Below, piece by piece: positions 1 through 64,000 of a DNA stretch of 64,000 nucleotides. Position 1 is the first letter of the stretch. Each line of letters opens with the position of its first letter. This DNA is from Thalassovita gelatinovora (lineage in GTDB: Bacteria; Pseudomonadota; Alphaproteobacteria; Rhodobacterales; Rhodobacteraceae). The stretch lies in assembly GCF_001458355.1 (NCBI RefSeq), contig NZ_CYSA01000016.1, positions 62,001 to 126,000 of the forward strand, given 5' to 3'. Made by a program: the position numbers and the translations under genes. The notes beneath the pieces are model-generated. The model saw only the letters and a program-made list of their open reading frames with translations, did not search any database and had not been told where the DNA came from.

Positions 1-87
1 ATGGAACCGCTGATGGTTCTAAGCTGCAAAGAACGCCTGACCCGGCAGCGCACCGAAGAATTGCGCAGCCTGACCGAGATGAATTGA
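1..87 (+). CDS. Possible small ORF or 3' end of a gene upstream of ureC
   Basis: An open frame runs from the first base of the window (an ATG) to a TGA at 85-87, giving 28 codons of mostly polar residues. The window edge may cut it, so it is either the C-terminal end of a gene lying between ureB and ureC or a short leader ORF. It ends 21 bases before ureC in the same direction, so it is probably cotranscribed. No family is recognisable. Confidence 0.3.
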   Translation: MEPLMVLSCKERLTRQRTEELRSLTEMN

Positions 88-108
88 GCCTGAAAAGGAC
101 CCGAACCG

Positions 109-1818
109 ATGCCTGCTAAAATTTCCCGTTCCGACTATGCCGCCATGTACGGCCCGACCACCGGCGACCGGCTGCGGCTGGCCGATACCGACCTGATCAT
201 CGAGGTGGAAAAAGATTACACCACCTATGGCGAAGAGGTGAAATTCGGCGGTGGCAAGGTGATCCGCGACGGTATGGGCCAATCCCAGGTCACCCGCGCG
301 GGCGGCGCGGTGGACACCGTGATCACCAACGCGCTGATCGTCGACTGGACGGGCATCTATAAGGCCGATGTCGGCCTCAAAAGTGGCCGCATCGCCAAGA
401 TCGGCAAGGCCGGCAATCCCGACACCCAACCGGGCGTCGACATCATCGTCGGCCCGGGCACCGAGGTGATCGCGGGCGAAGGCCGGATCCTGACTGCCGG
501 CGGTTTTGACAGCCATATCCATTTCATCTGCCCGCAACAGATCGAAGAGGCGCTGCATTCGGGGCTGACCACCATGCTGGGCGGTGGCACCGGTCCGGCG
601 CATGGCACCTTGGCCACCACCTGCACGCCGGGTCCGTGGCATATGGGGCGGATGTTGCAGGCGGCCGACGCCTTCCCGATGAACCTGGCCTTTGCCGGCA
701 AAGGCAACGCGTCGCTGCCCGCCGCCTTGGAAGAACAGATCAAGGGCGGTGCCTGTGCGCTGAAACTGCACGAAGACTGGGGCACCACCCCGGCCGCGAT
801 CGATTGCTGCCTGTCGGTGGCCGATGCTTACGACGTGCAGGTGATGATCCATACCGATACGTTGAACGAATCCGGTTTTGTCGAACACACCGTGGCAGCG
901 ATGAAGGGCCGCACCATCCACGCCTTCCATACCGAAGGCGCGGGCGGCGGTCACGCCCCCGACATCATCAAGATCTGCGGCGAAGACCATGTGCTGCCTT
1001 CATCCACCAACCCGACCCGGCCATTCACCGTCAACACCGTCGATGAACATCTTGATATGCTGATGGTGTGTCACCATCTGGACAAATCGATCCCCGAAGA
1101 CGTCGCCTTTGCCGAAAGCCGGATCCGGCGTGAAACCATCGCCGCCGAAGACATCCTGCATGATATGGGCGCATTTTCGATCATCGCCAGCGACAGTCAG
1201 GCGATGGGACGGGTCGGCGAGGTGCTGATCCGCACTTGGCAAACCGCCGACAAGATGAAGAAACAGCGCGGCCGCCTAGCCGAAGAAACCGGCGACAACG
1301 ACAATTTCCGCGTCCGCCGCTATATCGCCAAATACACCATCAACCCTGCCATTGCCCACGGCATCAGCCACGAAATCGGCAGCATCGAAGAAGGCAAGCG
1401 CGCCGACCTGGTGCTGTGGAACCCGGCCTTTTTCGGGGTGAAACCGGAAATGGTGCTGATGTCAGGCACCATCGTGATGGCACAGATGGGGGATCCGAAC
1501 GCGTCGATCCCGACGCCGCAGCCAGTCTACAGCCGCCCGATGTTTGGCGCCTATGGCCGGTCGGTGGAACAGTCCGCCGTCACCTTCGTATCAGCAGCGG
1601 CGCAGGCCGAAGGCATCGGCGCCACGCTGGGATTGGCGAAACAGACCGTCGCGGTGCAAAACACCCGCAACATCGGCAAGAAAGACCTGAAGCTGAACGA
1701 CGCCACCCCGCAGATCAAGGTAAACCCCGAAACCTATGAGGTGCGCGCCGATGGCGAATTACTGACCTGCCAACCGGCAGAGGTTCTGCCGATGGCACAG
1801 CGCTATTTCATGTTCTAA
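109..1818 (+). CDS. ureC: Urease subunit alpha (catalytic subunit)
   Basis: This is the nickel-dependent catalytic subunit that hydrolyses urea to ammonia and carbamate in the cytoplasm. At 569 residues it has the usual family length. The carbamylated nickel-bridging lysine is Lys219 (ALKLHEDWG context). The flap segment MVCHHLDK carries Cys321, His322 and His323. The nickel-ligand motif HIHF and the [11 protein letters not shown] segment holding the catalytic Asp are also present. Numbering is offset by about two from the Klebsiella enzyme. ureA, ureB and ureD would lie left of the window. The maturation genes ureE, ureF and ureG follow, separated by one opposite-strand gene. Its stop codon overlaps the stop of that convergent gene. 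Confidence 0.98.
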
Positions 1819-2138
1819 TGGCTCAGCGAAGACGACACCAAACGGCGGATCGGCCAACCCGGCCGGTCCAGCTGCGGCCGGATCGGCAGGCAGCGCACGC
1901 TCTGGGTGACCTTTTGATGCCAGAACCGGGGATTGTCCCGAACTTTTTCGGGCAAACGGTCCTTGTCGAACACCATTTCCCGGCGTTCGACCAGTTCGAT
2001 GCGGTGAAACCGTCCCGCCGGAACAGGTCCTTCGAAGCTCAGGATCGCGGCTTGAACCGCAGCTTCCTTTTCGCGCAACCGCGCGATTTCTTCGCGAATT
2101 TCGGCGAGCTCGTCTGCAAGACCAAACTTCATCATCAT
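1815..2138 (-). CDS. Conserved small protein of unknown function, antiparallel inside the urease cluster
   Basis: A 107-residue protein reads leftwards between ureC and ureE and overlaps the ureC stop codon tail to tail. The start at 2138 is chosen because an AGGGGAAG ribosome-binding sequence lies about 5 bases upstream; an upstream ATG at 2159 lies before that site. The first 30 residues form a charged, heptad-like helix ([20 protein letters not shown]), probably a short coiled coil. The C-terminal half is basic and has no motif I recognise. Its role is unknown, and its position does not prove a part in urease assembly. Confidence 0.7.
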
Positions 2139-2246
2139 GAGCACTTCCCCTTTTACCATTTAAACGTTTCTTCTTGTTTTTTTAGACGGCAGTTACAGAC
2201 CAAAGTTTAACAAGTCCTCCCTCCGATCTGACACAGGATATATGCA

Positions 2247-2795
2247 ATGACCTTGCCAACCGCATACATGTTGAGAAAAAAACACGACTGGCGCGACTCC
2301 TGCGGATCGGTGACCTTGACCTATGAGCAACGGTTTTTGCGCCGCAAGATGCTGCAAACGGTGCAGGGTGAACGGTTCCTGGTCGATCTGGAACAAACCA
2401 CTTCGGTCGACGATCATGACGCGTTCGAACTGCAAGACGGGCGGCTGATCGAAATCCATGCAGCGGATGAAAACCTGCTGCAAATCACCGGCGACACCCT
2501 GCCCCGGCTGGCGTGGCATATCGGCAACCGCCATACGCCGTGCCAAATCGAATCCGACCGGTTGTTGATTCAGCGCGATCACGTGATCGAAGCGATGCTG
2601 CACCACTTGGGTGCCTCGGTCAGCGAGGTCAACGAACCCTTCCTGCCCGAAGGCGGTGCTTATGGTCATGGCCGCACCCACAGCCACGAACATGGCGCGA
2701 CGCTGCACACGCATGACCACAGCCATGACCATTCCCACGCCCATGAACATGAACATGAACATGAACATGAACATGAACATGAACATGATCACTGA
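2247..2795 (+). CDS. ureE: Urease accessory protein UreE with a polyhistidine tail
   Basis: UreE is the nickel metallochaperone that delivers Ni(II) to the UreDFG-apourease complex. The 182-residue protein has the usual N-terminal peptide-binding part and a C-terminal metal-binding part, including the GNRH motif with its conserved His. The last 44 or so residues contain 19 histidines, arranged as HTHDHSHDHSH and then seven His-Glu dipeptides. The tail is encoded by a perfect hexanucleotide repeat. That repeat simultaneously supplies a ladder of in-frame ATG codons for ureF, whose start lies inside the end of this gene. Confidence 0.95.
   Translation: MTLPTAYMLRKKHDWRDSCGSVTLTYEQRFLRRKMLQTVQGERFLVDLEQTTSVDDHDAFELQDGRLIEIHAADENLLQITGDTLPRLAWHIGNRHTPCQIESDRLLIQRDHVIEAMLHHLGASVSEVNEPFLPEGGAYGHGRTHSHEHGATLHTHDHSHDHSHAHEHEHEHEHEHEHEHDH
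2743..2784 (+). repeat. Seven perfect ATGAAC hexamers at the ureE/ureF overlap
   Basis: Seven uninterrupted copies of ATGAAC are followed by ATGATC at 2785. In the ureE frame they read His-Glu; in the ureF frame they read Met-Asn. Adding or losing units would keep both frames. Confidence 0.95.
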
Positions 2796-3429
2796 ACGGG
2801 GCCTTCTGACTCTGGCGCAATGGTTGTCGCCTGCCTATCCGGTTGGCGCGTTCAGCTACAGCCACGGGCTGGAATGGGCGATCGAGGCCGGACAGGTGCG
2901 CGATGGCGATGATTTCCGCGACTGGCTGGGCGATATCCTGCGCTTCGGCACCGGGCGCAACGATGCGATCCTGCTGGCCTGTGCCTATCGTGCCGACGCG
3001 GCGGCGCTGCACGATATCGATGAAACCGCCCGTGCCTTTGTGGCCGCCAAGGAACGGCTGCTGGAAACCACCGCGCAGGGGGTGGCGTTTTGCCGGACCA
3101 CGGCGGCAATCTGGGGCGATGACCTGCCCGAACTGACCTACCCGGTGGCCTTGGGATATGCCGCCAAGACCCACGGAATTCCGCTGCGACCGACATGCGC
3201 CATGTACCTGCACGCCTTCGCCAGCAACCTGACCTCGGCGGCGATGCGGCTGGTGCCGCTGGGTCAGACCGAAGGCCAGACAGTGCTGAACGAACTTGCC
3301 CCGCTTTGCGAAACCATCGCGGAAGAAACCGAATATCTGACCCCCGACGATCTGGGCGGATCGGTCTTTATGGCCGATATCGCCGCGATGAACCATGAAA
3401 CCCAATATACAAGGCTATTCCGTTCATGA
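2785..3429 (+). CDS. ureF: Urease accessory protein UreF
   Basis: UreF is a GTPase-regulating scaffold in the UreD-UreF-UreG complex that inserts nickel into urease. From the ATG at 2785 ([16 protein letters not shown]) the protein has 214 residues, matching the family. The signature [20 protein letters not shown] follows directly. Seven further in-frame ATGs lie upstream every six bases inside the ureE tail, so the exact start cannot be fixed by eye. I chose the last one because the conserved sequence begins there. The gene overlaps ureE by 11 bases and its stop overlaps the ureG start (ATGA). Confidence 0.95.
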
Positions 3430-4049
3430 CTTCCCCTCACGGTCCTTTGCGCATCGGCATCGGCGGCCCCGTCGGGGCCGGAAAAACCACCCTCACCGCC
3501 GCCCTGTGCAAGGCGCTGTCGGGCAAATATTCTCTCGGCGCGATCACCAACGATATCTACACTCAGGAAGATGCCGAAGCGTTGATGCGGTTACAGGTAT
3601 TGCCGCAGGACCGCATCATCGGGGTTGAAACCGGCGGCTGCCCTCATACCGCGATCCGCGAAGACGCGTCGATCAATCTGGCGGCAGTGGATGAAATGCG
3701 CAAACGCCACCCCGACCTTGATCTGGTGCTGATCGAATCGGGGGGCGACAATCTCAGCGCCACGTTCAGCCCCGAACTGGCCGATCTGACCATCTATGTG
3801 ATCGACGTGGCGGCGGGCGAAGAAATCCCGCGCAAGGGCGGCCCGGCGATCACCAAATCCGACATTCTGGTGATCAATAAGACCGATCTCGCACCCTATG
3901 TCGGGGCCTCGCTTGATGTGATGGACCGCGACGCGACGCGGATGCGTGCCGGGCGGCCCTTCGTCTTTACTGCGCTGCGCCAGGGCGACGGCATCGACCC
4001 GGTGGTTGCTCTGATCGAAGACATCGGCGGGTTGGTTGCGGCGACCTGA
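3426..4049 (+). CDS. ureG: Urease accessory GTPase UreG
   Basis: UreG is a SIMIBI-class GTPase that powers nickel insertion into urease. At 207 residues it is of normal length. The P-loop GGPVGAGKT lies at residues 13-21, the nickel-binding CPH motif is in [13 protein letters not shown], and the NKTDLA guanine-specificity motif is present. It overlaps ureF by four bases. About 130 bases without a gene follow before the next operon. Confidence 0.97.
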
Positions 4050-4178
4050 CCACTTTGCCTGTTTTTTTGGCAGCATCCGGGATAAGCTTCACCGGACCGG
4101 GCACCGCATGCGTTTCGAAATGATCCGTTTCCCCAGCTGCTTCATACTGGGGCACATGACCAATCAGACAGGCACCCA

Positions 4179-7100
4179 ATGGCCATTATTGCTTCGATCC
4201 ATCACCTGACCCATTACAAATACGACCGCCCCGTTACCTTGGGGCCTCAGATCATCCGCCTTCGGCCCGCGCCGCATGGCAGGACGCGGGTGATCAGCCA
4301 TTCGTTGAAGGTCGGACCGCAACCGCATTTCGTAAACCATCAACAGGACCCTTACGGCAACTGGCAGGCGCGGTTCGTATTTCCCGAACCGGTGCGGGAA
4401 TTCAAGATCGAAGTCGATCTGACCGCCGATATGTCGGTCTACAACCCGTTCGATTTCTTCGTCGAGGAAAGCGCGGAAAACTGGCCTTTCGACTATCCGC
4501 TGGATTTCGATCAGGACCTGTCGATCTATCTGAAACCGGAACCGATGGGGCCGCTACTGGCGGATTTCGTCGCCGCGATCCCGCGCGACCGGTTGCGCAC
4601 CACGGACAAGCTGGTGGCGCTGAATGCGCTGGTCAGTTCCCATGTCGGCTATGTCATCCGCATGGAACCCGGGGTTCAAACGCCCGAAGAAACGCTGGAA
4701 ATCGGCACCGGGTCATGCCGCGATTCAAGCTGGCTTCTAGTGCAGGTGCTGCGCCATCTGGGCATCGCTGCGCGCTTCGTGTCGGGCTACCTGATACAGC
4801 TGAAACCGGACCTGAAGGCGCTTGATGGCCCGTCCGGCACCGATCAGGATTTTACCGATCTGCACGCCTGGGTCGAAGCTTTCATTCCCGGCGCGGGCTG
4901 GGTCGGGCTGGACCCGACCAGCGGGCTGTTGGCCGGTGAAAGCCATATTCCGCTGGCCGCAACACCGCATTACCGCAACGCCGCGCCGATTTCCGGCATG
5001 GCCAGCGCCGCCGAGGTCAATTTCGATTTCGACATGACGGTCAAACGCACCGCCGAACATCCGCGCATCACCAAACCGTTTTCAGACGACGCTTGGGCCG
5101 ACCTGTTGAAACTGGGGGCCAAGGTCGATGACAGCCTGAAAGCAGGTGATGTGCGCCTGACCATGGGCGGCGAACCGACCTTTGTTTCGATTGACGAATT
5201 TGAAAGCGATGAATGGAATACCGCCGCCGTCGGCCCGATGAAACGCGATCTGGCCGACACCCTGATACGTCGGCTGCAAAAACGCTTCGCCCCCGGCGGG
5301 TTCCTGCATTACGGACAGGGCAAATGGTATCCCGGCGAAAGCCTGCCGCGCTGGACCTTTTCGCTCTACTGGCGCAAAGACGGCAAACCGATCTGGCAAG
5401 ACCCCGATCTGATCGCGACCGAAACCGCCCAGACCGGTGCCACCCATGCCGATGCGGCCAAGCTGATGACCGGCATTGCCGAAACGCTTGGGGTGGAAAC
5501 CGACATGGTGCAACCGGCTTTCGAAGACCCCGCCGAATGGATCGTGAAAGAAGGCAACCTGCCCGAAAATGTCACGCCGCAAAATTCGAAACTGAAAGAC
5601 CCAGAAGAACGTAATCGCATCGCCAGGGTCTTTGCGCGCGGGCTGACCGATCCGGCGGGCTATGTGCTGCCGATCCAGCGCTGGCAATCCAAGGCAACCG
5701 GCCATGTCTGGCGGTCGGAAAAATGGAAAATGCGCCGTGGTCATCTGTTTCTGGTGCCCGGCGACAGCCCGGTCGGCTATCGCCTGCCGCTCGAAGCGCT
5801 GCCGCATCTGTCGAAATCGGCCTATCCCTATACCTATGTCACCGACCCGACGCTGCCGCGTGGCGACCTGCCCGATTTCGGGGAAAAACAAACCGGCAAA
5901 CAGCCCGAAGCGACACCGGACCATACCCAACCGGTATCCAGCGTCAGCGCCGGACCCGCCGGTCAGGACATTGTCGAACAGGAACTGGGCGAAGTCGGCG
6001 GCGCGGTGCGCACCGCGCTGTCAGTCGAAGAACGCGATGGCCGTCTTTGCGTATTCATGCCACCGGTCGAAGATGCCGAAGATTACCTTGAACTGGTCGC
6101 TGCGGCCGAAACGGCGGCCCGCAAACTGGGCCTGCCGGTCCATATCGAAGGCTATGCGCCGCCGCACGATCCGCGCATCAACGTGATCCGGGTCGCCCCC
6201 GATCCCGGCGTGATCGAGGTCAATATTCACCCCGCCGACAGTTGGGAAGACTGCGTCGCCACCACCGAAGCGGTCTATGAAGAAGCCCGGCAATGCCGTT
6301 TAGGTGCCGATAAATTCATGATTGACGGGCGTCACACCGGCACCGGCGGTGGCAATCATGTGGTGGTCGGCGGGGCTACGCCACTGGACAGCCCGTTTTT
6401 GCGGCACCCCGATCTGCTGCGGTCGCTGATCCTCTATTGGCAACGTCACCCCGCGCTCAGCTACCTGTTTTCGGGCCTGTTCATCGGCCCGACCTCGCAG
6501 GCGCCCCGGATCGACGAAGCCCGCCATGACAGCCTGTACGAACTGGAAATCGCGCTCAGCCAAATCCCCGATCCCGATGAAGGCGCCGCGCCGCAACCTT
6601 GGCTGATCGACCGGCTGCTGCGCAACATGATGATCGACGTGACCGGCAACACCCACCGGGCCGAAATCTGCATCGACAAGCTGTATTCCCCCGACGGCCC
6701 CACCGGGCGGCTGGGACTGGTCGAATTCCGCGGCTTCGAAATGCCACCCAATCCACGCATGAGCCTGGCGCAGCAATTGCTGATCCGTGCCATCATCGCG
6801 CGGATGTGGAAACAGCCGATCAAGGGCAAACCCGTGCGCTGGGGCACGGTGCTGCACGATCGTTACATGCTGCCGCATTTCCTCTGGGACGACCTGATGG
6901 ACGTGCTGCGCGATCTGGGTGATCACGGCTTTGACATGAACCCAGACTGGTTCAAGGCGCAGTCCGAATTCCGCTTCCCGTTCTGCGGTGAAGTCACCTA
7001 CGAAGGCACCAAGCTGGAACTGCGTCAGGCGCTGGAACCCTGGCACGTGCTGGGCGAAACCGGTGCCATCGGCGGTACCGTGCGCTATACTGACAGTTCG

Positions 7101-7523
7101 GTCGAACGGCTTCAGGTCAAACTGACCACGCCCAATCCCGACCGCTATATCGTCACCTGCAATCAGCGCATCGTGCCGTTGTCCGCAACCGAAGAAGCCG
7201 GCACCTTTGTCGGCGCTGTCCGCTTCAAGGCCTGGCAACCGGCCGAAGCCTTGCATCCGGTCTTGCCGGTCAACGCGCCGCTGACCTTTGACATTTACGA
7301 CAGCTGGACCGGCCGGGCATTGGGGGGTTGCGTCTATCACGTGGCCCATCCCGGCGGGCGTAGCTACGAAACATTTCCGGTCAATGGTAACGAAGCCGAA
7401 GCGCGAAGGCTTGCGCGGTTCGAACCACACGGTCATACATCGGGGACCTACACACCCGCTCCCGAAACAACGCATCCGGAATTTCCGCATACATTGGATC
7501 TCAGGCGCTCACCGGGGATCTGA
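4179..7523 (+). CDS. Large transglutaminase-like / DUF2126 putative amidoligase
   Basis: This 1114-residue protein has an N-terminal bacterial transglutaminase-like region (about 1-110) and a transglutaminase core with a complete papain-like triad: Cys180 ([10 protein letters not shown]), His229 (DLHAWVEAF) and Asp245 (GLDPTSG). A long C-terminal half from about residue 300 matches DUF2126, classed as a putative amidoligase. Key visible stretches there are [22 protein letters not shown] and [14 protein letters not shown]. The next gene follows after six bases, and together with a third gene they form an operon. The family is predicted to take part in peptide-bond synthesis or cleavage on an unknown small peptide or protein. 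No signal peptide is seen, so it is probably cytoplasmic. Confidence 0.9.
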
Positions 7524-7529
7524 CCGCAG

Positions 7530-9911
7530 ATGCCGCAGCATGAACAACGGACCGACCAGCCCGACCTTTCCAATCTGCTGGAAGGTTACGCCGTGCCCAA
7601 GGGCACGGCGGATGAATTGTTCGATGCCAGCGGCACCATGCGCCCGGTCTGGCACCCGTTCCTTTCCTACCTGAATGGGCTGGGCCCGGCGCGATGCGAA
7701 TCCCGGTTTCATCGCGGCAATCAGTATCTGCGCGATATGGGCGTGTTTTTCCGCCGCTATTCGACCCAATCGGGCGAAGACCGCGACTGGCCGCTCAGCC
7801 ATGTCCCGGTGCTGCTGCATGACAGCGACTGGGCCCAGATCGAAACTGGGCTGATTCAGCGCGCCAACTTGCTGGAACGGGTCGTGGCCGATATCTATGG
7901 TCCGCAACGGTTGGTCCGCAATGGCCAGTTGCCGGCGGAATTGCTGGCACAAAACCCCGAATGGCTGCGCCCGATGGTTGGTATCCGGCCCCGTTCGGGC
8001 CAGTTCCTGCAACATCTGGCCTTTGAACTCGGTCGCAATCCCGATGGCAGCTGGTTCGTGCTCGGCGATCGGACACAGGCGCCGTCGGGGGCCGGTTTTG
8101 CGTTGGAAAACCGCCGTGCCAGCGCGCATATGTATTCCGATTTCTTTCCTGACACCAATGTGCACCGGCTGGCCGGGTTTTTCCGCCGCTTCCGTGACGC
8201 GCTGCGTGGGATGAGCGATGGCGACACTTTGGCGATCCTGACGCCGGGGCCGAATAACGACGCCTATTTCGAACATGTCTTCATCGCCCGCTATCTTGGC
8301 CTGATGCTGCTCGAAGGCGAAGACCTGACCGTTCACAACGGTCAGGCGATGGTGCGCACTGTTTCGGGACTGAAACCGGTTTCGATGCTTTGGCGGCGGA
8401 TGGATGCGCAATTCGCGGACCCGCTGGAACTGAACGAAGCAAGCCGCATCGGCACCCCCGGAATGGTCAGCGCGATCAGATCGGGCAGCCTTGCGCTCAG
8501 CAATGCACTGGGCAGCGGTGTGCTGGAAACCCGCGCCCTGATGGCATTTCTGCCCCGGCTGTCGGAAATCCTGCTGGGCCAGCCGCTGCAATTGCCCAAT
8601 ATCGCAACATGGTGGTGCGGCGATCCGCAGGCCCGCGCTTATGTGCAGAAAAACATCCACAAACTGGCGCTGGCCCCGGCTTTGGCGACCGGGTTGCCGC
8701 ATGATTCCAACATCAGCGCAATGGGCCCGACCGGGATCAGCGGCGAAGCCCAGCCTGACAATTGGGACGGCACGTTGGTCGGTCAAGAAGCGGTCAGCCT
8801 GTCGACGACCCCTTGTTATGAAAACGGTCGACTGGTGCCGCGCCCGATGGTGCTGCGTGTGTTTCTAGCGCGCACGCCCACCGGTTGGGCGGTGATGCCG
8901 GGCGGCTATGCCCGGATCGGGCCGGGCGGTGAAAATTCGGCACTGTCGATGCAACAGGGCGGATCGGTCGCCGATGTCTGGGTGGTGTCGGACACCGACG
9001 TGCCGCGCGACCCGCTGGTCCCGAACCGCGACACCTATCAGCGGGTGTTGCAAGGGGCACTGCCCAGCCGTGCCGCCGACAACCTGTTCTGGCTGGGCCG
9101 CTATGTCGAACGGGCCGAAAGCACGATCCGCCTGATCCGCAGCTATCACCGCCGGATCAGCGAAGGCGAACCGGCCCATTCGCGGCGGTTGCAGCATCTG
9201 GCGGCACATCTCGACCGGCTTGGCGTCGATCTGGAACAGGATCTTCCCGATGTGCTGCGCGATCAAATCAGCGCCGCAACCCATTGCGCCAGCAAGGTAC
9301 GCGACCGCTTTTCGGTCGATGCCTGGGTGGCGCTCAGCGATCTCAACCGGACCCTGGCCGGGATGACCAAAACCGTACGCGCCGGCGATGACTGCGCCCG
9401 CGCGATGAGCGTCCTGCTGCGCAAATTGTCGGGCTTCGGCGGACTGGTGCTGGAAAACATGTACCGATCTTCCGGCTGGCGCTTCCTTGAATTCGGTCGG
9501 GCGCTGGAACGGGCGATCACGCTGAACGATGTGTTGCAAAGCTTCACCGCCACGGATGCCCCGAATGGCAGCCTCGATCTGGCGATCGAATATGGCGACA
9601 GCATATCCACCCACCAAAGGCTGTTTCTGGTCGATCCCAACCGCTACAGCGTTCTGGACCTGATGTTGCTGGATCTCAGCAATCCCCGGTCGGTCCTGTT
9701 CCAGATCGACATCCTGTGCAGCTTGGTGCCCGATCTGCCGCTCAACCCTGATCACACGGCGTGGCGTGAAACCCTGTTGCGCCAGATCACGGCGGTTCAG
9801 CAATTCCTGACCGGCACCCGACCAGAAGGAATCGAAATCTCGGATTTCGACGATATCCGCCAGCGCTTGTTTGAACTCAGCACCAGCCTGTCATCGATTT
9901 ACATGAGGTGA
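7530..9911 (+). CDS. Circularly permuted ATP-grasp protein fused to an alpha-E domain
   Basis: This 793-residue protein combines a circularly permuted ATP-grasp region (DUF404/DUF407 type, roughly residues 60-480) with a helical alpha-E domain (DUF403 type, about 515-793, beginning near the segment RAADNLFWLGRYVERAEST). In many genomes the two are separate adjacent genes, so this is the fused form. The permuted ATP-grasp family is predicted to ligate a carboxylate to an amine using ATP. The gene starts six bases after the transglutaminase/amidoligase gene and overlaps the next transglutaminase region, consistent with one operon. Its substrate is unknown. Confidence 0.9.
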   Translation: MPQHEQRTDQPDLSNLLEGYAVPKGTADELFDASGTMRPVWHPFLSYLNGLGPARCESRFHRGNQYLRDMGVFFRRYSTQSGEDRDWPLSHVPVLLHDSDWAQIETGLIQRANLLERVVADIYGPQRLVRNGQLPAELLAQNPEWLRPMVGIRPRSGQFLQHLAFELGRNPDGSWFVLGDRTQAPSGAGFALENRRASAHMYSDFFPDTNVHRLAGFFRRFRDALRGMSDGDTLAILTPGPNNDAYFEHVFIARYLGLMLLEGEDLTVHNGQAMVRTVSGLKPVSMLWRRMDAQFADPLELNEASRIGTPGMVSAIRSGSLALSNALGSGVLETRALMAFLPRLSEILLGQPLQLPNIATWWCGDPQARAYVQKNIHKLALAPALATGLPHDSNISAMGPTGISGEAQPDNWDGTLVGQEAVSLSTTPCYENGRLVPRPMVLRVFLARTPTGWAVMPGGYARIGPGGENSALSMQQGGSVADVWVVSDTDVPRDPLVPNRDTYQRVLQGALPSRAADNLFWLGRYVERAESTIRLIRSYHRRISEGEPAHSRRLQHLAAHLDRLGVDLEQDLPDVLRDQISAATHCASKVRDRFSVDAWVALSDLNRTLAGMTKTVRAGDDCARAMSVLLRKLSGFGGLVLENMYRSSGWRFLEFGRALERAITLNDVLQSFTATDAPNGSLDLAIEYGDSISTHQRLFLVDPNRYSVLDLMLLDLSNPRSVLFQIDILCSLVPDLPLNPDHTAWRETLLRQITAVQQFLTGTRPEGIEISDFDDIRQRLFELSTSLSSIYMR

Positions 9912-9916
9912 TGGGA

Positions 9917-10798
9917 ATGCGCTACGAAATCAGGATGCAACAGGATTACAGCTATGCCGCCCCCTCTCATGCGGCGCGTAATCTTATCCGCGTCAGCCCG
10001 AGGCCAATCCCCGGACGGCAACTGCTGACGCGTTGCGATGTGACGGTGTCGCCACCACCCAGCGAACGCCGCGACTGGTTGGATTTCTTCGGCAATCAGG
10101 TCACTGAAATCGCCTTCCAGATGCCGATCAACGCGCTCAGCGTCACGCTTCTGACCGAAGTGGACTGCACCTCTCCGCCGCCGATCGCAGCAGCGGATGC
10201 CACGCCGCTGGCCGATCTTCCGGCGCAATTGCACGCGGTCAGAGATATCGGACCGGACTCGCCGCATCATTTCCTCGCCGCATCACCGCGGGTGCGCCCC
10301 CAAACCGACATGACCGCCTATGCCCGCGCTTGCATCGATGACGGCATGACCGCATTGCAGGCGGCATTGGCCATCGGCCAGCGGCTACACCAAGACATGA
10401 CCTTTGACGCCAAAGCGACCGAAGTCGACACTCCCACAGAAACTGCCTTTGCCAAACGGCACGGCGTTTGTCAGGATTTCAGCCATGTCATGATCGCCTG
10501 CCTGCGTGGCATCTGCATTCCGGCCGGATATGTGTCGGGCTACCTGCGCACCCTCCCCCCCGAAGGTCAGCCCCGGCTGGAAGGGGCCGATGCCATGCAC
10601 GCCTGGGTCCGCATCTGGGGCGGGCCGCAATCGGGATGGATGGAATACGACCCGACCAATGATCTGGTGGTGGGATCCGATCACATCGTGTCGGCCTATG
10701 GCCGTGATTATTCCGATGTCGCCCCGATCCGGGGCGTGGTGCGGATCGCGGGGGATCAGAAAAGTTCCCACCGCGTCGATGTCATCGCGCTGGACTGA
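9917..10798 (+). CDS. Transglutaminase-like cysteine peptidase family protein
   Basis: From the ATG at 9917 the protein has 293 residues. That start is preferred because a GAGGTG ribosome-binding sequence lies six bases upstream, although GTG at 9908 and ATG at 9911 are also in frame. It has the N-terminal transglutaminase-associated beta region and a core with Cys185 (RHGVCQDFSH), His228 (DAMHAWVRI) and Asp245 (EYDPTND). It closes the three-gene operon. In this conserved neighbourhood the small transglutaminase is thought to be a peptidase partner of the ATP-grasp ligases. It abuts a convergent acyl-CoA dehydrogenase gene directly. Confidence 0.92.
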   Translation: MRYEIRMQQDYSYAAPSHAARNLIRVSPRPIPGRQLLTRCDVTVSPPPSERRDWLDFFGNQVTEIAFQMPINALSVTLLTEVDCTSPPPIAAADATPLADLPAQLHAVRDIGPDSPHHFLAASPRVRPQTDMTAYARACIDDGMTALQAALAIGQRLHQDMTFDAKATEVDTPTETAFAKRHGVCQDFSHVMIACLRGICIPAGYVSGYLRTLPPEGQPRLEGADAMHAWVRIWGGPQSGWMEYDPTNDLVVGSDHIVSAYGRDYSDVAPIRGVVRIAGDQKSSHRVDVIALD

Positions 10799-11935
10799 TC
10801 AGCGCGCCAGCGCCCGGGTGATGATCAGCTTCTGGATGTCGCTGGTGCCTTCGTAAATCTGGCAGACCCGGGCATCGCGGTAGATCCGTTCGACCGCGAA
10901 ATCCTGCATATAGCCATAACCGCCAAAGGTCTGGATCGCTGCCGAAATGATCCGTTCCGCCGCTTCCGACGCAAACAGCTTGGCCATCGCTGCTTCGGTC
11001 AGGCAGGGAATGCCGGCATCCTTCATCCGCGCCGCGTTCAACACCAATTGCCGCGCCGCCTCCAGTTCGGTGCGCGCATCGGCCAAACGGAACCCGACCG
11101 CCTGATGGGCGATCAAGGGTTGACCAAAGGATTGCCGATCCTTGGCATAGTCAATCGCCAGGTCCAGCGCCGCCTGCGCCATGCCCACCGATTGCGACGC
11201 AATGCCGATCCGGCCGGTCTCTAAGCTCGACAAGGCGATCCGATAGCCGTCGCCTTCTTCCCCGATCCGCATCTCGACAGGCACTCGCATGTCTTCGAAC
11301 CGCAAGGCACAAGTGTCCGAACAGCGCTGCCCCAGCTTTTCCTCGACCGATGTCACGTGATAGCCGGGGGTGTCGGTCTTCACCAGAAACGCGGTAATCC
11401 CTGATTTGCCTTCGCTGCCTTCCATGCGGGCAAACACCACCACCCATTCGCCGATCTGGCCCGAGGTGATGAACGCCTTTTCACCATTGAGGATATAATC
11501 GTCCCCATCGCGCCGCGCCCGGCTGCGAATGGCCGACGCATCCGATCCCGCATGCGGTTCGGTCAGCGCAAAGGCTCCGATGAATTTTCCCGCCGTGGCC
11601 GGGCGCAACACCTGTTCTTTCTGTGCCGGGCTGGCATAGCGTTGCAAGATCGCGTTGAACGGCGCGTTATGTACGCTCATCACCGTTGAAACCGCGCCAT
11701 CCCCGGCGGCAATCTCGATCAGTGCCAGCGCATAGGACACGTAATCGGCCCCGACCCCGCCCAGCTCCTCGGGCACCGTCATGCCAAGGAAGCCCAGCTC
11801 GCCCATCTGCGTCAGAATTTCTGGTTCGATGGTTTTTGACTTGTCCCGCGCCGCCGCCCCCGGTGCCAGAACATCGCGGGCAAACCCCCGCGCCATATCC
11901 TGAATCATCTGCTGATCTTCGCTCAGTACGGTCAT
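10799..11935 (-). CDS. Acyl-CoA dehydrogenase, short/branched-chain type
   Basis: A 378-residue FAD enzyme of the acyl-CoA dehydrogenase fold, which introduces the alpha-beta double bond into an acyl-CoA. The FAD-binding motif FALTEPHAGSDASAI, the segment NGEKAFITSG and the C-terminal IYEGTSDIQKLIITRALAR are all present. The Glu in YEGTSD is the usual position of the catalytic base in short-chain types. A GGGGAGG ribosome-binding sequence lies seven bases before the ATG at 11935. The substrate (butyryl-, isobutyryl- or methylbutyryl-CoA) cannot be settled from the sequence. Confidence 0.93.
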   Translation of the reverse strand: MTVLSEDQQMIQDMARGFARDVLAPGAAARDKSKTIEPEILTQMGELGFLGMTVPEELGGVGADYVSYALALIEIAAGDGAVSTVMSVHNAPFNAILQRYASPAQKEQVLRPATAGKFIGAFALTEPHAGSDASAIRSRARRDGDDYILNGEKAFITSGQIGEWVVVFARMEGSEGKSGITAFLVKTDTPGYHVTSVEEKLGQRCSDTCALRFEDMRVPVEMRIGEEGDGYRIALSSLETGRIGIASQSVGMAQAALDLAIDYAKDRQSFGQPLIAHQAVGFRLADARTELEAARQLVLNAARMKDAGIPCLTEAAMAKLFASEAAERIISAAIQTFGGYGYMQDFAVERIYRDARVCQIYEGTSDIQKLIITRALAR

Positions 11936-12014
11936 GATGAAGCCTCCCCGCTGTCAATTCGCGCTTGGCCGGCAAGATGTCAGAACCCAGCCCCGGCGCA
12001 AAGAGGGTATCGGC

Positions 12015-12037
12015 GCAAAACCTTGCAGGAGTTTTGC
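12015..12037. promoter_or_regulatory. Inverted repeat upstream of the acyl-CoA dehydrogenase gene
   Basis: GCAAAAC and GTTTTGC form a perfect 7-base inverted repeat separated by nine bases, about 80 bases upstream of the acyl-CoA dehydrogenase start. It could be an operator, but no regulator is assigned. The rest of 11936-12153 shows no gene. Confidence 0.3.
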
Positions 12038-12153
12038 AAAAGGGGGCGACGGGGCGCAAATGAAATGGATATAGCAAAAACTGTTGCCCGCCATGCGGAC
12101 CAAGCTGCCCTTAAGGACATGATCACAACCGGTTCAGCGCTTCCCCAAAGAAA

Positions 12154-12174
12154 AACCCCGGCCGAAGCCGGGGT
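12154..12174 (-). terminator. Intrinsic terminator of the LysR gene
   Basis: On the minus strand an 8-base GC-rich stem (ACCCCGGC / GCCGGGGT) with a TTCG tetraloop is followed by TTTTTCTTT. It lies about 33 bases past the stop of the LysR gene at 12207. Confidence 0.9.
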
Positions 12175-12206
12175 CAAGTGGGCGCTTGATCAACGCTAGG
12201 GAATTC

Positions 12207-13112
12207 TTACCAGTCGCTCGGGCCTTTGTCGGCAAAGGCATGAGCCAGAAAGTCGATGAAGGCACGGACCTTCGGCTGGGTGAACCGTCCCGGCGGATAC
12301 ACCGCATAGATGCCTTGGGTTTCCATCGGCAGATCGGGGATCACATCCTCGATCAACCCCTGTTTCATCGCATCGGCATAAAGGTAGCTCGGCAGATAGG
12401 CGATCCCCAGTCCCGCGACAGCGGCGTTCAGCAGCGACTGGCCATCATTCACGCTCAACCCGCCGGACGTGCGGATCTGCCGCTTTTCACCCGACGGCGC
12501 GGTCAGTTTCCAGACATTGCCGCTCGACTGATTGGAATAATGCAGCAGCTTGTGTTCGTTCAGATCGTCGATCTTCTGCGGCCGGCCATGTTTTTCGAAA
12601 TACCCCGGCGATGCGATCATCCGCTTGGTGGTCTCGGTCAATTTGCGGGCGCGCAGGGTACTGTCTTCCAACTCGCCGATGCGGATCGCCATGTCGAAGC
12701 CTTCGCTGATCAGTTCGACATAGCGGTTGTTCAGCACCATGTTCACAGTGATGTCAGGGAAGTCGGACAGGAATTCGCCAAGGATCGGGCTTAGGTGATT
12801 GACGCCGAAATCGGTGGCAACGCTGATCCGCAACAGGCCAGAGGGGGCCGATTGCATCGACGTGACCAACGCGTCGGCTTCGCCAGCATCGTTCAGCACC
12901 CGGCGGGCACGGTCATAATAAGCCAGACCGATCTCGGTCGGGCTGACCCGGCGGGTGGTCCGGTTCAGCAAACGGGCACCCAGCCGCGCTTCGAGGCTGG
13001 ACACATGCTTTGAAACAGCGGATTTCGAAATCCCCATCTTCTTGGCCGCATCGGTGAAGCCTCCTTGGTCCACTACGGTGGCGAAAGCTTCCATTTCGGT
13101 CAGGCGATCCAT
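12207..13112 (-). CDS. LysR-family transcriptional regulator
   Basis: From the ATG at 13112 the protein has 301 residues, the normal LysR length. The longer open frame upstream lacks family similarity, and MDRLTEMEAFATVVD is the typical LysR beginning. The winged HTH is at about residues 15-60 (GGFTDAAKKMGISKSAVSKH), followed by the effector-binding domain. It lies downstream of an AEC permease gene on the same strand with about 150 bases between, and a strong terminator follows it. It resembles the CrgA/DsdC-like LysR branch. The target genes are unknown. Confidence 0.92.
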   Translation of the reverse strand: MDRLTEMEAFATVVDQGGFTDAAKKMGISKSAVSKHVSSLEARLGARLLNRTTRRVSPTEIGLAYYDRARRVLNDAGEADALVTSMQSAPSGLLRISVATDFGVNHLSPILGEFLSDFPDITVNMVLNNRYVELISEGFDMAIRIGELEDSTLRARKLTETTKRMIASPGYFEKHGRPQKIDDLNEHKLLHYSNQSSGNVWKLTAPSGEKRQIRTSGGLSVNDGQSLLNAAVAGLGIAYLPSYLYADAMKQGLIEDVIPDLPMETQGIYAVYPPGRFTQPKVRAFIDFLAHAFADKGPSDW

Positions 13113-13263
13113 CTGCGTACCCTTCAGTATTGCGTCTTCAGCATCCGGTATCGCGGTGAAATCGGGCAGCACTGCGGCAGGCGCTGGACAATATCGGGGT
13201 AAAGTCGGGGATCGTTCATGGCACGGAAACACGGAAACAGAATGTTGCCCGGATCGATTGTTT

Positions 13264-14172
13264 CTAAAACAACACCGTAATCACGGTGATCCACAGCGGC
13301 AGACTCGCCGCCGCCAGCAGCGTCGATTGCGCCACCAGCGTCGCCGCCAATTCGCGGTCCGCACCAAAGCCCGCCGCCAACACATGCGCCGCCGACGCCG
13401 TGGGCAAAGCCGCGAACAGGATCAGCGTTCGGGCAATCGCCTCGCCGGGGTCAAAGATCAGGCACAGGATCAACGCGGCAACAGGCGCGACGATCAGTTT
13501 CGTTGCCACGATGATGGCGCTGAACCGGGTCATCCGGGCCAAGGCGCCCCAATTCATCGTGGCCCCCACCGATATCAACGCCACCGGGATCGCCGCCCGC
13601 GACAGCATTTCCAACGGCGCCAACACCGGCCCCGGGATCGACACCCCGCTGACCCCGACAATCACCCCCGACACCGAGGCCAGAAGAAACGGATTTGTTG
13701 CCACTTTGAAAACAGTCTGCCGCCAATCGCCGCTACCGCGCGACAGCGCCGTCACCGCCAACAGGTTGGCCATCGGGATCGCCATCCCCACCGCCACTGC
13801 CAATTCCCCCACCGGGGCCGGGTGCAGCGTTTCCACCGCGACAAAGCCCAGCGCGGTATTGAACCGCCACGCGGTTTGCCAGGCCCCGGCGAAATCGCGG
13901 AACCGTTCCGGCCCGAACCGCCGCGCCAGAAACCCGACCGACAGGGCAATCAGCAGGATCGTCCAGACCGCCGGCCCGATCCGCGCCATATCCGCCAAAT
14001 CAATCGGCCGGCTGGAGGCCGCCACGAAAATCAGCGCCGGAAACAGGATTTCGAAATTCAACCGATCCAGCCCCTGCCAGGCATTGGCAGACAGCCGGTT
14101 GCGGATCAGTCCGCCCAGACCAACCATCAGAAAACTGGGCAAAAGCCCCAGCAGGATCGTGATGAAAACCAT
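13264..14172 (-). CDS. AEC-family (auxin efflux carrier type) permease
   Basis: A hydrophobic 302-residue protein with about ten predicted membrane segments split into two halves, typical of bacterial AEC transporters. The start at 14172 (MVFITILLGLLPSFLM) places the first membrane helix at the N-terminus; an earlier ATG at 14193 is possible. Bacterial members export or import small carboxylates such as malate or malonate, and a link to auxin should not be read from the family name. The neighbouring LysR gene may regulate it. Confidence 0.85.
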   Translation of the reverse strand: MVFITILLGLLPSFLMVGLGGLIRNRLSANAWQGLDRLNFEILFPALIFVAASSRPIDLADMARIGPAVWTILLIALSVGFLARRFGPERFRDFAGAWQTAWRFNTALGFVAVETLHPAPVGELAVAVGMAIPMANLLAVTALSRGSGDWRQTVFKVATNPFLLASVSGVIVGVSGVSIPGPVLAPLEMLSRAAIPVALISVGATMNWGALARMTRFSAIIVATKLIVAPVAALILCLIFDPGEAIARTLILFAALPTASAAHVLAAGFGADRELAATLVAQSTLLAAASLPLWITVITVLF

Positions 14173-14536
14173 ATGCCCCCGTCCGCACCGCATCTAAGCC
14201 CCAGGATCGGCAGGCCACAAGCAGATTTCTGCGGTTTCGCGGCCCCTCTGGCCTGACCGCAAGGAACAACACCGCCATCAGCGCCCCGATCCGGGCGTCC
14301 CATTCCCTGTTCCCTAAATACTCCGGGGGGATCTAGTACTTTCCGTATCTGGCAGCCTCAAGCGATCTTGGCATGTTTAATATCTGTATAAACCCAATAT
14401 GGTATCGCAATATGTTCCGTAGGTTGCCCTGCACCGATGACATGTGATCCCTCCCGTTCACCAATGTTCTGTGATGTTGGGGAAGCTCCAGACCTAAGGC
14501 ACGTAGAACAAAACACCTTCCGTAAGCTCGGGCGGT
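14173..14536. other. Intergenic region without a convincing gene
   Basis: This 364-base gap separates the AEC permease from the 3' end of the flavin-barrel gene. Short open frames run through it, but none has a recognisable family or a good start. It contains one divergent copy of the interspersed repeat at 14301-14330. The stretch 14340-14530 is less GC-rich than its surroundings. Confidence 0.5.
14301..14330 (-). repeat. Divergent copy of the interspersed Rhodobacteraceae-like repeat
   Basis: On the minus strand the sequence reads CCCCCCGGAGTATTT, then GGGAACAG. It resembles the CCCCCGGGATATTT...AAACAGAAGAAG element found at 28602 and 36059. Similarity is partial. Confidence 0.45.
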
Positions 14537-15436
14537 TCAATCCGCGGCCTCTCTTTCCTGTATGAAGGTACCGCGAGGCAATGCATGCTTGACGTGCCAA
14601 ACCTCCTCGGGGCGGATGTCGACGACGCGTTCGGCGGCTTCGAATTGCGCCGCGCGCTCAGGGGACCAATCGATCCCGGCCCGCCCCGTCAGCAGGATTG
14701 CCTCACCACTTGCAAATTCCGGAATGAACAACCCGGCGCGACCGTTAAGCTCGATATTGCCAAGCGTGTTATAGAAACGGTTGCCGGCATAATCCGGAAA
14801 GCAAAGCGAGCCGTCCGCGTTCTGGTGCAGGACGCCGGGCATCCCCCCACGGTGCGAAACGTCGGCCCCGCCTTTCGCAAAGGTCGCAATGAAGAACGTG
14901 TCTGCGCAAGAGATGATCCGCCGCGCCACCGCATCGCTGATTGCAATGCGCGCACCTTCAGCGGATGGGAGTGGCGCGGCTGGCAAACCTAACCGTCGCG
15001 TCCAGATGTATTTCGGGCAATTGCCGAAGCTCTGCTCGACGGCAATGGACAGAACGTTCTCTGCCGCGGGCGATATGGTTCCATTCATGCGGTTGCGCCG
15101 CCGCGTTGCGAAGTCCAGACCAAGAACCGCCGCCTTTGCGCCCGGTCGCAGGTCCAGACCGAGCGGTTCGGCAAGCACCGGGCGGGTGTTGGCGGACAGC
15201 ATCGCGCCCGTTGCCCGCGCACCGGTAGGGAGGGAACAGGCGGTGGCCCAAGGCCGGCCCCGCTGGTCGCGCAGACCAAGAAACAGCACCGGCAGGCTTT
15301 CGAAAAATAGCTGGTGTTGCGCGGGCATGGTCGTCCGAATTGCACGGGCCGCGCGTTGGCGCCATTCCTCGGGAACGCCAGCGCGATCCTGCACCGCGCG
15401 TTCGCCAATATGGAAGACGTGATCGGGTCGGGTCAT
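14537..15436 (-). CDS. Pyridoxamine 5'-phosphate oxidase-family flavin split-barrel protein
   Basis: A 299-residue protein with features of the FMN-binding split barrel: LFFESLPVLFLGLRDQRGRPWATA at its start and GNRFYNTLGNIELNGRAGLFIPEF in the barrel. The second segment is the typical flavin or ligand-binding strand pattern. It is longer than a classical PNPOx and belongs to the group often annotated as oxidoreductases of unknown substrate. It is the last gene of a leftward operon with GST, DUF1348 and carboxymuconolactone decarboxylase genes, suggesting a role in detoxifying an electrophile or quinone. Confidence 0.8.
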   Translation of the reverse strand: MTRPDHVFHIGERAVQDRAGVPEEWRQRAARAIRTTMPAQHQLFFESLPVLFLGLRDQRGRPWATACSLPTGARATGAMLSANTRPVLAEPLGLDLRPGAKAAVLGLDFATRRRNRMNGTISPAAENVLSIAVEQSFGNCPKYIWTRRLGLPAAPLPSAEGARIAISDAVARRIISCADTFFIATFAKGGADVSHRGGMPGVLHQNADGSLCFPDYAGNRFYNTLGNIELNGRAGLFIPEFASGEAILLTGRAGIDWSPERAAQFEAAERVVDIRPEEVWHVKHALPRGTFIQEREAAD

Positions 15437-15454
15437 CGCAACCGCCTTTCGGTG

Positions 15455-16117
15455 TCAGATATCGCTTGGGATGGGTGAACGGGCCATGCCCACGAAGTCC
15501 GGCAATGCTTCGATCCGGTCCAGCCACGCATGGATGGCGGGATAGGCTTCGAGGCTGACACCGCCTTCGGGTGCATGGGCGATATAGCTGTAGCCCGCAA
15601 TATCGGCGATGGTGACGGCGGGGCCGGCCAGGAAGGGGCGGCTTTGCATGAGCGGTTCCATCACCGCGAATAGCCGGTGCGCCTTGGCCTTGGCGGTTTC
15701 GCGATCCAACTTTGCGCCAAAGACGGCCGCCAGTCGCGCCGCCGCCGGGCCGCTGGCGATTTCCCCCGCAGCGACAGACAGCCAGCGCTGCACCTCGGCA
15801 GCGGCTTCGGGCGCTGCGGGCAGCCAGTCGTGCCCGTCGGGGTATTTGCGCACCAGATAGGTGAGGATCGCGTTGGAATCCGACAGGGTGATGCCGTTGT
15901 CGTCGATGGCGGGCACCTGGCCGAAGGGGCTGATCTTCAGGTATTCGGACGCCTTGTGGGCGCCGTTCGCCATGTCCATATCGACGGGTTCATAGGGCAC
16001 GCCAAGCAGCGACATCATCAGCTGCACCCGGTGGCAATGCCCCGATTTCGGATTGCGGTAGAGCTTGACCGGCGCGGCACCGGCGGGAAAATGCGGGTTC
16101 ACGGAACTGTCTTTCAT
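15455..16117 (-). CDS. Glutathione S-transferase family protein
   Basis: A 220-residue cytosolic GST with an N-terminal thioredoxin-like domain (VKLYRNPKSGHCHRVQLMM) and the cis-proline/glutathione-binding segment GQVPAIDDNGITLSDSNAIL, where the SDSNAIL Ser contacts the gamma-glutamyl group. The all-helical C-terminal domain follows (IADIAGYSYIAHA). A Ser or Cys early in the protein (PKSGHCHR) is the likely activating residue. It lies between the flavin-barrel and DUF1348 genes in one operon, so it probably conjugates or isomerises the same compound class. Confidence 0.92.
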   Translation of the reverse strand: MKDSSVNPHFPAGAAPVKLYRNPKSGHCHRVQLMMSLLGVPYEPVDMDMANGAHKASEYLKISPFGQVPAIDDNGITLSDSNAILTYLVRKYPDGHDWLPAAPEAAAEVQRWLSVAAGEIASGPAAARLAAVFGAKLDRETAKAKAHRLFAVMEPLMQSRPFLAGPAVTIADIAGYSYIAHAPEGGVSLEAYPAIHAWLDRIEALPDFVGMARSPIPSDI

Positions 16118-16120
16118 GGT

Positions 16121-16585
16121 TCAGAGACCGAGATCTGACAGGCCCGGATGATCGTCGGGGCGGCGGCCCAGCGGCCAGTGGAACTTGCGCTCATCCTCGC
16201 GGATCGGGCGTTCGTTGATGCTGGCATGCCGGGCCGCCATCAGCCCGTCTTCGGCGAATTCCCAGTTCTCGTTGCCATAGGCTCGGAACCATTGGCCGCT
16301 GTCGTCGCGGTATTCATAGGCATAGCGCACGGCGATGCGGTTGCCGGTGAAGGCCCACAGTTCCTTGATCAGCCGATACTCCATCTCGCGGGTCCATTTG
16401 CGGGTCAGGAAATTTTCGATTTCGGCGCGGCCCACCGGGAATTCGGCGCGGTTGCGCCAGCGGCTGTCGGTCGTATAGGCCAGCGCCACCTTGGCCGGAT
16501 CGCGGGAATTCCAGCCGTCTTCGGCCAGACGGATCTTTTCCTTGGCGCTGTCTTCGGTGAACGGGGGAAGCGGGGGGCGGCTCAT
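16121..16585 (-). CDS. DUF1348 / NTF2-like small protein
   Basis: A 154-residue protein of the DUF1348 family, with an NTF2/SnoaL-like cone fold. The diagnostic stretches are [37 protein letters not shown] and [13 protein letters not shown]. Members are widespread, small and functionally uncharacterised; some are stress-associated. It begins 74 bases after the carboxymuconolactone decarboxylase gene and ends just before the GST gene, consistent with an operon. Confidence 0.9.
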
Positions 16586-16659
16586 CGGCGCATCCTTTCG
16601 GGTTGGGACAGGGGAAAGTGCGCGGCCGGGGGGGACAGGACCCGGCCGCGCCGCCAGGG

Positions 16660-17214
16660 TCAGGCCGCCAGTTCGGCAGCGTCGACCGCGGGGAAATCGA
16701 TTTCGGTCTGGACCAGTTCGTTGAGGTAGTTGGTCCAGATGTTCAGCGCGACATGCTGCACGATTTCGATGATCTGGCCGTCGTCATAGCCGGCATCGCG
16801 CACCGCGCGCAGATCCTCGCCATCGACCCGGCCCCGCGCGTTGGTCACCTTGACGGCAAAGCGCACGGCGGCGTCGGCCTTGGCGTCGTTCGACCGCCCG
16901 GCGCGGTTGGCGTCGATTTCGGTATCGTCGAGCTTGGCAAGGTTCTTGCCCAGATAGGTATGGGCCGAGAGACAGTAGTTGCAGCCGTTAACTTGTGCCA
17001 CCGCCAGCGCGACACGTTCGCGGGTGGCAGCCGGCAGGCGGCCCTTGCCAAGAGCACCGGACAGGCCGAGATAGCCTTCCAGAGCAGCCGGGCTGACGCT
17101 GGCAAGGCGGAACAGGTTCGGGACCGTCCCTAACTGTTTTTCAACGGCTTGCAACAGCGGCTGCGAAGCCGCAGGCGCGGTGGAGATGCTGTCGGGATAA
17201 GTGATACGGGACAT
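16660..17214 (-). CDS. Carboxymuconolactone decarboxylase / AhpD-family protein
   Basis: From the ATG at 17214 (MSRITYPD) the protein has 184 residues. An AAAGGAGC ribosome-binding site lies seven bases upstream, which rules out the longer open frame. The AhpD-type redox motif CNYCLSAH (Cys-x2-Cys plus His) is intact, pointing to alkylhydroperoxidase-like thiol chemistry rather than true decarboxylation. It is the first gene of the leftward operon and is divergent from a LysR regulator across a 103-base promoter region. Confidence 0.93.
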
Positions 17215-17317
17215 GTGAAAGCTCCTTTGCATGTTGTGCGAGGTAGATGTAAGAGCTTTCATTAATTGGTAGTATCCCATATTATTGAGATGCTTGCTTC
17301 CAAAAATTGGAAAAGTC
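17215..17317. promoter_or_regulatory. Divergent promoter region between the AhpD-like operon and its LysR gene
   Basis: These 103 bases are visibly A/T-rich compared with the flanking genes. They carry the ribosome-binding sites of both divergent genes. This is the usual place for a LysR operator, but no single unambiguous T-N11-A box stands out. Confidence 0.5.
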
Positions 17318-20292
<2,975 letters not shown>

Positions 20293-20363
20293 TCATCCAA
20301 AACGCAGCGTAAGCCCCAAACCGACCGTGACGGCAGCAGCCGCAAACGCCCGCCAATCCAGCG

Positions 20364-20666
20364 TCAGTCCTGAAGGCTTTCGTTTTCCACAAACAGCGTT
20401 GCTTCGAAATAATCGAACCGGGGCGCGCTGCCATATGTATCTTCGGCCATCCGGCACCATTCGGCATCATGCGCGGCCTGCGCCGCCGCCAGGGTCTTCC
20501 ACAGGTAAACCCCGCCGCCGCGCTTGCCGTCGGGATCATAAAGATACGTCTTGCGGATCAACTCCGGGTTGGCGCGCCAACGCGGCAGCGTGGCCTGATA
20601 TCGGGCCAACACGTCATCGCGGGACATGTCTGCGGGCAGGTCAAAGGTGACAATCTCTGTAATCAT
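20364..20666 (-). CDS. Small dimeric alpha-beta barrel protein (YdhR/monooxygenase-like)
   Basis: A 100-residue protein beginning MITEIVTFDLPADMSRDDV, with the length and strand-helix pattern of a ferredoxin-like dimeric alpha-beta barrel. It resembles proteins annotated as YdhR-type or antibiotic-biosynthesis monooxygenase-like. It lies 26 bases after arsH and about 120 bases before the dienoyl-CoA reductase gene on the same strand. No catalytic residue can be assigned. Confidence 0.72.
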   Translation of the reverse strand: MITEIVTFDLPADMSRDDVLARYQATLPRWRANPELIRKTYLYDPDGKRGGGVYLWKTLAAAQAAHDAEWCRMAEDTYGSAPRFDYFEATLFVENESLQD

Positions 20667-20692
20667 GACCCGACCCTAACAGACAGTCGCGC

Positions 20693-21427
20693 TCAAGTCG
20701 CGGATTTCATGTTCACCCGTTGCGACAGTTGTTGCAGGCTTTCCACCCGTTCCGAATACCGATCAGTCAGATACCCCGATTGGCTGCGGGTCAGCAGGGT
20801 GAATTTCACCAATTCTTCCATCACGTCCACCACGCGATTGTAGAACGGGCCGGGCAACATCCGGCCCGCTTCGTCGAATTCGTGAAACGCCTTGGGAACC
20901 GAGGATTGATTCGGAATGGTGATCAACCGCATCCAGCGGCCCAGAATGCGCATCTGGTTGACTGCGTTGAAGCTTTGCGATCCACCACAGACCTGCATCA
21001 CCGCCAGCGTTTTACCCTGCGTCGGGCGGATGCCACCGATCGGGGCCAGCGGAATCCAATCGATCTGCGTTTTCATGATCCCGGTCATCGCGCCATGCCG
21101 TTCGGGCGAACACCAAACCATGCCTTCCGACCACATCACCATGTCACGCAATTCCTGCACCTTCGGATGCTCGGCAGGTGCGTCGTCAGGCAGCGGCAGG
21201 CCGGAGGGATTGAAAATCCTGGTCTCACAGCCAAAGCGCTGCAACATCCGCGCTGCTTCCTCGACCATCAGCCGGGAATAGGACCGGTCGCGCAGCGATC
21301 CATAAAGCAGCAAAATGCGCGGCTTGTGCGCCATCCGTTCAGCCGGATGCAGGCGGTCTTCGTCAATCGGGAAAAAGCTTTCGTCTTTGATATTCGGCGT
21401 GTCAGTCAACGCGGTCTCCGTTTTCAT
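20693..21427 (-). CDS. arsH: Arsenical resistance flavoprotein ArsH
   Basis: A 244-residue NADPH-dependent FMN reductase of the ArsH family. The FMN-binding segment [15 protein letters not shown] and the later [17 protein letters not shown] are typical. ArsH oxidises trivalent organoarsenicals and also reduces quinones or azo dyes. It lies 133 bases downstream of the arsR-type gene on the same strand. No arsenate reductase or arsenite pump gene is adjacent, so this is a reduced ars locus. Confidence 0.95.
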
Positions 21428-21458
21428 TCAGGGATCATTTGGCCGCCCTTTTTGACGC

Positions 21459-21476
21459 ACGGACCTGTGGGTCCGT
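21459..21476. promoter_or_regulatory. Inverted repeat between arsR and arsH
   Basis: ACGGACC and GGTCCGT form a perfect 7-base stem around a TGTG loop, 32 bases upstream of arsH. No T-run follows on either strand, so it may be an operator or a transcript hairpin rather than an intrinsic terminator. Confidence 0.4.
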
Positions 21477-21560
21477 CCTTGGCGGGGCATGAACAATTCG
21501 ACGTTCAGCAACCGGGCGACAGGAAAACCGCCCAACCGTGTTGTCCGTCATCGGGTTACA

Positions 21561-21893
21561 TCAACAATTGCAGGCAATGGCATCCAGAACCGGGCGGCAC
21601 AGATCGGGGTCACCGCCGCAACAGTCTTCCATCAGGAAGCCCAGCATGCCGCGCAGCCCGTCCATATCGACGAAATAGCGGATCGAGCGGCCTTCGCGGG
21701 TGTTTCGGATCAACCCGGCCTGAAACAACACCGACAAGTTGGCCGACATGGTGTTTTGCTTCACCCCCAGCGCCTCCGAAATTTCACCCGCAGCCATGCC
21801 TTTGCTTCCGGCCCGGATCAGCAAACGAAAAGCGTCGAGACGGCTCGACTGCGACAGGGCCGCAAAAGTGGCGAGTGTTTTAGTCTTTTCCAT
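21561..21893 (-). CDS. arsR: ArsR-family metalloregulator with a C-terminal cysteine cluster
   Basis: A 110-residue winged-helix repressor. The recognition region is about residues 35-60 (AAGEISEALGVKQNTMSANL). The C-terminal tail holds five cysteines in DCCGGDPDLC and ACNC, a plausible arsenite-binding site. The Cys-x-Val-Cys-type site in the DNA-binding helix of the classical E. coli ArsR is absent, so metal sensing is probably C-terminal. It precedes arsH on the same strand. Confidence 0.92.
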   Translation of the reverse strand: MEKTKTLATFAALSQSSRLDAFRLLIRAGSKGMAAGEISEALGVKQNTMSANLSVLFQAGLIRNTREGRSIRYFVDMDGLRGMLGFLMEDCCGGDPDLCRPVLDAIACNC

Positions 21894-21913
21894 ATATCAT
21901 GATTTATGGATAT
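21894..21913. promoter_or_regulatory. Possible ArsR operator just upstream of arsR
   Basis: The near-palindrome ATATCAT and ATGGATAT lies immediately before the arsR start codon in an A/T-rich stretch. It is consistent with autoregulation but is an inference. Confidence 0.35.
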
Positions 21914-22018
21914 TTCTGACCCGATGCAAGACAAAGAACCACAGGTGCCGTGATTTTCTTTTAACCACCCCAACGGCGGCGCGGCTACATCAACTCGGCC
22001 CCGCCACGTCCTGCCCGC

Positions 22019-22399
22019 TTACATGGTTTCCAGACAATGCCGCCGGAAAGCGCGTTTCAGCATGTCCAACTCTTCGCGCAACAGCGCGATCTCGGCCCGC
22101 AGGTCGTCGGCCATCACTTCGCCTGCCAGTATCGCAAAGCTTTCCAGCACATCGCCGCTATCGGCATCACGGATCACAAAACTTTGCACCCCGTCCGACA
22201 ACAGCGCGGCCGGGATCGGTACCCGCAGCACCCATTGCCCCGCCTCCGCATCCTCGACCAGCTCGACATCGGGCAATCGCGCCTCAAGATGGATCACTTC
22301 GATCTGCGGCGAAACCCGGCGCTTGCCGGCGTCAACCGTCAACACGCCTTCCCACACGCCTTCGAACAGGCGGGTCTTGGTCAGTGTCAGTTCGCTCAT
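22019..22399 (-). CDS. Conserved hypothetical protein, 126 residues
   Basis: The start at 22399 (MSELTLTKTRLFEGVWEGVL) is preferred to an ATG 18 bases upstream because the ribosome-binding sequence AAGGAGC lies between them. The first 90 residues look like beta strands, and the last 30 form an amphipathic, coiled-coil-like helix (DDLRAEIALLREELDMLKRAF). It follows the next gene upstream by only 25 bases, so they are likely cotranscribed. I do not recognise a characterised function. Confidence 0.75.
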   Translation of the reverse strand: MSELTLTKTRLFEGVWEGVLTVDAGKRRVSPQIEVIHLEARLPDVELVEDAEAGQWVLRVPIPAALLSDGVQSFVIRDADSGDVLESFAILAGEVMADDLRAEIALLREELDMLKRAFRRHCLETM

Positions 22400-22424
22400 C
22401 GCGGATGCTCCTTGCAACTCGGCG

Positions 22425-23201
22425 TTACAGTTCGGCCCGGGGCCGGCGGCTGAATGTCAGGTCGCGCAGCGTCACCTGATTCATATCCGGCCCTTCGAAA
22501 ATCAGATCCAGCCAAGCCTTTTCGACCCGTTTTTCATTCAACTTGGTATAGGCCAGATCAAATTCGACCATGATTTCTTCTTCATGCAGCGGCAATTCGC
22601 GCACGATCTGTTCGGTATTGGGACCGTGGCGGATATTCAGCCGGGCGAAGATTTCCAGCGGCTTTTCCATTTCCACGATCGTGTCCATCCGCAGCAGATG
22701 CCGCCGCTTCAGCCCCTGCACCGCTTCGGGCGGCAGGTCGATCACCAATGACAGGAACGACCCGTCGAATTTGAACACGTCCATCCGCATCCCGAACGGG
22801 GCCAGATCGGCTTCTCGGGTATTGCGCAACTGGCGCAGGGTCAGTTCGGAAAAGACGCAGTCGTGAAACAGCGTCACCTCATCGCCCAACTGGCTTTTGT
22901 TCTGCACCGATGACATCCCCGGCACCGGCAGCGGCCCGCGCCACAGCTGCGGCCGCCACGCCCAATCCGATCCTTGTGGTTTGCGGAACGTGGTCGATCC
23001 GATCATCGGCAGCGCCAAGCGGCTGTCGGCGACATAAATCAGCTCGTTCAGATGCTGGCGCAGCGTGCGGGCGTAATTCCGTTCCCGCCGCAGCACCGAC
23101 AAATCGGCCTCTTTGGCTCCGCGCGCCGCCTTGGCCCAACGCTTTGATACGCGTTCCGCCACCAGCGATCTGAGGAATTTGTTCGGGGTCCGGCGCGCCA
23201 T
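22425..23201 (-). CDS. Conserved hypothetical protein (DUF6478-like)
   Basis: A 258-residue protein from the ATG at 23201 (MARRTPNKFLRSLV), ten bases after the lipoprotein gene's stop. The N-terminal 60 residues are basic and helical; the rest is rich in beta strands (GSTTFRKPQGSDWAWRPQLW). It resembles a family that I associate with Rhodobacteraceae and that is named only by a DUF number; that name is from memory. It sits in a three-gene leftward unit with a lipoprotein and a small helix-tailed protein. Confidence 0.75.
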   Translation of the reverse strand: MARRTPNKFLRSLVAERVSKRWAKAARGAKEADLSVLRRERNYARTLRQHLNELIYVADSRLALPMIGSTTFRKPQGSDWAWRPQLWRGPLPVPGMSSVQNKSQLGDEVTLFHDCVFSELTLRQLRNTREADLAPFGMRMDVFKFDGSFLSLVIDLPPEAVQGLKRRHLLRMDTIVEMEKPLEIFARLNIRHGPNTEQIVRELPLHEEEIMVEFDLAYTKLNEKRVEKAWLDLIFEGPDMNQVTLRDLTFSRRPRAEL

Positions 23202-23211
23202 GTCTTCGGCC

Positions 23212-24042
23212 TCATTCTTGCTGCTCTGGCATCGTTTTATCGGTTCGGCGGCGCTGAAACAAACCCGCAATGAGTTTTTTCACTCCGCCGCCTTTCGCGG
23301 TGTCGTTTTCCGGTTCCGGTTTCGGGCGTTCAATCGGTTCTGCGCTGGCATCTGCGGCCCCCACGCCCGGTTCGATCCCGGTTCCGGGCCGGACATGCGG
23401 CCGCAGCATCGCCTCCGGCACCGGCCCGCCGCCGCGCACCATCAACGGGCTTTCTTCGCGCAGGCGTTCGGCTTGCCAACTCAGCATGGTCAGACCCTTT
23501 TCGCCGCTCATTGCGCTGCCCTTGGGACCGTACAGCGCCAGGCCCACCATCTTGCCGTTGAGAACCATCATCGCGCGCCAATGCCGTGGATCGTCTTCCG
23601 TCGTCAGGCTTTCGGTCGCCATCACCTGCACGATGGTCAAGCCGTCGCCATGCAACCGGCGCAGCACCTTGCGGTCGCCCAGCGCGGCAGCGATTTCTTC
23701 AACATCGGGTTCCGCCGCTTCCGATCTGCGCGGCACGGCGGTGATGGTCAAAACCATCGGGTCTACGTCATACCCGCTGACATAGCCGGTGATCGTTTCA
23801 CAACTGGCCAGCAGCGCGAACCCGCCGGTGGCGCGACTGTGCAAGGTTTCTTGTTGAATGCAATACCCCTGCGGCGGCACGATCACGACATCGCCGCCAG
23901 CCAGTTCGGCACGGTGCAGACCGGTTTTGACCGCCGCGCCCGCGTCATCCTGCGGGCCAGGAGCCAGACAGCCCGACAGCAGTCCCAGCAACGCCCACGC
24001 CCATACGATACGCAATACGGATTTTCCCGTGCCGTTTCTCAT
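23212..24042 (-). CDS. Predicted lipoprotein of unknown function
   Basis: A 276-residue protein with a lipoprotein signal peptide: a basic start, a hydrophobic stretch (VLRIVWAWALLGLL) and the lipobox LLSGC with the lipidated Cys at residue 25. The mature part is a single soluble domain (about 40-190), followed by a low-complexity tail rich in Pro and Glu and a basic C-terminus. It is probably attached to the inner or outer membrane. It starts a leftward unit of three genes. Confidence 0.8.
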   Translation of the reverse strand: MRNGTGKSVLRIVWAWALLGLLSGCLAPGPQDDAGAAVKTGLHRAELAGGDVVIVPPQGYCIQQETLHSRATGGFALLASCETITGYVSGYDVDPMVLTITAVPRRSEAAEPDVEEIAAALGDRKVLRRLHGDGLTIVQVMATESLTTEDDPRHWRAMMVLNGKMVGLALYGPKGSAMSGEKGLTMLSWQAERLREESPLMVRGGGPVPEAMLRPHVRPGTGIEPGVGAADASAEPIERPKPEPENDTAKGGGVKKLIAGLFQRRRTDKTMPEQQE

Positions 24043-24257
24043 GGCCCCGGCGATTCCCCCTCAATCCCATGTCCAACAATTGACCCTGTACCGGGCCTTT
24101 CCGCATGGACTTGGCAATGGGATAGCCAAGCCCCCGGAATCACACAAGTCCGATTGTCGCAACCCGCCCCTGTTCGCGCCCATTTTTCATCCCTATGATC
24201 TGGCAAAGATCAACGCGCGGGCCACACGGTTCGGGCACTGGCGTCCGGACCACAGGC

Positions 24258-25151
24258 ATGCAGTCAGACTATTCCGCCCACGAGGCTTACATCCGCCCGG
24301 CCCGGCCCCGGGCCGAACTCTGGCGGTTGGTGGTTGGGCTTTGCATGGCAATGGTGATCTATCTCGGCCTGATCTGGGCGATGCAGGCGCTGGCCCTCGC
24401 CTTGCTCAGCGATGACGGCTATTTCCAATTCAACCTGCACATCCGAAACGGCCGCAGCCCGGAAGGCGCGCTTTACCTGTTGACCAGCTTCGGCTTTCTG
24501 ACCATCGCGCTTGCCGCGGTTGCGCAACAACTGCACCGGCGCAATCCGCTATCGCTTCTTGGTTCGCCCGGGCTGGCTTTGCAGCAGGGCTGGGCGGTGT
24601 TCAAAGCCGTTGCCCTGCTCTATCTGGTGCTGTCGTTGCTGCCACCCTATGATCTGCTGCCCGAAAACGCAGCACAGCGCGCGGTCGGTCCGTGGATCGC
24701 CCTGTTGCCACTGGCGCTACCGGCGCTGCTGATTCAAACCAGCGCCGAAGAACTGCTGTTTCGCGGCTATATCCAGCAACAACTGGCCGCGCGCTTCGCG
24801 TCGCGCTGGGTCTGGATGCTGGTCCCCGCCGCGCTGTTCGGGTTGATGCATTACCGCGCCGATGCCGGGGCCAATACATGGATTCTGATCGGTTGGGCGG
24901 CGGCGTTTTCGATTGCGGCTTCGGACCTGACCGCACGGGCGGGCACGCTGGGCCCGGCCATCGCGCTGCATTTCGTGTCGAACGCCGTTGCGATCCTGTT
25001 TGTGTCCCAAGACGAAGCCCTGTCTGGACTGGCGTTGTTTGCCGCGCCGGTCGATATGGCCGACCCTGCCACGCTGCGCCCGCTGCTGCTGCTTGATCTT
25101 TGCGTGTTGTTCATCAGTTGGCTGGCCGCCCGGCTGGCCTTGCGGCGCTAG
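24258..25151 (+). CDS. CPBP-family intramembrane metalloprotease (first copy)
   Basis: A 298-residue membrane protein from the ATG at 24258 (MQSDYSAHEAYIRPARP), with about eight hydrophobic segments. The CPBP/Abi motifs are [17 protein letters not shown] (the EExxxR motif) and FGLMHY (FxxxH), plus a later LHFVSNA. These residues form the presumed zinc site of intramembrane type II CAAX-protease-like enzymes. A closely similar gene of identical length follows nine bases later, evidence for a tandem duplication. Confidence 0.9.
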   Translation: MQSDYSAHEAYIRPARPRAELWRLVVGLCMAMVIYLGLIWAMQALALALLSDDGYFQFNLHIRNGRSPEGALYLLTSFGFLTIALAAVAQQLHRRNPLSLLGSPGLALQQGWAVFKAVALLYLVLSLLPPYDLLPENAAQRAVGPWIALLPLALPALLIQTSAEELLFRGYIQQQLAARFASRWVWMLVPAALFGLMHYRADAGANTWILIGWAAAFSIAASDLTARAGTLGPAIALHFVSNAVAILFVSQDEALSGLALFAAPVDMADPATLRPLLLLDLCVLFISWLAARLALRR

Positions 25152-25159
25152 GCGGGAAA

Positions 25160-26056
25160 ATGCAGTCCTATCTTCCCCATAACGATTATATCGGCACCGC
25201 CCGTCTGACCCCCGATTTGCCCCGGCTGGCATTCGGCGTGATCGCGATCGAACTGATTTACAGCCTGGCGCTGGATTTCGTCGAAGCCGTGCTGATCGCT
25301 TTCCCGCCCGAAATAGGCGACGCCTATTTTTACGGCACAACCGCTGCCGGGCTGCTGGCGCAACTGTTCAGCTTTGCCTTTCTCGGCGGGGCGGTATGCC
25401 TGATCGCGCGCGTACTGCACTTCCGACCACCGCTCAGCCTGACCGGCCCGCCCAAACCTGCCCTCGAAGGGTTCGGCCTGGCACTGGTCGCGGGGCTGGG
25501 TTGTTTTCTGGCACTCGAAATCCTGCCGCCCTACTGGTCCAGCGCCGGGGCAGTTTCGACCGGCGGGCTCAGATGGCTGTTATTGCTGCCGATCTCGGTC
25601 GCCGCGTTGACCGTTCAGGTCGCCGCCGAAGAACTGCTGTACCGTGGCTATATCCAGCAACAACTGGCGGCGCGATTTTCTTCGCCCTGGATCTGGCTGA
25701 CCGTACCGAACCTGTTGTTCGCAGCGGCCCATTGGGACAATGGCAGCGATCCGGTGGACGCTGTCCAATACGTGATCTGGGCGTTTTGTTTTGGGCTGGT
25801 GGCTTCGGACCTGACCGCGCGGACGGGCACATTGGGCGCGGCGATCGGATTTCACTTGGCCAATAACATCTATGCGTTCTTGTTCTTTTCCGAACGTGGC
25901 GCGCCGGATTCCGGGCTGGCGCTGCTGCTGTTCCCGACCGACGACCTGCTGCCCCCCTCGACCACTCCTGATTCCATTATCGCCATCAGCACCGTAATCG
26001 AACTTGCCACCTTGCTGGTGATGTGGCTTTCGATACGCTGGGCGCTAAGGCGCTGA
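25160..26056 (+). CDS. CPBP-family intramembrane metalloprotease (second copy)
   Basis: A 298-residue paralogue of the preceding gene, starting at the ATG at 25160 ([16 protein letters not shown]). The active-site motifs are conserved: [22 protein letters not shown] and FHLANN. The segment [14 protein letters not shown] matches the first copy almost residue for residue, while the N-terminal membrane segments have diverged. The pair may process two substrates or form a heterodimer. The next gene, accD, follows after 64 bases. Confidence 0.9.
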
Positions 26057-26120
26057 TTGCAATTCTGCCGCGCGCGGCTTATCTGACAGCTCTAGACAAG
26101 ACGACGGGGTAAAGCCGCTC

Positions 26121-27062
26121 ATGAACTGGATCACCAACTACGTCCGCCCGCGGATCAATTCGATCTTTTCGCGCCGCGAGGTGCCGGAAAATCTGTGGAC
26201 CAAATGCGATGAATGCGGAACCATGCTGTTCCACCGGGAACTCAGCGACAACCTCTATGTCTGCACCAATTGCGGTCATCACATGGCGATCACCCCGCGG
26301 GATCGGTTCCACGCCCTGTTCGACGGCGGCATCTTTACCGACGTGGACGTCCCCGAACCAATCGCCGACCCGCTGCATTTCCGCGATCAGAAAAAATATC
26401 CCGACCGGATGAAGGCGGCGCAGAAGAAGACCGGCGAAAAAGAAGCGATGTTGGTCGCTACCGGCGAAATATGCCGCACGCCCGTCGTCGCTGCCGCCCA
26501 GGATTTCAGTTTCATGGGTGGATCGATGGGCATGTATGTCGGCAACGCCATCATCACTGCGGCCGAAAAAGCGGTCGACCTTAAACGCCCGCTGATCCTG
26601 TTTTCCGCCGCTGGCGGTGCCCGGATGCAGGAAGGCATCCTGTCGCTGATGCAAATGCCGCGCACCACAGTTGCGGTGCAGATGCTGAAAGAAGCCGGTC
26701 TGCCCTATATCGTGGTGCTGACCCATCCGACCACCGGCGGCGTCACCGCGTCCTATGCAATGCTCGGCGATGTACAGATCGCTGAACCCAACGCGTTGAT
26801 CTGTTTCGCAGGCCCGCGGGTAATCGAACAGACCATCCGCGAAAAACTGCCCGAAGGGTTCCAGCGCGCCGAATACCTGCTGGATCACGGCATGCTGGAC
26901 CGGGTCACCAAACGCACCGACATGCGCGATGAACTGACCACCATCATCCGGATGCTGATGGGCCTACCGCCCGCGATCAAAGGCGACCTGCCCGCCCCCG
27001 AGACCGAAGCAACGCCGCCGGAATCGGTGGAGGAGCATGCTGCGGACCAGTCCGCAAAATGA
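26121..27062 (+). CDS. accD: Acetyl-CoA carboxylase carboxyltransferase subunit beta
   Basis: A 313-residue beta subunit of the carboxyltransferase that makes malonyl-CoA for fatty acid synthesis. The N-terminal zinc ribbon is complete (Cys-x2-Cys-x15-Cys-x2-Cys, starting KCDECG). The crotonase-like core has the [11 protein letters not shown] and [11 protein letters not shown] motifs. The last 20 or so residues are an acidic, proline-rich tail. It overlaps folC by four bases (ATGA), a common alphaproteobacterial pairing. Confidence 0.97.
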
Positions 27063-28330
27063 CCGCAGGTTCGGACGTCATCCTTGACCGGATGATGGCG
27101 CTGCACCCCAAGGTGATCGATCTGGTGCTGGATCGGGTCTGGCGCTTGCTCGACGCGCTCGATAATCCGCAGGACAACTTGCCGCCGGTGATCCATATCG
27201 CCGGCACAAATGGCAAGGGGTCGACCCAGGCAATGATCCGCGCCGGGCTGGAAGCGACAGGCAAGCGTGTTCACGCTTTTACCTCGCCGCATCTGGTGCG
27301 GTTCCATGAACGCATCCGGCTGGCCGGAGATCTGATTTCGGAACCCGACCTGACCGAAGTTCTGGAAGAATGCTATCGCGCCAATGGCGGCCATGACATC
27401 ACCTATTTCGAAATCACCACCTGCGCCGCCCTGTTGGCGATGGCCCGTATCCCCGCCGATTATACCCTGCTCGAAGTCGGCCTCGGTGGACGCTTGGACG
27501 CGACCAATGTGATCGAAAAACCGGCGCTGACCATCGTCACCCCGGTGTCCATCGACCATGAACAATTCCTCGGTGACACGCTCGCCAAGATCGCGGGCGA
27601 AAAGGCCGGAATCATCAAGCGCGGCGTGCCCTGCGTGGTCGGCCCGCAAACCGACGAAGCGATGGACGTGATCGAAGCAACAGCGGCCCGGCTCGGGGCA
27701 CCGCTGATCGCTAGCGGACAGCATTGGCACGCGTTTGAAGACCGCGACAGGTTGGTGTTTCAGGACGAATCCGGGCTGTTGGACCTGCCGCTGCCTAACC
27801 TGCCCGGCGCACATCAGATTCAGAATGCCGGGGCCGCTCTGGCCGCACTGCGCCATTTACGGATGGGCGACGCCGCCTATGAAGCCGCTGTCACCAAAGC
27901 CGATTGGCCCGCGCGGATGCAACGTCTGAAATCCGGACCCTTGGTTGAAATCGCCCCAAGCGTCGAACTGTGGCTCGATGGCGGTCATAATCCAGCCGCC
28001 GGTCAGGCGCTGGCGGCGCATCTGGCGCACCTGCCTTTGCGGGAAACCCATTTGATCTGCGGCATGCTGAACACCAAGGACATTGCGGGCTATCTGTCGC
28101 CGATGGCGCCGCATGTGGCCAGCCTGACCGCTGTGTCGATCCCCAAAGAGGCCAATACCCTTCCCGCCGACGTCACAGCGGCAAGCGCAGCACAAGCCGG
28201 GATACCGGCGGAAGTGGCCGGATCGGTGCGCGATGCGGTGCAGGCGATCGCCGCGCATAGCCCGAATGCCCGTATCCTGATCTGTGGATCGCTTTATCTG
28301 GCCGGTTCGGTTTTGCGCGAAAACGGCTGA
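27059..28330 (+). CDS. folC: Bifunctional dihydrofolate / folylpolyglutamate synthase
   Basis: A 423-residue Mur-ligase-like enzyme that adds glutamate to dihydropteroate and to reduced folates. The ATP-binding P-loop [10 protein letters not shown] is near residue 45, and the conserved [13 protein letters not shown] follows. The C-terminal domain holds the DGGHNPAA motif. It is translationally coupled to accD. Past its stop lie a GANTC cluster and, about 185 bases on, an intrinsic terminator. Confidence 0.96.
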
Positions 28331-28360
28331 TCAAAGCCGACCTATACAAAATTTCCAACA

Positions 28361-28424
28361 TGATTCGCCTAAATCGAATCACACCTGTTGACTGATTCGC
28401 ACTGATTCGCCTAAGGTCGAATCA
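28361..28424. promoter_or_regulatory. Cluster of five GANTC sites in two inverted repeats
   Basis: GANTC, the CcrM methylation target of alphaproteobacteria, occurs at 28362, 28376, 28394, 28404 and 28419. TGATTCG and CGAATCA form inverted repeats at 28361-28381 (7-base spacer) and 28403-28424 (8-base spacer), and the two units share the CCTAA core. A third TGATTCG half-site is at 28393. The biological role is unknown. Confidence 0.6.
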
Positions 28425-28542
28425 CGGAAATTCGAAGGCGAGGGGCATCGCCTTTTCCGTTCCCACACTATTTGGAACGGACTATCGACAGGTTGACAGG
28501 CAGGACACAGAAAGAGGGGCCGATCCAACGGCCCCCTTTTTT
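28425..28542 (+). ncRNA. Possible small RNA or long folC 3' UTR ending in a terminator
   Basis: After the GANTC cluster comes a stem-loop (CCGTTCC at 28457-28463 with GGAACGG at 28474-28480) and then a strong intrinsic terminator. Because the terminator lies about 185 bases past folC, this could be an independent short transcript or just the folC trailer. No -35/-10 pair was convincingly identified. Confidence 0.3.
28515..28542 (+). terminator. Intrinsic terminator downstream of folC
   Basis: GGGGCCG (28516-28522) pairs with CGGCCCC (28529-28535) around an ATCCAA loop and is followed by a run of six T after one extra C. Confidence 0.9.
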
Positions 28543-28582
28543 CCTCCGCTCAGGTCTCAAATTCCGCAGCCATGCCGGACAG

Positions 28583-28634
28583 TTGGGGGCCAGCCCCCAA
28601 ACCCCCGGGATATTTTCCAAACAGAAGAAGATTA
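28583..28634 (+). repeat. Hairpin plus interspersed repeat, copy 1
   Basis: TTGGGGGC and GCCCCCAA form an 8-base hairpin at 28583-28600. It is followed by CCCCCGGGATATTT and, four bases later, AAACAGAAGAAG. Nearly the same element occurs reversed at 36059-36086, and partial copies are at 35910 and 14301. Confidence 0.7.
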
Positions 28635-28645
28635 CAAAAAGAAGC

Positions 28646-29704
28646 TTAAGACAGGCCCCAATCTTCGGCCTGCATTTCGCGCAGCCGGCTGGCAGTACGT
28701 TCGAATTCGAACACGCCCTCGCCTTCGATATAAAGGCTTTCGGGCGTGTCAGCCGCCGAACAGATCAGCCGCACCTGGGCTTCGTAAAGCGCATCGATCA
28801 GGGTGACGAAACGCTTGGCTTCGTTGAAATTGCTGCGCCCCAGACGCGGGATGTCTTCGAGGATCAAAACCTTGACCGCCTCGGCCAGGGCCAGGTAATC
28901 ACCCGCCCCAAGCATCCGGCCGCACAGGTCATAGAAGCTGGCCCGCGCCACGCCGTTGCGAAATTGCGGGATCTCGACATCGCGGCCCTTGACCTTGAGC
29001 ACCAGTTTTTCCGCCTCGCCGCCGCTAAGATGTTCCCAGACTTCGCGGATTTTCTGCCGACTTTCGGCATTGATCGGGGTGAAATAGACCTCGGCCCCCT
29101 GCAACCGGTTTTGCCGGTAATCGCGCGGGCTGATCAGTTCCCAGACCACCATCTTTTGTTTCAAAATGTCGATGAAGGGCAGGAATAGCTGTCGATTCAG
29201 CCCATTCTTGTAAAGATCGTCCGGGATGCGGTTCGACGTGGTGACCACCACCACCCCGGCCTGAAACAGGATTTCGAACAACCGTCCAACGATCATCGCG
29301 TCAGTAATATCGGTGATCTGCATTTCATCGAAGGCCAGAACCTTGACCTCTTTCGCGACCCGTTGCGCCACCGGGGCCAGAGAATCTTCGATCCCTTGCT
29401 GCCGCGCCGCATGAATTCCGTCCTGGATTTCCTGCATGAAGGCATGGAAATGCACCCGCCGCACCGGCACGCCGACATGATCCACGAACAGGTCCATCAG
29501 CATTGATTTGCCGCGTCCGACCCCGCCCCAAAGATACAGCCCCTTCGGCGGTTCCGGCGCTTTGCGGAACAGACCTTTTTTCACCGGCTGGGACAGGGCG
29601 TCCCGGATCCGGTCGAATTCGGGCAGCACCGCCTGCTGTGCCATATCGGCATGCAGACCGCCTTCGGCCACGCGCGCGTGGTATATATCCTGAATATGAG
29701 TCAT
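28646..29704 (-). CDS. zapE: Cell division protein ZapE (AFG1-like ATPase)
   Basis: A 352-residue P-loop ATPase of the AFG1/ZapE family, which associates with the Z-ring in bacteria. The Walker A motif is GGVGRGKS (preceded by GLYLW), and the Walker B motif is in LAFDEMQITDI. Family segments HFHAFMQEIQ and TTSNRIPDDLYKNGLNR are present. It is transcribed leftwards and is divergent from an MFS transporter gene. Confidence 0.95.
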   Translation of the reverse strand: MTHIQDIYHARVAEGGLHADMAQQAVLPEFDRIRDALSQPVKKGLFRKAPEPPKGLYLWGGVGRGKSMLMDLFVDHVGVPVRRVHFHAFMQEIQDGIHAARQQGIEDSLAPVAQRVAKEVKVLAFDEMQITDITDAMIVGRLFEILFQAGVVVVTTSNRIPDDLYKNGLNRQLFLPFIDILKQKMVVWELISPRDYRQNRLQGAEVYFTPINAESRQKIREVWEHLSGGEAEKLVLKVKGRDVEIPQFRNGVARASFYDLCGRMLGAGDYLALAEAVKVLILEDIPRLGRSNFNEAKRFVTLIDALYEAQVRLICSAADTPESLYIEGEGVFEFERTASRLREMQAEDWGLS

Positions 29705-29855
29705 GGGGCCGACATAACCAATGCACCGGGTAAGGAAAAGGGCCTTCCCTCATAACGGCCCATCGTCACGATTTGTGAGCCGGGCCATGACAATTGCTGA
29801 ATTGACCATCCGGTTTTTTCTTTCCATCCTGCCCCCCGCGCACAGGAGACCCCAA

Positions 29856-31094
29856 ATGCAGACCCGAACACCGCTTTTCACCCCCGTTTTGATCGTGGGC
29901 TGCGTCATCATCCTGACCGGCTTTGCCATCCGCGCCAGTTTCGGGGTGTTCCAGATCCCGATTGCCGAAGACTTCGGCTGGCTCAGGTCGGAATTCAGCC
30001 TGGCCATCGCGATTCAGAACCTGGCCTGGGGCATCGGTCAGCCGATTTTCGGCGCCATTGCGGAAAAACTGGGCGATCGCCGCGCCATCGTCATGGGGGC
30101 CGTGATCTATGCGCTGGGGCTGGTGCTGTCGTCCTTTGCTGTGACGCCGCTGGCGCATCAGGTGTTCGAAATTTTCGTCGGCTTCGGCATTGCCGGCACC
30201 GGGTTTGGCGTGATCCTGGCGGTGGTGGGGCGGGCATCTTCGGATGCAAACCGCTCGATGTCGCTGGCCATTGCCACCGCGGCCGGGTCGGCCGGTCAGG
30301 TGTTCGGCGCGCCGCTGGCGGAATACCTGCTGGGCTTCATGACCTGGCAGGGCGTGTTCGTGGTCTTTGCCGCCGCGATCCTGCTGGTGCTTTTGTTCCT
30401 GCCTTTCATGCGGGTACCGACCCCGGTCGCCAGCAAGACCGAATTGCAGGCAAGCATGGGCGCGATCCTGCTCAAGGCCTTCCGCGATCCGTCCTATACG
30501 ATGATTTTCCTCGGCTTCTTTTCCTGCGGCTATCAGTTGGGTTTCATCACCGCGCATTTTCCCGCCTTCGTGACCGAAATGTGCGGCGCGATCGTGCCCG
30601 GCGGCGCGCTGCATTCGCTGGGGATCACCACCACCTCGACGCTTGGCGCGGTGGCGATATCGCTGATCGGGCTGGCCAATATCGGCGGTACGCTGATGGC
30701 CGGGTGGCTGGGCAACCGGGTGTCCAAGAAATACCTGCTGGCAGGGATTTACACCCTGCGCACCTTCGTTGCCGCCGCGTTTATCCTGACCCCGATGACC
30801 CCGGCCACGGTGATCCTGTTTTCGGTGTCGATGGGGGCGCTTTGGCTGGCCACGGTACCGCTGACATCGGGATTGATCGCGCATCTTTACGGGCTGCGCT
30901 ACATGGGTACACTCTATGGCATCGTGTTTTTCAGCCACCAATTGGGCAGTTTCATGGGCGTCTGGCTGGGCGGGCGGATGTATGACCTTTACGGGTCTTA
31001 CACCGCGGTCTGGTGGATCGGCATCGGGGTGGGGGCGTTTTCGGCGCTGATTCACCTGCCGGTGCGGGAAAAACGCACGGAAATTATGATCTGA
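29856..31094 (+). CDS. Major facilitator superfamily transporter
   Basis: A 412-residue protein with about twelve membrane helices, consistent with an MFS permease. The start at 29856 (MQTRTPLFTP) is chosen because an AGGAGA ribosome-binding site lies six to ten bases upstream; the longer frame lacks one. The motif GAIAEKLGDRRAIVMG between helices 2 and 3 is the MFS signature loop. It resembles the oxalate/formate-antiporter-like or monocarboxylate group. The substrate is unknown. Its 3' end overlaps the convergent hydrolase gene by 11 bases. Confidence 0.9.
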   Translation: MQTRTPLFTPVLIVGCVIILTGFAIRASFGVFQIPIAEDFGWLRSEFSLAIAIQNLAWGIGQPIFGAIAEKLGDRRAIVMGAVIYALGLVLSSFAVTPLAHQVFEIFVGFGIAGTGFGVILAVVGRASSDANRSMSLAIATAAGSAGQVFGAPLAEYLLGFMTWQGVFVVFAAAILLVLLFLPFMRVPTPVASKTELQASMGAILLKAFRDPSYTMIFLGFFSCGYQLGFITAHFPAFVTEMCGAIVPGGALHSLGITTTSTLGAVAISLIGLANIGGTLMAGWLGNRVSKKYLLAGIYTLRTFVAAAFILTPMTPATVILFSVSMGALWLATVPLTSGLIAHLYGLRYMGTLYGIVFFSHQLGSFMGVWLGGRMYDLYGSYTAVWWIGIGVGAFSALIHLPVREKRTEIMI

Positions 31095-31989
31095 TCGCCG
31101 CCAAAACTTCGCCCGCATGGGTATAGGTCACGCCATGCCCGGCCCCGTCGATCACCACATGGTGCGCATCGGGGTTCCAGTCTTCCAGCACCGCCTTGTC
31201 CCGGATCGGAATGGTGCGATCCTCGGCCCCCCAGATCGCCAGCACCGGCAGACCGGCGGCGGCAATTGCCCGGTGTTCACCTTCCAGCACCGTGCTCAAC
31301 ATATGGCGCAGCGATGACAAAACCGCCGGAACGAACCCGCGCCAATGCAATTCGCCCTGTTGCAGATCGACGATCCCGGGCACCGATGTCGGTAGACCGC
31401 GTTCGGCATCGGTGCCTTTGCGATGGCGTCGCGGGAACATCGTCAACATCAGCCAATCGCCGAAAAACGGCACCCCCAGCACCACCCGGGCAACCGCGCC
31501 GGACAGCGGTTGCATTCCTGCCGGGGCCAGCAGGATCAGCCGTTTCAATCGGCCGGGATGCGCGGCGGCAAAAGCCGCCGAAATCGATCCGCCCATCGAA
31601 TAGCCAATCAGGGTAAAACCATCCCCCACCTGCTGATCGGCCAGCAGGTCCTGCAACTGGCGCAGGAAAAACGCGCTGTCCTGTGCGCCCTTGGGGCGGT
31701 CGGAATAGCCACGCCCGTACAGGTCATAGCTCAGCACCCTTACCCCTTTTGCGGCCAACTCTTCGGCAACGCCCCGCCAGACAAAGCTCGGCGTGGTCAG
31801 CCCATGCACGCACACCGCAACCGGCCCGCCTTCGGGGCCTTGCCAACGGTAATGGGTCACGCCCTGCGACAGGCGGGCGAACTGCCCCGGTGCCGATTGT
31901 CGGTCGGCATCCGTCATCCGTGGCCGCAACGCTTCGCGCAGGAACGGCAGCGCCAGAACCACCGCGACAAGGACCAAGGCCCAGATCAT
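31084..31989 (-). CDS. Alpha/beta-fold hydrolase with an N-terminal membrane anchor
   Basis: A 301-residue protein from the ATG at 31989, which overlaps the stop of the upstream gene as ATGA. The first 20 residues (MIWALVLVAVVLALPFL) are a membrane anchor or uncleaved signal. The nucleophile elbow is GYSMGG, and the catalytic His is in GAGHGVTY; the acid is probably the Asp in WGAEDRTIP. It is the last gene of a five-gene leftward operon. The substrate is unknown. Confidence 0.9.
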   Translation of the reverse strand: MIWALVLVAVVLALPFLREALRPRMTDADRQSAPGQFARLSQGVTHYRWQGPEGGPVAVCVHGLTTPSFVWRGVAEELAAKGVRVLSYDLYGRGYSDRPKGAQDSAFFLRQLQDLLADQQVGDGFTLIGYSMGGSISAAFAAAHPGRLKRLILLAPAGMQPLSGAVARVVLGVPFFGDWLMLTMFPRRHRKGTDAERGLPTSVPGIVDLQQGELHWRGFVPAVLSSLRHMLSTVLEGEHRAIAAAGLPVLAIWGAEDRTIPIRDKAVLEDWNPDAHHVVIDGAGHGVTYTHAGEVLAAIRS

Positions 31990-32903
31990 TGCGCCGCTTT
32001 CCACCGATCAAGAACATACCGCGCCGTCATCAGGTCCAGATGCGCCCCGCCACCATTCTTGAACAGGGTGATGTCATCGTCAGATTGCCGCTTGAAGGCA
32101 TCGAGGTCGTAATAATCCGCCAACAGGTGTTCGCGCGCAATCACACCGTTTTTCAGCGGAATTTCGATTTCGCCGATATGGCCGATGGTGGTGCCGAAAT
32201 TGTCGACGAACACCCGCGCCCGCTTGATTGCCGCATCATCGGCTTCGCGCATGTCGGGGCGATAGGCGCCGATCAGGTCGATATGCTGCCCCGGTTGCAG
32301 CCAGTCGCCCATCAGCACCGGGTCGGTGCTCATCGTGGCGCTGGTGACGATATCGGCAGCGCGCACTGCGGTTTCCAGATCCTCGGCCACCTGCATGTCG
32401 GGAAATTCCGCCGCCATCGCTTCGGCATTCGCCTTGGTGCGGTTCCAGACGGTGAACGCCGCTTGCGGGAAAGCCGCGCCGTAAGCCTGCCGCAGCGACC
32501 GCCCGACGGTACCGGCCCCGATGATCAGGATCCGGCGGCTGTCGGGCCGCGCCAATCGGGTCGCCGCCAAAAGGCTGTCACCGGCGGTTTTCCATTTCGT
32601 CACCAGATGGAAATCGACCAAGGCTTCCAGCATCCCGTCGGCATCGCCATAAAGCGACATGCCGCCATTGACCATCGGCTTGCCCTGGTCCGGGTTGCCG
32701 GGAAAAATCGTCGCCGATTTCACCGCCAGTCCCAGCCCGTCAATCCAGGCCGCCCGGTTCAGCAACGTGTCCTTGCCGCGATAGAGGAAACTGTCAGCCA
32801 CTTCCGCCTTGGGCAATGTGTGCCCCGCCGCCAGCGCCGTGATAAAGCCCATCCAATCGAGCAGTTTTTCGCCCTCATCGAAGGAAATAAACGGAATCGT
32901 CAT
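31986..32903 (-). CDS. Ornithine cyclodeaminase / mu-crystallin family protein
   Basis: A 305-residue NAD(P)-binding protein of the ornithine cyclodeaminase/mu-crystallin family. The Rossmann motif is ILIIGAGTVGRSL, preceded by the conserved substrate-side region (DGLGLAVKSATIFPGN, where the Lys aligns with the family's active-site Lys). Members include ornithine cyclodeaminase, ketimine reductase and alanine dehydrogenase, so the reaction is not settled. Both ends overlap neighbouring genes by four bases. Confidence 0.9.
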   Translation of the reverse strand: MTIPFISFDEGEKLLDWMGFITALAAGHTLPKAEVADSFLYRGKDTLLNRAAWIDGLGLAVKSATIFPGNPDQGKPMVNGGMSLYGDADGMLEALVDFHLVTKWKTAGDSLLAATRLARPDSRRILIIGAGTVGRSLRQAYGAAFPQAAFTVWNRTKANAEAMAAEFPDMQVAEDLETAVRAADIVTSATMSTDPVLMGDWLQPGQHIDLIGAYRPDMREADDAAIKRARVFVDNFGTTIGHIGEIEIPLKNGVIAREHLLADYYDLDAFKRQSDDDITLFKNGGGAHLDLMTARYVLDRWKAAQ

Positions 32904-33520
32904 GCAGCATTCTCCTTTGTCAGTATCCCATGCCCGACCAAACAGTCGGCCCAGCCTTGCGGATGCTCAAACAGATGCACCCGCCAGCCGCGTTGCCGTG
33001 CTGCCTCGATGTTCTCGGGTTTGTCATCGGTGAACAGCAGGTCTTTGGCGGTGAAACCACTGCCCTGTTCCAACGCAGCATAGATACCGGGATCGGGTTT
33101 GATTTCTTTCAGATCGGCAGAAACATAGCGCTGATCGAACAGATCCAGAAACGGATAATGTCGCCGCGCCATTTCAAAGGTTTCAGCGCCGAAATTGGTC
33201 AGCGCCAGAACCGGCACCCCCTGTGCTTTCAGCGCTTCCAGCAACCGTACCGAATGCGGGATTTCAGGGCTGGCCATTTCGATCCAACGATCGGCCCACA
33301 TCGCGATTTCTTGGCCGAATTCGGGATGCGCCCGCACCGCCTCGGCAACCGTATCATGCAACGGTTCACCCCGGTCCACCCGCAGATTGATCCCGTGCAG
33401 ATCGACCGCGCCGAACAGGGCCGCGCGCCGCTCCGGCCCGATGACACGATCATAGAACCGTTCCGGATCGTATTCGATCAGCACCCGACCTATGTCGAAA
33501 ACCACCGCCTTTGGTGTCAT
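32900..33520 (-). CDS. HAD-superfamily hydrolase (haloacid dehalogenase-like phosphatase)
   Basis: A 206-residue HAD protein from the ATG at 33520 ([18 protein letters not shown]), which overlaps the stop of the yaiI-like gene. The usual nucleophile Asp is in VVFDIG, but the motif reads DIGRV rather than DxDGT, as in the YihX/epoxide-hydrolase-like subgroup. LALTNFG and the [13 protein letters not shown] motif complete the active site. It is the middle gene of the five-gene operon. Confidence 0.92.
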
Positions 33521-33975
33521 TGCCCCTGCCCCTTCGCCTTGCGCAATTCGCGTTCCAATGCGTCCAGAAACCGCGACCGGTCCGCCTTGGTGAACCCTTT
33601 GCCGCCGCCCTGCCGGAACGGATCGGCGGCGCGCAGATCGGTCATCAGGTCGCGGGTGGCAAGCGCGTTGCCGACATTGGCCGCGCTCAGCGCTTCGCCA
33701 TTCGGTTTCAACACCTGCGCCCCTGCGGCCACGCATTTCGCCGCCAGCGGGATATCGGACGTCACCACCACATCCCCCGGACCGGCACGGTCCGCGATCC
33801 ACATATCGGCCACGTCCGGGCCTTCGGGCACGATCACCGATTCCACCAACGGATTGGCCGAAGGCCGCAACCCGCCATTGCTGACCAGAACCATCGCCAC
33901 CCGATGCCGGGTTGCCACCCGTTCGGCCTCGGCCTTCACCGGGCAGGCATCGGCGTCGATGTAAAGCTTGGTCAT
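33517..33975 (-). CDS. yaiI: YaiI/YqxD (DUF188) family protein
   Basis: A 152-residue protein of the UPF0178/DUF188 family, with a PIN-like fold. The N-terminal [17 protein letters not shown] and the [15 protein letters not shown] segment hold the conserved acidic residues expected of a metal-dependent nuclease. The function is experimentally unclear. It is coupled by ATGA overlaps to fghA upstream and to the HAD gene downstream. Confidence 0.93.
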
Positions 33976-34802
33976 TCGTACAGCGCCTCGGCGTGGAAGT
34001 TTACGTGATCCTCGATGAAGGTCGAGACAAAGAAATAGCTGTGATCATAGCCTTTTTGCAGCCGCAGATTGGCCGGAACCCGACGCGCATTCACCGCCTC
34101 GGCCAAGGCTTCGGGCATCAGCAGATCAAGGAACTGATCGGACGTGCCCTGATCGACCAATAGCGGAATATCCAGCCCGTTTTCGCGCATCAGCAGCGTC
34201 GCATCATGCGCCGCCCAAGCGGCGGCCTCATCGCCCAGATAGGCGCGCAACTGCTTGCGGCCCCACTCGCTGTCGGTCGGATGGCAGATCGGCGAAAACG
34301 CCGATACCGACCGATATCGGCCTGGCAAAGACATCGCCAGTGTCAGCGCGCCATGCCCCCCCATCGAATGACCGGTGATCGACTGGCGGCCTTCGTCGAT
34401 GTTGAAATCACCGGTGATCAGGCGCGGCAATTCATCGGCAACATAGTCCCACATCCGGAAATGCGGCGCCCAGGGATTTTCGGTGGCGTTGACATAAAAC
34501 CCGGCGCCCTGGCCCAGATCATACGCGTCGTCATCGGCCACACCCGGCCCGCGCGGCGAGGTGTCAGGGAACACCAGGGCGATCCCCTGTTCCGCGGCCC
34601 AAGCCTGCGCACCGGCCTTGACCATCGCGTTTTCATGGCTGCAAGTCAGCCCCGACAAGTACCACAGCACCGGCACCGGGTGATCCTCGGCCTCCTCGGG
34701 CAGGAACAGCCCGAAGGTCATGTCGCCTCCGGTCGCCTTCGAGGGATGTTTGTAAACCCCCTGCACGCCGCCGAAACACCTGTTTTCAGAAATGATATCC
34801 AT
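33972..34802 (-). CDS. fghA: S-formylglutathione hydrolase
   Basis: A 276-residue esterase-D-type hydrolase that releases formate and glutathione from S-formylglutathione, the second step of glutathione-dependent formaldehyde oxidation. The nucleophile motif is [10 protein letters not shown], and the catalytic His is in KGYDHSYFF. The start at 34802 has GGGAGAG upstream. The first-step enzyme gene (adhC) lies about 4 kb to the right rather than adjacent. It starts a five-gene operon with yaiI, HAD, ornithine-cyclodeaminase-like and hydrolase genes. Confidence 0.95.
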
Positions 34803-34866
34803 CACGCTCTCCCATCCGGTTTGCCCCATGGCTAACGCAGGGTCCGGGGCACGGCAAGCGCTTGAC

Positions 34867-35790
34867 CTATCCGATCCAGGCGATCACCGCAGAAACGGTG
34901 AAAATGCTCAAACCGGTGGAAATCAGGATCGCTGCCGACACCCGGTGCGGCGCAACGCCGTAATGCTGCGCCAGAATGTAAACATTGCCCGCCACCGGCA
35001 GCGCTGCGGCGGCGATCATCACCCCGGCGGCATAGCGATCAACCTCGAACAGGACCAACGCCGCCGTGGCCACCGCCAGAGGGTGCAGCACCAGCTTGCA
35101 AAACGACAACCACCCTGCCGTGGTCAGCCGTTCGGCCGATTTCGACGCCAGTGAAGCCCCGATCGCAAACAGCGCCCCGGGCGTCGCCGCGGCCCCAAGG
35201 ATGGACACGAATTCGTTCAGCGGTCCTGGAATGGGGATTTCCAAGGCTGCCCAGCCCAGCCCAATGGCAATCGACACGATCATCGGGTTTTTCAGCAACC
35301 CCAGCCCGACGCTGCGCAAGATGCCGAATGACACCCGCCCGTCGCGCGACCCGGTGATCAGGATCACGATCAGGCTGCCGAACACGATCAGATCCACCGC
35401 CAGCACCAACATCACTGGCCCGATCGCCTGTTCGCCCAGCAACAGCACCAGCATCGGCACGCCCAGGAACCCGACATTGCCGATCACCGCGCATTGCGCC
35501 TCAACCGCGGCTTCTTCGACTCCGCGCCCACGGATCAACGTGACAATGGTGGCCAGCAAATAGATCGCCCCGGTGCCGGTCAGATAGGCCAGAATGAAAG
35601 CAGGATCGTAGATATCGCCCAGTGACAGGTTGGCGGAAAACCGGAACAACATCGCCGACAGCGCGAAATAGAACACGAAGCGGGTCAGCCACGCGGTTGC
35701 GTCCTCGGGGAAAAACCGGGTGCGTCCCGCACCGTAGCCCAGTCCAATGATCAGGAAGAAGGGAAGCGTCTTGAGAAAAATATCAACCAT
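34867..35790 (-). CDS. AEC-family permease (second in window)
   Basis: A 307-residue hydrophobic protein with ten or so membrane segments and the two-halves layout of the AEC family (ending LSIFTVSAVIAWIG). It is related in family to the permease at 13264-14172. It may be transcribed ahead of fghA, with 64 bases between. The substrate is unknown. Confidence 0.88.
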   Translation of the reverse strand: MVDIFLKTLPFFLIIGLGYGAGRTRFFPEDATAWLTRFVFYFALSAMLFRFSANLSLGDIYDPAFILAYLTGTGAIYLLATIVTLIRGRGVEEAAVEAQCAVIGNVGFLGVPMLVLLLGEQAIGPVMLVLAVDLIVFGSLIVILITGSRDGRVSFGILRSVGLGLLKNPMIVSIAIGLGWAALEIPIPGPLNEFVSILGAAATPGALFAIGASLASKSAERLTTAGWLSFCKLVLHPLAVATAALVLFEVDRYAAGVMIAAAALPVAGNVYILAQHYGVAPHRVSAAILISTGLSIFTVSAVIAWIG

Positions 35791-35909
35791 TCCGCCTGCC
35801 TAGCACGGCACCGCGCCGGGTCAATCCCAATGACGGCGCTATCGCCTGCGGCGGGCAGATCAAGGGGGCTATCTGCCCCCTCTGCCCCCTCTGCGCCTTC
35901 GGCGCATTC

Positions 35910-35941
35910 ACCCCTGAGGATGCTTTTAAACAGAAGAAGAC
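35910..35941 (+). repeat. Interspersed repeat, degenerate copy
   Basis: CACCCCTGAGGATGCTTTT is followed by AAACAGAAGAAG, the conserved right half of the element at 28602. A hairpin (AGGGGGC with GCCCCCT) lies just upstream, as in copy 1. Confidence 0.55.
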
Positions 35942-36016
35942 ACCAAACATTAAGGTTAATGCGCCAAGCAGACGGAGCGGTACAGGCGGGGACGCCGATG
36001 ACCGCAACAGGAGAAG

Positions 36017-36053
36017 CCCCCTGCGTTGCAAACCCGACGCGGGGGGTGATTTT
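36017..36053 (+). terminator. Terminator-like hairpin
   Basis: CCCCCTGCGT and ACGCGGGGGG pair with one mismatch and are followed by TGATTTTTC on the plus strand. No rightward gene ends here, so its role is unclear. Confidence 0.4.
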
Positions 36054-36058
36054 TCAAG

Positions 36059-36086
36059 CTTCTTCTGTTTTGAAATATCCCGGGGG
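36059..36086 (-). repeat. Interspersed repeat, copy 2
   Basis: On the minus strand it reads CCCCCGGGATATTT, then CA, then AAACAGAAGAAG. This nearly matches copy 1. A GC-rich stretch with hairpin potential (GGGGGCGCCGCCCCC) separates it from the end of mbfA. Confidence 0.7.
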
Positions 36087-36115
36087 GTCGCCTTTAGCGA
36101 CGGGGGCGGCGCCCC

Positions 36116-37090
36116 CTAACCCGATCCGATCAACACCCCGGCGGCGAAAACCAGCGCCCCGCCCAGAACCACCTGCATGGCGGCGCGGAAAAACGGCGTG
36201 TCCATGTATCGGTTCTGAATCCAGGCGATCGCCCAAAGCTCGATAAACACCACGACAAAGGCCGTCATCGTCGCGGTCCAGAAATCGGTAATCAGGTAGG
36301 GCAGCGCATGGCCCAGCCCGCCAACCATCGTCATGATCCCCGATGCAAAGCCGCGCTTGGTCGGCGATCCGCGTCCCGACAATTCACCGTCATCCGACGC
36401 CGCTTCGGTGAAGCCCATCGAAATCCCCGCCCCGACCGATGCGGCCAGCCCGACCAGAAACGTGGTCCAGGTATCCTGCGTCGCAAAGGCGGTGGCAAAG
36501 ATCGGGGCCAAGGTCGACACCGATCCGTCCATCAGCCCGGCCAAGCCGGGCTGCACCCAGGTCAGCACGAATTGCCGATGCGCTGCGCGGTCTTCCTCGG
36601 CGCGGCTGTCTTCATCCAGGTACTTTTCGGCCAGAATCCCCGCCTTGTGCTTGTGCCCGGCTTCCATCGCCGCCAGATCGCCCAGCAATTTGCGGGTCTC
36701 GCTATCCGTGCTGCGTTTGGCGGCTGTCAGGTAAAAATGTTCGGCGTCATGTTCCATCGCCTCGGCTTCGGCTCGGATCCGCTCCAGTCCGAGGTTTTCG
36801 ACCAGCCAGATCGGGCGGCGTGCGTAATAGCCCGCCACATGTTCGCGCCGGATCAGCGGAATGACCGACCCGAAACGGCGTTCATGCAGGGTGATCAACA
36901 GCTGGCGGTGCCGGTCTTCTTCTTCTGCCATGCCGTCGAAGATCTTGGCGGAGTCGGGGTAGTCGTCGCGCAACCTCTGGGCATAGCTGCGATAGATCCG
37001 GGCATCGTCTTCTTCCGACGAAATCGCCAAGGCAAGGATTTCCTGCTCGCTCAGATCCTTGAAATGACGCCGTTGAATGGAAAATCGCAT
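36116..37090 (-). CDS. mbfA: Membrane-bound ferritin MbfA (ferritin-like / VIT1 fusion, iron exporter)
   Basis: A 324-residue fusion of an N-terminal rubrerythrin/ferritin-like domain (about 1-165) and a C-terminal VIT1 membrane domain (about 175-324). Iron-ligand motifs are visible in EEDDARIY, AEEEDRHRQL, EAMEHDAEHFY and AAMEAGHKHK. The start at 37090 has AAGGGG upstream and gives the family length. MbfA exports iron and protects against iron and peroxide stress in Rhizobiales, where it is controlled by Irr. I saw no clear Irr box here. It is divergent from a TetR gene. Confidence 0.93.
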   Translation of the reverse strand: MRFSIQRRHFKDLSEQEILALAISSEEDDARIYRSYAQRLRDDYPDSAKIFDGMAEEEDRHRQLLITLHERRFGSVIPLIRREHVAGYYARRPIWLVENLGLERIRAEAEAMEHDAEHFYLTAAKRSTDSETRKLLGDLAAMEAGHKHKAGILAEKYLDEDSRAEEDRAAHRQFVLTWVQPGLAGLMDGSVSTLAPIFATAFATQDTWTTFLVGLAASVGAGISMGFTEAASDDGELSGRGSPTKRGFASGIMTMVGGLGHALPYLITDFWTATMTAFVVVFIELWAIAWIQNRYMDTPFFRAAMQVVLGGALVFAAGVLIGSG

Positions 37091-37152
37091 GCGAACCCCT
37101 TTTTGGCTTTCTTCCAACACTAGCCGTTCTGCCAAGACCCGCAAGTGGTGCC

Positions 37153-37182
37153 TTGATGAAACTGAACTGGCCAGTTTATAAT
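37153..37182 (+). promoter_or_regulatory. Strong promoter with a palindrome in its spacer, upstream of tetR
   Basis: TTGATG (37153-37158) and TATAAT (37177-37182) are separated by 18 bases. The spacer contains the perfect 12-base palindrome AACTGGCCAGTT at 37165-37176. Transcription would start about 18 bases before the TetR start codon at 37207. A repressor bound here would block RNA polymerase, fitting TetR autoregulation. Confidence 0.7.
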
Positions 37183-37206
37183 CGTTTTCCCAGCCGAAAG
37201 ACAGCA

Positions 37207-37833
37207 ATGGACCCTGCGACAAAAACCATCATCCGCACCGGGCGCAAATTCGAACAAGTCCTGCTAGGGGCGCGGAAGGTTTTCATGGCCGACGGGTTCG
37301 AAGGCGCCAGCGTCGACGACATTGCCAAGGCGGCAGGCGTGTCCAAGGCGACGCTTTATAGCTATTTCCCCGACAAGCGATTGCTGTTCATGGAAGTCGT
37401 GCGCAGCGAATGCCTGCGCCAGGCCGAAGATGCGGTCGAACTGGCCGATTTCGACGCGTCACCGCAGGTGGCGCTGCGCTTTGCGGGATACGCGATGGTG
37501 GATATCTTCACCTCGGACTTTTCCCAGCGCATTTTCCGCGTCTGCGTAGCCGAGTCCGACCGGTTCCCCGAACTGGGGTGGGAATTTTACCAAAGCGGGC
37601 CGATGGTCGGACGCGCCCGGTTGACCGAATATCTGAAACAGGCGGTGGCGCGGGGCGAGCTGAAGATCGACGATTTCGCGCTGGCGGCCGATCAGTTCGT
37701 CGAACTGTGCAAAGCCGACCTGTTTGCGCGCATGGTGTTCGGGATTAACCGCGATTTCACCAAAGCCGAAAAGGCCCGGGTGGTCGAAGCCGCAGTGGAC
37801 ATGTTCATCGCCCGCTACGGGGTCGCGCCCTAA
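37207..37833 (+). CDS. TetR/AcrR-family transcriptional regulator
   Basis: A 208-residue TetR protein from the ATG at 37207 (MDPATKTIIRTGRKFEQVL). The HTH is at about residues 30-60 (SVDDIAKAAGVSKATLYSYF), and the C-terminal domain resembles the AefR-type group. An in-frame TTG at 37153 lies in the promoter -35 element, so the longer frame is unlikely. It is divergent from mbfA and convergent with the NYN gene, overlapping its stop by four bases. The operator is probably the palindrome at 37165-37176. Confidence 0.93.
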   Translation: MDPATKTIIRTGRKFEQVLLGARKVFMADGFEGASVDDIAKAAGVSKATLYSYFPDKRLLFMEVVRSECLRQAEDAVELADFDASPQVALRFAGYAMVDIFTSDFSQRIFRVCVAESDRFPELGWEFYQSGPMVGRARLTEYLKQAVARGELKIDDFALAADQFVELCKADLFARMVFGINRDFTKAEKARVVEAAVDMFIARYGVAP

Positions 37834-38543
37834 TCCCTGCGCCGCACCATCAACTGATTGCCGCCGGTCTTCTTGATTTCGAAAATCGGGAATTCGGCCA
37901 CCAGTTCGCTCAGCTTCTTCTTGCCATAGCTGCGGGCGTCGAAATCGGGGTTGGCCTGGGTGATGTACTGTCCCAACTGGCCCAAAGTGTACCAATCGTC
38001 TTCTTGCCCGATCGCGTCCATCGCCTTGAGGATCAGATCGCGCGCGTCGCCGGATACTGGTGTTTTTCCGACTGAAACGTCGGTTTGTGCCGGGTTTTCG
38101 CCACCGATGTTTTCCAGAAAGATGAAGCGGCGGCAGGCTTTGCGGAACGCTTCGGGCGTTTTCTTGGCCCCGATGCCATAAACGGTCAGCCCCTGTTCGC
38201 GGATACGGCTGGCCAGCCGGGTAAAATCGCTGTCGCTGGAAATCAGAACGAACCCGTCGAACCGGCCCGAATGCAGCAGGTCCATTGCGTCGATCACCAG
38301 CGCGATATCGCTGGCATTCTTGCCCACGGTATTGGCCGGCTGATGATGCGGCACCAGCCCGAATTCCGCCTGAACCTTGTTCCAGCCGTTCATTTGCGGG
38401 CTGGAAAAATCGCCGTAACAGCGCCGCACCGAAGCTTCGCCCAGCGTTGCGATTTCGTCGAAAATGGCCTTGGTCCATTTTGGCGACGTGTTGTCGGCGT
38501 CGATCAACACCGCCAGCAGCTGGCTTGCGTTCTTGTCTTCCAT
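37830..38543 (-). CDS. NYN-domain protein with a C-terminal OST-HTH/LOTUS domain
   Basis: A 237-residue protein with an N-terminal NYN (PIN-like) nuclease domain and a C-terminal winged helix of the OST-HTH/LOTUS kind. The NYN acidic residues are in LLAVLIDADNTSPKW, KNASDIALVIDAMDLL and VLISSDSDFTRLA. The LOTUS region covers about 165-232 (LGQLGQYITQANPDF). It is predicted to bind or cleave RNA. Its bacterial role is not established. Confidence 0.9.
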   Translation of the reverse strand: MEDKNASQLLAVLIDADNTSPKWTKAIFDEIATLGEASVRRCYGDFSSPQMNGWNKVQAEFGLVPHHQPANTVGKNASDIALVIDAMDLLHSGRFDGFVLISSDSDFTRLASRIREQGLTVYGIGAKKTPEAFRKACRRFIFLENIGGENPAQTDVSVGKTPVSGDARDLILKAMDAIGQEDDWYTLGQLGQYITQANPDFDARSYGKKKLSELVAEFPIFEIKKTGGNQLMVRRRD

Positions 38544-38618
38544 CGCGGGCCTCTCTTGTTATGCCACCGGTCCGACCCGGGGCAAAGCGGTCAAATATGT
38601 GCGCGCATTTGTCAACGG

Positions 38619-38644
38619 GTCGACGGCGGAACATCGCCGCCGAC
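38619..38644 (-). terminator. Stem-loop downstream of adhC
   Basis: GTCGACGGCG and CGCCGCCGAC pair with one mismatch around a six-base loop, about 20 bases past the adhC stop. There is no T-run, so termination is likely but not intrinsic in the strict sense. Confidence 0.4.
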
Positions 38645-38664
38645 AACCGATGTCAAAGCCGTAA

Positions 38665-39777
<1,113 letters not shown>

Positions 39778-39945
39778 CTTGCGTCCTTTCTCGTTGGTTG
39801 CGGGCAACCTGCCCCAGATACCGGGAGGGTTCAAGAATGCGTTCATCGATAGCCGGTATCGAATTCCCCGATCAACCGGATCGGAACCTTCGGCTACAGT
39901 GTCGACCCACGGCAACAGCCGAAGCCGCTTTGCGCCTTGGTCCCG

Positions 39946-40521
39946 CTACAGGGCCTTAAGCCCGCCAATGGCGAAATCCGTCGCCAGATCGGCATAGGCT
40001 TCCCGGCTCAGCCCCTTGCCGGGGCGGTGCCACATGTAGAACCAGTTCAGCACCGCGAAAACGCTCATCGTGGCGGCGCGCAGCCGGTCGGGATCGGCCT
40101 GCAATTGCGGCGCCTGCTCCAACACCACATCGGTCATGATATCGACCAAATGCCGCTGCGCCGCGATCAATGGTGTCTGCTTGTCCACCGGCAACACGCC
40201 CAGCGCATCCAGTTGCAGCTTATGTTCGGCATCGGCGTCGGCATAGGCGTCCAGGATCGCCCCGATCAGCCCGCGCAGCCCTTCGGACCGCGCCGCTTCG
40301 ACCACCTCGACCAATGCGCCAAGATGATCGTCAAGGATGTCATAAAGCAGATCCTCTTTCGACGCCCAGTAGTGATAAATCAGCGCCTTGGACACGCCAC
40401 AGGATTTCGCCGCCCCGGTCATCGACGCCCGGTCGAACCCATGCGCGGCAAAATAGGCGGCGGCACCCTTGCGCAGTGCCGTCCGCTTTTCGTCGTGATC
40501 GCGTGCCAGTCCGCGCGCCAT
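39946..40521 (-). CDS. TetR-family regulator of the paa block (PaaR-like)
   Basis: A 191-residue TetR protein with its HTH at about 30-60 (SMTGAAKSCGVSKALIYHYW). It ends a leftward unit paaI-paaK-tetR, directly abutting paaK (its start follows the paaK stop). The position suggests it represses the phenylacetate genes in response to phenylacetyl-CoA, as TetR-type PaaR does in other proteobacteria. That function is inferred from context. Confidence 0.88.
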   Translation of the reverse strand: MARGLARDHDEKRTALRKGAAAYFAAHGFDRASMTGAAKSCGVSKALIYHYWASKEDLLYDILDDHLGALVEVVEAARSEGLRGLIGAILDAYADADAEHKLQLDALGVLPVDKQTPLIAAQRHLVDIMTDVVLEQAPQLQADPDRLRAATMSVFAVLNWFYMWHRPGKGLSREAYADLATDFAIGGLKAL

Positions 40522-41832
40522 TCAGCCCTCCTTGGGGCGGTTGTCGATGATCCTTACCGCCTTGCCTTCGCTGCGTGCAACCTTGCCCGGTTCGGCCACG
40601 TTGACCCGCACCGAAATGCCGACATTGGATTTGACCTTGCCGGTCAGATCCCTGGCCGCGGTTTCGATGATGTCGATCGACGCGCCATCGGACAATTCCA
40701 CATGCACGGTCATTTCATCCATCCGCCCCGGTCGGGCCAGTTCGATCTGGAAATGCGGTGCCAATCCTTCGACGGTCATCAACTGTTCCTCGATCTGGGT
40801 CGGGAACACGTTGACGCCGCGCAGGATGATCATGTCGTCGCTGCGGCCGGTGATCTTTTCCATCCGCCGCATGCTGCGCGCGGTGCCCGGCAACAGCCGG
40901 GTCAGGTCGCGGGTGCGGTAACGGATGATCGGGAAGGCTTCCTTAGTCAACGAAGTGAACACCAGTTCACCCAGCTCGCCATCGGGTAGCACTTCGCCAG
41001 TTTCGGGGTCGATCACTTCAGGATAGAAATGGTCTTCCCAGATATGCAGCCCGTCCTTGGTTTCGACGCATTCATTGGCCACGCCGGGTCCGATCACTTC
41101 GGACAACCCATAGATATCGACCGCGTGCATGTCGAAGGCTTCCTCGATTTCCAGACGCATCGCGTTGGTCCAGGGTTCGGCCCCGAAAATCCCCACCTTC
41201 AGCGGGCTTTTGCGCGGATCAAGCCCCTGCTTGGCGTATTCGTCAAGGATCGACAGCGCATAGGACGGCGTCACGGTGATGCCGGTAGCCCCGAAATCTT
41301 CGATCACCCGGACCTGCCGCTGGGTCATGCCGCCCGATACCGGCACCACGGTCAGGCCCATCTTTTCTGCGCCGCCATGAATGCCCAAACCACCGGTGAA
41401 CAACCCGTAGCCATAAGCGTTGTGCAACACGTCCCCCGCCCGCAAACCGGACGCGCGCAACGACCGCGCCACCACACTGGCCCACATGTCCAGATCGTTC
41501 TTGGTGTATCCCACCACGGTCGGCTGACCAGTGGTCCCCGACGAAGCATGAATGCGCGCGATCTGCTGACGCGGCACCGCAAACAGGCCGAACGGGTAAT
41601 TGTCGCGCAGGTCCTGCTTCACCGTGAATGGGAATTTCGCCAGATCCTCCAGCGAATTCAGGTCATCGGGATGCACCCCGGCCTTGTCGAAACTGTCCTT
41701 GTAGAACGGCACGTTGTCATAGGCGTGCTTCAACGACCATTTCATCCGCTGCAATTGCAGTGCTGCGATCTCGTCACGCGATGCGGTTTCGATATGGTCC
41801 AGATCGCCTGGTTTGGGTGACAGGTCTTTCAT
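40522..41832 (-). CDS. paaK: Phenylacetate-CoA ligase
   Basis: A 436-residue adenylate-forming enzyme that activates phenylacetate to phenylacetyl-CoA, the first step of the aerobic hybrid pathway. The start at 41832 has GGGAGGAAAC upstream. The AMP-binding P-loop IHASSGTTGQPTVVGYT is present, and FYKDSFDKAGVHPDDL and RYRTRDLTRLLPGT are typical of PaaK. It lies between paaI upstream and a TetR gene downstream. Confidence 0.96.
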   Translation of the reverse strand: MKDLSPKPGDLDHIETASRDEIAALQLQRMKWSLKHAYDNVPFYKDSFDKAGVHPDDLNSLEDLAKFPFTVKQDLRDNYPFGLFAVPRQQIARIHASSGTTGQPTVVGYTKNDLDMWASVVARSLRASGLRAGDVLHNAYGYGLFTGGLGIHGGAEKMGLTVVPVSGGMTQRQVRVIEDFGATGITVTPSYALSILDEYAKQGLDPRKSPLKVGIFGAEPWTNAMRLEIEEAFDMHAVDIYGLSEVIGPGVANECVETKDGLHIWEDHFYPEVIDPETGEVLPDGELGELVFTSLTKEAFPIIRYRTRDLTRLLPGTARSMRRMEKITGRSDDMIILRGVNVFPTQIEEQLMTVEGLAPHFQIELARPGRMDEMTVHVELSDGASIDIIETAARDLTGKVKSNVGISVRVNVAEPGKVARSEGKAVRIIDNRPKEG

Positions 41833-41881
41833 GTCGGTTTCCTCCCGATATGCCCCGGCTGCATTTGCGGGGCCGGCATTG

Positions 41882-42319
41882 TCAGTCTGCGTCAGTTTCG
41901 TCGAAATGTTGGCCCGAGATCTGCCGTGACAGCCCCCGGAAAAGCGCCACCTTGCGGCCGTCTTCGCCCGTGACCACCACGTCATAAACGCCCGACCGGC
42001 CCTGTAACGACGCCTCGGTCGCGGTGGCGGTCAGCAATTCACCGGCCTTGCCGGGGCTGAGATAGGTGATGCTATTTTGCTGCGCCACAACCATCTTGTT
42101 GTAGCTGTTGCAGGCAAAGGCAAAGGCGCTGTCGGCAAGGGTGAAGATATATCCACCATGACAGATATGATGGCCGTTCAGATGCTCGTCACGCACCCGC
42201 ATGGTCATCACCGCCTCACCCGGATCGATCCGGGTGATTTCCATTCCCAAAGCCTGGGTCGCCTGATCGGTCGACCACATTTGTTTGGCGCTGCGTTCAG
42301 CCCGTTGCTTCGGTGTCAT
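41882..42319 (-). CDS. paaI: Hydroxyphenylacetyl-CoA thioesterase PaaI
   Basis: A 145-residue hotdog-fold thioesterase. The segment GHHICHGGYIFTLADSAFAFACNS contains the HGG motif and catalytic Asp pattern of PaaI. It removes dead-end acyl-CoA products of the phenylacetate pathway. The start at 42319 has AGGAG upstream. It heads a leftward unit with paaK and is divergent from paaZ. Confidence 0.94.
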   Translation of the reverse strand: MTPKQRAERSAKQMWSTDQATQALGMEITRIDPGEAVMTMRVRDEHLNGHHICHGGYIFTLADSAFAFACNSYNKMVVAQQNSITYLSPGKAGELLTATATEASLQGRSGVYDVVVTGEDGRKVALFRGLSRQISGQHFDETDAD

Positions 42320-42357
42320 GGCGCTCCTCCCCCAATTCCGGCTCAACCTGACACAAA

Positions 42358-42375
42358 ACCGACCATGCGGTCAAT
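42358..42375. promoter_or_regulatory. Candidate TetR operator between paaI and paaZ
   Basis: GACC and GGTC form an inverted repeat around ATGC in the 114-base divergent promoter region. Its position would let the adjacent TetR protein control both directions. The dyad is short, so this is tentative. Confidence 0.35.
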
Positions 42376-42433
42376 AGTGTTGAAAAAGCTTTCGGATTGG
42401 CGCAGAATGCTGGCCAACAGGAGGACTCAAGAG

Positions 42434-44455
42434 ATGCTGAAGCCACAAAGTTACGCCGCCGGTCACTGGATCGCGCCGGGCGACACCGCCACAACCGTCA
42501 TCGGCCCGGTCGATGGTCAACCGGTCGCCCTTGCCGGCGGTTCTGACCTCGACATGCAGGCCATGCTGGACCATGCCCGCAACACCGGCGGCCCCGCCCT
42601 GCGCGCGATGACGTTCCACGAACGCGCCAAGATGCTCAAGGCGCTGGCGGCCTATCTGGATGGCCGCAAGGAAGAACTCTATGCGATCAACCCGGCAACC
42701 GGCGCAACCCGCCGCGACGGCGGTATCGACATCGAAGGCGGCATCGGCACCATGTTTCTGTTCGCCTCCAAGGGGCGGCGCGAAATGCCCGACGGTCATG
42801 TTTATATTGATGGCGAAATCGAACAATTGTCGCGCAAAGGCACCTTCCTTGGTCAACATATCGCGGTGCCACTGCAAGGTGTGGCAGTGCATATCAACGC
42901 CTTCAACTTCCCGGTCTGGGGCATGTTGGAAAAACTGGCCCCGACCCTGCTGGCAGGTGTGCCCGCCATCGTCAAACCAGCGACCCAGACGTCTTACCTG
43001 ACCGAAGCGTGCTTTCGCATGATGATCGAATCGGGTCTGCTGCCCGAAGGCGCGGTGCAGCTGATCGTCGGGCGTACCGGCGACCTGCTCGACCGCTTGG
43101 GCGCACAGGACGTGGTCAGCTTCACCGGATCGGCGGACACGGCCAACATGCTGCGCTCGAACCCGAATCTGCTGCGCAATTCGACCCGGTTCCTGGCCGA
43201 ACAGGACAGTTTGAACGCCGCCATTCTCGGCCCCGATGCCGATCCGGACAGCCCGGAATTTGCCCAGTTCATCAAGGAAGCCGTGACCGAAATCACCGCC
43301 AAGGCGGGGCAGAAATGCACCGCGATGCGCCGCCTGATCGTACCTCAGGCACAAATGGAAAACGTGGCAAAGGCGCTGTCGGACAAACTGGAAAATATCG
43401 TTCTGGGCGACCCTTCGGCCAAGGAAACCCGCATGGGCGCGCTGGCCTCGCTGGATCAGAAAGCCGATGTTCTGGCCAGACTCGAAGCGCTTGCCGCCGA
43501 AACCCGGCTGATCTGCGGTGGCCCGGACGCATTGACCGACAACCTGTCGAATGGCGCCTTTCTGCCGCCGACCCTGCTGGCCTGCGACGATCCCGATACC
43601 GCAACGGCGGTTCACGCGGTCGAAGCCTTCGGTCCGGTCTCCACCCTGATGCCCTATCGTGATCTGGCCCATGCCGCCCAGCTTGCCAATCGTGGCGGCG
43701 GGTCGCTTGTCAGCTCTCTGTTCACCAACGATCCGCAGGTCGCGCGCGATGTCACGCTGGCCGCGGCCGCCTGGCATGGTCGGCTCTATATCATGAACCG
43801 CACCGCCGCGGCCGAAGCGACCGGCCACGGATCACCCTTGCCGCACATGGTCCATGGCGGCCCCGGTCGCGCCGGTGGCGGTGAAGAACTGGGCGGCATT
43901 CGCGGCGTGATGCATTACATGCAACGGACCGCCATTCAGGGCAGCCCCGACATCCTGACCGCGATCACCAGCACATGGATCAAGGGATCGGCGGAAATCA
44001 CCGGGCCGCAACACCCGTTCCAACGCACCTTCACCGAAATCGAAATCGGTGAAACGTTGCATACCGGGTCGCGCACGGTGACACTGGACGATATCGAACA
44101 TTTCGCCCATTTCACCGGTGACACCTTCTATGCCCACATGGATGAAGACGCCGCAAAGGCCAACCCGTTCTTCCCGGGCCGGGTGGCGCATGGCTATCTG
44201 CTGCTCAGCTTCGCGGCAGGTCTGTTCGTGCAGCCCGATCCGGGGCCAGTTCTGGCCAATACCGGGTTGAACGGTCTGAGCTTCCAAAAACCGGTCAGCC
44301 CCGGCGATGCCATCAAGGTCCGGTTGACCTGCAAACGCAAAACCCGCCGTACCGACAGCTATGGCGAAGTGGCGTGGAATGTTACCCTGACCAATCAGGA
44401 CGACGATCAGGTCGCCGAATACGAATTGCTGACCATGGTCAGCTACGACCGCTGA
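42434..44455 (+). CDS. paaZ: Bifunctional oxepin-CoA hydrolase / semialdehyde dehydrogenase PaaZ
   Basis: A 673-residue fusion that opens the oxepin-CoA ring and oxidises the resulting semialdehyde in phenylacetate breakdown. The N-terminal aldehyde dehydrogenase domain (about 1-515) has the active-site Cys in AGQKCTAMRR. The C-terminal MaoC-like hydratase domain (about 530-673) has FTGDTFYAHMDEDAAK with the FPGRVAHGYL motif. The start at 42434 has CAGGAGGA upstream. No other paa oxygenase genes (paaABCDE) are in this window. Confidence 0.96.
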   Translation: MLKPQSYAAGHWIAPGDTATTVIGPVDGQPVALAGGSDLDMQAMLDHARNTGGPALRAMTFHERAKMLKALAAYLDGRKEELYAINPATGATRRDGGIDIEGGIGTMFLFASKGRREMPDGHVYIDGEIEQLSRKGTFLGQHIAVPLQGVAVHINAFNFPVWGMLEKLAPTLLAGVPAIVKPATQTSYLTEACFRMMIESGLLPEGAVQLIVGRTGDLLDRLGAQDVVSFTGSADTANMLRSNPNLLRNSTRFLAEQDSLNAAILGPDADPDSPEFAQFIKEAVTEITAKAGQKCTAMRRLIVPQAQMENVAKALSDKLENIVLGDPSAKETRMGALASLDQKADVLARLEALAAETRLICGGPDALTDNLSNGAFLPPTLLACDDPDTATAVHAVEAFGPVSTLMPYRDLAHAAQLANRGGGSLVSSLFTNDPQVARDVTLAAAAWHGRLYIMNRTAAAEATGHGSPLPHMVHGGPGRAGGGEELGGIRGVMHYMQRTAIQGSPDILTAITSTWIKGSAEITGPQHPFQRTFTEIEIGETLHTGSRTVTLDDIEHFAHFTGDTFYAHMDEDAAKANPFFPGRVAHGYLLLSFAAGLFVQPDPGPVLANTGLNGLSFQKPVSPGDAIKVRLTCKRKTRRTDSYGEVAWNVTLTNQDDDQVAEYELLTMVSYDR

Positions 44456-44460
44456 TCAAA

Positions 44461-44489
44461 GGGCGCGGGATGGCACAAATCCCGCGCCC
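44461..44489 (+). terminator. Strong stem-loop directly after paaZ
   Basis: GGGCGCGGGAT and ATCCCGCGCCC form an 11-base perfect stem with a 7-base loop, five bases after the stop. No T-run follows. Confidence 0.6.
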
Positions 44490-44548
44490 AACCGCCTATC
44501 CATGTGCAAAACGCTTGATTTAGCGCCCGTTTGCAGCGACGCTAAGTC

Positions 44549-44893
44549 ATGAATGTTCAAAACACGACGCCCTTTCCGAAACAGGGCATCCCCGAACAGG
44601 TCGCCTTTCACCGCACGGAACTGGGCGTCATCCTCAGCCTTTATGGCCGCATGGTCGCCGCTGGCGAATGGCGCGATTACGGCATTTCCAGCCTGCGCGA
44701 CATGGCGGTGTTTTCCGTCTTCCGCCGCACCGCCGAAAACCCGCTCTACCGGATCGAAAAACGCCCCAAGCTGCGCAACAAGCAGGGCCAATATTCCGTC
44801 GTCGGCATTGACGGACAGGTGCTCAAACGCGGCAACGATCTGAAAACCGTTCTGCGGGTGCTGGAACGCAAACTGATCCGCGCGATCGACTAA
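44549..44893 (+). CDS. DUF2794 family protein
   Basis: A 114-residue basic protein matching the alphaproteobacterial DUF2794 family (HRTELGVILSLYGRMVAAGEW, MAVFSVFRRTAENPLYRIEK). It is compact and has no signal peptide or membrane segment. Its function is unknown. It stands alone between paaZ and a convergent peptidase gene. Confidence 0.88.
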   Translation: MNVQNTTPFPKQGIPEQVAFHRTELGVILSLYGRMVAAGEWRDYGISSLRDMAVFSVFRRTAENPLYRIEKRPKLRNKQGQYSVVGIDGQVLKRGNDLKTVLRVLERKLIRAID

Positions 44894-44912
44894 GCGTCAG
44901 CAACAGCCGCGA

Positions 44913-45764
44913 TCAACCCGCGTCACTGTCCTTTTTTGGACGCGGCAGCCGTTTATGCGCCGTCACCGGCCCGTCGCCCTGCGCCGCGATCCGGTCGATT
45001 GCTTCGGCCATGTCTTCGAACACAACCGCCATGCTGTGAACATTGGCATGCAGGATGCGCCCGCGCCCGGCGACCAGCGCCACGTGCCCTTTCCAGAACA
45101 ACAGATCGCCGCGCCGTGGCTTGCTGCCCTCGGGCAGCAACCGGCCCAACCCGGCTTCCTGCTGGTCACTGTCGCCGGGACAGTCCAGTCCACAGGCCAG
45201 ACAGGCGGCCTGCACCAAGCCGGAACAATCGATGCCCCAGATGCTGTTACCACCCCACAGATAAGGCACCCCGAGATAACGCTCGGCCTCGCTCACCACG
45301 TCCTCGGCATGGAAATCGATCGGGTGGACATGCTGAAGCGGCACATAGCCTTCGGCCAGCACCAGAAACCCGTCATCTTCGCCGGTGGCGCGCAACCGCG
45401 ATCCTGCGCTCAGCCCGAACCGTTCGGCGGATTTGAACCGCGGCGCGGCATAGACATGGGTGGCGCGGGCGGTGACTTTATGGGTCGGCGGGCGGCGATC
45501 TTCCAGGTCCTGCGCCGGCAGATACCCGACATACCCATCGCGTTCGCATTGCACAAAAGCCCAGCCTTCGCGCGATTCGAACCTCGTGACCGCCTCCCCC
45601 ATCACCAATTGCCGTTCGCGCCGTCCCAGCGGCGCATTCAACAGATCGACCAATGGCCGCGCCACCACGCGCCTGACACCTTCGGTATAAAGCGGTACAT
45701 CGACCACGCCGCGCAAAGTCGTCGCGGCAACGCGGCTATTGGCCGGGATCAGACGGCGATCCAT
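44913..45764 (-). CDS. NlpC/P60-family (C40) peptidase with N-terminal SH3-like domains
   Basis: A 283-residue protein with SH3-like segments (about 15-140) and a C-terminal NlpC/P60 cysteine peptidase domain. The catalytic Cys is in GIDCSGLVQAA, and the His is in KGHVALVAG, with the third residue probably the His in RILHAN. Such enzymes cleave gamma-D-glutamyl-diaminopimelate bonds in peptidoglycan fragments. No signal peptide is seen, so it may recycle muropeptides in the cytoplasm. It follows the M17 peptidase gene by three bases. Confidence 0.92.
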   Translation of the reverse strand: MDRRLIPANSRVAATTLRGVVDVPLYTEGVRRVVARPLVDLLNAPLGRRERQLVMGEAVTRFESREGWAFVQCERDGYVGYLPAQDLEDRRPPTHKVTARATHVYAAPRFKSAERFGLSAGSRLRATGEDDGFLVLAEGYVPLQHVHPIDFHAEDVVSEAERYLGVPYLWGGNSIWGIDCSGLVQAACLACGLDCPGDSDQQEAGLGRLLPEGSKPRRGDLLFWKGHVALVAGRGRILHANVHSMAVVFEDMAEAIDRIAAQGDGPVTAHKRLPRPKKDSDAG

Positions 45765-45767
45765 CTG

Positions 45768-47153
45768 CTATATCCCCAACACACCCGGCAACGCCTCCAA
45801 CAGCGCCCGCGCCCCCATGCCGACCCCGCCCGTGGGCCGCGCCGGGGCGGCTTTCGGTTGCCAGCCATAGATATCGAAATGGGTGTACCGAACACCATCA
45901 CCGGCAAACCGGCGCAGGAACAGCGCGGCGGTGATCGCACCGCCAAACCCACCCTTCGGCGCATTGTCCAGATCGGCAATGCCCGGTTCTATATCTGCCT
46001 CGTAAGGGTCCCAGAACGGCATCCGCCACACCGGATCGGAAACCTTGGCTGCGGCCCCGTCCAGCGCCGCCGCGACCGCGTCATCACCGGTGAAATACGG
46101 TGCCAGATCGGGCCCCACTGCGACCCGCGCCGCGCCGGTCAACGTCGCCATCGACAACATCAGGTCGGGATCGTTTTCGGCCCCGTAAGCCAACGCATCG
46201 GCCAGAACCAGACGACCCTCGGCATCGGTATTGTTGATCTCGACCGTCAGCCCCTTGCGCGAATTCAGAATATCCTGCGGCCGGAATGAATTGCCGGAAA
46301 CCGCGTTTTCCACCGCCGGGATCAGCACCCGCAACCGCAACGGCAGGCCAAGCCCCATGATCATATGGGCCAGCCCCAGCACCGTCGCTGCGCCGCCCAT
46401 ATCCTTTTTCATCAACCCCATGCTGGCACCCGGTTTCAGGTTCAAACCACCCGTGTCGAAACAGACCCCCTTGCCCACCAAAGTCAGCGCCGGGCCGCTG
46501 TCGCCCCAGTTCATTTCGATCAACCGCGGGGCTTTGTCGCTGGCCCGGCCAACCGCGTGGATCATCGGGAAATTCCGGGTCAGCAGGTCTTCGCCAAGAA
46601 TCACCGAAAACCCAGCACCATGTTCGGCGGCCAATTGCGCCGCCGCCGCTTCCAAGGCGTCAGGCCCCATATCGCTGGCAGGCGTGTTGATCAAATCGCG
46701 GGTCAGGCATTCGCCTGCGGCGATGATTTCCAGCCGCGCGGCATCAACACCCTCCGGTGCCAGCAGATAGGCCTCGGACGCAGTGCGGCTGGCATAGCGG
46801 TCAAACACGTACGAAGACAACAACCACCCCAGCGCTTCTTCTTCTGCCTTGTCCGCCGGCAGGCCCGACACGATTTCATAGGCCCCCGCCGGCAGTGACG
46901 GCACCGCCGCAGCCAGATGGAACCGGCCCCGTTTGCGCGCGGCGTCGTCGCCATACCCGATCAGCACCGCCTCCGGGGTGCCATTGGCACCGGGGATCAA
47001 CAGGCTTTGGCCGATACCGGGCTTGAACCCGCTGGCCCGGACCCAGGCCTGCACCCGCGCCGGCTGATCATCGATCCAATCCTGTAGCCCGTGTTTATCG
47101 ACCACATGAACCGGGGTCGGGGCGTCGGTGGAATGGGCAAAACGGGGCATCAT
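45768..47153 (-). CDS. Leucyl aminopeptidase-family (M17) metallopeptidase
   Basis: A 461-residue M17 aminopeptidase from the double ATG at 47150-47153. The metal-binding motif NTDAEGRLVLADAL and the segment VGKGVCFDTGGLNLKPG are intact. It cleaves N-terminal residues from peptides. It is followed immediately by the NlpC/P60 gene, and the pair probably degrade peptidoglycan-derived peptides. It is the last intact gene before a truncated gene and the IS remnant. Confidence 0.94.
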   Translation of the reverse strand: MMPRFAHSTDAPTPVHVVDKHGLQDWIDDQPARVQAWVRASGFKPGIGQSLLIPGANGTPEAVLIGYGDDAARKRGRFHLAAAVPSLPAGAYEIVSGLPADKAEEEALGWLLSSYVFDRYASRTASEAYLLAPEGVDAARLEIIAAGECLTRDLINTPASDMGPDALEAAAAQLAAEHGAGFSVILGEDLLTRNFPMIHAVGRASDKAPRLIEMNWGDSGPALTLVGKGVCFDTGGLNLKPGASMGLMKKDMGGAATVLGLAHMIMGLGLPLRLRVLIPAVENAVSGNSFRPQDILNSRKGLTVEINNTDAEGRLVLADALAYGAENDPDLMLSMATLTGAARVAVGPDLAPYFTGDDAVAAALDGAAAKVSDPVWRMPFWDPYEADIEPGIADLDNAPKGGFGGAITAALFLRRFAGDGVRYTHFDIYGWQPKAAPARPTGGVGMGARALLEALPGVLGI

Positions 47154-47218
47154 CGAAGGTGGCCTTTCTGTCTGATTTCGGCCCCAGCCTACGCCAACCG
47201 CCCGCACCTGCAAGGGGA

Positions 47219-47375
47219 TCAGACATAAAGATTTTGCAAATTCCACAACGCCGATAACGCCCCGTCGCCAACCCGCTCCAACCGCGCCCGCATCACGGTC
47301 GTTGCCACCGCGTCACCGCCATCGATACAGGTCAGCAATTGGTGGGCCACATCGGCCAGCGACTGCACGGCAAAC
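47219..47375 (-). pseudogene. 3' fragment of a gene truncated by an IS element
   Basis: A leftward reading frame ends at a TGA at 47219-47221 and encodes about 50 residues (VQSLADVAHQLLTCIDGG near its start, ending LWNLQNLYV). It looks like a genuine protein C-terminus but has no start and runs into a stop codon in the IS sequence. The rest of the gene is absent from this window. The parent family was not recognised. Confidence 0.65.
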
Positions 47376-47591
47376 TGAGGTCTTAGAACTCAACGACAGC
47401 GCAGATTGATTTGTCCTGATTTGGGGGGACTAAGGGCGTCGTGAGGCGGTCGCAGAAAACCGGACAGTCGGCTCAGCTGTATCCCAACCCATTGAAGGGA
47501 TACTAAAATGACGAAACGCCCAAGCATTACAGGACAGTCTAAGGCCAAAGTGGTGTTGGAAGCGTTGCGCGGTATGTACGCTCTGCGGTGA
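47376..47591 (+). mobile_element. Truncated IS3-family insertion sequence (left end and orfA start)
   Basis: At 47508 a frame begins MTKRPSITGQSKAKVVLEAL, like the N-terminus of IS3-family OrfA transposases. It loses similarity after about 22 codons and stops at 47591. The preceding 130 bases would be the IS left end, beginning TGAGG near 47376. No orfB or right end follows, so the element is a remnant marking the left edge of the accessory block. Confidence 0.7.
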
Positions 47592-48034
47592 TGTCCGAGC
47601 GTCACCAGTGCGGCACATGTGAAATAGGCACCAACGACATGGCCTGTCGTGGATGCGGAACTCAAGCTGCATAGAATCACTGTGCCGCGCGTGGCAAATG
47701 CCTCGACCACGCCCTTTGTGACGACGGGCAACACCAATGCTCTTGTTATCAGGATCGCTGAAAAACTAGCCGACATGATTAAAACTTCACTATTCATGTG
47801 AATAAGAATGCGCCCTGCGCGCTTCCTTATGCTTTTTAAGGCCAACAGTGGGAGTTCGTATTTATGAGTGCTTTGGGCACAAACCGCACCTGTGCTGACC
47901 TCGCCCATGCTGAATTTCCAAAAACATACACCGGCATGACGCAACCACGAAACTCCGCTCACTGAGCGCGGCAACCATTTTGCCACACCAAATTACCGGA
48001 TCAAACGGCCCGAAAGCATACAAGGAACGACACA
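47592..48034. other. Intergenic region without a credible intact gene
   Basis: This 443-base stretch follows the IS remnant. On the plus strand an open frame without a start ends at 47801 and contains TPFVTTGNTNALVIRIAEKL. That is faintly like a class III aminotransferase fragment, so it may be debris. The operator-like palindrome at 47791 and the leader of the first TRAP gene occupy its right part. Confidence 0.45.
47791..47804. promoter_or_regulatory. Operator-like palindrome upstream of the first TRAP system
   Basis: TATTCA and TGAATA flank a TG. It differs from the perfect palindrome at 51657-51670 in a single central base. It lies about 230 bases before the TRAP binding-protein gene. 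The downstream dyad and TTGACC element found with the other copies are absent here. Confidence 0.55.
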
Positions 48035-49063
48035 ATGAAACGCCTGCCTAAACTCTTCTGCGCTGCAACTGTTGCGCTCTCTTCCGTCGTGGCCACCGCG
48101 GCCATTGCAAAAGACAAACTCGACATCCAAAGCGCGTGGCCTCTGAACATGGCCGCAAGCGGCGCAAACGCAGAATATCTTGGCAAAGCGTTAAACGCCG
48201 CCTCAGGCGGCGAACTCGACGCAACCGTATATGGCGCGGGCAAACTTGTGCCATCCCTGCAAATCTTTGACGCTGTTCAACAGGGCACTCTGGACGCAGG
48301 CATTACCTCGCCGCTCTATGTCGCTGGACGCTTTCCCGCGGTGCAACTCTTTGGCGGCATTCCTTTTGGTCCAGATGCCATTGAACACACGGCATGGATT
48401 TACAACGGTGGCGGGCGCGAAATCTGGGAAGAAATCTACGCAGCCCAAGGCGTCAAGACGATTCCTTGTGGTCTAATGGATGCCGAAGCCGGCGGTTGGT
48501 ATAATTTTGAAATTAACTCCGTCGACGATCTCAAAGGCAAAAAAATCCGCTTTGCAGGCCTGGCAGGCGAAGCACTGGCCGAACTCGGGGCGTCCATCGT
48601 TCTTTTGCCGTCGAGTGAAATTTACCCTTCACTGGAGAAAGGCATCATTGATGGCACCGAACTCTCCTTGCCTGCAATCGACATTCTCCTCGGTTTCCAA
48701 CAAGTCGCAAAATACTACTACCTGCCCGGTTGGCACCAACCCGCCGCGATGAACGAGCTGATCATCAACATGGCGAAATGGGACAGCCTGTCTGATGCGA
48801 ACAAAGCCCTGATCGAAGAAAGCTGTAAGGCCGTGAACATGACCTCGATCACCTCGACCGTGCCAATGAATGGCGAAGCGGTGGCACAGTTCAAAGAGGC
48901 CGGCGTCGAACTGCGCAGCTTTACACCGGAAGTCCTCGCGCCAATCGAAGCCGCCTTTGACAAAGTGATCGCGGAACAAGTTAAAAACGATCCCGAATTC
49001 AAACGCGTTTGGGACTCGCTCGAGGCCTACCGCGCGAAAACCGGCCTCGGTCTGAGTGAATAA
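48035..49063 (+). CDS. TRAP transporter solute-binding protein (DctP family, system 1)
   Basis: A 342-residue periplasmic binding protein. The signal peptide covers about residues 1-25 (MKRLPKLFCAATVALSSVVA, cleavage near AIA-KD). The DctP-family core includes DDLKGKKIRFAGLAGEALAELG, and an Arg in this region (KIRFAG) usually binds the ligand carboxylate. It delivers an organic acid to the DctQ/DctM permease encoded next. Its place in the iac block suggests an aromatic or indolic acid, but that is inference. An intrinsic terminator directly follows. Confidence 0.93.
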   Translation: MKRLPKLFCAATVALSSVVATAAIAKDKLDIQSAWPLNMAASGANAEYLGKALNAASGGELDATVYGAGKLVPSLQIFDAVQQGTLDAGITSPLYVAGRFPAVQLFGGIPFGPDAIEHTAWIYNGGGREIWEEIYAAQGVKTIPCGLMDAEAGGWYNFEINSVDDLKGKKIRFAGLAGEALAELGASIVLLPSSEIYPSLEKGIIDGTELSLPAIDILLGFQQVAKYYYLPGWHQPAAMNELIINMAKWDSLSDANKALIEESCKAVNMTSITSTVPMNGEAVAQFKEAGVELRSFTPEVLAPIEAAFDKVIAEQVKNDPEFKRVWDSLEAYRAKTGLGLSE

Positions 49064-49070
49064 AGACTGT

Positions 49071-49103
49071 TGCGCCGGAGCCCCCTCTCCGGCGCACTTT
49101 TTT
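49071..49103 (+). terminator. Intrinsic terminator between the TRAP binding protein and its permeases
   Basis: TGCGCCGGAG and CTCCGGCGCA form a 10-base stem with a CCCCCT loop, followed by a run of six to seven T. Partial read-through would give more binding protein than permease. Confidence 0.92.
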
Positions 49104-49114
49104 AGGACAACCTC

Positions 49115-49633
49115 ATGCAGCTCCTCATCTCTACGATTGACCGTGCGGTCGCCGGCATCGGCAAAACGGGTGCGCTCTTTCTCCCGCTGCTGATGCTGAC
49201 GATCCTGCTCAATGTGATCCTTCGATATGTGTTTCGGATCGGGTCCATTGAGCTTGAAGAATTACAATGGCACCTGAATGCCATTGTTGTCATGAGCAGT
49301 CTCGCCTGGGCCTATCAGTGCAACCGCCATGTGCGGGTGGATGCGTTCCACAGCCATATGTCCGTCCGCGTGAAGGCTGTGGTCGAAATCCTCGGTGTGA
49401 CTTTCCTGTTGTTCCCATTCGTATGGTTGGTGAGCGACAGCGCATGGACCATTTTTGGCTATAGCTGGAAGCTCAAAGAAGGCTCGCCGATGCCATCAGG
49501 ACTGCCCGCCCGTTACATCATCAAATTCGTTATGGCGGCGGGGCTAAGCCTTTTGTTTTTACAAGGCATCTCCGTTCTACTGAAGGCTGTAAAAAGCCTG
49601 CTGCACCCCTCTATCACGACTGAAAAGAGCTAA
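49115..49633 (+). CDS. TRAP transporter small permease (DctQ family, system 1)
   Basis: A 172-residue membrane protein with four hydrophobic helices. The DctQ pattern LLNVILRYVFRIGSIELEEL is near residue 35. It links the large permease to the complex. It lies 12 bases after the terminator and four bases before the large permease gene. Confidence 0.93.
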   Translation: MQLLISTIDRAVAGIGKTGALFLPLLMLTILLNVILRYVFRIGSIELEELQWHLNAIVVMSSLAWAYQCNRHVRVDAFHSHMSVRVKAVVEILGVTFLLFPFVWLVSDSAWTIFGYSWKLKEGSPMPSGLPARYIIKFVMAAGLSLLFLQGISVLLKAVKSLLHPSITTEKS

Positions 49634-49636
49634 GCC

Positions 49637-50965
49637 ATGGATGCGATTTTTGTCTTTCTTCTGGCGGCAAGCTTTCTGATCGTCATGTTCTCTGGCTACC
49701 CCATCGCATTCGTTCTGGGCGGCGTGGCGGTGGCTTTTGCTGCTCTTGGTACCTTGCTGGACAATTTCACCGTGGTCGATGCCGATATGGCCTCGCTCAG
49801 AATGATTGGCTTTGTTGCCAACCGGATTTTCGACAGTCTTTCGTCTTACTCGCTGATCCCTATGTCCATGTTCATCTTCATGGGGATGATGCTGGATAAA
49901 TCCGGCGCGGCCGAACGACTTTTGACCCAAATGCACAAAGTCCTGCGCCCTGTTCCCGGCGGCATGGCTGTCGCGGTCGTGATCATTGGTGTGGTACTGG
50001 CGGCTTCGACCGGCATTATCGGTGCTTCGGTCGTTTTGCTGGCAACCATCGCCATGCCGGCCATGCGCGCGGCGGGCTATGAGGACCGACTGGGTCTTGG
50101 CGTGATTGGTGCGACCGGCTGTCTGGGGATTTTGATCCCGCCTTCGATCATGTTGATCGTCATGGGGGATCAGTTGCAAATCCCCGTGGGGGATCTCTTT
50201 CGCGGCGCTATGGTGCCCGGTCTTTTGTTGGCGCTGTTTTATGTTGGCTATGCGGTGTTCGTTGCTCTGCGCAATCCGTCTGCCGCCCCTGCTCTTGCCT
50301 ATGCAGACCCACGCCCCCTCTCCACTGCGATCAAAGACTTGGTTGGTTCGCTTTTGGGACCGCTTTTGCTGATCATGGCGGTTCTGGGATCCATCATCTT
50401 TGGGATTGCGACCCCGACGGAAGCCTCCGGCATCGGTGCTGCGGGGGCCACTCTCCTTGCCTTTGCCTCAAAACGCCTGACCTGGGACAGTTTCAAAGAG
50501 GTCTGCCATGAAACGGCATTGACCACCGCATTTCTGTTTGGCCTGATTTTCGGTGCCTCGTGCTTTTCGGTGGTTTTGCGGGGGTATGGCGGGGACGAGT
50601 TGATTGAAAGCGCACTCCACGCCTTGCCACTTGGTCCGAACGGTACCCTCGTTTTTATCTTGTTCTTGGTGTTTCTATTGGGGTTCTTCTTGGATTGGAT
50701 GGAAATCATCTTGATCGTAGCGCCACTGGTCTTGCCTGTGCTTTCCGCCCTTGGTCATGAACCGGCTTGGGTCGCGATCCTCATGGCGATTTGTCTACAG
50801 ACATCGTTCCTGACACCGCCTGTGGGGATGGCGCTCTTTTACCTCAAAAACACCGTGGACGATGTGAAAATCACCGACGTTTACCGCTCTGTCCTGCCGT
50901 TTATTGCGATCCAAGTGACAATCTTGATGCTCGCATTTGTGCTCCCCGTTCTTGTTCTCTGGTAA
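49637..50965 (+). CDS. TRAP transporter large permease (DctM family, system 1)
   Basis: A 442-residue, 12-helix permease that carries the sodium-coupled transport step. Family stretches are LGVIGATGCLGILIPPSIML, IGIATPTEASGIGAAGA and LTPPVGMALFYLKN. It completes a full TRAP system. A terminator follows within 25 bases. Confidence 0.94.
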   Translation: MDAIFVFLLAASFLIVMFSGYPIAFVLGGVAVAFAALGTLLDNFTVVDADMASLRMIGFVANRIFDSLSSYSLIPMSMFIFMGMMLDKSGAAERLLTQMHKVLRPVPGGMAVAVVIIGVVLAASTGIIGASVVLLATIAMPAMRAAGYEDRLGLGVIGATGCLGILIPPSIMLIVMGDQLQIPVGDLFRGAMVPGLLLALFYVGYAVFVALRNPSAAPALAYADPRPLSTAIKDLVGSLLGPLLLIMAVLGSIIFGIATPTEASGIGAAGATLLAFASKRLTWDSFKEVCHETALTTAFLFGLIFGASCFSVVLRGYGGDELIESALHALPLGPNGTLVFILFLVFLLGFFLDWMEIILIVAPLVLPVLSALGHEPAWVAILMAICLQTSFLTPPVGMALFYLKNTVDDVKITDVYRSVLPFIAIQVTILMLAFVLPVLVLW

Positions 50966-50986
50966 GCGTCCCTTTGTGCCAAAATG

Positions 50987-51015
50987 AGGTGAGGCCGGTT
51001 TGACCTCACCTTTTT
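50987..51015. terminator. Bidirectional intrinsic terminator
   Basis: AGGTGAGG and CCTCACCT form an 8-base stem with a 9-base loop. A TTTTT run follows rightwards, and a short T-run follows leftwards. It serves the TRAP operon and the convergent iacI gene. Confidence 0.85.
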
Positions 51016-51019
51016 CGTA

Positions 51020-51583
51020 TCAGGGATTCATCAACACTGATTGGGATGGGTAATCAGACGCCCAAGTCGCCGGAAGCGGTGCGATAAAGACATTTTCGGT
51101 TCTATTTTGAATGAACCGCCATTGGCCATCGTCGCATTTGCGAAACTTATTGTAGAGACGCGATGAGCGCAGCATGGCTTTCCCATCAGAAAAGAGCCAC
51201 GGCTGCATATGTACCCAATTCCCTTCAGCGGTCATCGCATCTGGTGCAACGCGGATTTGTTCTGAGGTCAGGTAGTGACAATTCAGGATAAGCTGCGGGT
51301 CTGTTTTGCCACCCCAGAAATTTTGGAAATGCGCTTTGATCGCATCCCATCCTTCAGCGCGGCCAAACTGTCCGTCATAATATTCGCCAACCCCTTCCCA
51401 GACAGCCTCTGGCGCAAAAAGCTCCATGATGCGATCGATCCTGTCGGCATCATCATTTGATCCGAATTCCGGGTTGGGCGTGTCACACAAAAACATGTAG
51501 CGCGCCTGTATCCGGCGCACCTCAGCCTCAGCTTCGAGAACAGCGATTCGTGCTTCAAGAGCTGAAAATTGGTCATCCGTCAT
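51020..51583 (-). CDS. iacI: SnoaL/NTF2-like protein, probable IacI
   Basis: A 187-residue protein with an N-terminal helix (TDDQFSALEARIAVLEAEAE) and a SnoaL/NTF2-like cone fold (ELFAPEAVWEGVGEYYDGQ, LSRL-type strands, WRFIQNRTENVF). The start at 51583 is preferred to one three codons upstream. In iac clusters iacI encodes a small protein of unknown function needed for or associated with indole-3-acetate breakdown. It is divergent from iacH across a region holding the two-dyad operator. Confidence 0.8.
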   Translation of the reverse strand: MTDDQFSALEARIAVLEAEAEVRRIQARYMFLCDTPNPEFGSNDDADRIDRIMELFAPEAVWEGVGEYYDGQFGRAEGWDAIKAHFQNFWGGKTDPQLILNCHYLTSEQIRVAPDAMTAEGNWVHMQPWLFSDGKAMLRSSRLYNKFRKCDDGQWRFIQNRTENVFIAPLPATWASDYPSQSVLMNP

Positions 51584-51656
51584 ATTGTGCATCCTTATCC
51601 TGCGGCATTTTTCATCTTTCCGCTTTAGCCATGCTCAATTCCAAAGTTTATTTCAA

Positions 51657-51709
51657 TATTCACGTGAATAATCTTGACCGAAATCCGACATACGGGAATA
51701 TTACTGTAA
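51657..51709 (+). promoter_or_regulatory. Promoter of the iacH-G operon with two operator dyads
   Basis: The perfect 14-base palindrome TATTCACGTGAATA is at 51657-51670. TTGACC (probable -35) is at 51674-51679, and a second dyad TTAC-T-GTAA at 51701-51709 overlaps the -10 position. The dyad centres are 41.5 bases apart. The same layout with the same distances recurs at 58625-58675. It is a good candidate for the site of the MarR-type repressor encoded at the right edge. Confidence 0.75.
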
Positions 51710-51748
51710 CAAGCGCACAAAAATCGCTCAACAAGCCACAGGGAAAAC

Positions 51749-52909
51749 ATGACTGTAGCCGAACAGAATAACTGCGCATTGGCGCATACTCTCGATATGG
51801 GCGGCGACGGCCTGAGAGTGGCGATCAAAGACTGTATCGACATCAAGGATATGGTCAGCGCCTGTGGGTCTGCCGCACTCATAGACAGTGCGCCAGCGAC
51901 GGAAAACGCCGTGGTCGTTGACAGTGTCTTATCGAATGGCTGCAAGATCATCGGCAAGGCCAACATGCATGAACTGGCCTATGGGATGACCGGTGTGAAC
52001 ACCACGTTCGGCACCCCCGTGAACCCGCATTGGCCCGATCGTATCCCCGGCGGTTCCTCCTCTGGCTCCGCGGTGGCAGTCGCCGCAGGATTATGTGATT
52101 TTGCCATCGGCACCGACACGGGCGGCTCCGTGCGCCAACCCGCGATCTGTTGTGGCGTCTATGGCATCAAACCCACCTTTGGCCGCGTCAGCCGGGACGG
52201 TTGTCACCCCAAAGACAGCTCTTTGGATTGCGTTGGTGTTCTTGCCCGCACTGCCGAAATGCTGGTCAAAGGAATGGAGGCGATTGATCCAACCTTTGAA
52301 CGCCAAACATTGACGAAAGCGCCGCGCCTCGCCCGTGTCAAAAGCAATGTCGAAAAGAAACTGGGCGATGCGCTGGTCTATGCCTTGATGGAAGGCTTGC
52401 CAGATGCCGCCTATGTGAAATTGCCCCATATGGAGGCCGCGTTCGAAGCAGGCATGACGGTGATCGGCGTCGAAGCGGCCGTCGCTTACGGCCCGCTTGT
52501 GGATGCTGGGAAACCCTTGGGCGCGGATATCCGAACCCGTCTGATCAATGCCCGCAAAATCACGGATGAAAGCCTTGGCGCCGCCGAAGACATCCGCACG
52601 ACATTCACCAACGAAGTGGATGCCATATTCGAAGACTATGACGTGTTGGTCACCCCTGCCCTTCCCATCATTCCCCCGACACTGGCCGAGGCCAAAGACC
52701 CCGCAACGGTTTTGCCCCTGACCAAACTGTTGCGCCCCTTCAATCTAAGCGGGCACCCCGCGATCGTCCTGCCGATCCCGGTCGGACCAGATCACCTCCC
52801 CGCAGGTATCCAAATCATCGGGCGCAAAGGCGAGGACGCGTTTCTCTGTGCGATTGCCGTGTGGCTCACCAAGACCCTGACTGCATTCCAACCGGAGGAC
52901 AAATCATGA
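51749..52909 (+). CDS. iacH: Amidase-signature protein, probable IacH
   Basis: A 386-residue amidase-signature enzyme, somewhat shorter than the usual 450-500. The Ser-cisSer-Lys triad is complete: Lys27 (VAIKDCID), a Ser within 103-105 (PGGSSSGS) and Ser127 (TDTGGSVRQP). IacH belongs to the canonical iac set and is predicted to hydrolyse an amide. A ring-opened intermediate or an auxin amide are both possible. It starts the rightward operon, and its stop overlaps iacA (ATGA). Confidence 0.85.
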   Translation: MTVAEQNNCALAHTLDMGGDGLRVAIKDCIDIKDMVSACGSAALIDSAPATENAVVVDSVLSNGCKIIGKANMHELAYGMTGVNTTFGTPVNPHWPDRIPGGSSSGSAVAVAAGLCDFAIGTDTGGSVRQPAICCGVYGIKPTFGRVSRDGCHPKDSSLDCVGVLARTAEMLVKGMEAIDPTFERQTLTKAPRLARVKSNVEKKLGDALVYALMEGLPDAAYVKLPHMEAAFEAGMTVIGVEAAVAYGPLVDAGKPLGADIRTRLINARKITDESLGAAEDIRTTFTNEVDAIFEDYDVLVTPALPIIPPTLAEAKDPATVLPLTKLLRPFNLSGHPAIVLPIPVGPDHLPAGIQIIGRKGEDAFLCAIAVWLTKTLTAFQPEDKS

Positions 52910-54045
52910 CCGCTGATGCAGCGCTGGCTGAACAGCCGCTAACCAAAGACGAGGTACTCGCCAGCATCCGCGCCCGCGCGACCGAATTTCAAAACCTGCG
53001 CCACATTCCGCAAGATGTCGTTGATCAGTTCAAAGCCCTGGGCGTCTACCGGGCCTTTGTACCCGCCCGTTTCGGCGGCGATGAAATAAGCCCCGCCGCG
53101 TTTTGCCGCCTGATCGAAGACATTTCTGCCGCAGATGCATCCGCCGGATGGGTCGCAAGTTTTGGTGTTTCCGCCACATATCTGAGCACCTTGCCAACCG
53201 ACACCTATGCCGAAATTTTCGGCAAGAACCCGGACACGGTGTTCGCAGGCGCCATGTTCCCGCCGCAACCGGCCAAAACCGTTGCCGGTGGCTATGAAGT
53301 CACCGGGCAATGGCCATGGGGGTCTGGCATCATGGGCGCGGATCTGGCAGGCGCCGGCATCAAGGTCGAAGATCAAAACACCAAACTCCCGCTCATTGCG
53401 ATCATGCCAAAGGCAAAGGTCGAGGTTGTCGACACGTGGAAAACCCTTGGCCTGCGTGCCACAGGCTCTCATGACATCAAGGTAGACCGTGTTGTTGTAC
53501 CGCGCGAATGGACCTTTATTCGGGGGTCCAAACCGACGATGGACGATCGTATCTTCCGCTATCCGTCTATGGCACTCGCCTCGCAAGTTTTGGCCGTCGT
53601 CGCCTTGGGCGCGGCACGCGCGGCGCTTGATTTCCTGCACAACAGTGGCTCGCGCCAATCCGTGACCGGCGCACCGAAGCCGGGCGCAAGACCCTATTTG
53701 CAGACCGAATATGCCAAAGCGCGTGGCATGTATTTGGGCGCGCAAGCCCTGTTCTACGACACCTTGGACGAAGCCTACGCGGAACTCGAACACCAAGAGA
53801 CGGTCAGCCGCGACACCCATATTCGCTTGCGCCTTGTCGCCTCAAAAGCCGCAAAAGACGGGGCCGAAGCAGCGCGTATGGCCTTTGCCCTCGGCGGCTC
53901 TGCCGCGATCAACGAAGGCCATCCCCTTGGCCGTTACATGCTTGATGCCGCTGGCGTCGCGCAACACGCCTTCCTCAGCGAAGGCACATGGACCGGTGCA
54001 GGCGCCGCCATGTTCGATGAACCCACCATGCCCGGCTACCCATAA
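52906..54045 (+). CDS. iacA: Flavin-dependent monooxygenase of acyl-CoA dehydrogenase fold, probable IacA
   Basis: A 380-residue protein of the HpaB/DszC-like acyl-CoA dehydrogenase fold, which uses reduced flavin to hydroxylate an aromatic substrate. Typical features are VPARFGGDEISPAAFCRLIEDI, the TWKTLGLRATGSHD segment and the C-terminal helix with LGGSAAINEGHPLGRYMLDA. IacA attacks the indole ring of indole-3-acetate at an early step. Its flavin reductase partner IacG is encoded at 57965. The CCGGAGGAC ribosome-binding site supports the start at 52906. Confidence 0.9.
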   Translation: MTADAALAEQPLTKDEVLASIRARATEFQNLRHIPQDVVDQFKALGVYRAFVPARFGGDEISPAAFCRLIEDISAADASAGWVASFGVSATYLSTLPTDTYAEIFGKNPDTVFAGAMFPPQPAKTVAGGYEVTGQWPWGSGIMGADLAGAGIKVEDQNTKLPLIAIMPKAKVEVVDTWKTLGLRATGSHDIKVDRVVVPREWTFIRGSKPTMDDRIFRYPSMALASQVLAVVALGAARAALDFLHNSGSRQSVTGAPKPGARPYLQTEYAKARGMYLGAQALFYDTLDEAYAELEHQETVSRDTHIRLRLVASKAAKDGAEAARMAFALGGSAAINEGHPLGRYMLDAAGVAQHAFLSEGTWTGAGAAMFDEPTMPGYP

Positions 54046-54056
54046 GGAACATTCCG

Positions 54057-54425
54057 ATGACCGATAAAGCATCCCTGCGCACCTTGCTGTGTTTCAACAA
54101 TCACCCGACTTTCTTCTCTCTTCCCTTCGATCAAATCGGCCCGGTGTGGAAAGCCACCCAAGAACTGATGATGGGGATCGATCAGATGGACGGCGTCCAA
54201 ATCGTCGGCACCTTTGACGACGATCAGACCATGGTTGGGGCCAGCCAGGGTTTTCCCTACACATGGTATATTCTCGCGGACTTCCCGGATCGCGAGGCGG
54301 TTCAGGCCGCTTGCAACCTGCTGCGCACCATCGTCGTGGGCGAAGCCAATGATCGCCTTTGGAAATACATGACGGTTGAGGCCCGCATGGGCCGCGCCCT
54401 CGAAATCCCCACCGAAATTCTTTAA
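54057..54425 (+). CDS. iacB: Small protein of unknown function, probable IacB
   Basis: A 122-residue protein lying between iacA and iacC, as in canonical iac clusters. It has no signal peptide and looks like a ferredoxin-like alpha-beta barrel (VQIVGTFDDDQTMVGASQGF, YTWYILADFPDREAVQAACN). Small barrels of this kind often bind a reactive aromatic intermediate. The assignment rests mainly on position and size. Confidence 0.75.
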   Translation: MTDKASLRTLLCFNNHPTFFSLPFDQIGPVWKATQELMMGIDQMDGVQIVGTFDDDQTMVGASQGFPYTWYILADFPDREAVQAACNLLRTIVVGEANDRLWKYMTVEARMGRALEIPTEIL

Positions 54426-54442
54426 TTTAAGGGAACAGACAC

Positions 54443-55726
54443 ATGTCTCTTGATACGCCAAAATTCAGCGATTTGGACGCGCTCTACGATGTGGAAAACG
54501 CCAAGGTCGCAACTGAAATGTACGAAGATCCAGAACTCTTCAAAGAAGAAATGGATCGGATTTTCAAAAAGACCTGGGTCTGGGTCGCGCATGAAAGCGA
54601 ATTCCCCGACAAAGGCTCTTTCAAACTGTCCCAAGTCGGCCTTGATCCGGTCATTGTGGTGCGTGACCGCAAGGGCAAAATCCACTGTATGGTGAACCGC
54701 TGCCGCCACCGCGCCGCCACTGTATGCGAAGTGAAAAAAGGCAAAACGTCATCGTTCCAGTGCCCCTATCACGGCTGGGGCTACGGGTTGGACGGATCGT
54801 TGCGTGCGGTGCCCTACCCCGAACAATATGGCGATGACTTTGACAAGTCCCAGCATGGATTGTTGAAGCTTCGCACCGAATCCCATGAAGGCATGGTCTT
54901 TGCGACCTTCAACGAAGACGCCGAACCGCTTGTGGATTTCTTGGGGCCTGAAGTTTGCCGCTACATGACCTTGTTCATGAAACAAGGCGGCGGGTTCCCG
55001 GTGAAGGTTCTGGGCGAGCACCAGTTCCAAGTTCCGATGAACTGGAAAGTGCAGCTGGAAAACACCACCGACGCCTACCATTTTCCCATCGTGCATAAAT
55101 CTTTCATGCAAACGCTCGATGAAAAAACCGAAGACCTCTTTGACTTCATGGAAAAAAATGAAGGCTGGGTCGAAGATCTGGGCAACGGACATTCCATATT
55201 GATGATGATGCCGTCACGCGCAGATCTGGATGAGCGTCTCGACGATCCGATCGAACCTCGGTTCGAATGGCTCGCCGAAGAGATCCGCAAAGAAGGCTAT
55301 AGCGAAGAGCAGGTCAAAAAGATCGTGCTCGCCGTGGGTGGACCAGGGTTCAACATGAACCTGTTCCCCAACGTGTCCTTCTCTTTGTCGTTCTTCCGCG
55401 TGTTGACGCCGATTGCCGTGGACAAAACCGATATTCGTCACATGGCATTGGGCATGGATGGTGGACCAGCGATTGCCAACCAAACCCGCCTGCGCCTGCA
55501 TGAGCATTTTCAAGGACCGATGGGCTTTGGCTCGCCGGATGATGCCGAAGTCTGGGAACGGGTGCAACGCGGCACGCGAGGCGGCGAAGAGCTTCCGATC
55601 CTCGTCAATCGCGGCATTGTCGACGAAAAACCCGGCGTGACGGGCCCACGTGGTCATGTGAGTTCCGAAACAGGAATGCGCGCTGCCTATAAAATGTGGA
55701 AGCACATGATGGAAATGGAGGCCTGA
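54443..55726 (+). CDS. iacC: Rieske ring-hydroxylating dioxygenase large subunit, probable IacC
   Basis: A 427-residue oxygenase alpha subunit. The Rieske 2Fe-2S ligands are Cys87, His89, Cys107 and His110 (RCRHRA and QCPYHGW). The mononuclear iron site has Asp210, His213 and His218 in TTDAYHFPIVHKSF. With IacD and the reductase IacF it should convert the oxindole intermediate onward towards catechol. It lies 17 bases after iacB and three bases before iacD. Confidence 0.92.
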   Translation: MSLDTPKFSDLDALYDVENAKVATEMYEDPELFKEEMDRIFKKTWVWVAHESEFPDKGSFKLSQVGLDPVIVVRDRKGKIHCMVNRCRHRAATVCEVKKGKTSSFQCPYHGWGYGLDGSLRAVPYPEQYGDDFDKSQHGLLKLRTESHEGMVFATFNEDAEPLVDFLGPEVCRYMTLFMKQGGGFPVKVLGEHQFQVPMNWKVQLENTTDAYHFPIVHKSFMQTLDEKTEDLFDFMEKNEGWVEDLGNGHSILMMMPSRADLDERLDDPIEPRFEWLAEEIRKEGYSEEQVKKIVLAVGGPGFNMNLFPNVSFSLSFFRVLTPIAVDKTDIRHMALGMDGGPAIANQTRLRLHEHFQGPMGFGSPDDAEVWERVQRGTRGGEELPILVNRGIVDEKPGVTGPRGHVSSETGMRAAYKMWKHMMEMEA

Positions 55727-55729
55727 ACC

Positions 55730-56224
55730 ATGACCGAGATGAGCAAAATCGACACCAAGGCCCTCTTGGCGGATGTGACCGAATTCCTCTGGCAGGAAGC
55801 GGATATCCTTGATCGCAAAGACTATGACGCGTGGATTGATCTGTGGCTGGAAGAAGGTCTTTACATCCTTCCCATCGGCGACGGTGAAGATTACGAAAAC
55901 CAGCTTAACCTATGCCATGACAACGATAAAATGCGCCGCATGCGCGTTGACCGCTTCAAACGTGGCTTCTCGATCTCGTCTGCCCCCGCAGCGGATACCG
56001 TGCGCACAGTCAGCCGGATCGTGATCGAAAGCGCCGAGGGCGATATCATCAAAGTCCGCGCCGCCGAGCATCTGATCGAGAACAAATTCGGGCGTCAGCG
56101 CATGTGGGCCGCGAACCTGTATTACACGCTTCAGAAAACCGAAGACGGCTTCAAACTGGACCGCAAAATCGCAAAAATTCTCAACTCCGACGGGATGCTG
56201 AATTCGTTCAGCTATTTGTTCTAA
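55730..56224 (+). CDS. iacD: Ring-hydroxylating dioxygenase small subunit, probable IacD
   Basis: A 164-residue beta subunit with the NTF2-like cone fold (DVTEFLWQEADILDRKDYDAWIDL near the start, ILNSDGMLNSFSYLF at the end). It is structural in the alpha3beta3 hexamer. It follows iacC by three bases and overlaps iacE by one base (TAATG). Confidence 0.92.
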   Translation: MTEMSKIDTKALLADVTEFLWQEADILDRKDYDAWIDLWLEEGLYILPIGDGEDYENQLNLCHDNDKMRRMRVDRFKRGFSISSAPAADTVRTVSRIVIESAEGDIIKVRAAEHLIENKFGRQRMWAANLYYTLQKTEDGFKLDRKIAKILNSDGMLNSFSYLF

Positions 56225-56985
56225 TGGCGACACCTCTTCCAGAAAAAATACAAACCGCTGTGGTCACGGGCGGCGCCCGTGGCTTTGGGGCCGAGGTCTG
56301 CCGTGCGCTTCACAAGGACGGCTTTCGGGTGATCATCACAGATGTTGATCCGGGCACCGAAGCGGCCGCGCTTGCCTCTGAACTTGATCTTTCGGGCGAT
56401 ACCGGCATGACCGCAACGCTTGATGTGTCCAAGCCCGAAGACTGGCAGCGTGTCCTGGACGAATGCGTGACGCGCTATGGTTCGGTCGAGGTGTTGGTCA
56501 ACAACGCAGCCCGCACCAAGGCCCAGCCCGTGATGGACATTGATCCGTCTGAATTCAACGACATCATGGCCATCAATGCCGGTGGCACTTTCGCGGGTTG
56601 CCAAATCTTTGGACGCCATTTCAAAGAACGGGAATATGGCCGGATCGTCAACATGGCGTCCCTTGCGGGTCAAAACGGTGGAACCGCAACCGGCGCGCAT
56701 TATGCCGCCTCCAAAGGGGCGATCCTGACGCTGACCAAAATCTTTGCCCGCGATCTCGCGCCCTTCAACATCACCTGCAACGCCATCGCCCCCGGTCCGA
56801 TGGATACGCCCATGGTGCGCGATGTTTTGGGCGACAATATTGACAAGGCCATTGCCAATATCCCGGTTGGGCGTTTGGGCGATCCTGTCATGGTCGCGGA
56901 ATTGGTCGCCATGCTCGCATCCCCCCGCTCTGCTTTCGTCAATGGCGCCTGTTGGGACGTCAATGGCGGGCTGTATATGCGCTGA
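56224..56985 (+). CDS. iacE: Short-chain dehydrogenase/reductase, probable IacE
   Basis: A 253-residue SDR. The NAD(P)-binding motif is TGGARGFG near residue 15, the active-site Ser146 is in NMASLAG, and Tyr160/Lys164 are in YAASKG. NNAARTKAQ is the NNAG-like stabilising motif. IacE is implicated with IacA in making dioxindole-3-acetic acid from indole-3-acetate. The gene starts on the last base of the iacD stop codon. Confidence 0.92.
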   Translation: MATPLPEKIQTAVVTGGARGFGAEVCRALHKDGFRVIITDVDPGTEAAALASELDLSGDTGMTATLDVSKPEDWQRVLDECVTRYGSVEVLVNNAARTKAQPVMDIDPSEFNDIMAINAGGTFAGCQIFGRHFKEREYGRIVNMASLAGQNGGTATGAHYAASKGAILTLTKIFARDLAPFNITCNAIAPGPMDTPMVRDVLGDNIDKAIANIPVGRLGDPVMVAELVAMLASPRSAFVNGACWDVNGGLYMR

Positions 56986-56996
56986 GGCCTATTAAG

Positions 56997-57953
56997 ATGA
57001 CAAACACACAAACATACACGGTTTCCAGCCGTATTGATGACCGTGGCGATATCGCCCGCATCCGTTTTTCCCCTAAAAGCGGCGGTCAAATCATTCCCTT
57101 TACGGCGGGTGCCCATATCGACATCTATCTTCCCGATGTCGATCTTTGGCGGCAATATTCGCTCTGCTCTGACCCTGCCGAAACTGGATTTTACGAAATC
57201 GGCGTTCTCAAAGACCCGAACTCGCGGGGCGGCTCTACGGCGGTGCATCGCCTCGCCACCGAAGGGGCAGAGTTCAAGGTAGAAGGCCCGCGCAATCACT
57301 TTCCGCTTGATGAAACCGCGACGCAAACCGTGCTTTTGGGCGGCGGCATCGGGGTCACTCCGATGATTGCCATGGCCAAGCGCCTTCATGCTTTGGGCAA
57401 AGATTTTGTCCTGCACTATTGTACGCGCTCCGAAGAAGTGACCGCGTTCAAAGACGACCTTGATGGCTCTGACTTTGCCGACAAAATCGTCTATCACTTT
57501 GATGATCAAGATGACAGCCAACGGCTCGACTTGGCCCAGGACCTTCCAGCCCCGGATCCCGACACCCATCTCTATGTTTGCGGCCCGCAAGGGTTCATGG
57601 ATTGGGTCATCGGGGCGGCCGAAGGCGCAGGCCACGTCCCCGCGAACGTACACCGCGAATACTTCTCCGCAGAGGTGGAATTGTCCGGCGACAGTTTTGA
57701 GGTGGAATGTGCCCAAAGCGGCATCACAGTCACCATCGGTCCGAATGACACAATCGCCAAGGCCCTCGCAAAAGAGGGCCTAAAAATTGACGTGAAATGC
57801 GAAGAAGGTGTCTGCGGCACCTGCATCACAGATGTGTTGAGCGGCGAAATCGATCATCGCGATCAGTTCCTCACCGAGGATGAGCGCGAAGACGGCGATC
57901 AACTTTGTGCCTGTTGTTCGCGCGGCAAGGGCAAATTGGTTCTGGATATTTGA
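56997..57953 (+). CDS. iacF: Phthalate-dioxygenase-reductase-type flavo-iron-sulfur protein, probable IacF
   Basis: A 318-residue reductase with three domains in order: a flavin-binding barrel (about 1-105, with RQYSLCSDP), an NAD-binding domain (about 108-220, LLGGGIGVTPMIAM) and a C-terminal plant-type 2Fe-2S domain. The cluster ligands are Cys268, Cys273, Cys276 and a Cys in 304-307 (CEEGVCGTC). It passes electrons from NADH to the Rieske centre of IacC. No separate ferredoxin gene is needed or seen. Confidence 0.93.
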   Translation: MTNTQTYTVSSRIDDRGDIARIRFSPKSGGQIIPFTAGAHIDIYLPDVDLWRQYSLCSDPAETGFYEIGVLKDPNSRGGSTAVHRLATEGAEFKVEGPRNHFPLDETATQTVLLGGGIGVTPMIAMAKRLHALGKDFVLHYCTRSEEVTAFKDDLDGSDFADKIVYHFDDQDDSQRLDLAQDLPAPDPDTHLYVCGPQGFMDWVIGAAEGAGHVPANVHREYFSAEVELSGDSFEVECAQSGITVTIGPNDTIAKALAKEGLKIDVKCEEGVCGTCITDVLSGEIDHRDQFLTEDEREDGDQLCACCSRGKGKLVLDI

Positions 57954-57964
57954 GGAGAACACCG

Positions 57965-58498
57965 ATGGAACTCACTCCGAACCAGATCGCCTTTCGCGAA
58001 GGCATGAGCCGCATGGGGGCTGCCGTCAATCTGATCACCTCTGACGGGATCTCAGGGACACATGGGATTGTGGCCTCTGCGGTTTGTTCGGTGACAGACA
58101 CGCCGCCCACCCTTCTGGTCTGCGTCAACCGCAACGCATTTGTCCATGACAAGTTTCTCGAAAACGGGGTGCTCTGTGTGAATGTCCTAGCCGCCCATCA
58201 CCAAGACCTGTGCCGGGTCTTTGCCCGCTATGTCGAGGGCGTAGACCGCTTTTCCTATGGCGATTGGCTGACCCTCAGCACGGGGTCTCCTGTGCTCAGT
58301 GATGCCAATGTCGCCTTCGATTGTCGGATCGGTTCGGTGTTGGAACAGGGGTCACATTCGGTGATGTTCTGCGAAATCAAAGCCGTTCACTTGCCCGAGA
58401 AACCGGATCGCGGCCTTGTCTATTTCAGTCGCGATTATCACCACTTGGAAACCGGAAAATCACAGGCCGGTTTTCCGCCCACGCCAAAAGAAGCATGA
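57965..58498 (+). CDS. iacG: Flavin reductase domain protein, probable IacG
   Basis: A 177-residue flavin reductase (FMN-binding split barrel) with the segment GTHGIVASAVCSVTDTPPTL, typical of the small component of two-component flavin monooxygenases. It should supply reduced flavin to IacA. It closes the iacHABCDEFG run. A 375-base gap with the second regulated promoter follows. Confidence 0.92.
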   Translation: MELTPNQIAFREGMSRMGAAVNLITSDGISGTHGIVASAVCSVTDTPPTLLVCVNRNAFVHDKFLENGVLCVNVLAAHHQDLCRVFARYVEGVDRFSYGDWLTLSTGSPVLSDANVAFDCRIGSVLEQGSHSVMFCEIKAVHLPEKPDRGLVYFSRDYHHLETGKSQAGFPPTPKEA

Positions 58499-58873
58499 CA
58501 GGGCTGCCGCCCCTCACACCCCTTATCAGATTCAGCTTCAAAATCAGACAGAGCCTATGACAGAGCGCGTGTTTTTTAACCAAATGCGACTGCAACGCGG
58601 TGGAATCGAACTGGATCAGGGAAATTTACGTAAACTTTCTTGACCCAATTCCGACTTGCGGTAGTTTTACCGTAATAAGATCGCGAAGGAATAGGAAAGA
58701 AACCACAAGGCTTGGCACCACAAGAGCTGACCCATCTCACTTGAACACGGGGAAAAAACCAAGCTCAAAATCGGGCAGTCCCCTCGTTCGACCCCTTAGC
58801 CCAACAACCAGATAACAACTTGAAACAGGCACCAGAAAAACGGTGCACCAATGCTGCAACAGGGAAACGCACA
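58499..58873. other. Intergenic region containing the second two-dyad promoter
   Basis: No credible gene is present in these 375 bases. The promoter elements lie at 58625-58675, leaving a leader of about 190 bases before the TRAP binding-protein start. The leader shows no obvious riboswitch or terminator. Confidence 0.55.
58625..58675 (+). promoter_or_regulatory. Promoter of the second TRAP operon with two operator dyads
   Basis: TTTACGTAAA (58625-58634), TTGACC (58640-58645) and TTAC-C-GTAA (58667-58675) repeat the layout at 51657-51709. The distances are the same: 10.5 bases from the first dyad centre to TTGACC, and 41.5 bases between dyad centres. The intervening ATTCCGAC also resembles ATCCGAC there. 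This points to shared control of iacH-G and TRAP system 2. Confidence 0.75.
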
Positions 58874-59887
58874 ATGAAAAAACTCCTCTCAACCGTCGCC
58901 GCGACCATGATTTTGTCCGGCGTGGCCAACGCCGAAACCACTTTGACAGTGGCCAATTGGCTGCCCCCGTCTCACCCATTGGTTTCCGAGGTCATCGTCC
59001 CGATGACGGAACAGATCAAAGAGGCCACAGCAGGCGAAGTGGTCGCAAATATTCTGCCCGCCCCCCTCGGGCCGCCACCCGCGCATTTTGACTTTGCCGT
59101 CAACGGCGTCGCGGACATCACTTTCGGCGTGCAAGGCTACACAGCAGGCCGTTTCAAAACCACAAACATCGCGGAAATCCCGTTTCTAGGCGACAGTGCA
59201 GAGGCAATTTCGGTCGCCTATTGGCGGACCTTTGAGGCTATGCTCAAAGACGCGGGCGAATATGACGATGTCAAAGTTTTGGGGGTCTTCACCCACGGTC
59301 CCGGCGAAATTTTCCTGAAAAAAGGCGACGCGAGTGCGGTTGATCTGTTGGATGGCAAAAAACTGCGTGTCGGCGGGGGCATCGTTCACGAAGTCGCCTC
59401 CACCTTGGGTGCCGTTCCCGTAGAGGGCCCCTCGTCCAAGGCTTATGAACTTCTGAGCCAAGGCGTCGCGGACGGCATTCTCTTCCCCTATGAATCTGTC
59501 AGCTTCTTCAAACTTATCCCGCAGCTCAGCGTCGGCGTTTCCGTGCCAGGCGGCCTTTACAACACATCCTTCTATATCGTGATGAACAAAGCGAAATGGG
59601 ACAGCCTGACGCCCGAACAACAAACTGCGATCGACAGTGTCACCGGCGAAGCGCTGGCCCGCATGGCGGGTCAGATGTGGGATCGCGTAGACGCGGCGGG
59701 ACTTGAAGCGATGGCTGGGCAAACCACCGTCACCCCCGCCACGGAGGAACAGGTCACCGCGTGGACCGAAGCGTTGCAGCCGGTCGTGGACGCAAAACTC
59801 GCCGAGGTTTCCGAAACGGGCGTAGACGGGGCTGCGGCTCTTGCAATGCTCAAAGCTGAAATCGCTGCAGTTGCCGCGGAACAATGA
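58874..59887 (+). CDS. TRAP transporter solute-binding protein (DctP family, system 2)
   Basis: A 337-residue periplasmic binding protein with a signal peptide at about 1-20 (MKKLLSTVAATMILSGVANA, cleavage after NA). DctP-type stretches are FKTTNIAEIPFLGDSAEAIS and DLLDGKKLRVGGGIVHEVA, with the Arg in LRVGGG as the likely carboxylate ligand. It differs clearly from system 1, so the two probably bind different acids. It overlaps its small permease gene by four bases. Confidence 0.93.
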   Translation: MKKLLSTVAATMILSGVANAETTLTVANWLPPSHPLVSEVIVPMTEQIKEATAGEVVANILPAPLGPPPAHFDFAVNGVADITFGVQGYTAGRFKTTNIAEIPFLGDSAEAISVAYWRTFEAMLKDAGEYDDVKVLGVFTHGPGEIFLKKGDASAVDLLDGKKLRVGGGIVHEVASTLGAVPVEGPSSKAYELLSQGVADGILFPYESVSFFKLIPQLSVGVSVPGGLYNTSFYIVMNKAKWDSLTPEQQTAIDSVTGEALARMAGQMWDRVDAAGLEAMAGQTTVTPATEEQVTAWTEALQPVVDAKLAEVSETGVDGAAALAMLKAEIAAVAAEQ

Positions 59888-60414
59888 CCAAGACCATTGA
59901 CACGGGTGTTCGGGAGGGGGGCACAGGCGCCTCTCCCGCGCATCACCTGACGCGGTCTGGAATCTTTCTGGGCAGTATCGGGGGCGTTCTTTTGCTCGCC
60001 ATGATGGGACTTACCGTCTGCGATGTGATCGGGCGCTATCTGTTCAACTCCCCGATCAAAGGCGCGAGTGAATTGACTGAAATCCTGCTATGTGCCGTGA
60101 TTTTTGTTGGACTTGGGGCCGTCTCCTTGGCGGAAGATCACGTGACCGTCGATCTTTTGACCGAAAAGATGCCGCTGGCTGTGCAGCCGTTGCGGCAGGC
60201 CGTCACCGGGGTCTTGAGCGGCGCCATCCTTGTCGTGATCTCATGGCGGCTTTGGATCTATGCGGACCAGATCGGCGGCTATGGCGGCTCGACGACCAAT
60301 CTCAGCATTCCCATCGCGCCTCTCGGCTATTTCTGCGCCATCTGCGCATTTATCGGCGGTGTGATCACCGCTTTTCTGCCCCTCGAACGTTTCATCAAAC
60401 GTTTGAAGCAATAA
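59884..60414 (+). CDS. TRAP transporter small permease (DctQ family, system 2)
   Basis: A 176-residue four-helix membrane protein. The family motif around DVIGRYLFNSPIKGASELTE is present. It begins inside the last codons of the binding-protein gene (ATGA), so no attenuating terminator lies between them, in contrast to system 1. Confidence 0.93.
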   Translation: MTKTIDTGVREGGTGASPAHHLTRSGIFLGSIGGVLLLAMMGLTVCDVIGRYLFNSPIKGASELTEILLCAVIFVGLGAVSLAEDHVTVDLLTEKMPLAVQPLRQAVTGVLSGAILVVISWRLWIYADQIGGYGGSTTNLSIPIAPLGYFCAICAFIGGVITAFLPLERFIKRLKQ

Positions 60415-60426
60415 GGGACAAGACAC

Positions 60427-61707
60427 ATGGAACATTGGCCTATTGGAATGGCTGTTCTGGCCTTTCTGTTGTTCATGGGCATGCCCATTGCCTTTGCTCT
60501 TACAGGCGTCGGCTTGGTCGGCGTGGTGTCCATTATCGGCTGGTCCCCCTCGTTGGCATTGCTTGGATCGGTCTTTTTCGACAACGGGCGCGATTACACA
60601 CTCTCTGTCCTGCCGCTCTTTCTGTTGATGGGGAACTTTGTGGTGCAATCCGGGATCGCAGCAGAGCTTTATGCCTCTGCCTATGCTTGGTTGCGCCATC
60701 GCAAGGGCGGATTGGCGACCGCGACAGTGGTGGCCTGTGGTGCGTTCTCGTCAGTTTGTGGCTCATCGCTTGCAACGGCGGCCACCATGACCAAAATTGC
60801 GCTGCCCTCCATGCGGCGCTATGGCTACCCGGATCAGCTTTCGACCGCATCGATTGCTGCGGGCGGCACGTTGGGTATTTTGATCCCTCCTTCCGTGATC
60901 CTTGTGTTCTATGGCATCCTCACCCAACAAGACATCGGGCGGCTGTTCCTTGCCGGCCTGATCCCCGGCGTGATCGGTATCATCGGTTACTCTATCGCGG
61001 TGCGCTTGTCGCTTAGGTTTCAAGGAATCGATCTGCCGACAGAACCAAAATTGCCGCTCTTGGATCGTATTCGGGCGCTCAAAGGGACGTCGGGCGCCTT
61101 GGCTCTGTTCACCTTTGTCATGGGCGGGATTTACCTTGGTGTCTTTACGCCGACCGAAAGTGCGGGCATGGGCGCAGGCGGGGCCTTTCTTTTGGTGATC
61201 CTGAAACGCCAGTTTTCCATCGAAGCAACGCTGTCCGTGCTGTTCGACACGATGAAAACCACGGCAATGATGTTTTTCATCCTCTTTGGCGCGCTGACCT
61301 TCACCAATTACGTGAACATGTCTGGCATGACCAATGACATTCAGACCCTGATCACCGGACTGACCAGTAGCCCGATGGGGTTCATCCTGATCGTGTTCTG
61401 CATCTACCTCCTGCTCGGTTGTGTCTTGGAAAGCCTGTCGATGATCATGCTCACCGTGCCTGTGTTTTATCCGATCGCGGCCGACCTTGGGATTGATCTG
61501 ATCTGGTTCGGCATCTTTGTCGTGATGGTGACGGAAATATCCTACATTACCCCGCCCGTCGGGATGAATGTTTTTGTCCTGCGCTCTGTGGTGCCGGATG
61601 TCCGGCTCAGCACGATTTTCAAAGGCCTTGTGCCCTTCGTCACGATGGATGTGCTCCGCGTGGGTCTTTTGACGGCAGCACCCGTTCTCGTGCTGATCCT
61701 CACCTAA
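60427..61707 (+). CDS. TRAP transporter large permease (DctM family, system 2)
   Basis: A 426-residue polytopic permease with DctM motifs ASIAAGGTLGILIPPSVIL, GVFTPTESAGMGAGGAF and YITPPVGMNVFVLRS. It completes the second TRAP system. A dehydrogenase-like gene follows 29 bases later on the same strand. Confidence 0.94.
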   Translation: MEHWPIGMAVLAFLLFMGMPIAFALTGVGLVGVVSIIGWSPSLALLGSVFFDNGRDYTLSVLPLFLLMGNFVVQSGIAAELYASAYAWLRHRKGGLATATVVACGAFSSVCGSSLATAATMTKIALPSMRRYGYPDQLSTASIAAGGTLGILIPPSVILVFYGILTQQDIGRLFLAGLIPGVIGIIGYSIAVRLSLRFQGIDLPTEPKLPLLDRIRALKGTSGALALFTFVMGGIYLGVFTPTESAGMGAGGAFLLVILKRQFSIEATLSVLFDTMKTTAMMFFILFGALTFTNYVNMSGMTNDIQTLITGLTSSPMGFILIVFCIYLLLGCVLESLSMIMLTVPVFYPIAADLGIDLIWFGIFVVMVTEISYITPPVGMNVFVLRSVVPDVRLSTIFKGLVPFVTMDVLRVGLLTAAPVLVLILT

Positions 61708-61736
61708 CAACCGCAAAAGAGAGACCCAGAGAGACA

Positions 61737-62756
61737 ATGACAACCTCTTATAAAATTGGTGTGATCGGTGCCGGCAATATCGGCACCGCTATGGCCGCGC
61801 TGGTGTCGCAATCGGGTGCGGATGTCTGGCTCACAGCGCGCGGTGCGCGGCTGGGTCAAATCACGCAGGACGGCGTCCATTTGGATGATCGGGGCACTGT
61901 AATCTCTGCCCGCCCGAAAACCTGTGACCACCTCAAAGCCCCCATGGACGCGCTGTTTGTCTGTGTGAAATCCCAAAGCCTTGCCTCAGCGCTTCACCTG
62001 AACCGGGCGGCGATCACGCCGGACACATTAGTGATCCCGATGGTGAACGGCTTGCCGTTTTGGTTCTACGCCGATGAGACCGGGCTTGGCGCGGTACCGC
62101 TGCTAGATCCCGACGGCGATTTGGCGCGGATTTTAACCCCGCAACAGGTGCTTGGTGCCGTGCTATTGATGACCGTTCAGATGGATGACGCAGGTCTGGC
62201 AAAATCGTCCAACACCCCGACCCTGAGTCTTGGCGCGGTATGCGAGGGCGTCGATGCCGACAAAGTGGGTCAGTTGATCTCTCTTTTGAACTGCGGCGGA
62301 GTACGGACAGAGTTTGATCGGGATATCCGGCAAAAAGTTCTTGTTAAACTGTTGGCGAATTTCGCAACCAATCCGCTCTCCGCACTGACTGGTGCGATGC
62401 TTGATGAGCTTGGCCAAACCCCCGCCCTTCGCGACATTTCCACAGCGCTTGCGGATGAGTTCCGGGACTGGGCCAGCAGCGAAGGTTATGAGCTTCCGCC
62501 AAATGCGTGGCTCGTGGATTTGTTGATTGATGCAGGGGCTTTCCCGACATCAATGTTACAGGATGCTTTGGCCGGCAAGCCTCTTGAACTTGATGCGATT
62601 TGCCTTGCCCCGATGGAACTCGCCAAGGCGAAAGGCACCCCTATGCCCACCTTGGGCGGGCTTTTGGATCTTCTAAACACGGCCACGTCACTCCCCGCAA
62701 GAAAAGCTCAGGTGCCCGACATGATCCAAACCCTGCGCCTCTCACAAACCGCCTGA
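61737..62756 (+). CDS. Ketopantoate reductase-family (ApbA/PanE-like) dehydrogenase
   Basis: A 339-residue NAD(P)-dependent reductase of the 2-dehydropantoate reductase family. It has the Rossmann motif VIGAGNIGTAMAALV and the C-terminal helical domain (KLLANFATNPLSALTG, where Asn and Ser usually bind substrate). It is cotranscribed with TRAP system 2 and the aldolase, not with pantothenate genes. It more probably reduces a 2-keto acid or oxidises a hydroxy acid from the catabolic route. The exact substrate is unknown. Confidence 0.88.
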   Translation: MTTSYKIGVIGAGNIGTAMAALVSQSGADVWLTARGARLGQITQDGVHLDDRGTVISARPKTCDHLKAPMDALFVCVKSQSLASALHLNRAAITPDTLVIPMVNGLPFWFYADETGLGAVPLLDPDGDLARILTPQQVLGAVLLMTVQMDDAGLAKSSNTPTLSLGAVCEGVDADKVGQLISLLNCGGVRTEFDRDIRQKVLVKLLANFATNPLSALTGAMLDELGQTPALRDISTALADEFRDWASSEGYELPPNAWLVDLLIDAGAFPTSMLQDALAGKPLELDAICLAPMELAKAKGTPMPTLGGLLDLLNTATSLPARKAQVPDMIQTLRLSQTA

Positions 62757-62768
62757 AAGGACAACTCG

Positions 62769-63536
62769 ATGAACAGCCAAACGCCCACGATCACCCCACC
62801 GATGGCGGGGATGACCGAAGCCGACCTTCGCGTGCAGCTTGCAGATTTCTACCATCTGGTGAGTTACCTTGGTTGGACAGAATTGATTTTCAACCATATT
62901 TCTGTCCGCCTCCCCGGTGAAGACCATGCCTATCTCGTCAACCCGATGGGATTGCATTATGATGAGGTGACGCCCGAAAATCTTCTGGTTGTCGGGGTGG
63001 ATGGCAAGCTGTTGCGCGACAGTGCCTATAAACCAAATCCGGCGGGGTTTGCCCTTCACGGCGTGATCCATGAACACCGTCCAGATGTTGGCTGTGTCGC
63101 GCATACGCACACGACCCCAATCTCAGCAATGACAATGAAGGGGTTCGACATTGATCATGACAATTTTTATGGCGCACAGCTTTACGGGCGCGTTGCCTAT
63201 CACACATTCGAAGGCATCACGATTTACGATGAAGAACGCGGGCGCATTCTTGAATCCCTGAAGGGCAAACATGTATTGGTGCTGCGCAATCACGGGATTG
63301 CTGTGTGCGAGGCCGATATTCCTCTCACCTTTTTCCTGTTGTGGACCGTACAACGCGCCGCCGAAATTCAATGTGCCGCAAGCGCAATTCCAGGCCCAAA
63401 CAACGCCCTGACCGAAGACATCAAACAGAAATGCGCCGATGACGCACAACGCCTGAAAGACAACGCTTCCTTTGCCACATTGTTGTTTGACGCGATGATC
63501 CGCAAGATGAAGCGCGACCGCCCGGAATTCGCCTGA
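62769..63536 (+). CDS. Class II aldolase/adducin-family protein
   Basis: A 255-residue class II aldolase-fold protein. The zinc ligands are visible: HTHTTPIS (two His) and a third His in LVLRNHGIA. The N-terminal catalytic region has LIFNHISVRLPG. This family includes fuculose-phosphate aldolase, aromatic acid decarboxylases and adducin-like proteins without activity. It follows the dehydrogenase gene by 12 bases and ends the operon. A retro-aldol or decarboxylation step on an auxin-derived acid is a plausible but unproven role. Confidence 0.88.
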   Translation: MNSQTPTITPPMAGMTEADLRVQLADFYHLVSYLGWTELIFNHISVRLPGEDHAYLVNPMGLHYDEVTPENLLVVGVDGKLLRDSAYKPNPAGFALHGVIHEHRPDVGCVAHTHTTPISAMTMKGFDIDHDNFYGAQLYGRVAYHTFEGITIYDEERGRILESLKGKHVLVLRNHGIAVCEADIPLTFFLLWTVQRAAEIQCAASAIPGPNNALTEDIKQKCADDAQRLKDNASFATLLFDAMIRKMKRDRPEFA

Positions 63537-63548
63537 CTGTTGGCTCAG

Positions 63549-63584
63549 ACAAACAGGGCGGCTTTCTCGCGGCCCTGTTTGTCA
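63549..63584 (+). terminator. Stem-loop closing the second TRAP operon
   Basis: GACAAACAGGGC and GCCCTGTTTGTC form a 12-base perfect stem around a 12-base loop, about 12 bases after the aldolase stop. No T-run follows, so it is a transcript-end hairpin rather than a textbook terminator. Confidence 0.65.
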
Positions 63585-63696
63585 TGCCCATCCGGCACAA
63601 TGCTGATCCAGTTTAGCCCCCGTGCAAGACTGCGGCGCCAATTAGCGTCGATGTCGCGGATCGCGACAGCCAAAGACGATTGCGCTATGCGTCGAT

Positions 63697-63764
63697 AAAT
63701 CACGTCACTTTTCACATTCTATTCCATTACAAACCTCACTAAACTTCGCGCGAATACGTGATTT
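63697..63764 (+). promoter_or_regulatory. Possible autoregulatory sites upstream of the MarR gene
   Basis: AAATCACGT (63697-63705) and ACGTGATTT (63756-63764) form a widely spaced inverted pair that shares the TCACGT/ACGTGA half-site with the palindrome at 51657. The second site overlaps the ribosome-binding region. This is consistent with, but does not prove, autoregulation. Confidence 0.4.
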
Positions 63765-63778
63765 GGAGACACCTAGCA

Positions 63779-64000
63779 GTGACAGTGAAGCAGGATAGCC
63801 CTAAAAAATTCAAAGAAAATTGGCCTTTTTTCTGGGTGAGCCAAATCAACGCCGCTTATGCCAATGCCCTTGAGCGGCGGATCAAATCCTATGGCATAGA
63901 TATGCCCCGTTGGCGCGCCATGATGAGCCTTTACGAAGATCAGTACCTTTCCGTTTCCGAGATCGCAGAGTTTTCCGCTCAGAAACTCAACACAACCACG
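63779..64000 (+). CDS. iacR: MarR-family regulator, probable IacR (truncated by window end)
   Basis: The first 74 codons are visible from a GTG at 63779, with GGAG ten bases upstream. The frame is open to the window edge. The sequence NWPFFWVSQINAAYANALER, then GIDMPRWRAMMSLYEDQYLS and VSEIAEFSAQKLNTTT, follows the MarR pattern of a long dimerisation helix leading into the winged HTH. IacR is the MarR repressor of iac genes elsewhere. Its place beside the iac block and the matching palindromes support that assignment. Confidence 0.8.
   Translation, partial: MTVKQDSPKKFKENWPFFWVSQINAAYANALERRIKSYGIDMPRWRAMMSLYEDQYLSVSEIAEFSAQKLNTTT

Follow-up and report, generated by a model that had tools for sequence, protein, structure and literature searches.

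An IacR-type iac locus with two TRAP systems and a predicted operator shared by the iac and TRAP2 promoters in Thalassovita gelatinovora

Described auxin-degrading systems

Auxin is exchanged between marine algae and bacteria, and in this exchange the bacteria of the roseobacter group are discussed mostly as auxin makers. Among the described degradation systems, the iac cluster of Pseudomonas putida 1290 (iacABCDEFGRHI) has an established conversion of indole-3-acetic acid (IAA) to catechol (PMC9613470, PMC7225977). Its ten gene types, with an IacR-type MarR, are also found in the window, by which we mean the whole stretch of 64,000 nucleotides that was analysed. The window differs in its own gene order, a divergent iacI, two TRAP systems and the presence of a PanE-like and a class II aldolase (AldII) gene, and no catechol ring-cleavage enzyme was identified in its genome.

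As for marine bacteria, Marinomonas sp. MWYL1 / NFXS50 has a full iac set in which iacR adjoins genes for a class II aldolase and a 2-dehydropantoate 2-reductase, both labelled as of unknown function (PMC11373566). Here the importer is of the branched-chain ABC type rather than TRAP, a separate alpha-hydroxy-acid oxidising enzyme is present, and the NFXS50 genome contains catA, catB and catC (PMC11373566). In Acinetobacter sp. NCu2D-2 and A. baumannii DS002, the iac loci are plasmid-borne and follow the order iacR-HAB-I-CDEFG; PanE and AldII come a few kb further downstream, and AldII is 58% identical to that of the window. They differ by an OprD-type porin, an ABC importer and genes for a GMC dehydrogenase and an aldehyde dehydrogenase; in the NCu2D-2 plasmid, catABC is adjacent to the iac locus. 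The Variovorax iad operon also encodes MarR-controlled auxin catabolism, with the dedicated high-affinity uptake binding protein IadK2 and the enzyme IadDE (PMC10374108), but it has ABC uptake, another first enzyme, an anthranilate end and an IadR-type MarR.

The type of iac gene set is already known. New here are the operator common to iac and TRAP2, the tie of PanE and AldII to iac and the TRAP linkage as a rule. We read the locus, with good confidence, as an IacR-controlled IAA catabolic island with TRAP2 import and PanE/AldII accessory enzymes. Numerous genera of the roseobacter group have such a complete degradation regulon, including a predicted high-affinity importer of its own, which offers a genetic handle on the auxin removers.

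Gene content of the locus

A preliminary description of this DNA placed iacI on the opposite strand, followed by iacH and iacA to iacG with tight junctions, a different TRAP system on each side and a MarR gene at the edge. All of this is borne out. The ORFs of iacI and iacHABCDEFG are intact in the window, the junctions include ATGA and one-base overlaps, both dctPQM sets are complete (48035-50965 and 58874-61707), and the MarR gene, split by the window end, is whole in the contig.

48035-49063, + strand: TRAP1 solute-binding protein DctP, 2-oxoacid-binding (SmoM/TakP-like) subfamily (2hzk SmoM, 200 bits; 7ug8, 178 bits)
49115-49633, + strand: TRAP1 small permease DctQ (ORF call; relatives keep the order)
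49637-50965, + strand: TRAP1 large permease DctM (ORF call; relatives keep the order)
51020-51592, - strand: iacI, SnoaL-like protein, divergent from iacH (ORF call, family search)
51749-52909, + strand: iacH, amidase (ORF call, family search)
52906-54045, + strand: iacA, ACAD-type flavin-dependent monooxygenase (ORF call, family search; ATGA overlap with iacH)
54057-54425, + strand: iacB, marker protein of iac loci, no Pfam family (ORF call, family search)
54443-55726, + strand: iacC, Rieske dioxygenase alpha subunit (family search)
55730-56224, + strand: iacD, Rieske dioxygenase beta subunit (ORF call, family search)
56224-56985, + strand: iacE, short-chain dehydrogenase, SDR (ORF call, family search; one-base overlap with iacD)
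56997-57953, + strand: iacF, PDR-type reductase of the Rieske system with FAD, NAD and 2Fe-2S (ORF call, family search)
57965-58498, + strand: iacG, flavin reductase (ORF call, family search)
58874-59887, + strand: TRAP2 solute-binding protein DctP (4p56, 230 bits; 4pgn/4pgp, 68 bits)
59884-60414, + strand: TRAP2 small permease DctQ (ORF call; ATGA overlap with DctP)
60427-61707, + strand: TRAP2 large permease DctM (ORF call)
61737-62756, + strand: PanE-like (ketopantoate reductase family) oxidoreductase, conserved iac accessory (TIGR00745, neighbourhoods)
62769-63536, + strand: class II aldolase/adducin family protein (AldII), conserved iac accessory (NF005451, invariant metal-binding histidines)
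63779-64000, + strand: IacR-type MarR, GTG start, 5' part inside the window (complete in the contig, 150 aa, L005:779-1231)

The region 51020-58498, together with TRAP2, PanE, AldII and MarR, is a bona fide iac locus in a Rhodobacteraceae genome. The island lies in a low-GC region some 26 kb long. Homologues of iacA, B, C, D, E, F, G, H and I all occur together in the window and, with a MarR of the IacR group, complete the ten gene types that had been claimed. Family searches agree with the SnoaL-like, amidase, monooxygenase, Rieske, SDR and reductase assignments. Against an Acinetobacter baumannii iac locus, identity is 42-60% for most proteins (IacA 42%) and only 23% for IacG. IacC, the sole full-length close copy in the genome, is about 60% identical to iac-type IacC and far nearer to it than to IadD (7yls, 122 bits).

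Relatives of IacB head 41 iac loci. A fold search with its AlphaFold model gave no match below E 0.001 and a TM of about 0.5 at best, so that the predicted alpha/beta fold, with no confident match, can be called only "ferredoxin-like". Some iac loci are reduced to iacA, B, E and G plus the regulator and TRAP2, and IacB is therefore assigned to the upper steps.

In terms of the regulator, the best solved relatives are 7kua (97 bits), 7l19 (88 bits) and 7l1i (79 bits), compared with 36 bits for the IadR 7kfo and about 35 for IadR structures including 3cdh of Ruegeria pomeroyi. The first of these, 7kua, is IacR of P. putida (PMC9613470). By sequence, the MarR belongs to the IacR group and not to the IadR group. 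It also carries the IAA-contact tyrosine: its Tyr27, invariant in 39/39 sequences, aligns with Tyr44 of IacR, the residue in contact with the IAA carboxylate.

A predicted operator shared with the TRAP2 importer

A motif scan placed one palindrome between iacI and iacH and a second one at the TRAP2 promoter.

51674-51679, + strand: -35 box TTGACC of the iacH promoter (most relatives keep TTGAC at the same spacing before the operator)
51690-51709, no strand: palindromic operator between iacI and iacH, 3 mismatches to TTACGGTAANNTTACCGTAA
58640-58645, + strand: -35 box TTGACC of the TRAP2 promoter, spacing to the operator as at iacH
58656-58675, no strand: palindromic operator copy 2 at the TRAP2 promoter, 2 mismatches

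The 20-bp palindrome behind a TTGAC box has 2 sites in the 64-kb window, with 0 expected, and these are at the iac and TRAP2 promoters only. Exact sites of TTGACCNANNTCCGAC also number 2, against an expected 0.08. Among the relatives, with up to 3 mismatches allowed, there are 32 sites at spacer 2 versus 0, 0, 2, 0 and 0 at spacers 0, 1, 3, 4 and 5, and the shuffled control had no operator sites. The operator in relatives is found before iac, TRAP2 or TRAP1. TRAP1 has none in the window, while its counterparts in three relatives do. This predicted DNA switch, common to the iac genes and their own importer, is new.

In the mechanism that we propose, IacR would bind the palindrome, which at both the iacH and the TRAP2 promoter overlaps the -10 region, and IAA would relieve this binding. 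TRAP2 would take up IAA or an indolic acid close to it. Together with IacG, IacA would begin the conversion of IAA, and IacE (with IacB) would continue it, through 2-oxo-IAA to dioxindole-3-acetate; the IacA and IacE steps are taken from the literature on other species. IacH, IacI and the Rieske system IacCDF would act in the later steps, in a presumed order, opening the ring and setting free a dihydroxylated aromatic that by analogy would be catechol.

TRAP import had been described as unusual for such genes. This does not hold, with a TRAP2-type system in 37/46 alphaproteobacterial iac loci and the TRAP1 type in 14/46: TRAP linkage is the rule among these loci. The nearest solved relatives of the window DctPs (4p56, 4pgn/4pgp, 2hzk SmoM/TakP) are so by overall sequence similarity only. 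Of those like TRAP2, 4p56 presumably holds mandelate and 4pgn/4pgp indole-3-pyruvate/indole-3-acetate; the TRAP1-like TakP we take to bind 2-oxoacids. Another TRAP1 DctP relative, 7ug8, is labelled "ketoacid-binding protein". The one line that points to IAA as a putative TRAP ligand is regulation through the shared operator, and a literature search for a TRAP importer of IAA returned nothing relevant.

Accessory genes, end product and alternative readings

The PanE-like protein scores 146.7 bits against TIGR00745 (cut-off 141.35). Its K204, N208, S272 and E284 are invariant in 21 sequences, as in the ketopantoate reductase family, and are presumably equivalent to the active-site Lys, Asn, Ser and Glu of E. 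coli PanE. AldII reaches 240 bits against NF005451 (cut-off 207), and its H112, H114 and H175, invariant in 17 sequences, form the metal-binding His-x-His plus later His of that family; the AlphaFold model of AldII was unusable (pLDDT 47). The preliminary description left out both genes, which lie between TRAP2 and MarR.

Both genes are present in exactly the same 6/149 family genomes as a close IacA and in 0/143 of the others. Acinetobacter, where the importer is of the ABC type, and Marinomonas (PMC11373566) likewise have both genes next to iac. From this co-occurrence and linkage, we conclude that PanE and AldII belong to the iac system. As a pair conserved from Alpha- to Gammaproteobacteria, they make the entry of other indolic acids a testable gap.

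A hint at aryl acids comes from Novosphingobium, with the gene row aromatic aminotransferase-PanE-AldII, and from Vitreoscilla, with AldII-PanE within a homoprotocatechuate (hpa) row. Judged from gene neighbourhoods only, the likeliest role of the pair would be to channel aryl-2-hydroxy and aryl-2-oxo acids (indole-3-lactate, indole-3-pyruvate) into IAA, which we propose tentatively. TRAP1, whose DctP falls in the 2-oxoacid-binding subfamily, may bring in such an acid. A broader and somewhat more doubtful possibility is that the pair forms a route not yet described, leading from indole-3-lactate to IAA by way of indole-3-pyruvate (in other operons, from aryl-lactates and aryl-pyruvates to aryl-acetates), that the islands collect several indolic acids via dedicated TRAP or ABC importers, and that a second alphaproteobacterial iac group drains hydroxylated auxins through hydroxyquinol.

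Alternatively, the Iac enzymes could serve IAA, with TRAP2, PanE and AldII as mere fellow travellers of iac: a peripheral unit of their own that handles a different compound (either a C4/C5 acid or an aromatic 2-hydroxy acid other than an indolic one). The link of TRAP2 to iac is not strict, since orthologues occur in two family genomes (G046 and G088) that lack a close IacA, near trpA/trpB and 2-hydroxyacid dehydrogenase genes, and the position of PanE and AldII relative to iac varies between loci. This reading is nevertheless unlikely, given that TRAP2 has the operator of iac and a nearly identical promoter, and given the strict co-occurrence of the pair with IacA and its place beside iac in Gammaproteobacteria despite a different importer. 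The two TRAP2 orthologues were also considered as iad markers and rejected, as no iad-like genes lie alongside.

As for the end product, degradation towards catechol had been carried over from Pseudomonas/Burkholderia and is not upheld by this genome, where muconolactone isomerase (CatC) was not found and no catechol dioxygenase passes the curated cut-offs. The best match to catechol 2,3-dioxygenase has 209 bits (cut-off 320) and a homoprotocatechuate-type context; for catechol 1,2-dioxygenase, the intradiol match has 149 bits (cut-off 392) and is nearest to hydroxyquinol enzymes. Catechol as the end point in this genome is unproven, and the absent ring-cleavage genes make the final ring opening a testable pathway gap. 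PanE-AldII as a substitute for ring cleavage was weakened as a candidate by Acinetobacter, which has both PanE-AldII and catABC. The mutual exclusion of PanE-AldII and hydroxyquinol genes (0/24 vs 13/22, Fisher p 5e-6), which had suggested this idea, comprises only about 4 independent contrasts on the tree.

The main substrate could instead be a hydroxylated auxin, such as 5-hydroxyindole-3-acetate, which the same Iac steps would turn into hydroxyquinol (1,2,4-trihydroxybenzene) rather than catechol; a dioxygenase of the hydroxyquinol type would cleave this product. Among the genome's intradiol dioxygenases, just one has an N-terminal domain, and it is of this type (246 bits to PnpC vs 132 to catechol dioxygenase). 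Such a gene is found in 13/46 alphaproteobacterial iac loci and maleylacetate reductase in 9/46, Azospirillum has the operator also about 0.4 kb ahead of its maleylacetate reductase gene, and CatA passes its cut-off in only 3/35 iac genomes searched. However, the dioxygenase here is on another contig (C19; L051:9314-10180), unlinked to iac, and no close maleylacetate reductase was found in the genome. Hydroxyquinol genes and PanE/AldII never share one of the 46 loci, and the window is of the PanE/AldII kind; moreover, five iac genomes are without any full-length intradiol enzyme, and iac loci elsewhere adjoin catABC. We regard this reading as quite improbable. Literature searches combining 5-hydroxy-IAA with iac, or hydroxyquinol with IAA, gave nothing relevant.

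Finally, a pathway of the iad type, running from IAA by way of isatin to anthranilate, is known from loci of the same bacterial group such as that of R. pomeroyi, whose IadR binds IAA (PMC9613470), but it is extremely improbable here and was rejected on the MarR and IacC comparisons, the latter with a match to IadD lower than to many other Rieske enzymes, and IacA, IacB, IacE and IacH are all present.

Returning to the IacR-controlled IAA island, its nearest iac locus is that of Rhodalgimonas zhirmunskyi strain 10Alg 79, a link to algae that is suggestive only.

The iac locus and its low-GC segment

As the preliminary description had claimed, the window carries a complete and correctly named locus for catabolism of indole-3-acetate (IAA, auxin). 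Every iac gene is intact, in the order iacI and, on the opposite strand, iacHABCDEFG, where neighbours overlap or stand at most 17 bases apart. Family searches agree with the known roles, as do the identities to the iac-locus counterparts of Acinetobacter baumannii (IacC 60%, IacB 51%, IacH 47%, IacE 45%, IacA 42%, IacG 23%). The MarR gene noted at the window edge is complete in the contig. The first observation is thus confirmed, and its interpretation is partly supported.

Features of the iac region (window positions)
48035-50965: TRAP1, dctPQM
51020-51592, minus strand: iacI
51690-51709: palindrome between iacI and iacH
51749-58498, plus strand: iacHABCDEFG
58656-58675: palindrome in the TRAP2 promoter
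58874-61707: TRAP2, dctPQM
61737-62756: PanE, ketopantoate-reductase-like
62769-63536: AldII, class II aldolase
63779 onwards: MarR regulator (IacR type), complete at 779-1231 of L005

For IacB, which has no Pfam family, 41 relatives turned up in bacterial genomes; almost all are from Rhodobacterales, and almost all stand in complete iac loci. In a tree of IacA, IacB and IacE, the alphaproteobacterial loci form a single clade (SH-aLRT 100), the window pairing with Rhodalgimonas and neighbouring Pacificibacter, Halocynthiibacter and Aliishimia. Auxin degradation itself is already known; the regulon and the unassigned PanE-AldII pair are what is new, and this TRAP-linked variant with a conserved operator and that pair is not described in the published iac papers examined.

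The window corresponds to 62001-126000 of contig C16 in a 3.9 Mb genome. GC content drops from about 61% to 53-56% starting at 48035, stays low (52-55%) to about position 136,500 of the contig, and then returns to 59-63%, so that the iac region sits in a low-GC segment roughly 26 kb long. In G076, a genome from the same genus, close IacA, TRAP2, PanE and AldII are missing, which is what acquisition of the segment would predict. Neither edge of the segment showed an integrase or a tRNA. In the remainder of the segment lie genes for a polyamine-type ABC transporter and for a large sensor kinase rich in PAS domains, with its response regulator (L005:1553-9505); next comes a protein containing numerous GGxGxD-type repeats (L005:9610-11358). 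Upstream, at 42077-44455, lies a bifunctional aldehyde dehydrogenase/hydratase, PaaZ-like as judged from sequence, so phenylacetate catabolism genes probably directly precede the island.

Shared operator and TRAP importers

Read side by side, the iac and TRAP2 promoters have in common TTGACC-N10 followed by the palindrome TTACGGTAA-NN-TTACCGTAA. With up to 3 mismatches, this palindrome has exactly 2 sites in the 64-kb window, against 0 expected from shuffles. The flanking TTGACCNANNTCCGAC has 2 exact matches in the window, only at these two operators (0.08 expected). In relatives, again with up to 3 mismatches, we found 32 sites at spacer 2, compared with 0, 0, 2, 0 and 0 at spacers 0, 1, 3, 4 and 5, and none after shuffling. 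They lie ahead of iacH in most loci, ahead of TRAP2 in the close relatives of the window, and ahead of TRAP1 in L037, L038 and L044. At the iac promoter of relatives, TTGAC stands immediately upstream of the palindrome in most cases. The common operator ties TRAP2 to iac, and its overlap with the -10 region is as expected for a repressor site.

The MarR protein matches 7kua, 7l19 and 7l1i with 97, 88 and 79 bits, against at most 36 bits for IadR structures. 7kua is Pseudomonas putida IacR, in which the distance from Tyr44 to the carboxylate of IAA is 2.6 A (PMC9613470). Its counterpart Tyr27, placed with an offset of 24 tag residues that we deduce between chain and native numbering of 7kua, is invariant in 39/39 iac-linked MarRs. 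IacR is known as a repressor in Enterobacter soli, according to work cited in PMC9613470, and we infer that IacR binds this very palindrome.

Import by TRAP systems had been described as unusual. On the contrary, it is the rule within this clade: counting the window among 46 alphaproteobacterial iac loci, a TRAP2-type system is present within the fetched flanks of 37 and a TRAP1-type system within those of 14. In some loci another importer supplements or replaces them, a tripartite tricarboxylate transporter in L041 and L057 and an ABC importer in L032 and L059. The closest solved relative of the TRAP2 binding protein is 4p56 (230 bits), presumably solved with mandelate; 4pgn and 4pgp match too, which we take to be structures with indole pyruvate and indole acetate. 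For the TRAP1 binding protein, the best matches are SmoM (2hzk) and a "ketoacid-binding protein". The ligand range of TRAP2 may be broader, since G046 and G088 carry orthologues and no close IacA. Orthologues apart from iac (L048:8095-10900, L049:7384-10230) both have 2-hydroxyacid dehydrogenase genes nearby, and one adjoins trpB. In contrast to these TRAP importers, the dedicated IAA-binding protein of the iad system, IadK2, is of ABC type (PMC10374108).

The PanE-AldII pair

At the search thresholds used, PanE and AldII each occur in exactly the same 6 of 149 family genomes as close IacA; one further, distant IacA match (35%) is in G013. The pair belongs to the iac system. PanE and AldII stand beside iacR in Marinomonas, where their function was given as unknown (PMC11373566). 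They also adjoin iac in Acinetobacter, together with an ABC importer. In Novosphingobium EMRT-2, which has iac on its plasmid too, an aromatic amino acid transaminase gene shares a single gene row with the two. More distant copies (43% and 32%) are found in Vitreoscilla between HpaH and HpaI of a homoprotocatechuate (hpa) gene row. One Acinetobacter depositor labelled AldII "Decarboxylase NovR"; NovR, which acts on an arylpyruvate, is among its solved relatives.

What these neighbourhoods share is an aryl-acetate pathway whose substrate could derive from an aryl-lactate or aryl-pyruvate. On this basis we tentatively propose, at less than even odds, that the pair feeds IAA from indolic acids: PanE would interconvert indole-3-lactate and indole-3-pyruvate, and AldII would help convert the latter to IAA.

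Genes for amine dehydrogenase, a tyramine oxidase subunit, a class II histone-deacetylase-like protein, GMC dehydrogenase and aldehyde dehydrogenase also recur near iac (L061:362-2535, L058:21341-22480, L059:8446-9567, L073:6636-9775). It is possible that they feed indolic amines and alcohols into IAA.

Reduced loci and the lower pathway

Two Pseudooceanicola loci, L031 (8550-15534) and L035 (8598-16049), retain iacA, B, E and G with MarR, operator and TRAP2, L035 also having iacF. No iacC, D, H or I is near, and for iacC nothing beyond 30% matches was found in their genomes. These loci possibly represent an upper pathway ending at dioxindole-3-acetate. IacB is thus retained with the upper steps. 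This agrees with a function alongside IacE, for which P. phytofirmans has provided the argument, and speaks against one confined to the steps after dioxindole-3-acetate (compare PMC7225977).

In Pseudomonas and Paraburkholderia, Iac ends at catechol, the steps from dioxindole-3-acetate being unknown (PMC7225977; PMC9613470). In the present genome (estimated 100% complete) catechol is a putative end point: muconolactone isomerase was not found, and the only extradiol enzyme is of homoprotocatechuate type, below the catechol 2,3-dioxygenase cut-off. The one intradiol enzyme is of hydroxyquinol type and unlinked to iac. It lies in a separate aromatic row on contig C19 (L051:4711-10180) with an FAH-family hydrolase, a nitroreductase-like gene, a further TRAP system and GntR.

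CatA is above cut-off in only 3/35 iac genomes searched. A hydroxyquinol-type dioxygenase stands beside iac in 13 of the 46 alphaproteobacterial loci, 9 of them also with maleylacetate reductase (both genes at L017:2737-4906, L041:203-2181, L057:2666-4596, L058:2911-4837, L060 and others), which suggests hydroxyquinol chemistry or hydroxylated auxin substrates. A candidate substrate of these loci is 5-hydroxy-IAA, because its C5 hydroxyl would supply the third hydroxyl group in hydroxyquinol. The window type, with PanE/AldII and no linked hydroxyquinol genes, does not overlap with the hydroxyquinol type in the 46 loci (Fisher p 5e-6, weakened because the loci are related). In Azospirillum, an operator with 4 mismatches stands some 0.4 kb ahead of the maleylacetate reductase gene. 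Lastly, iac is adjoined by catABC in Streptomyces, Acinetobacter and Novosphingobium.
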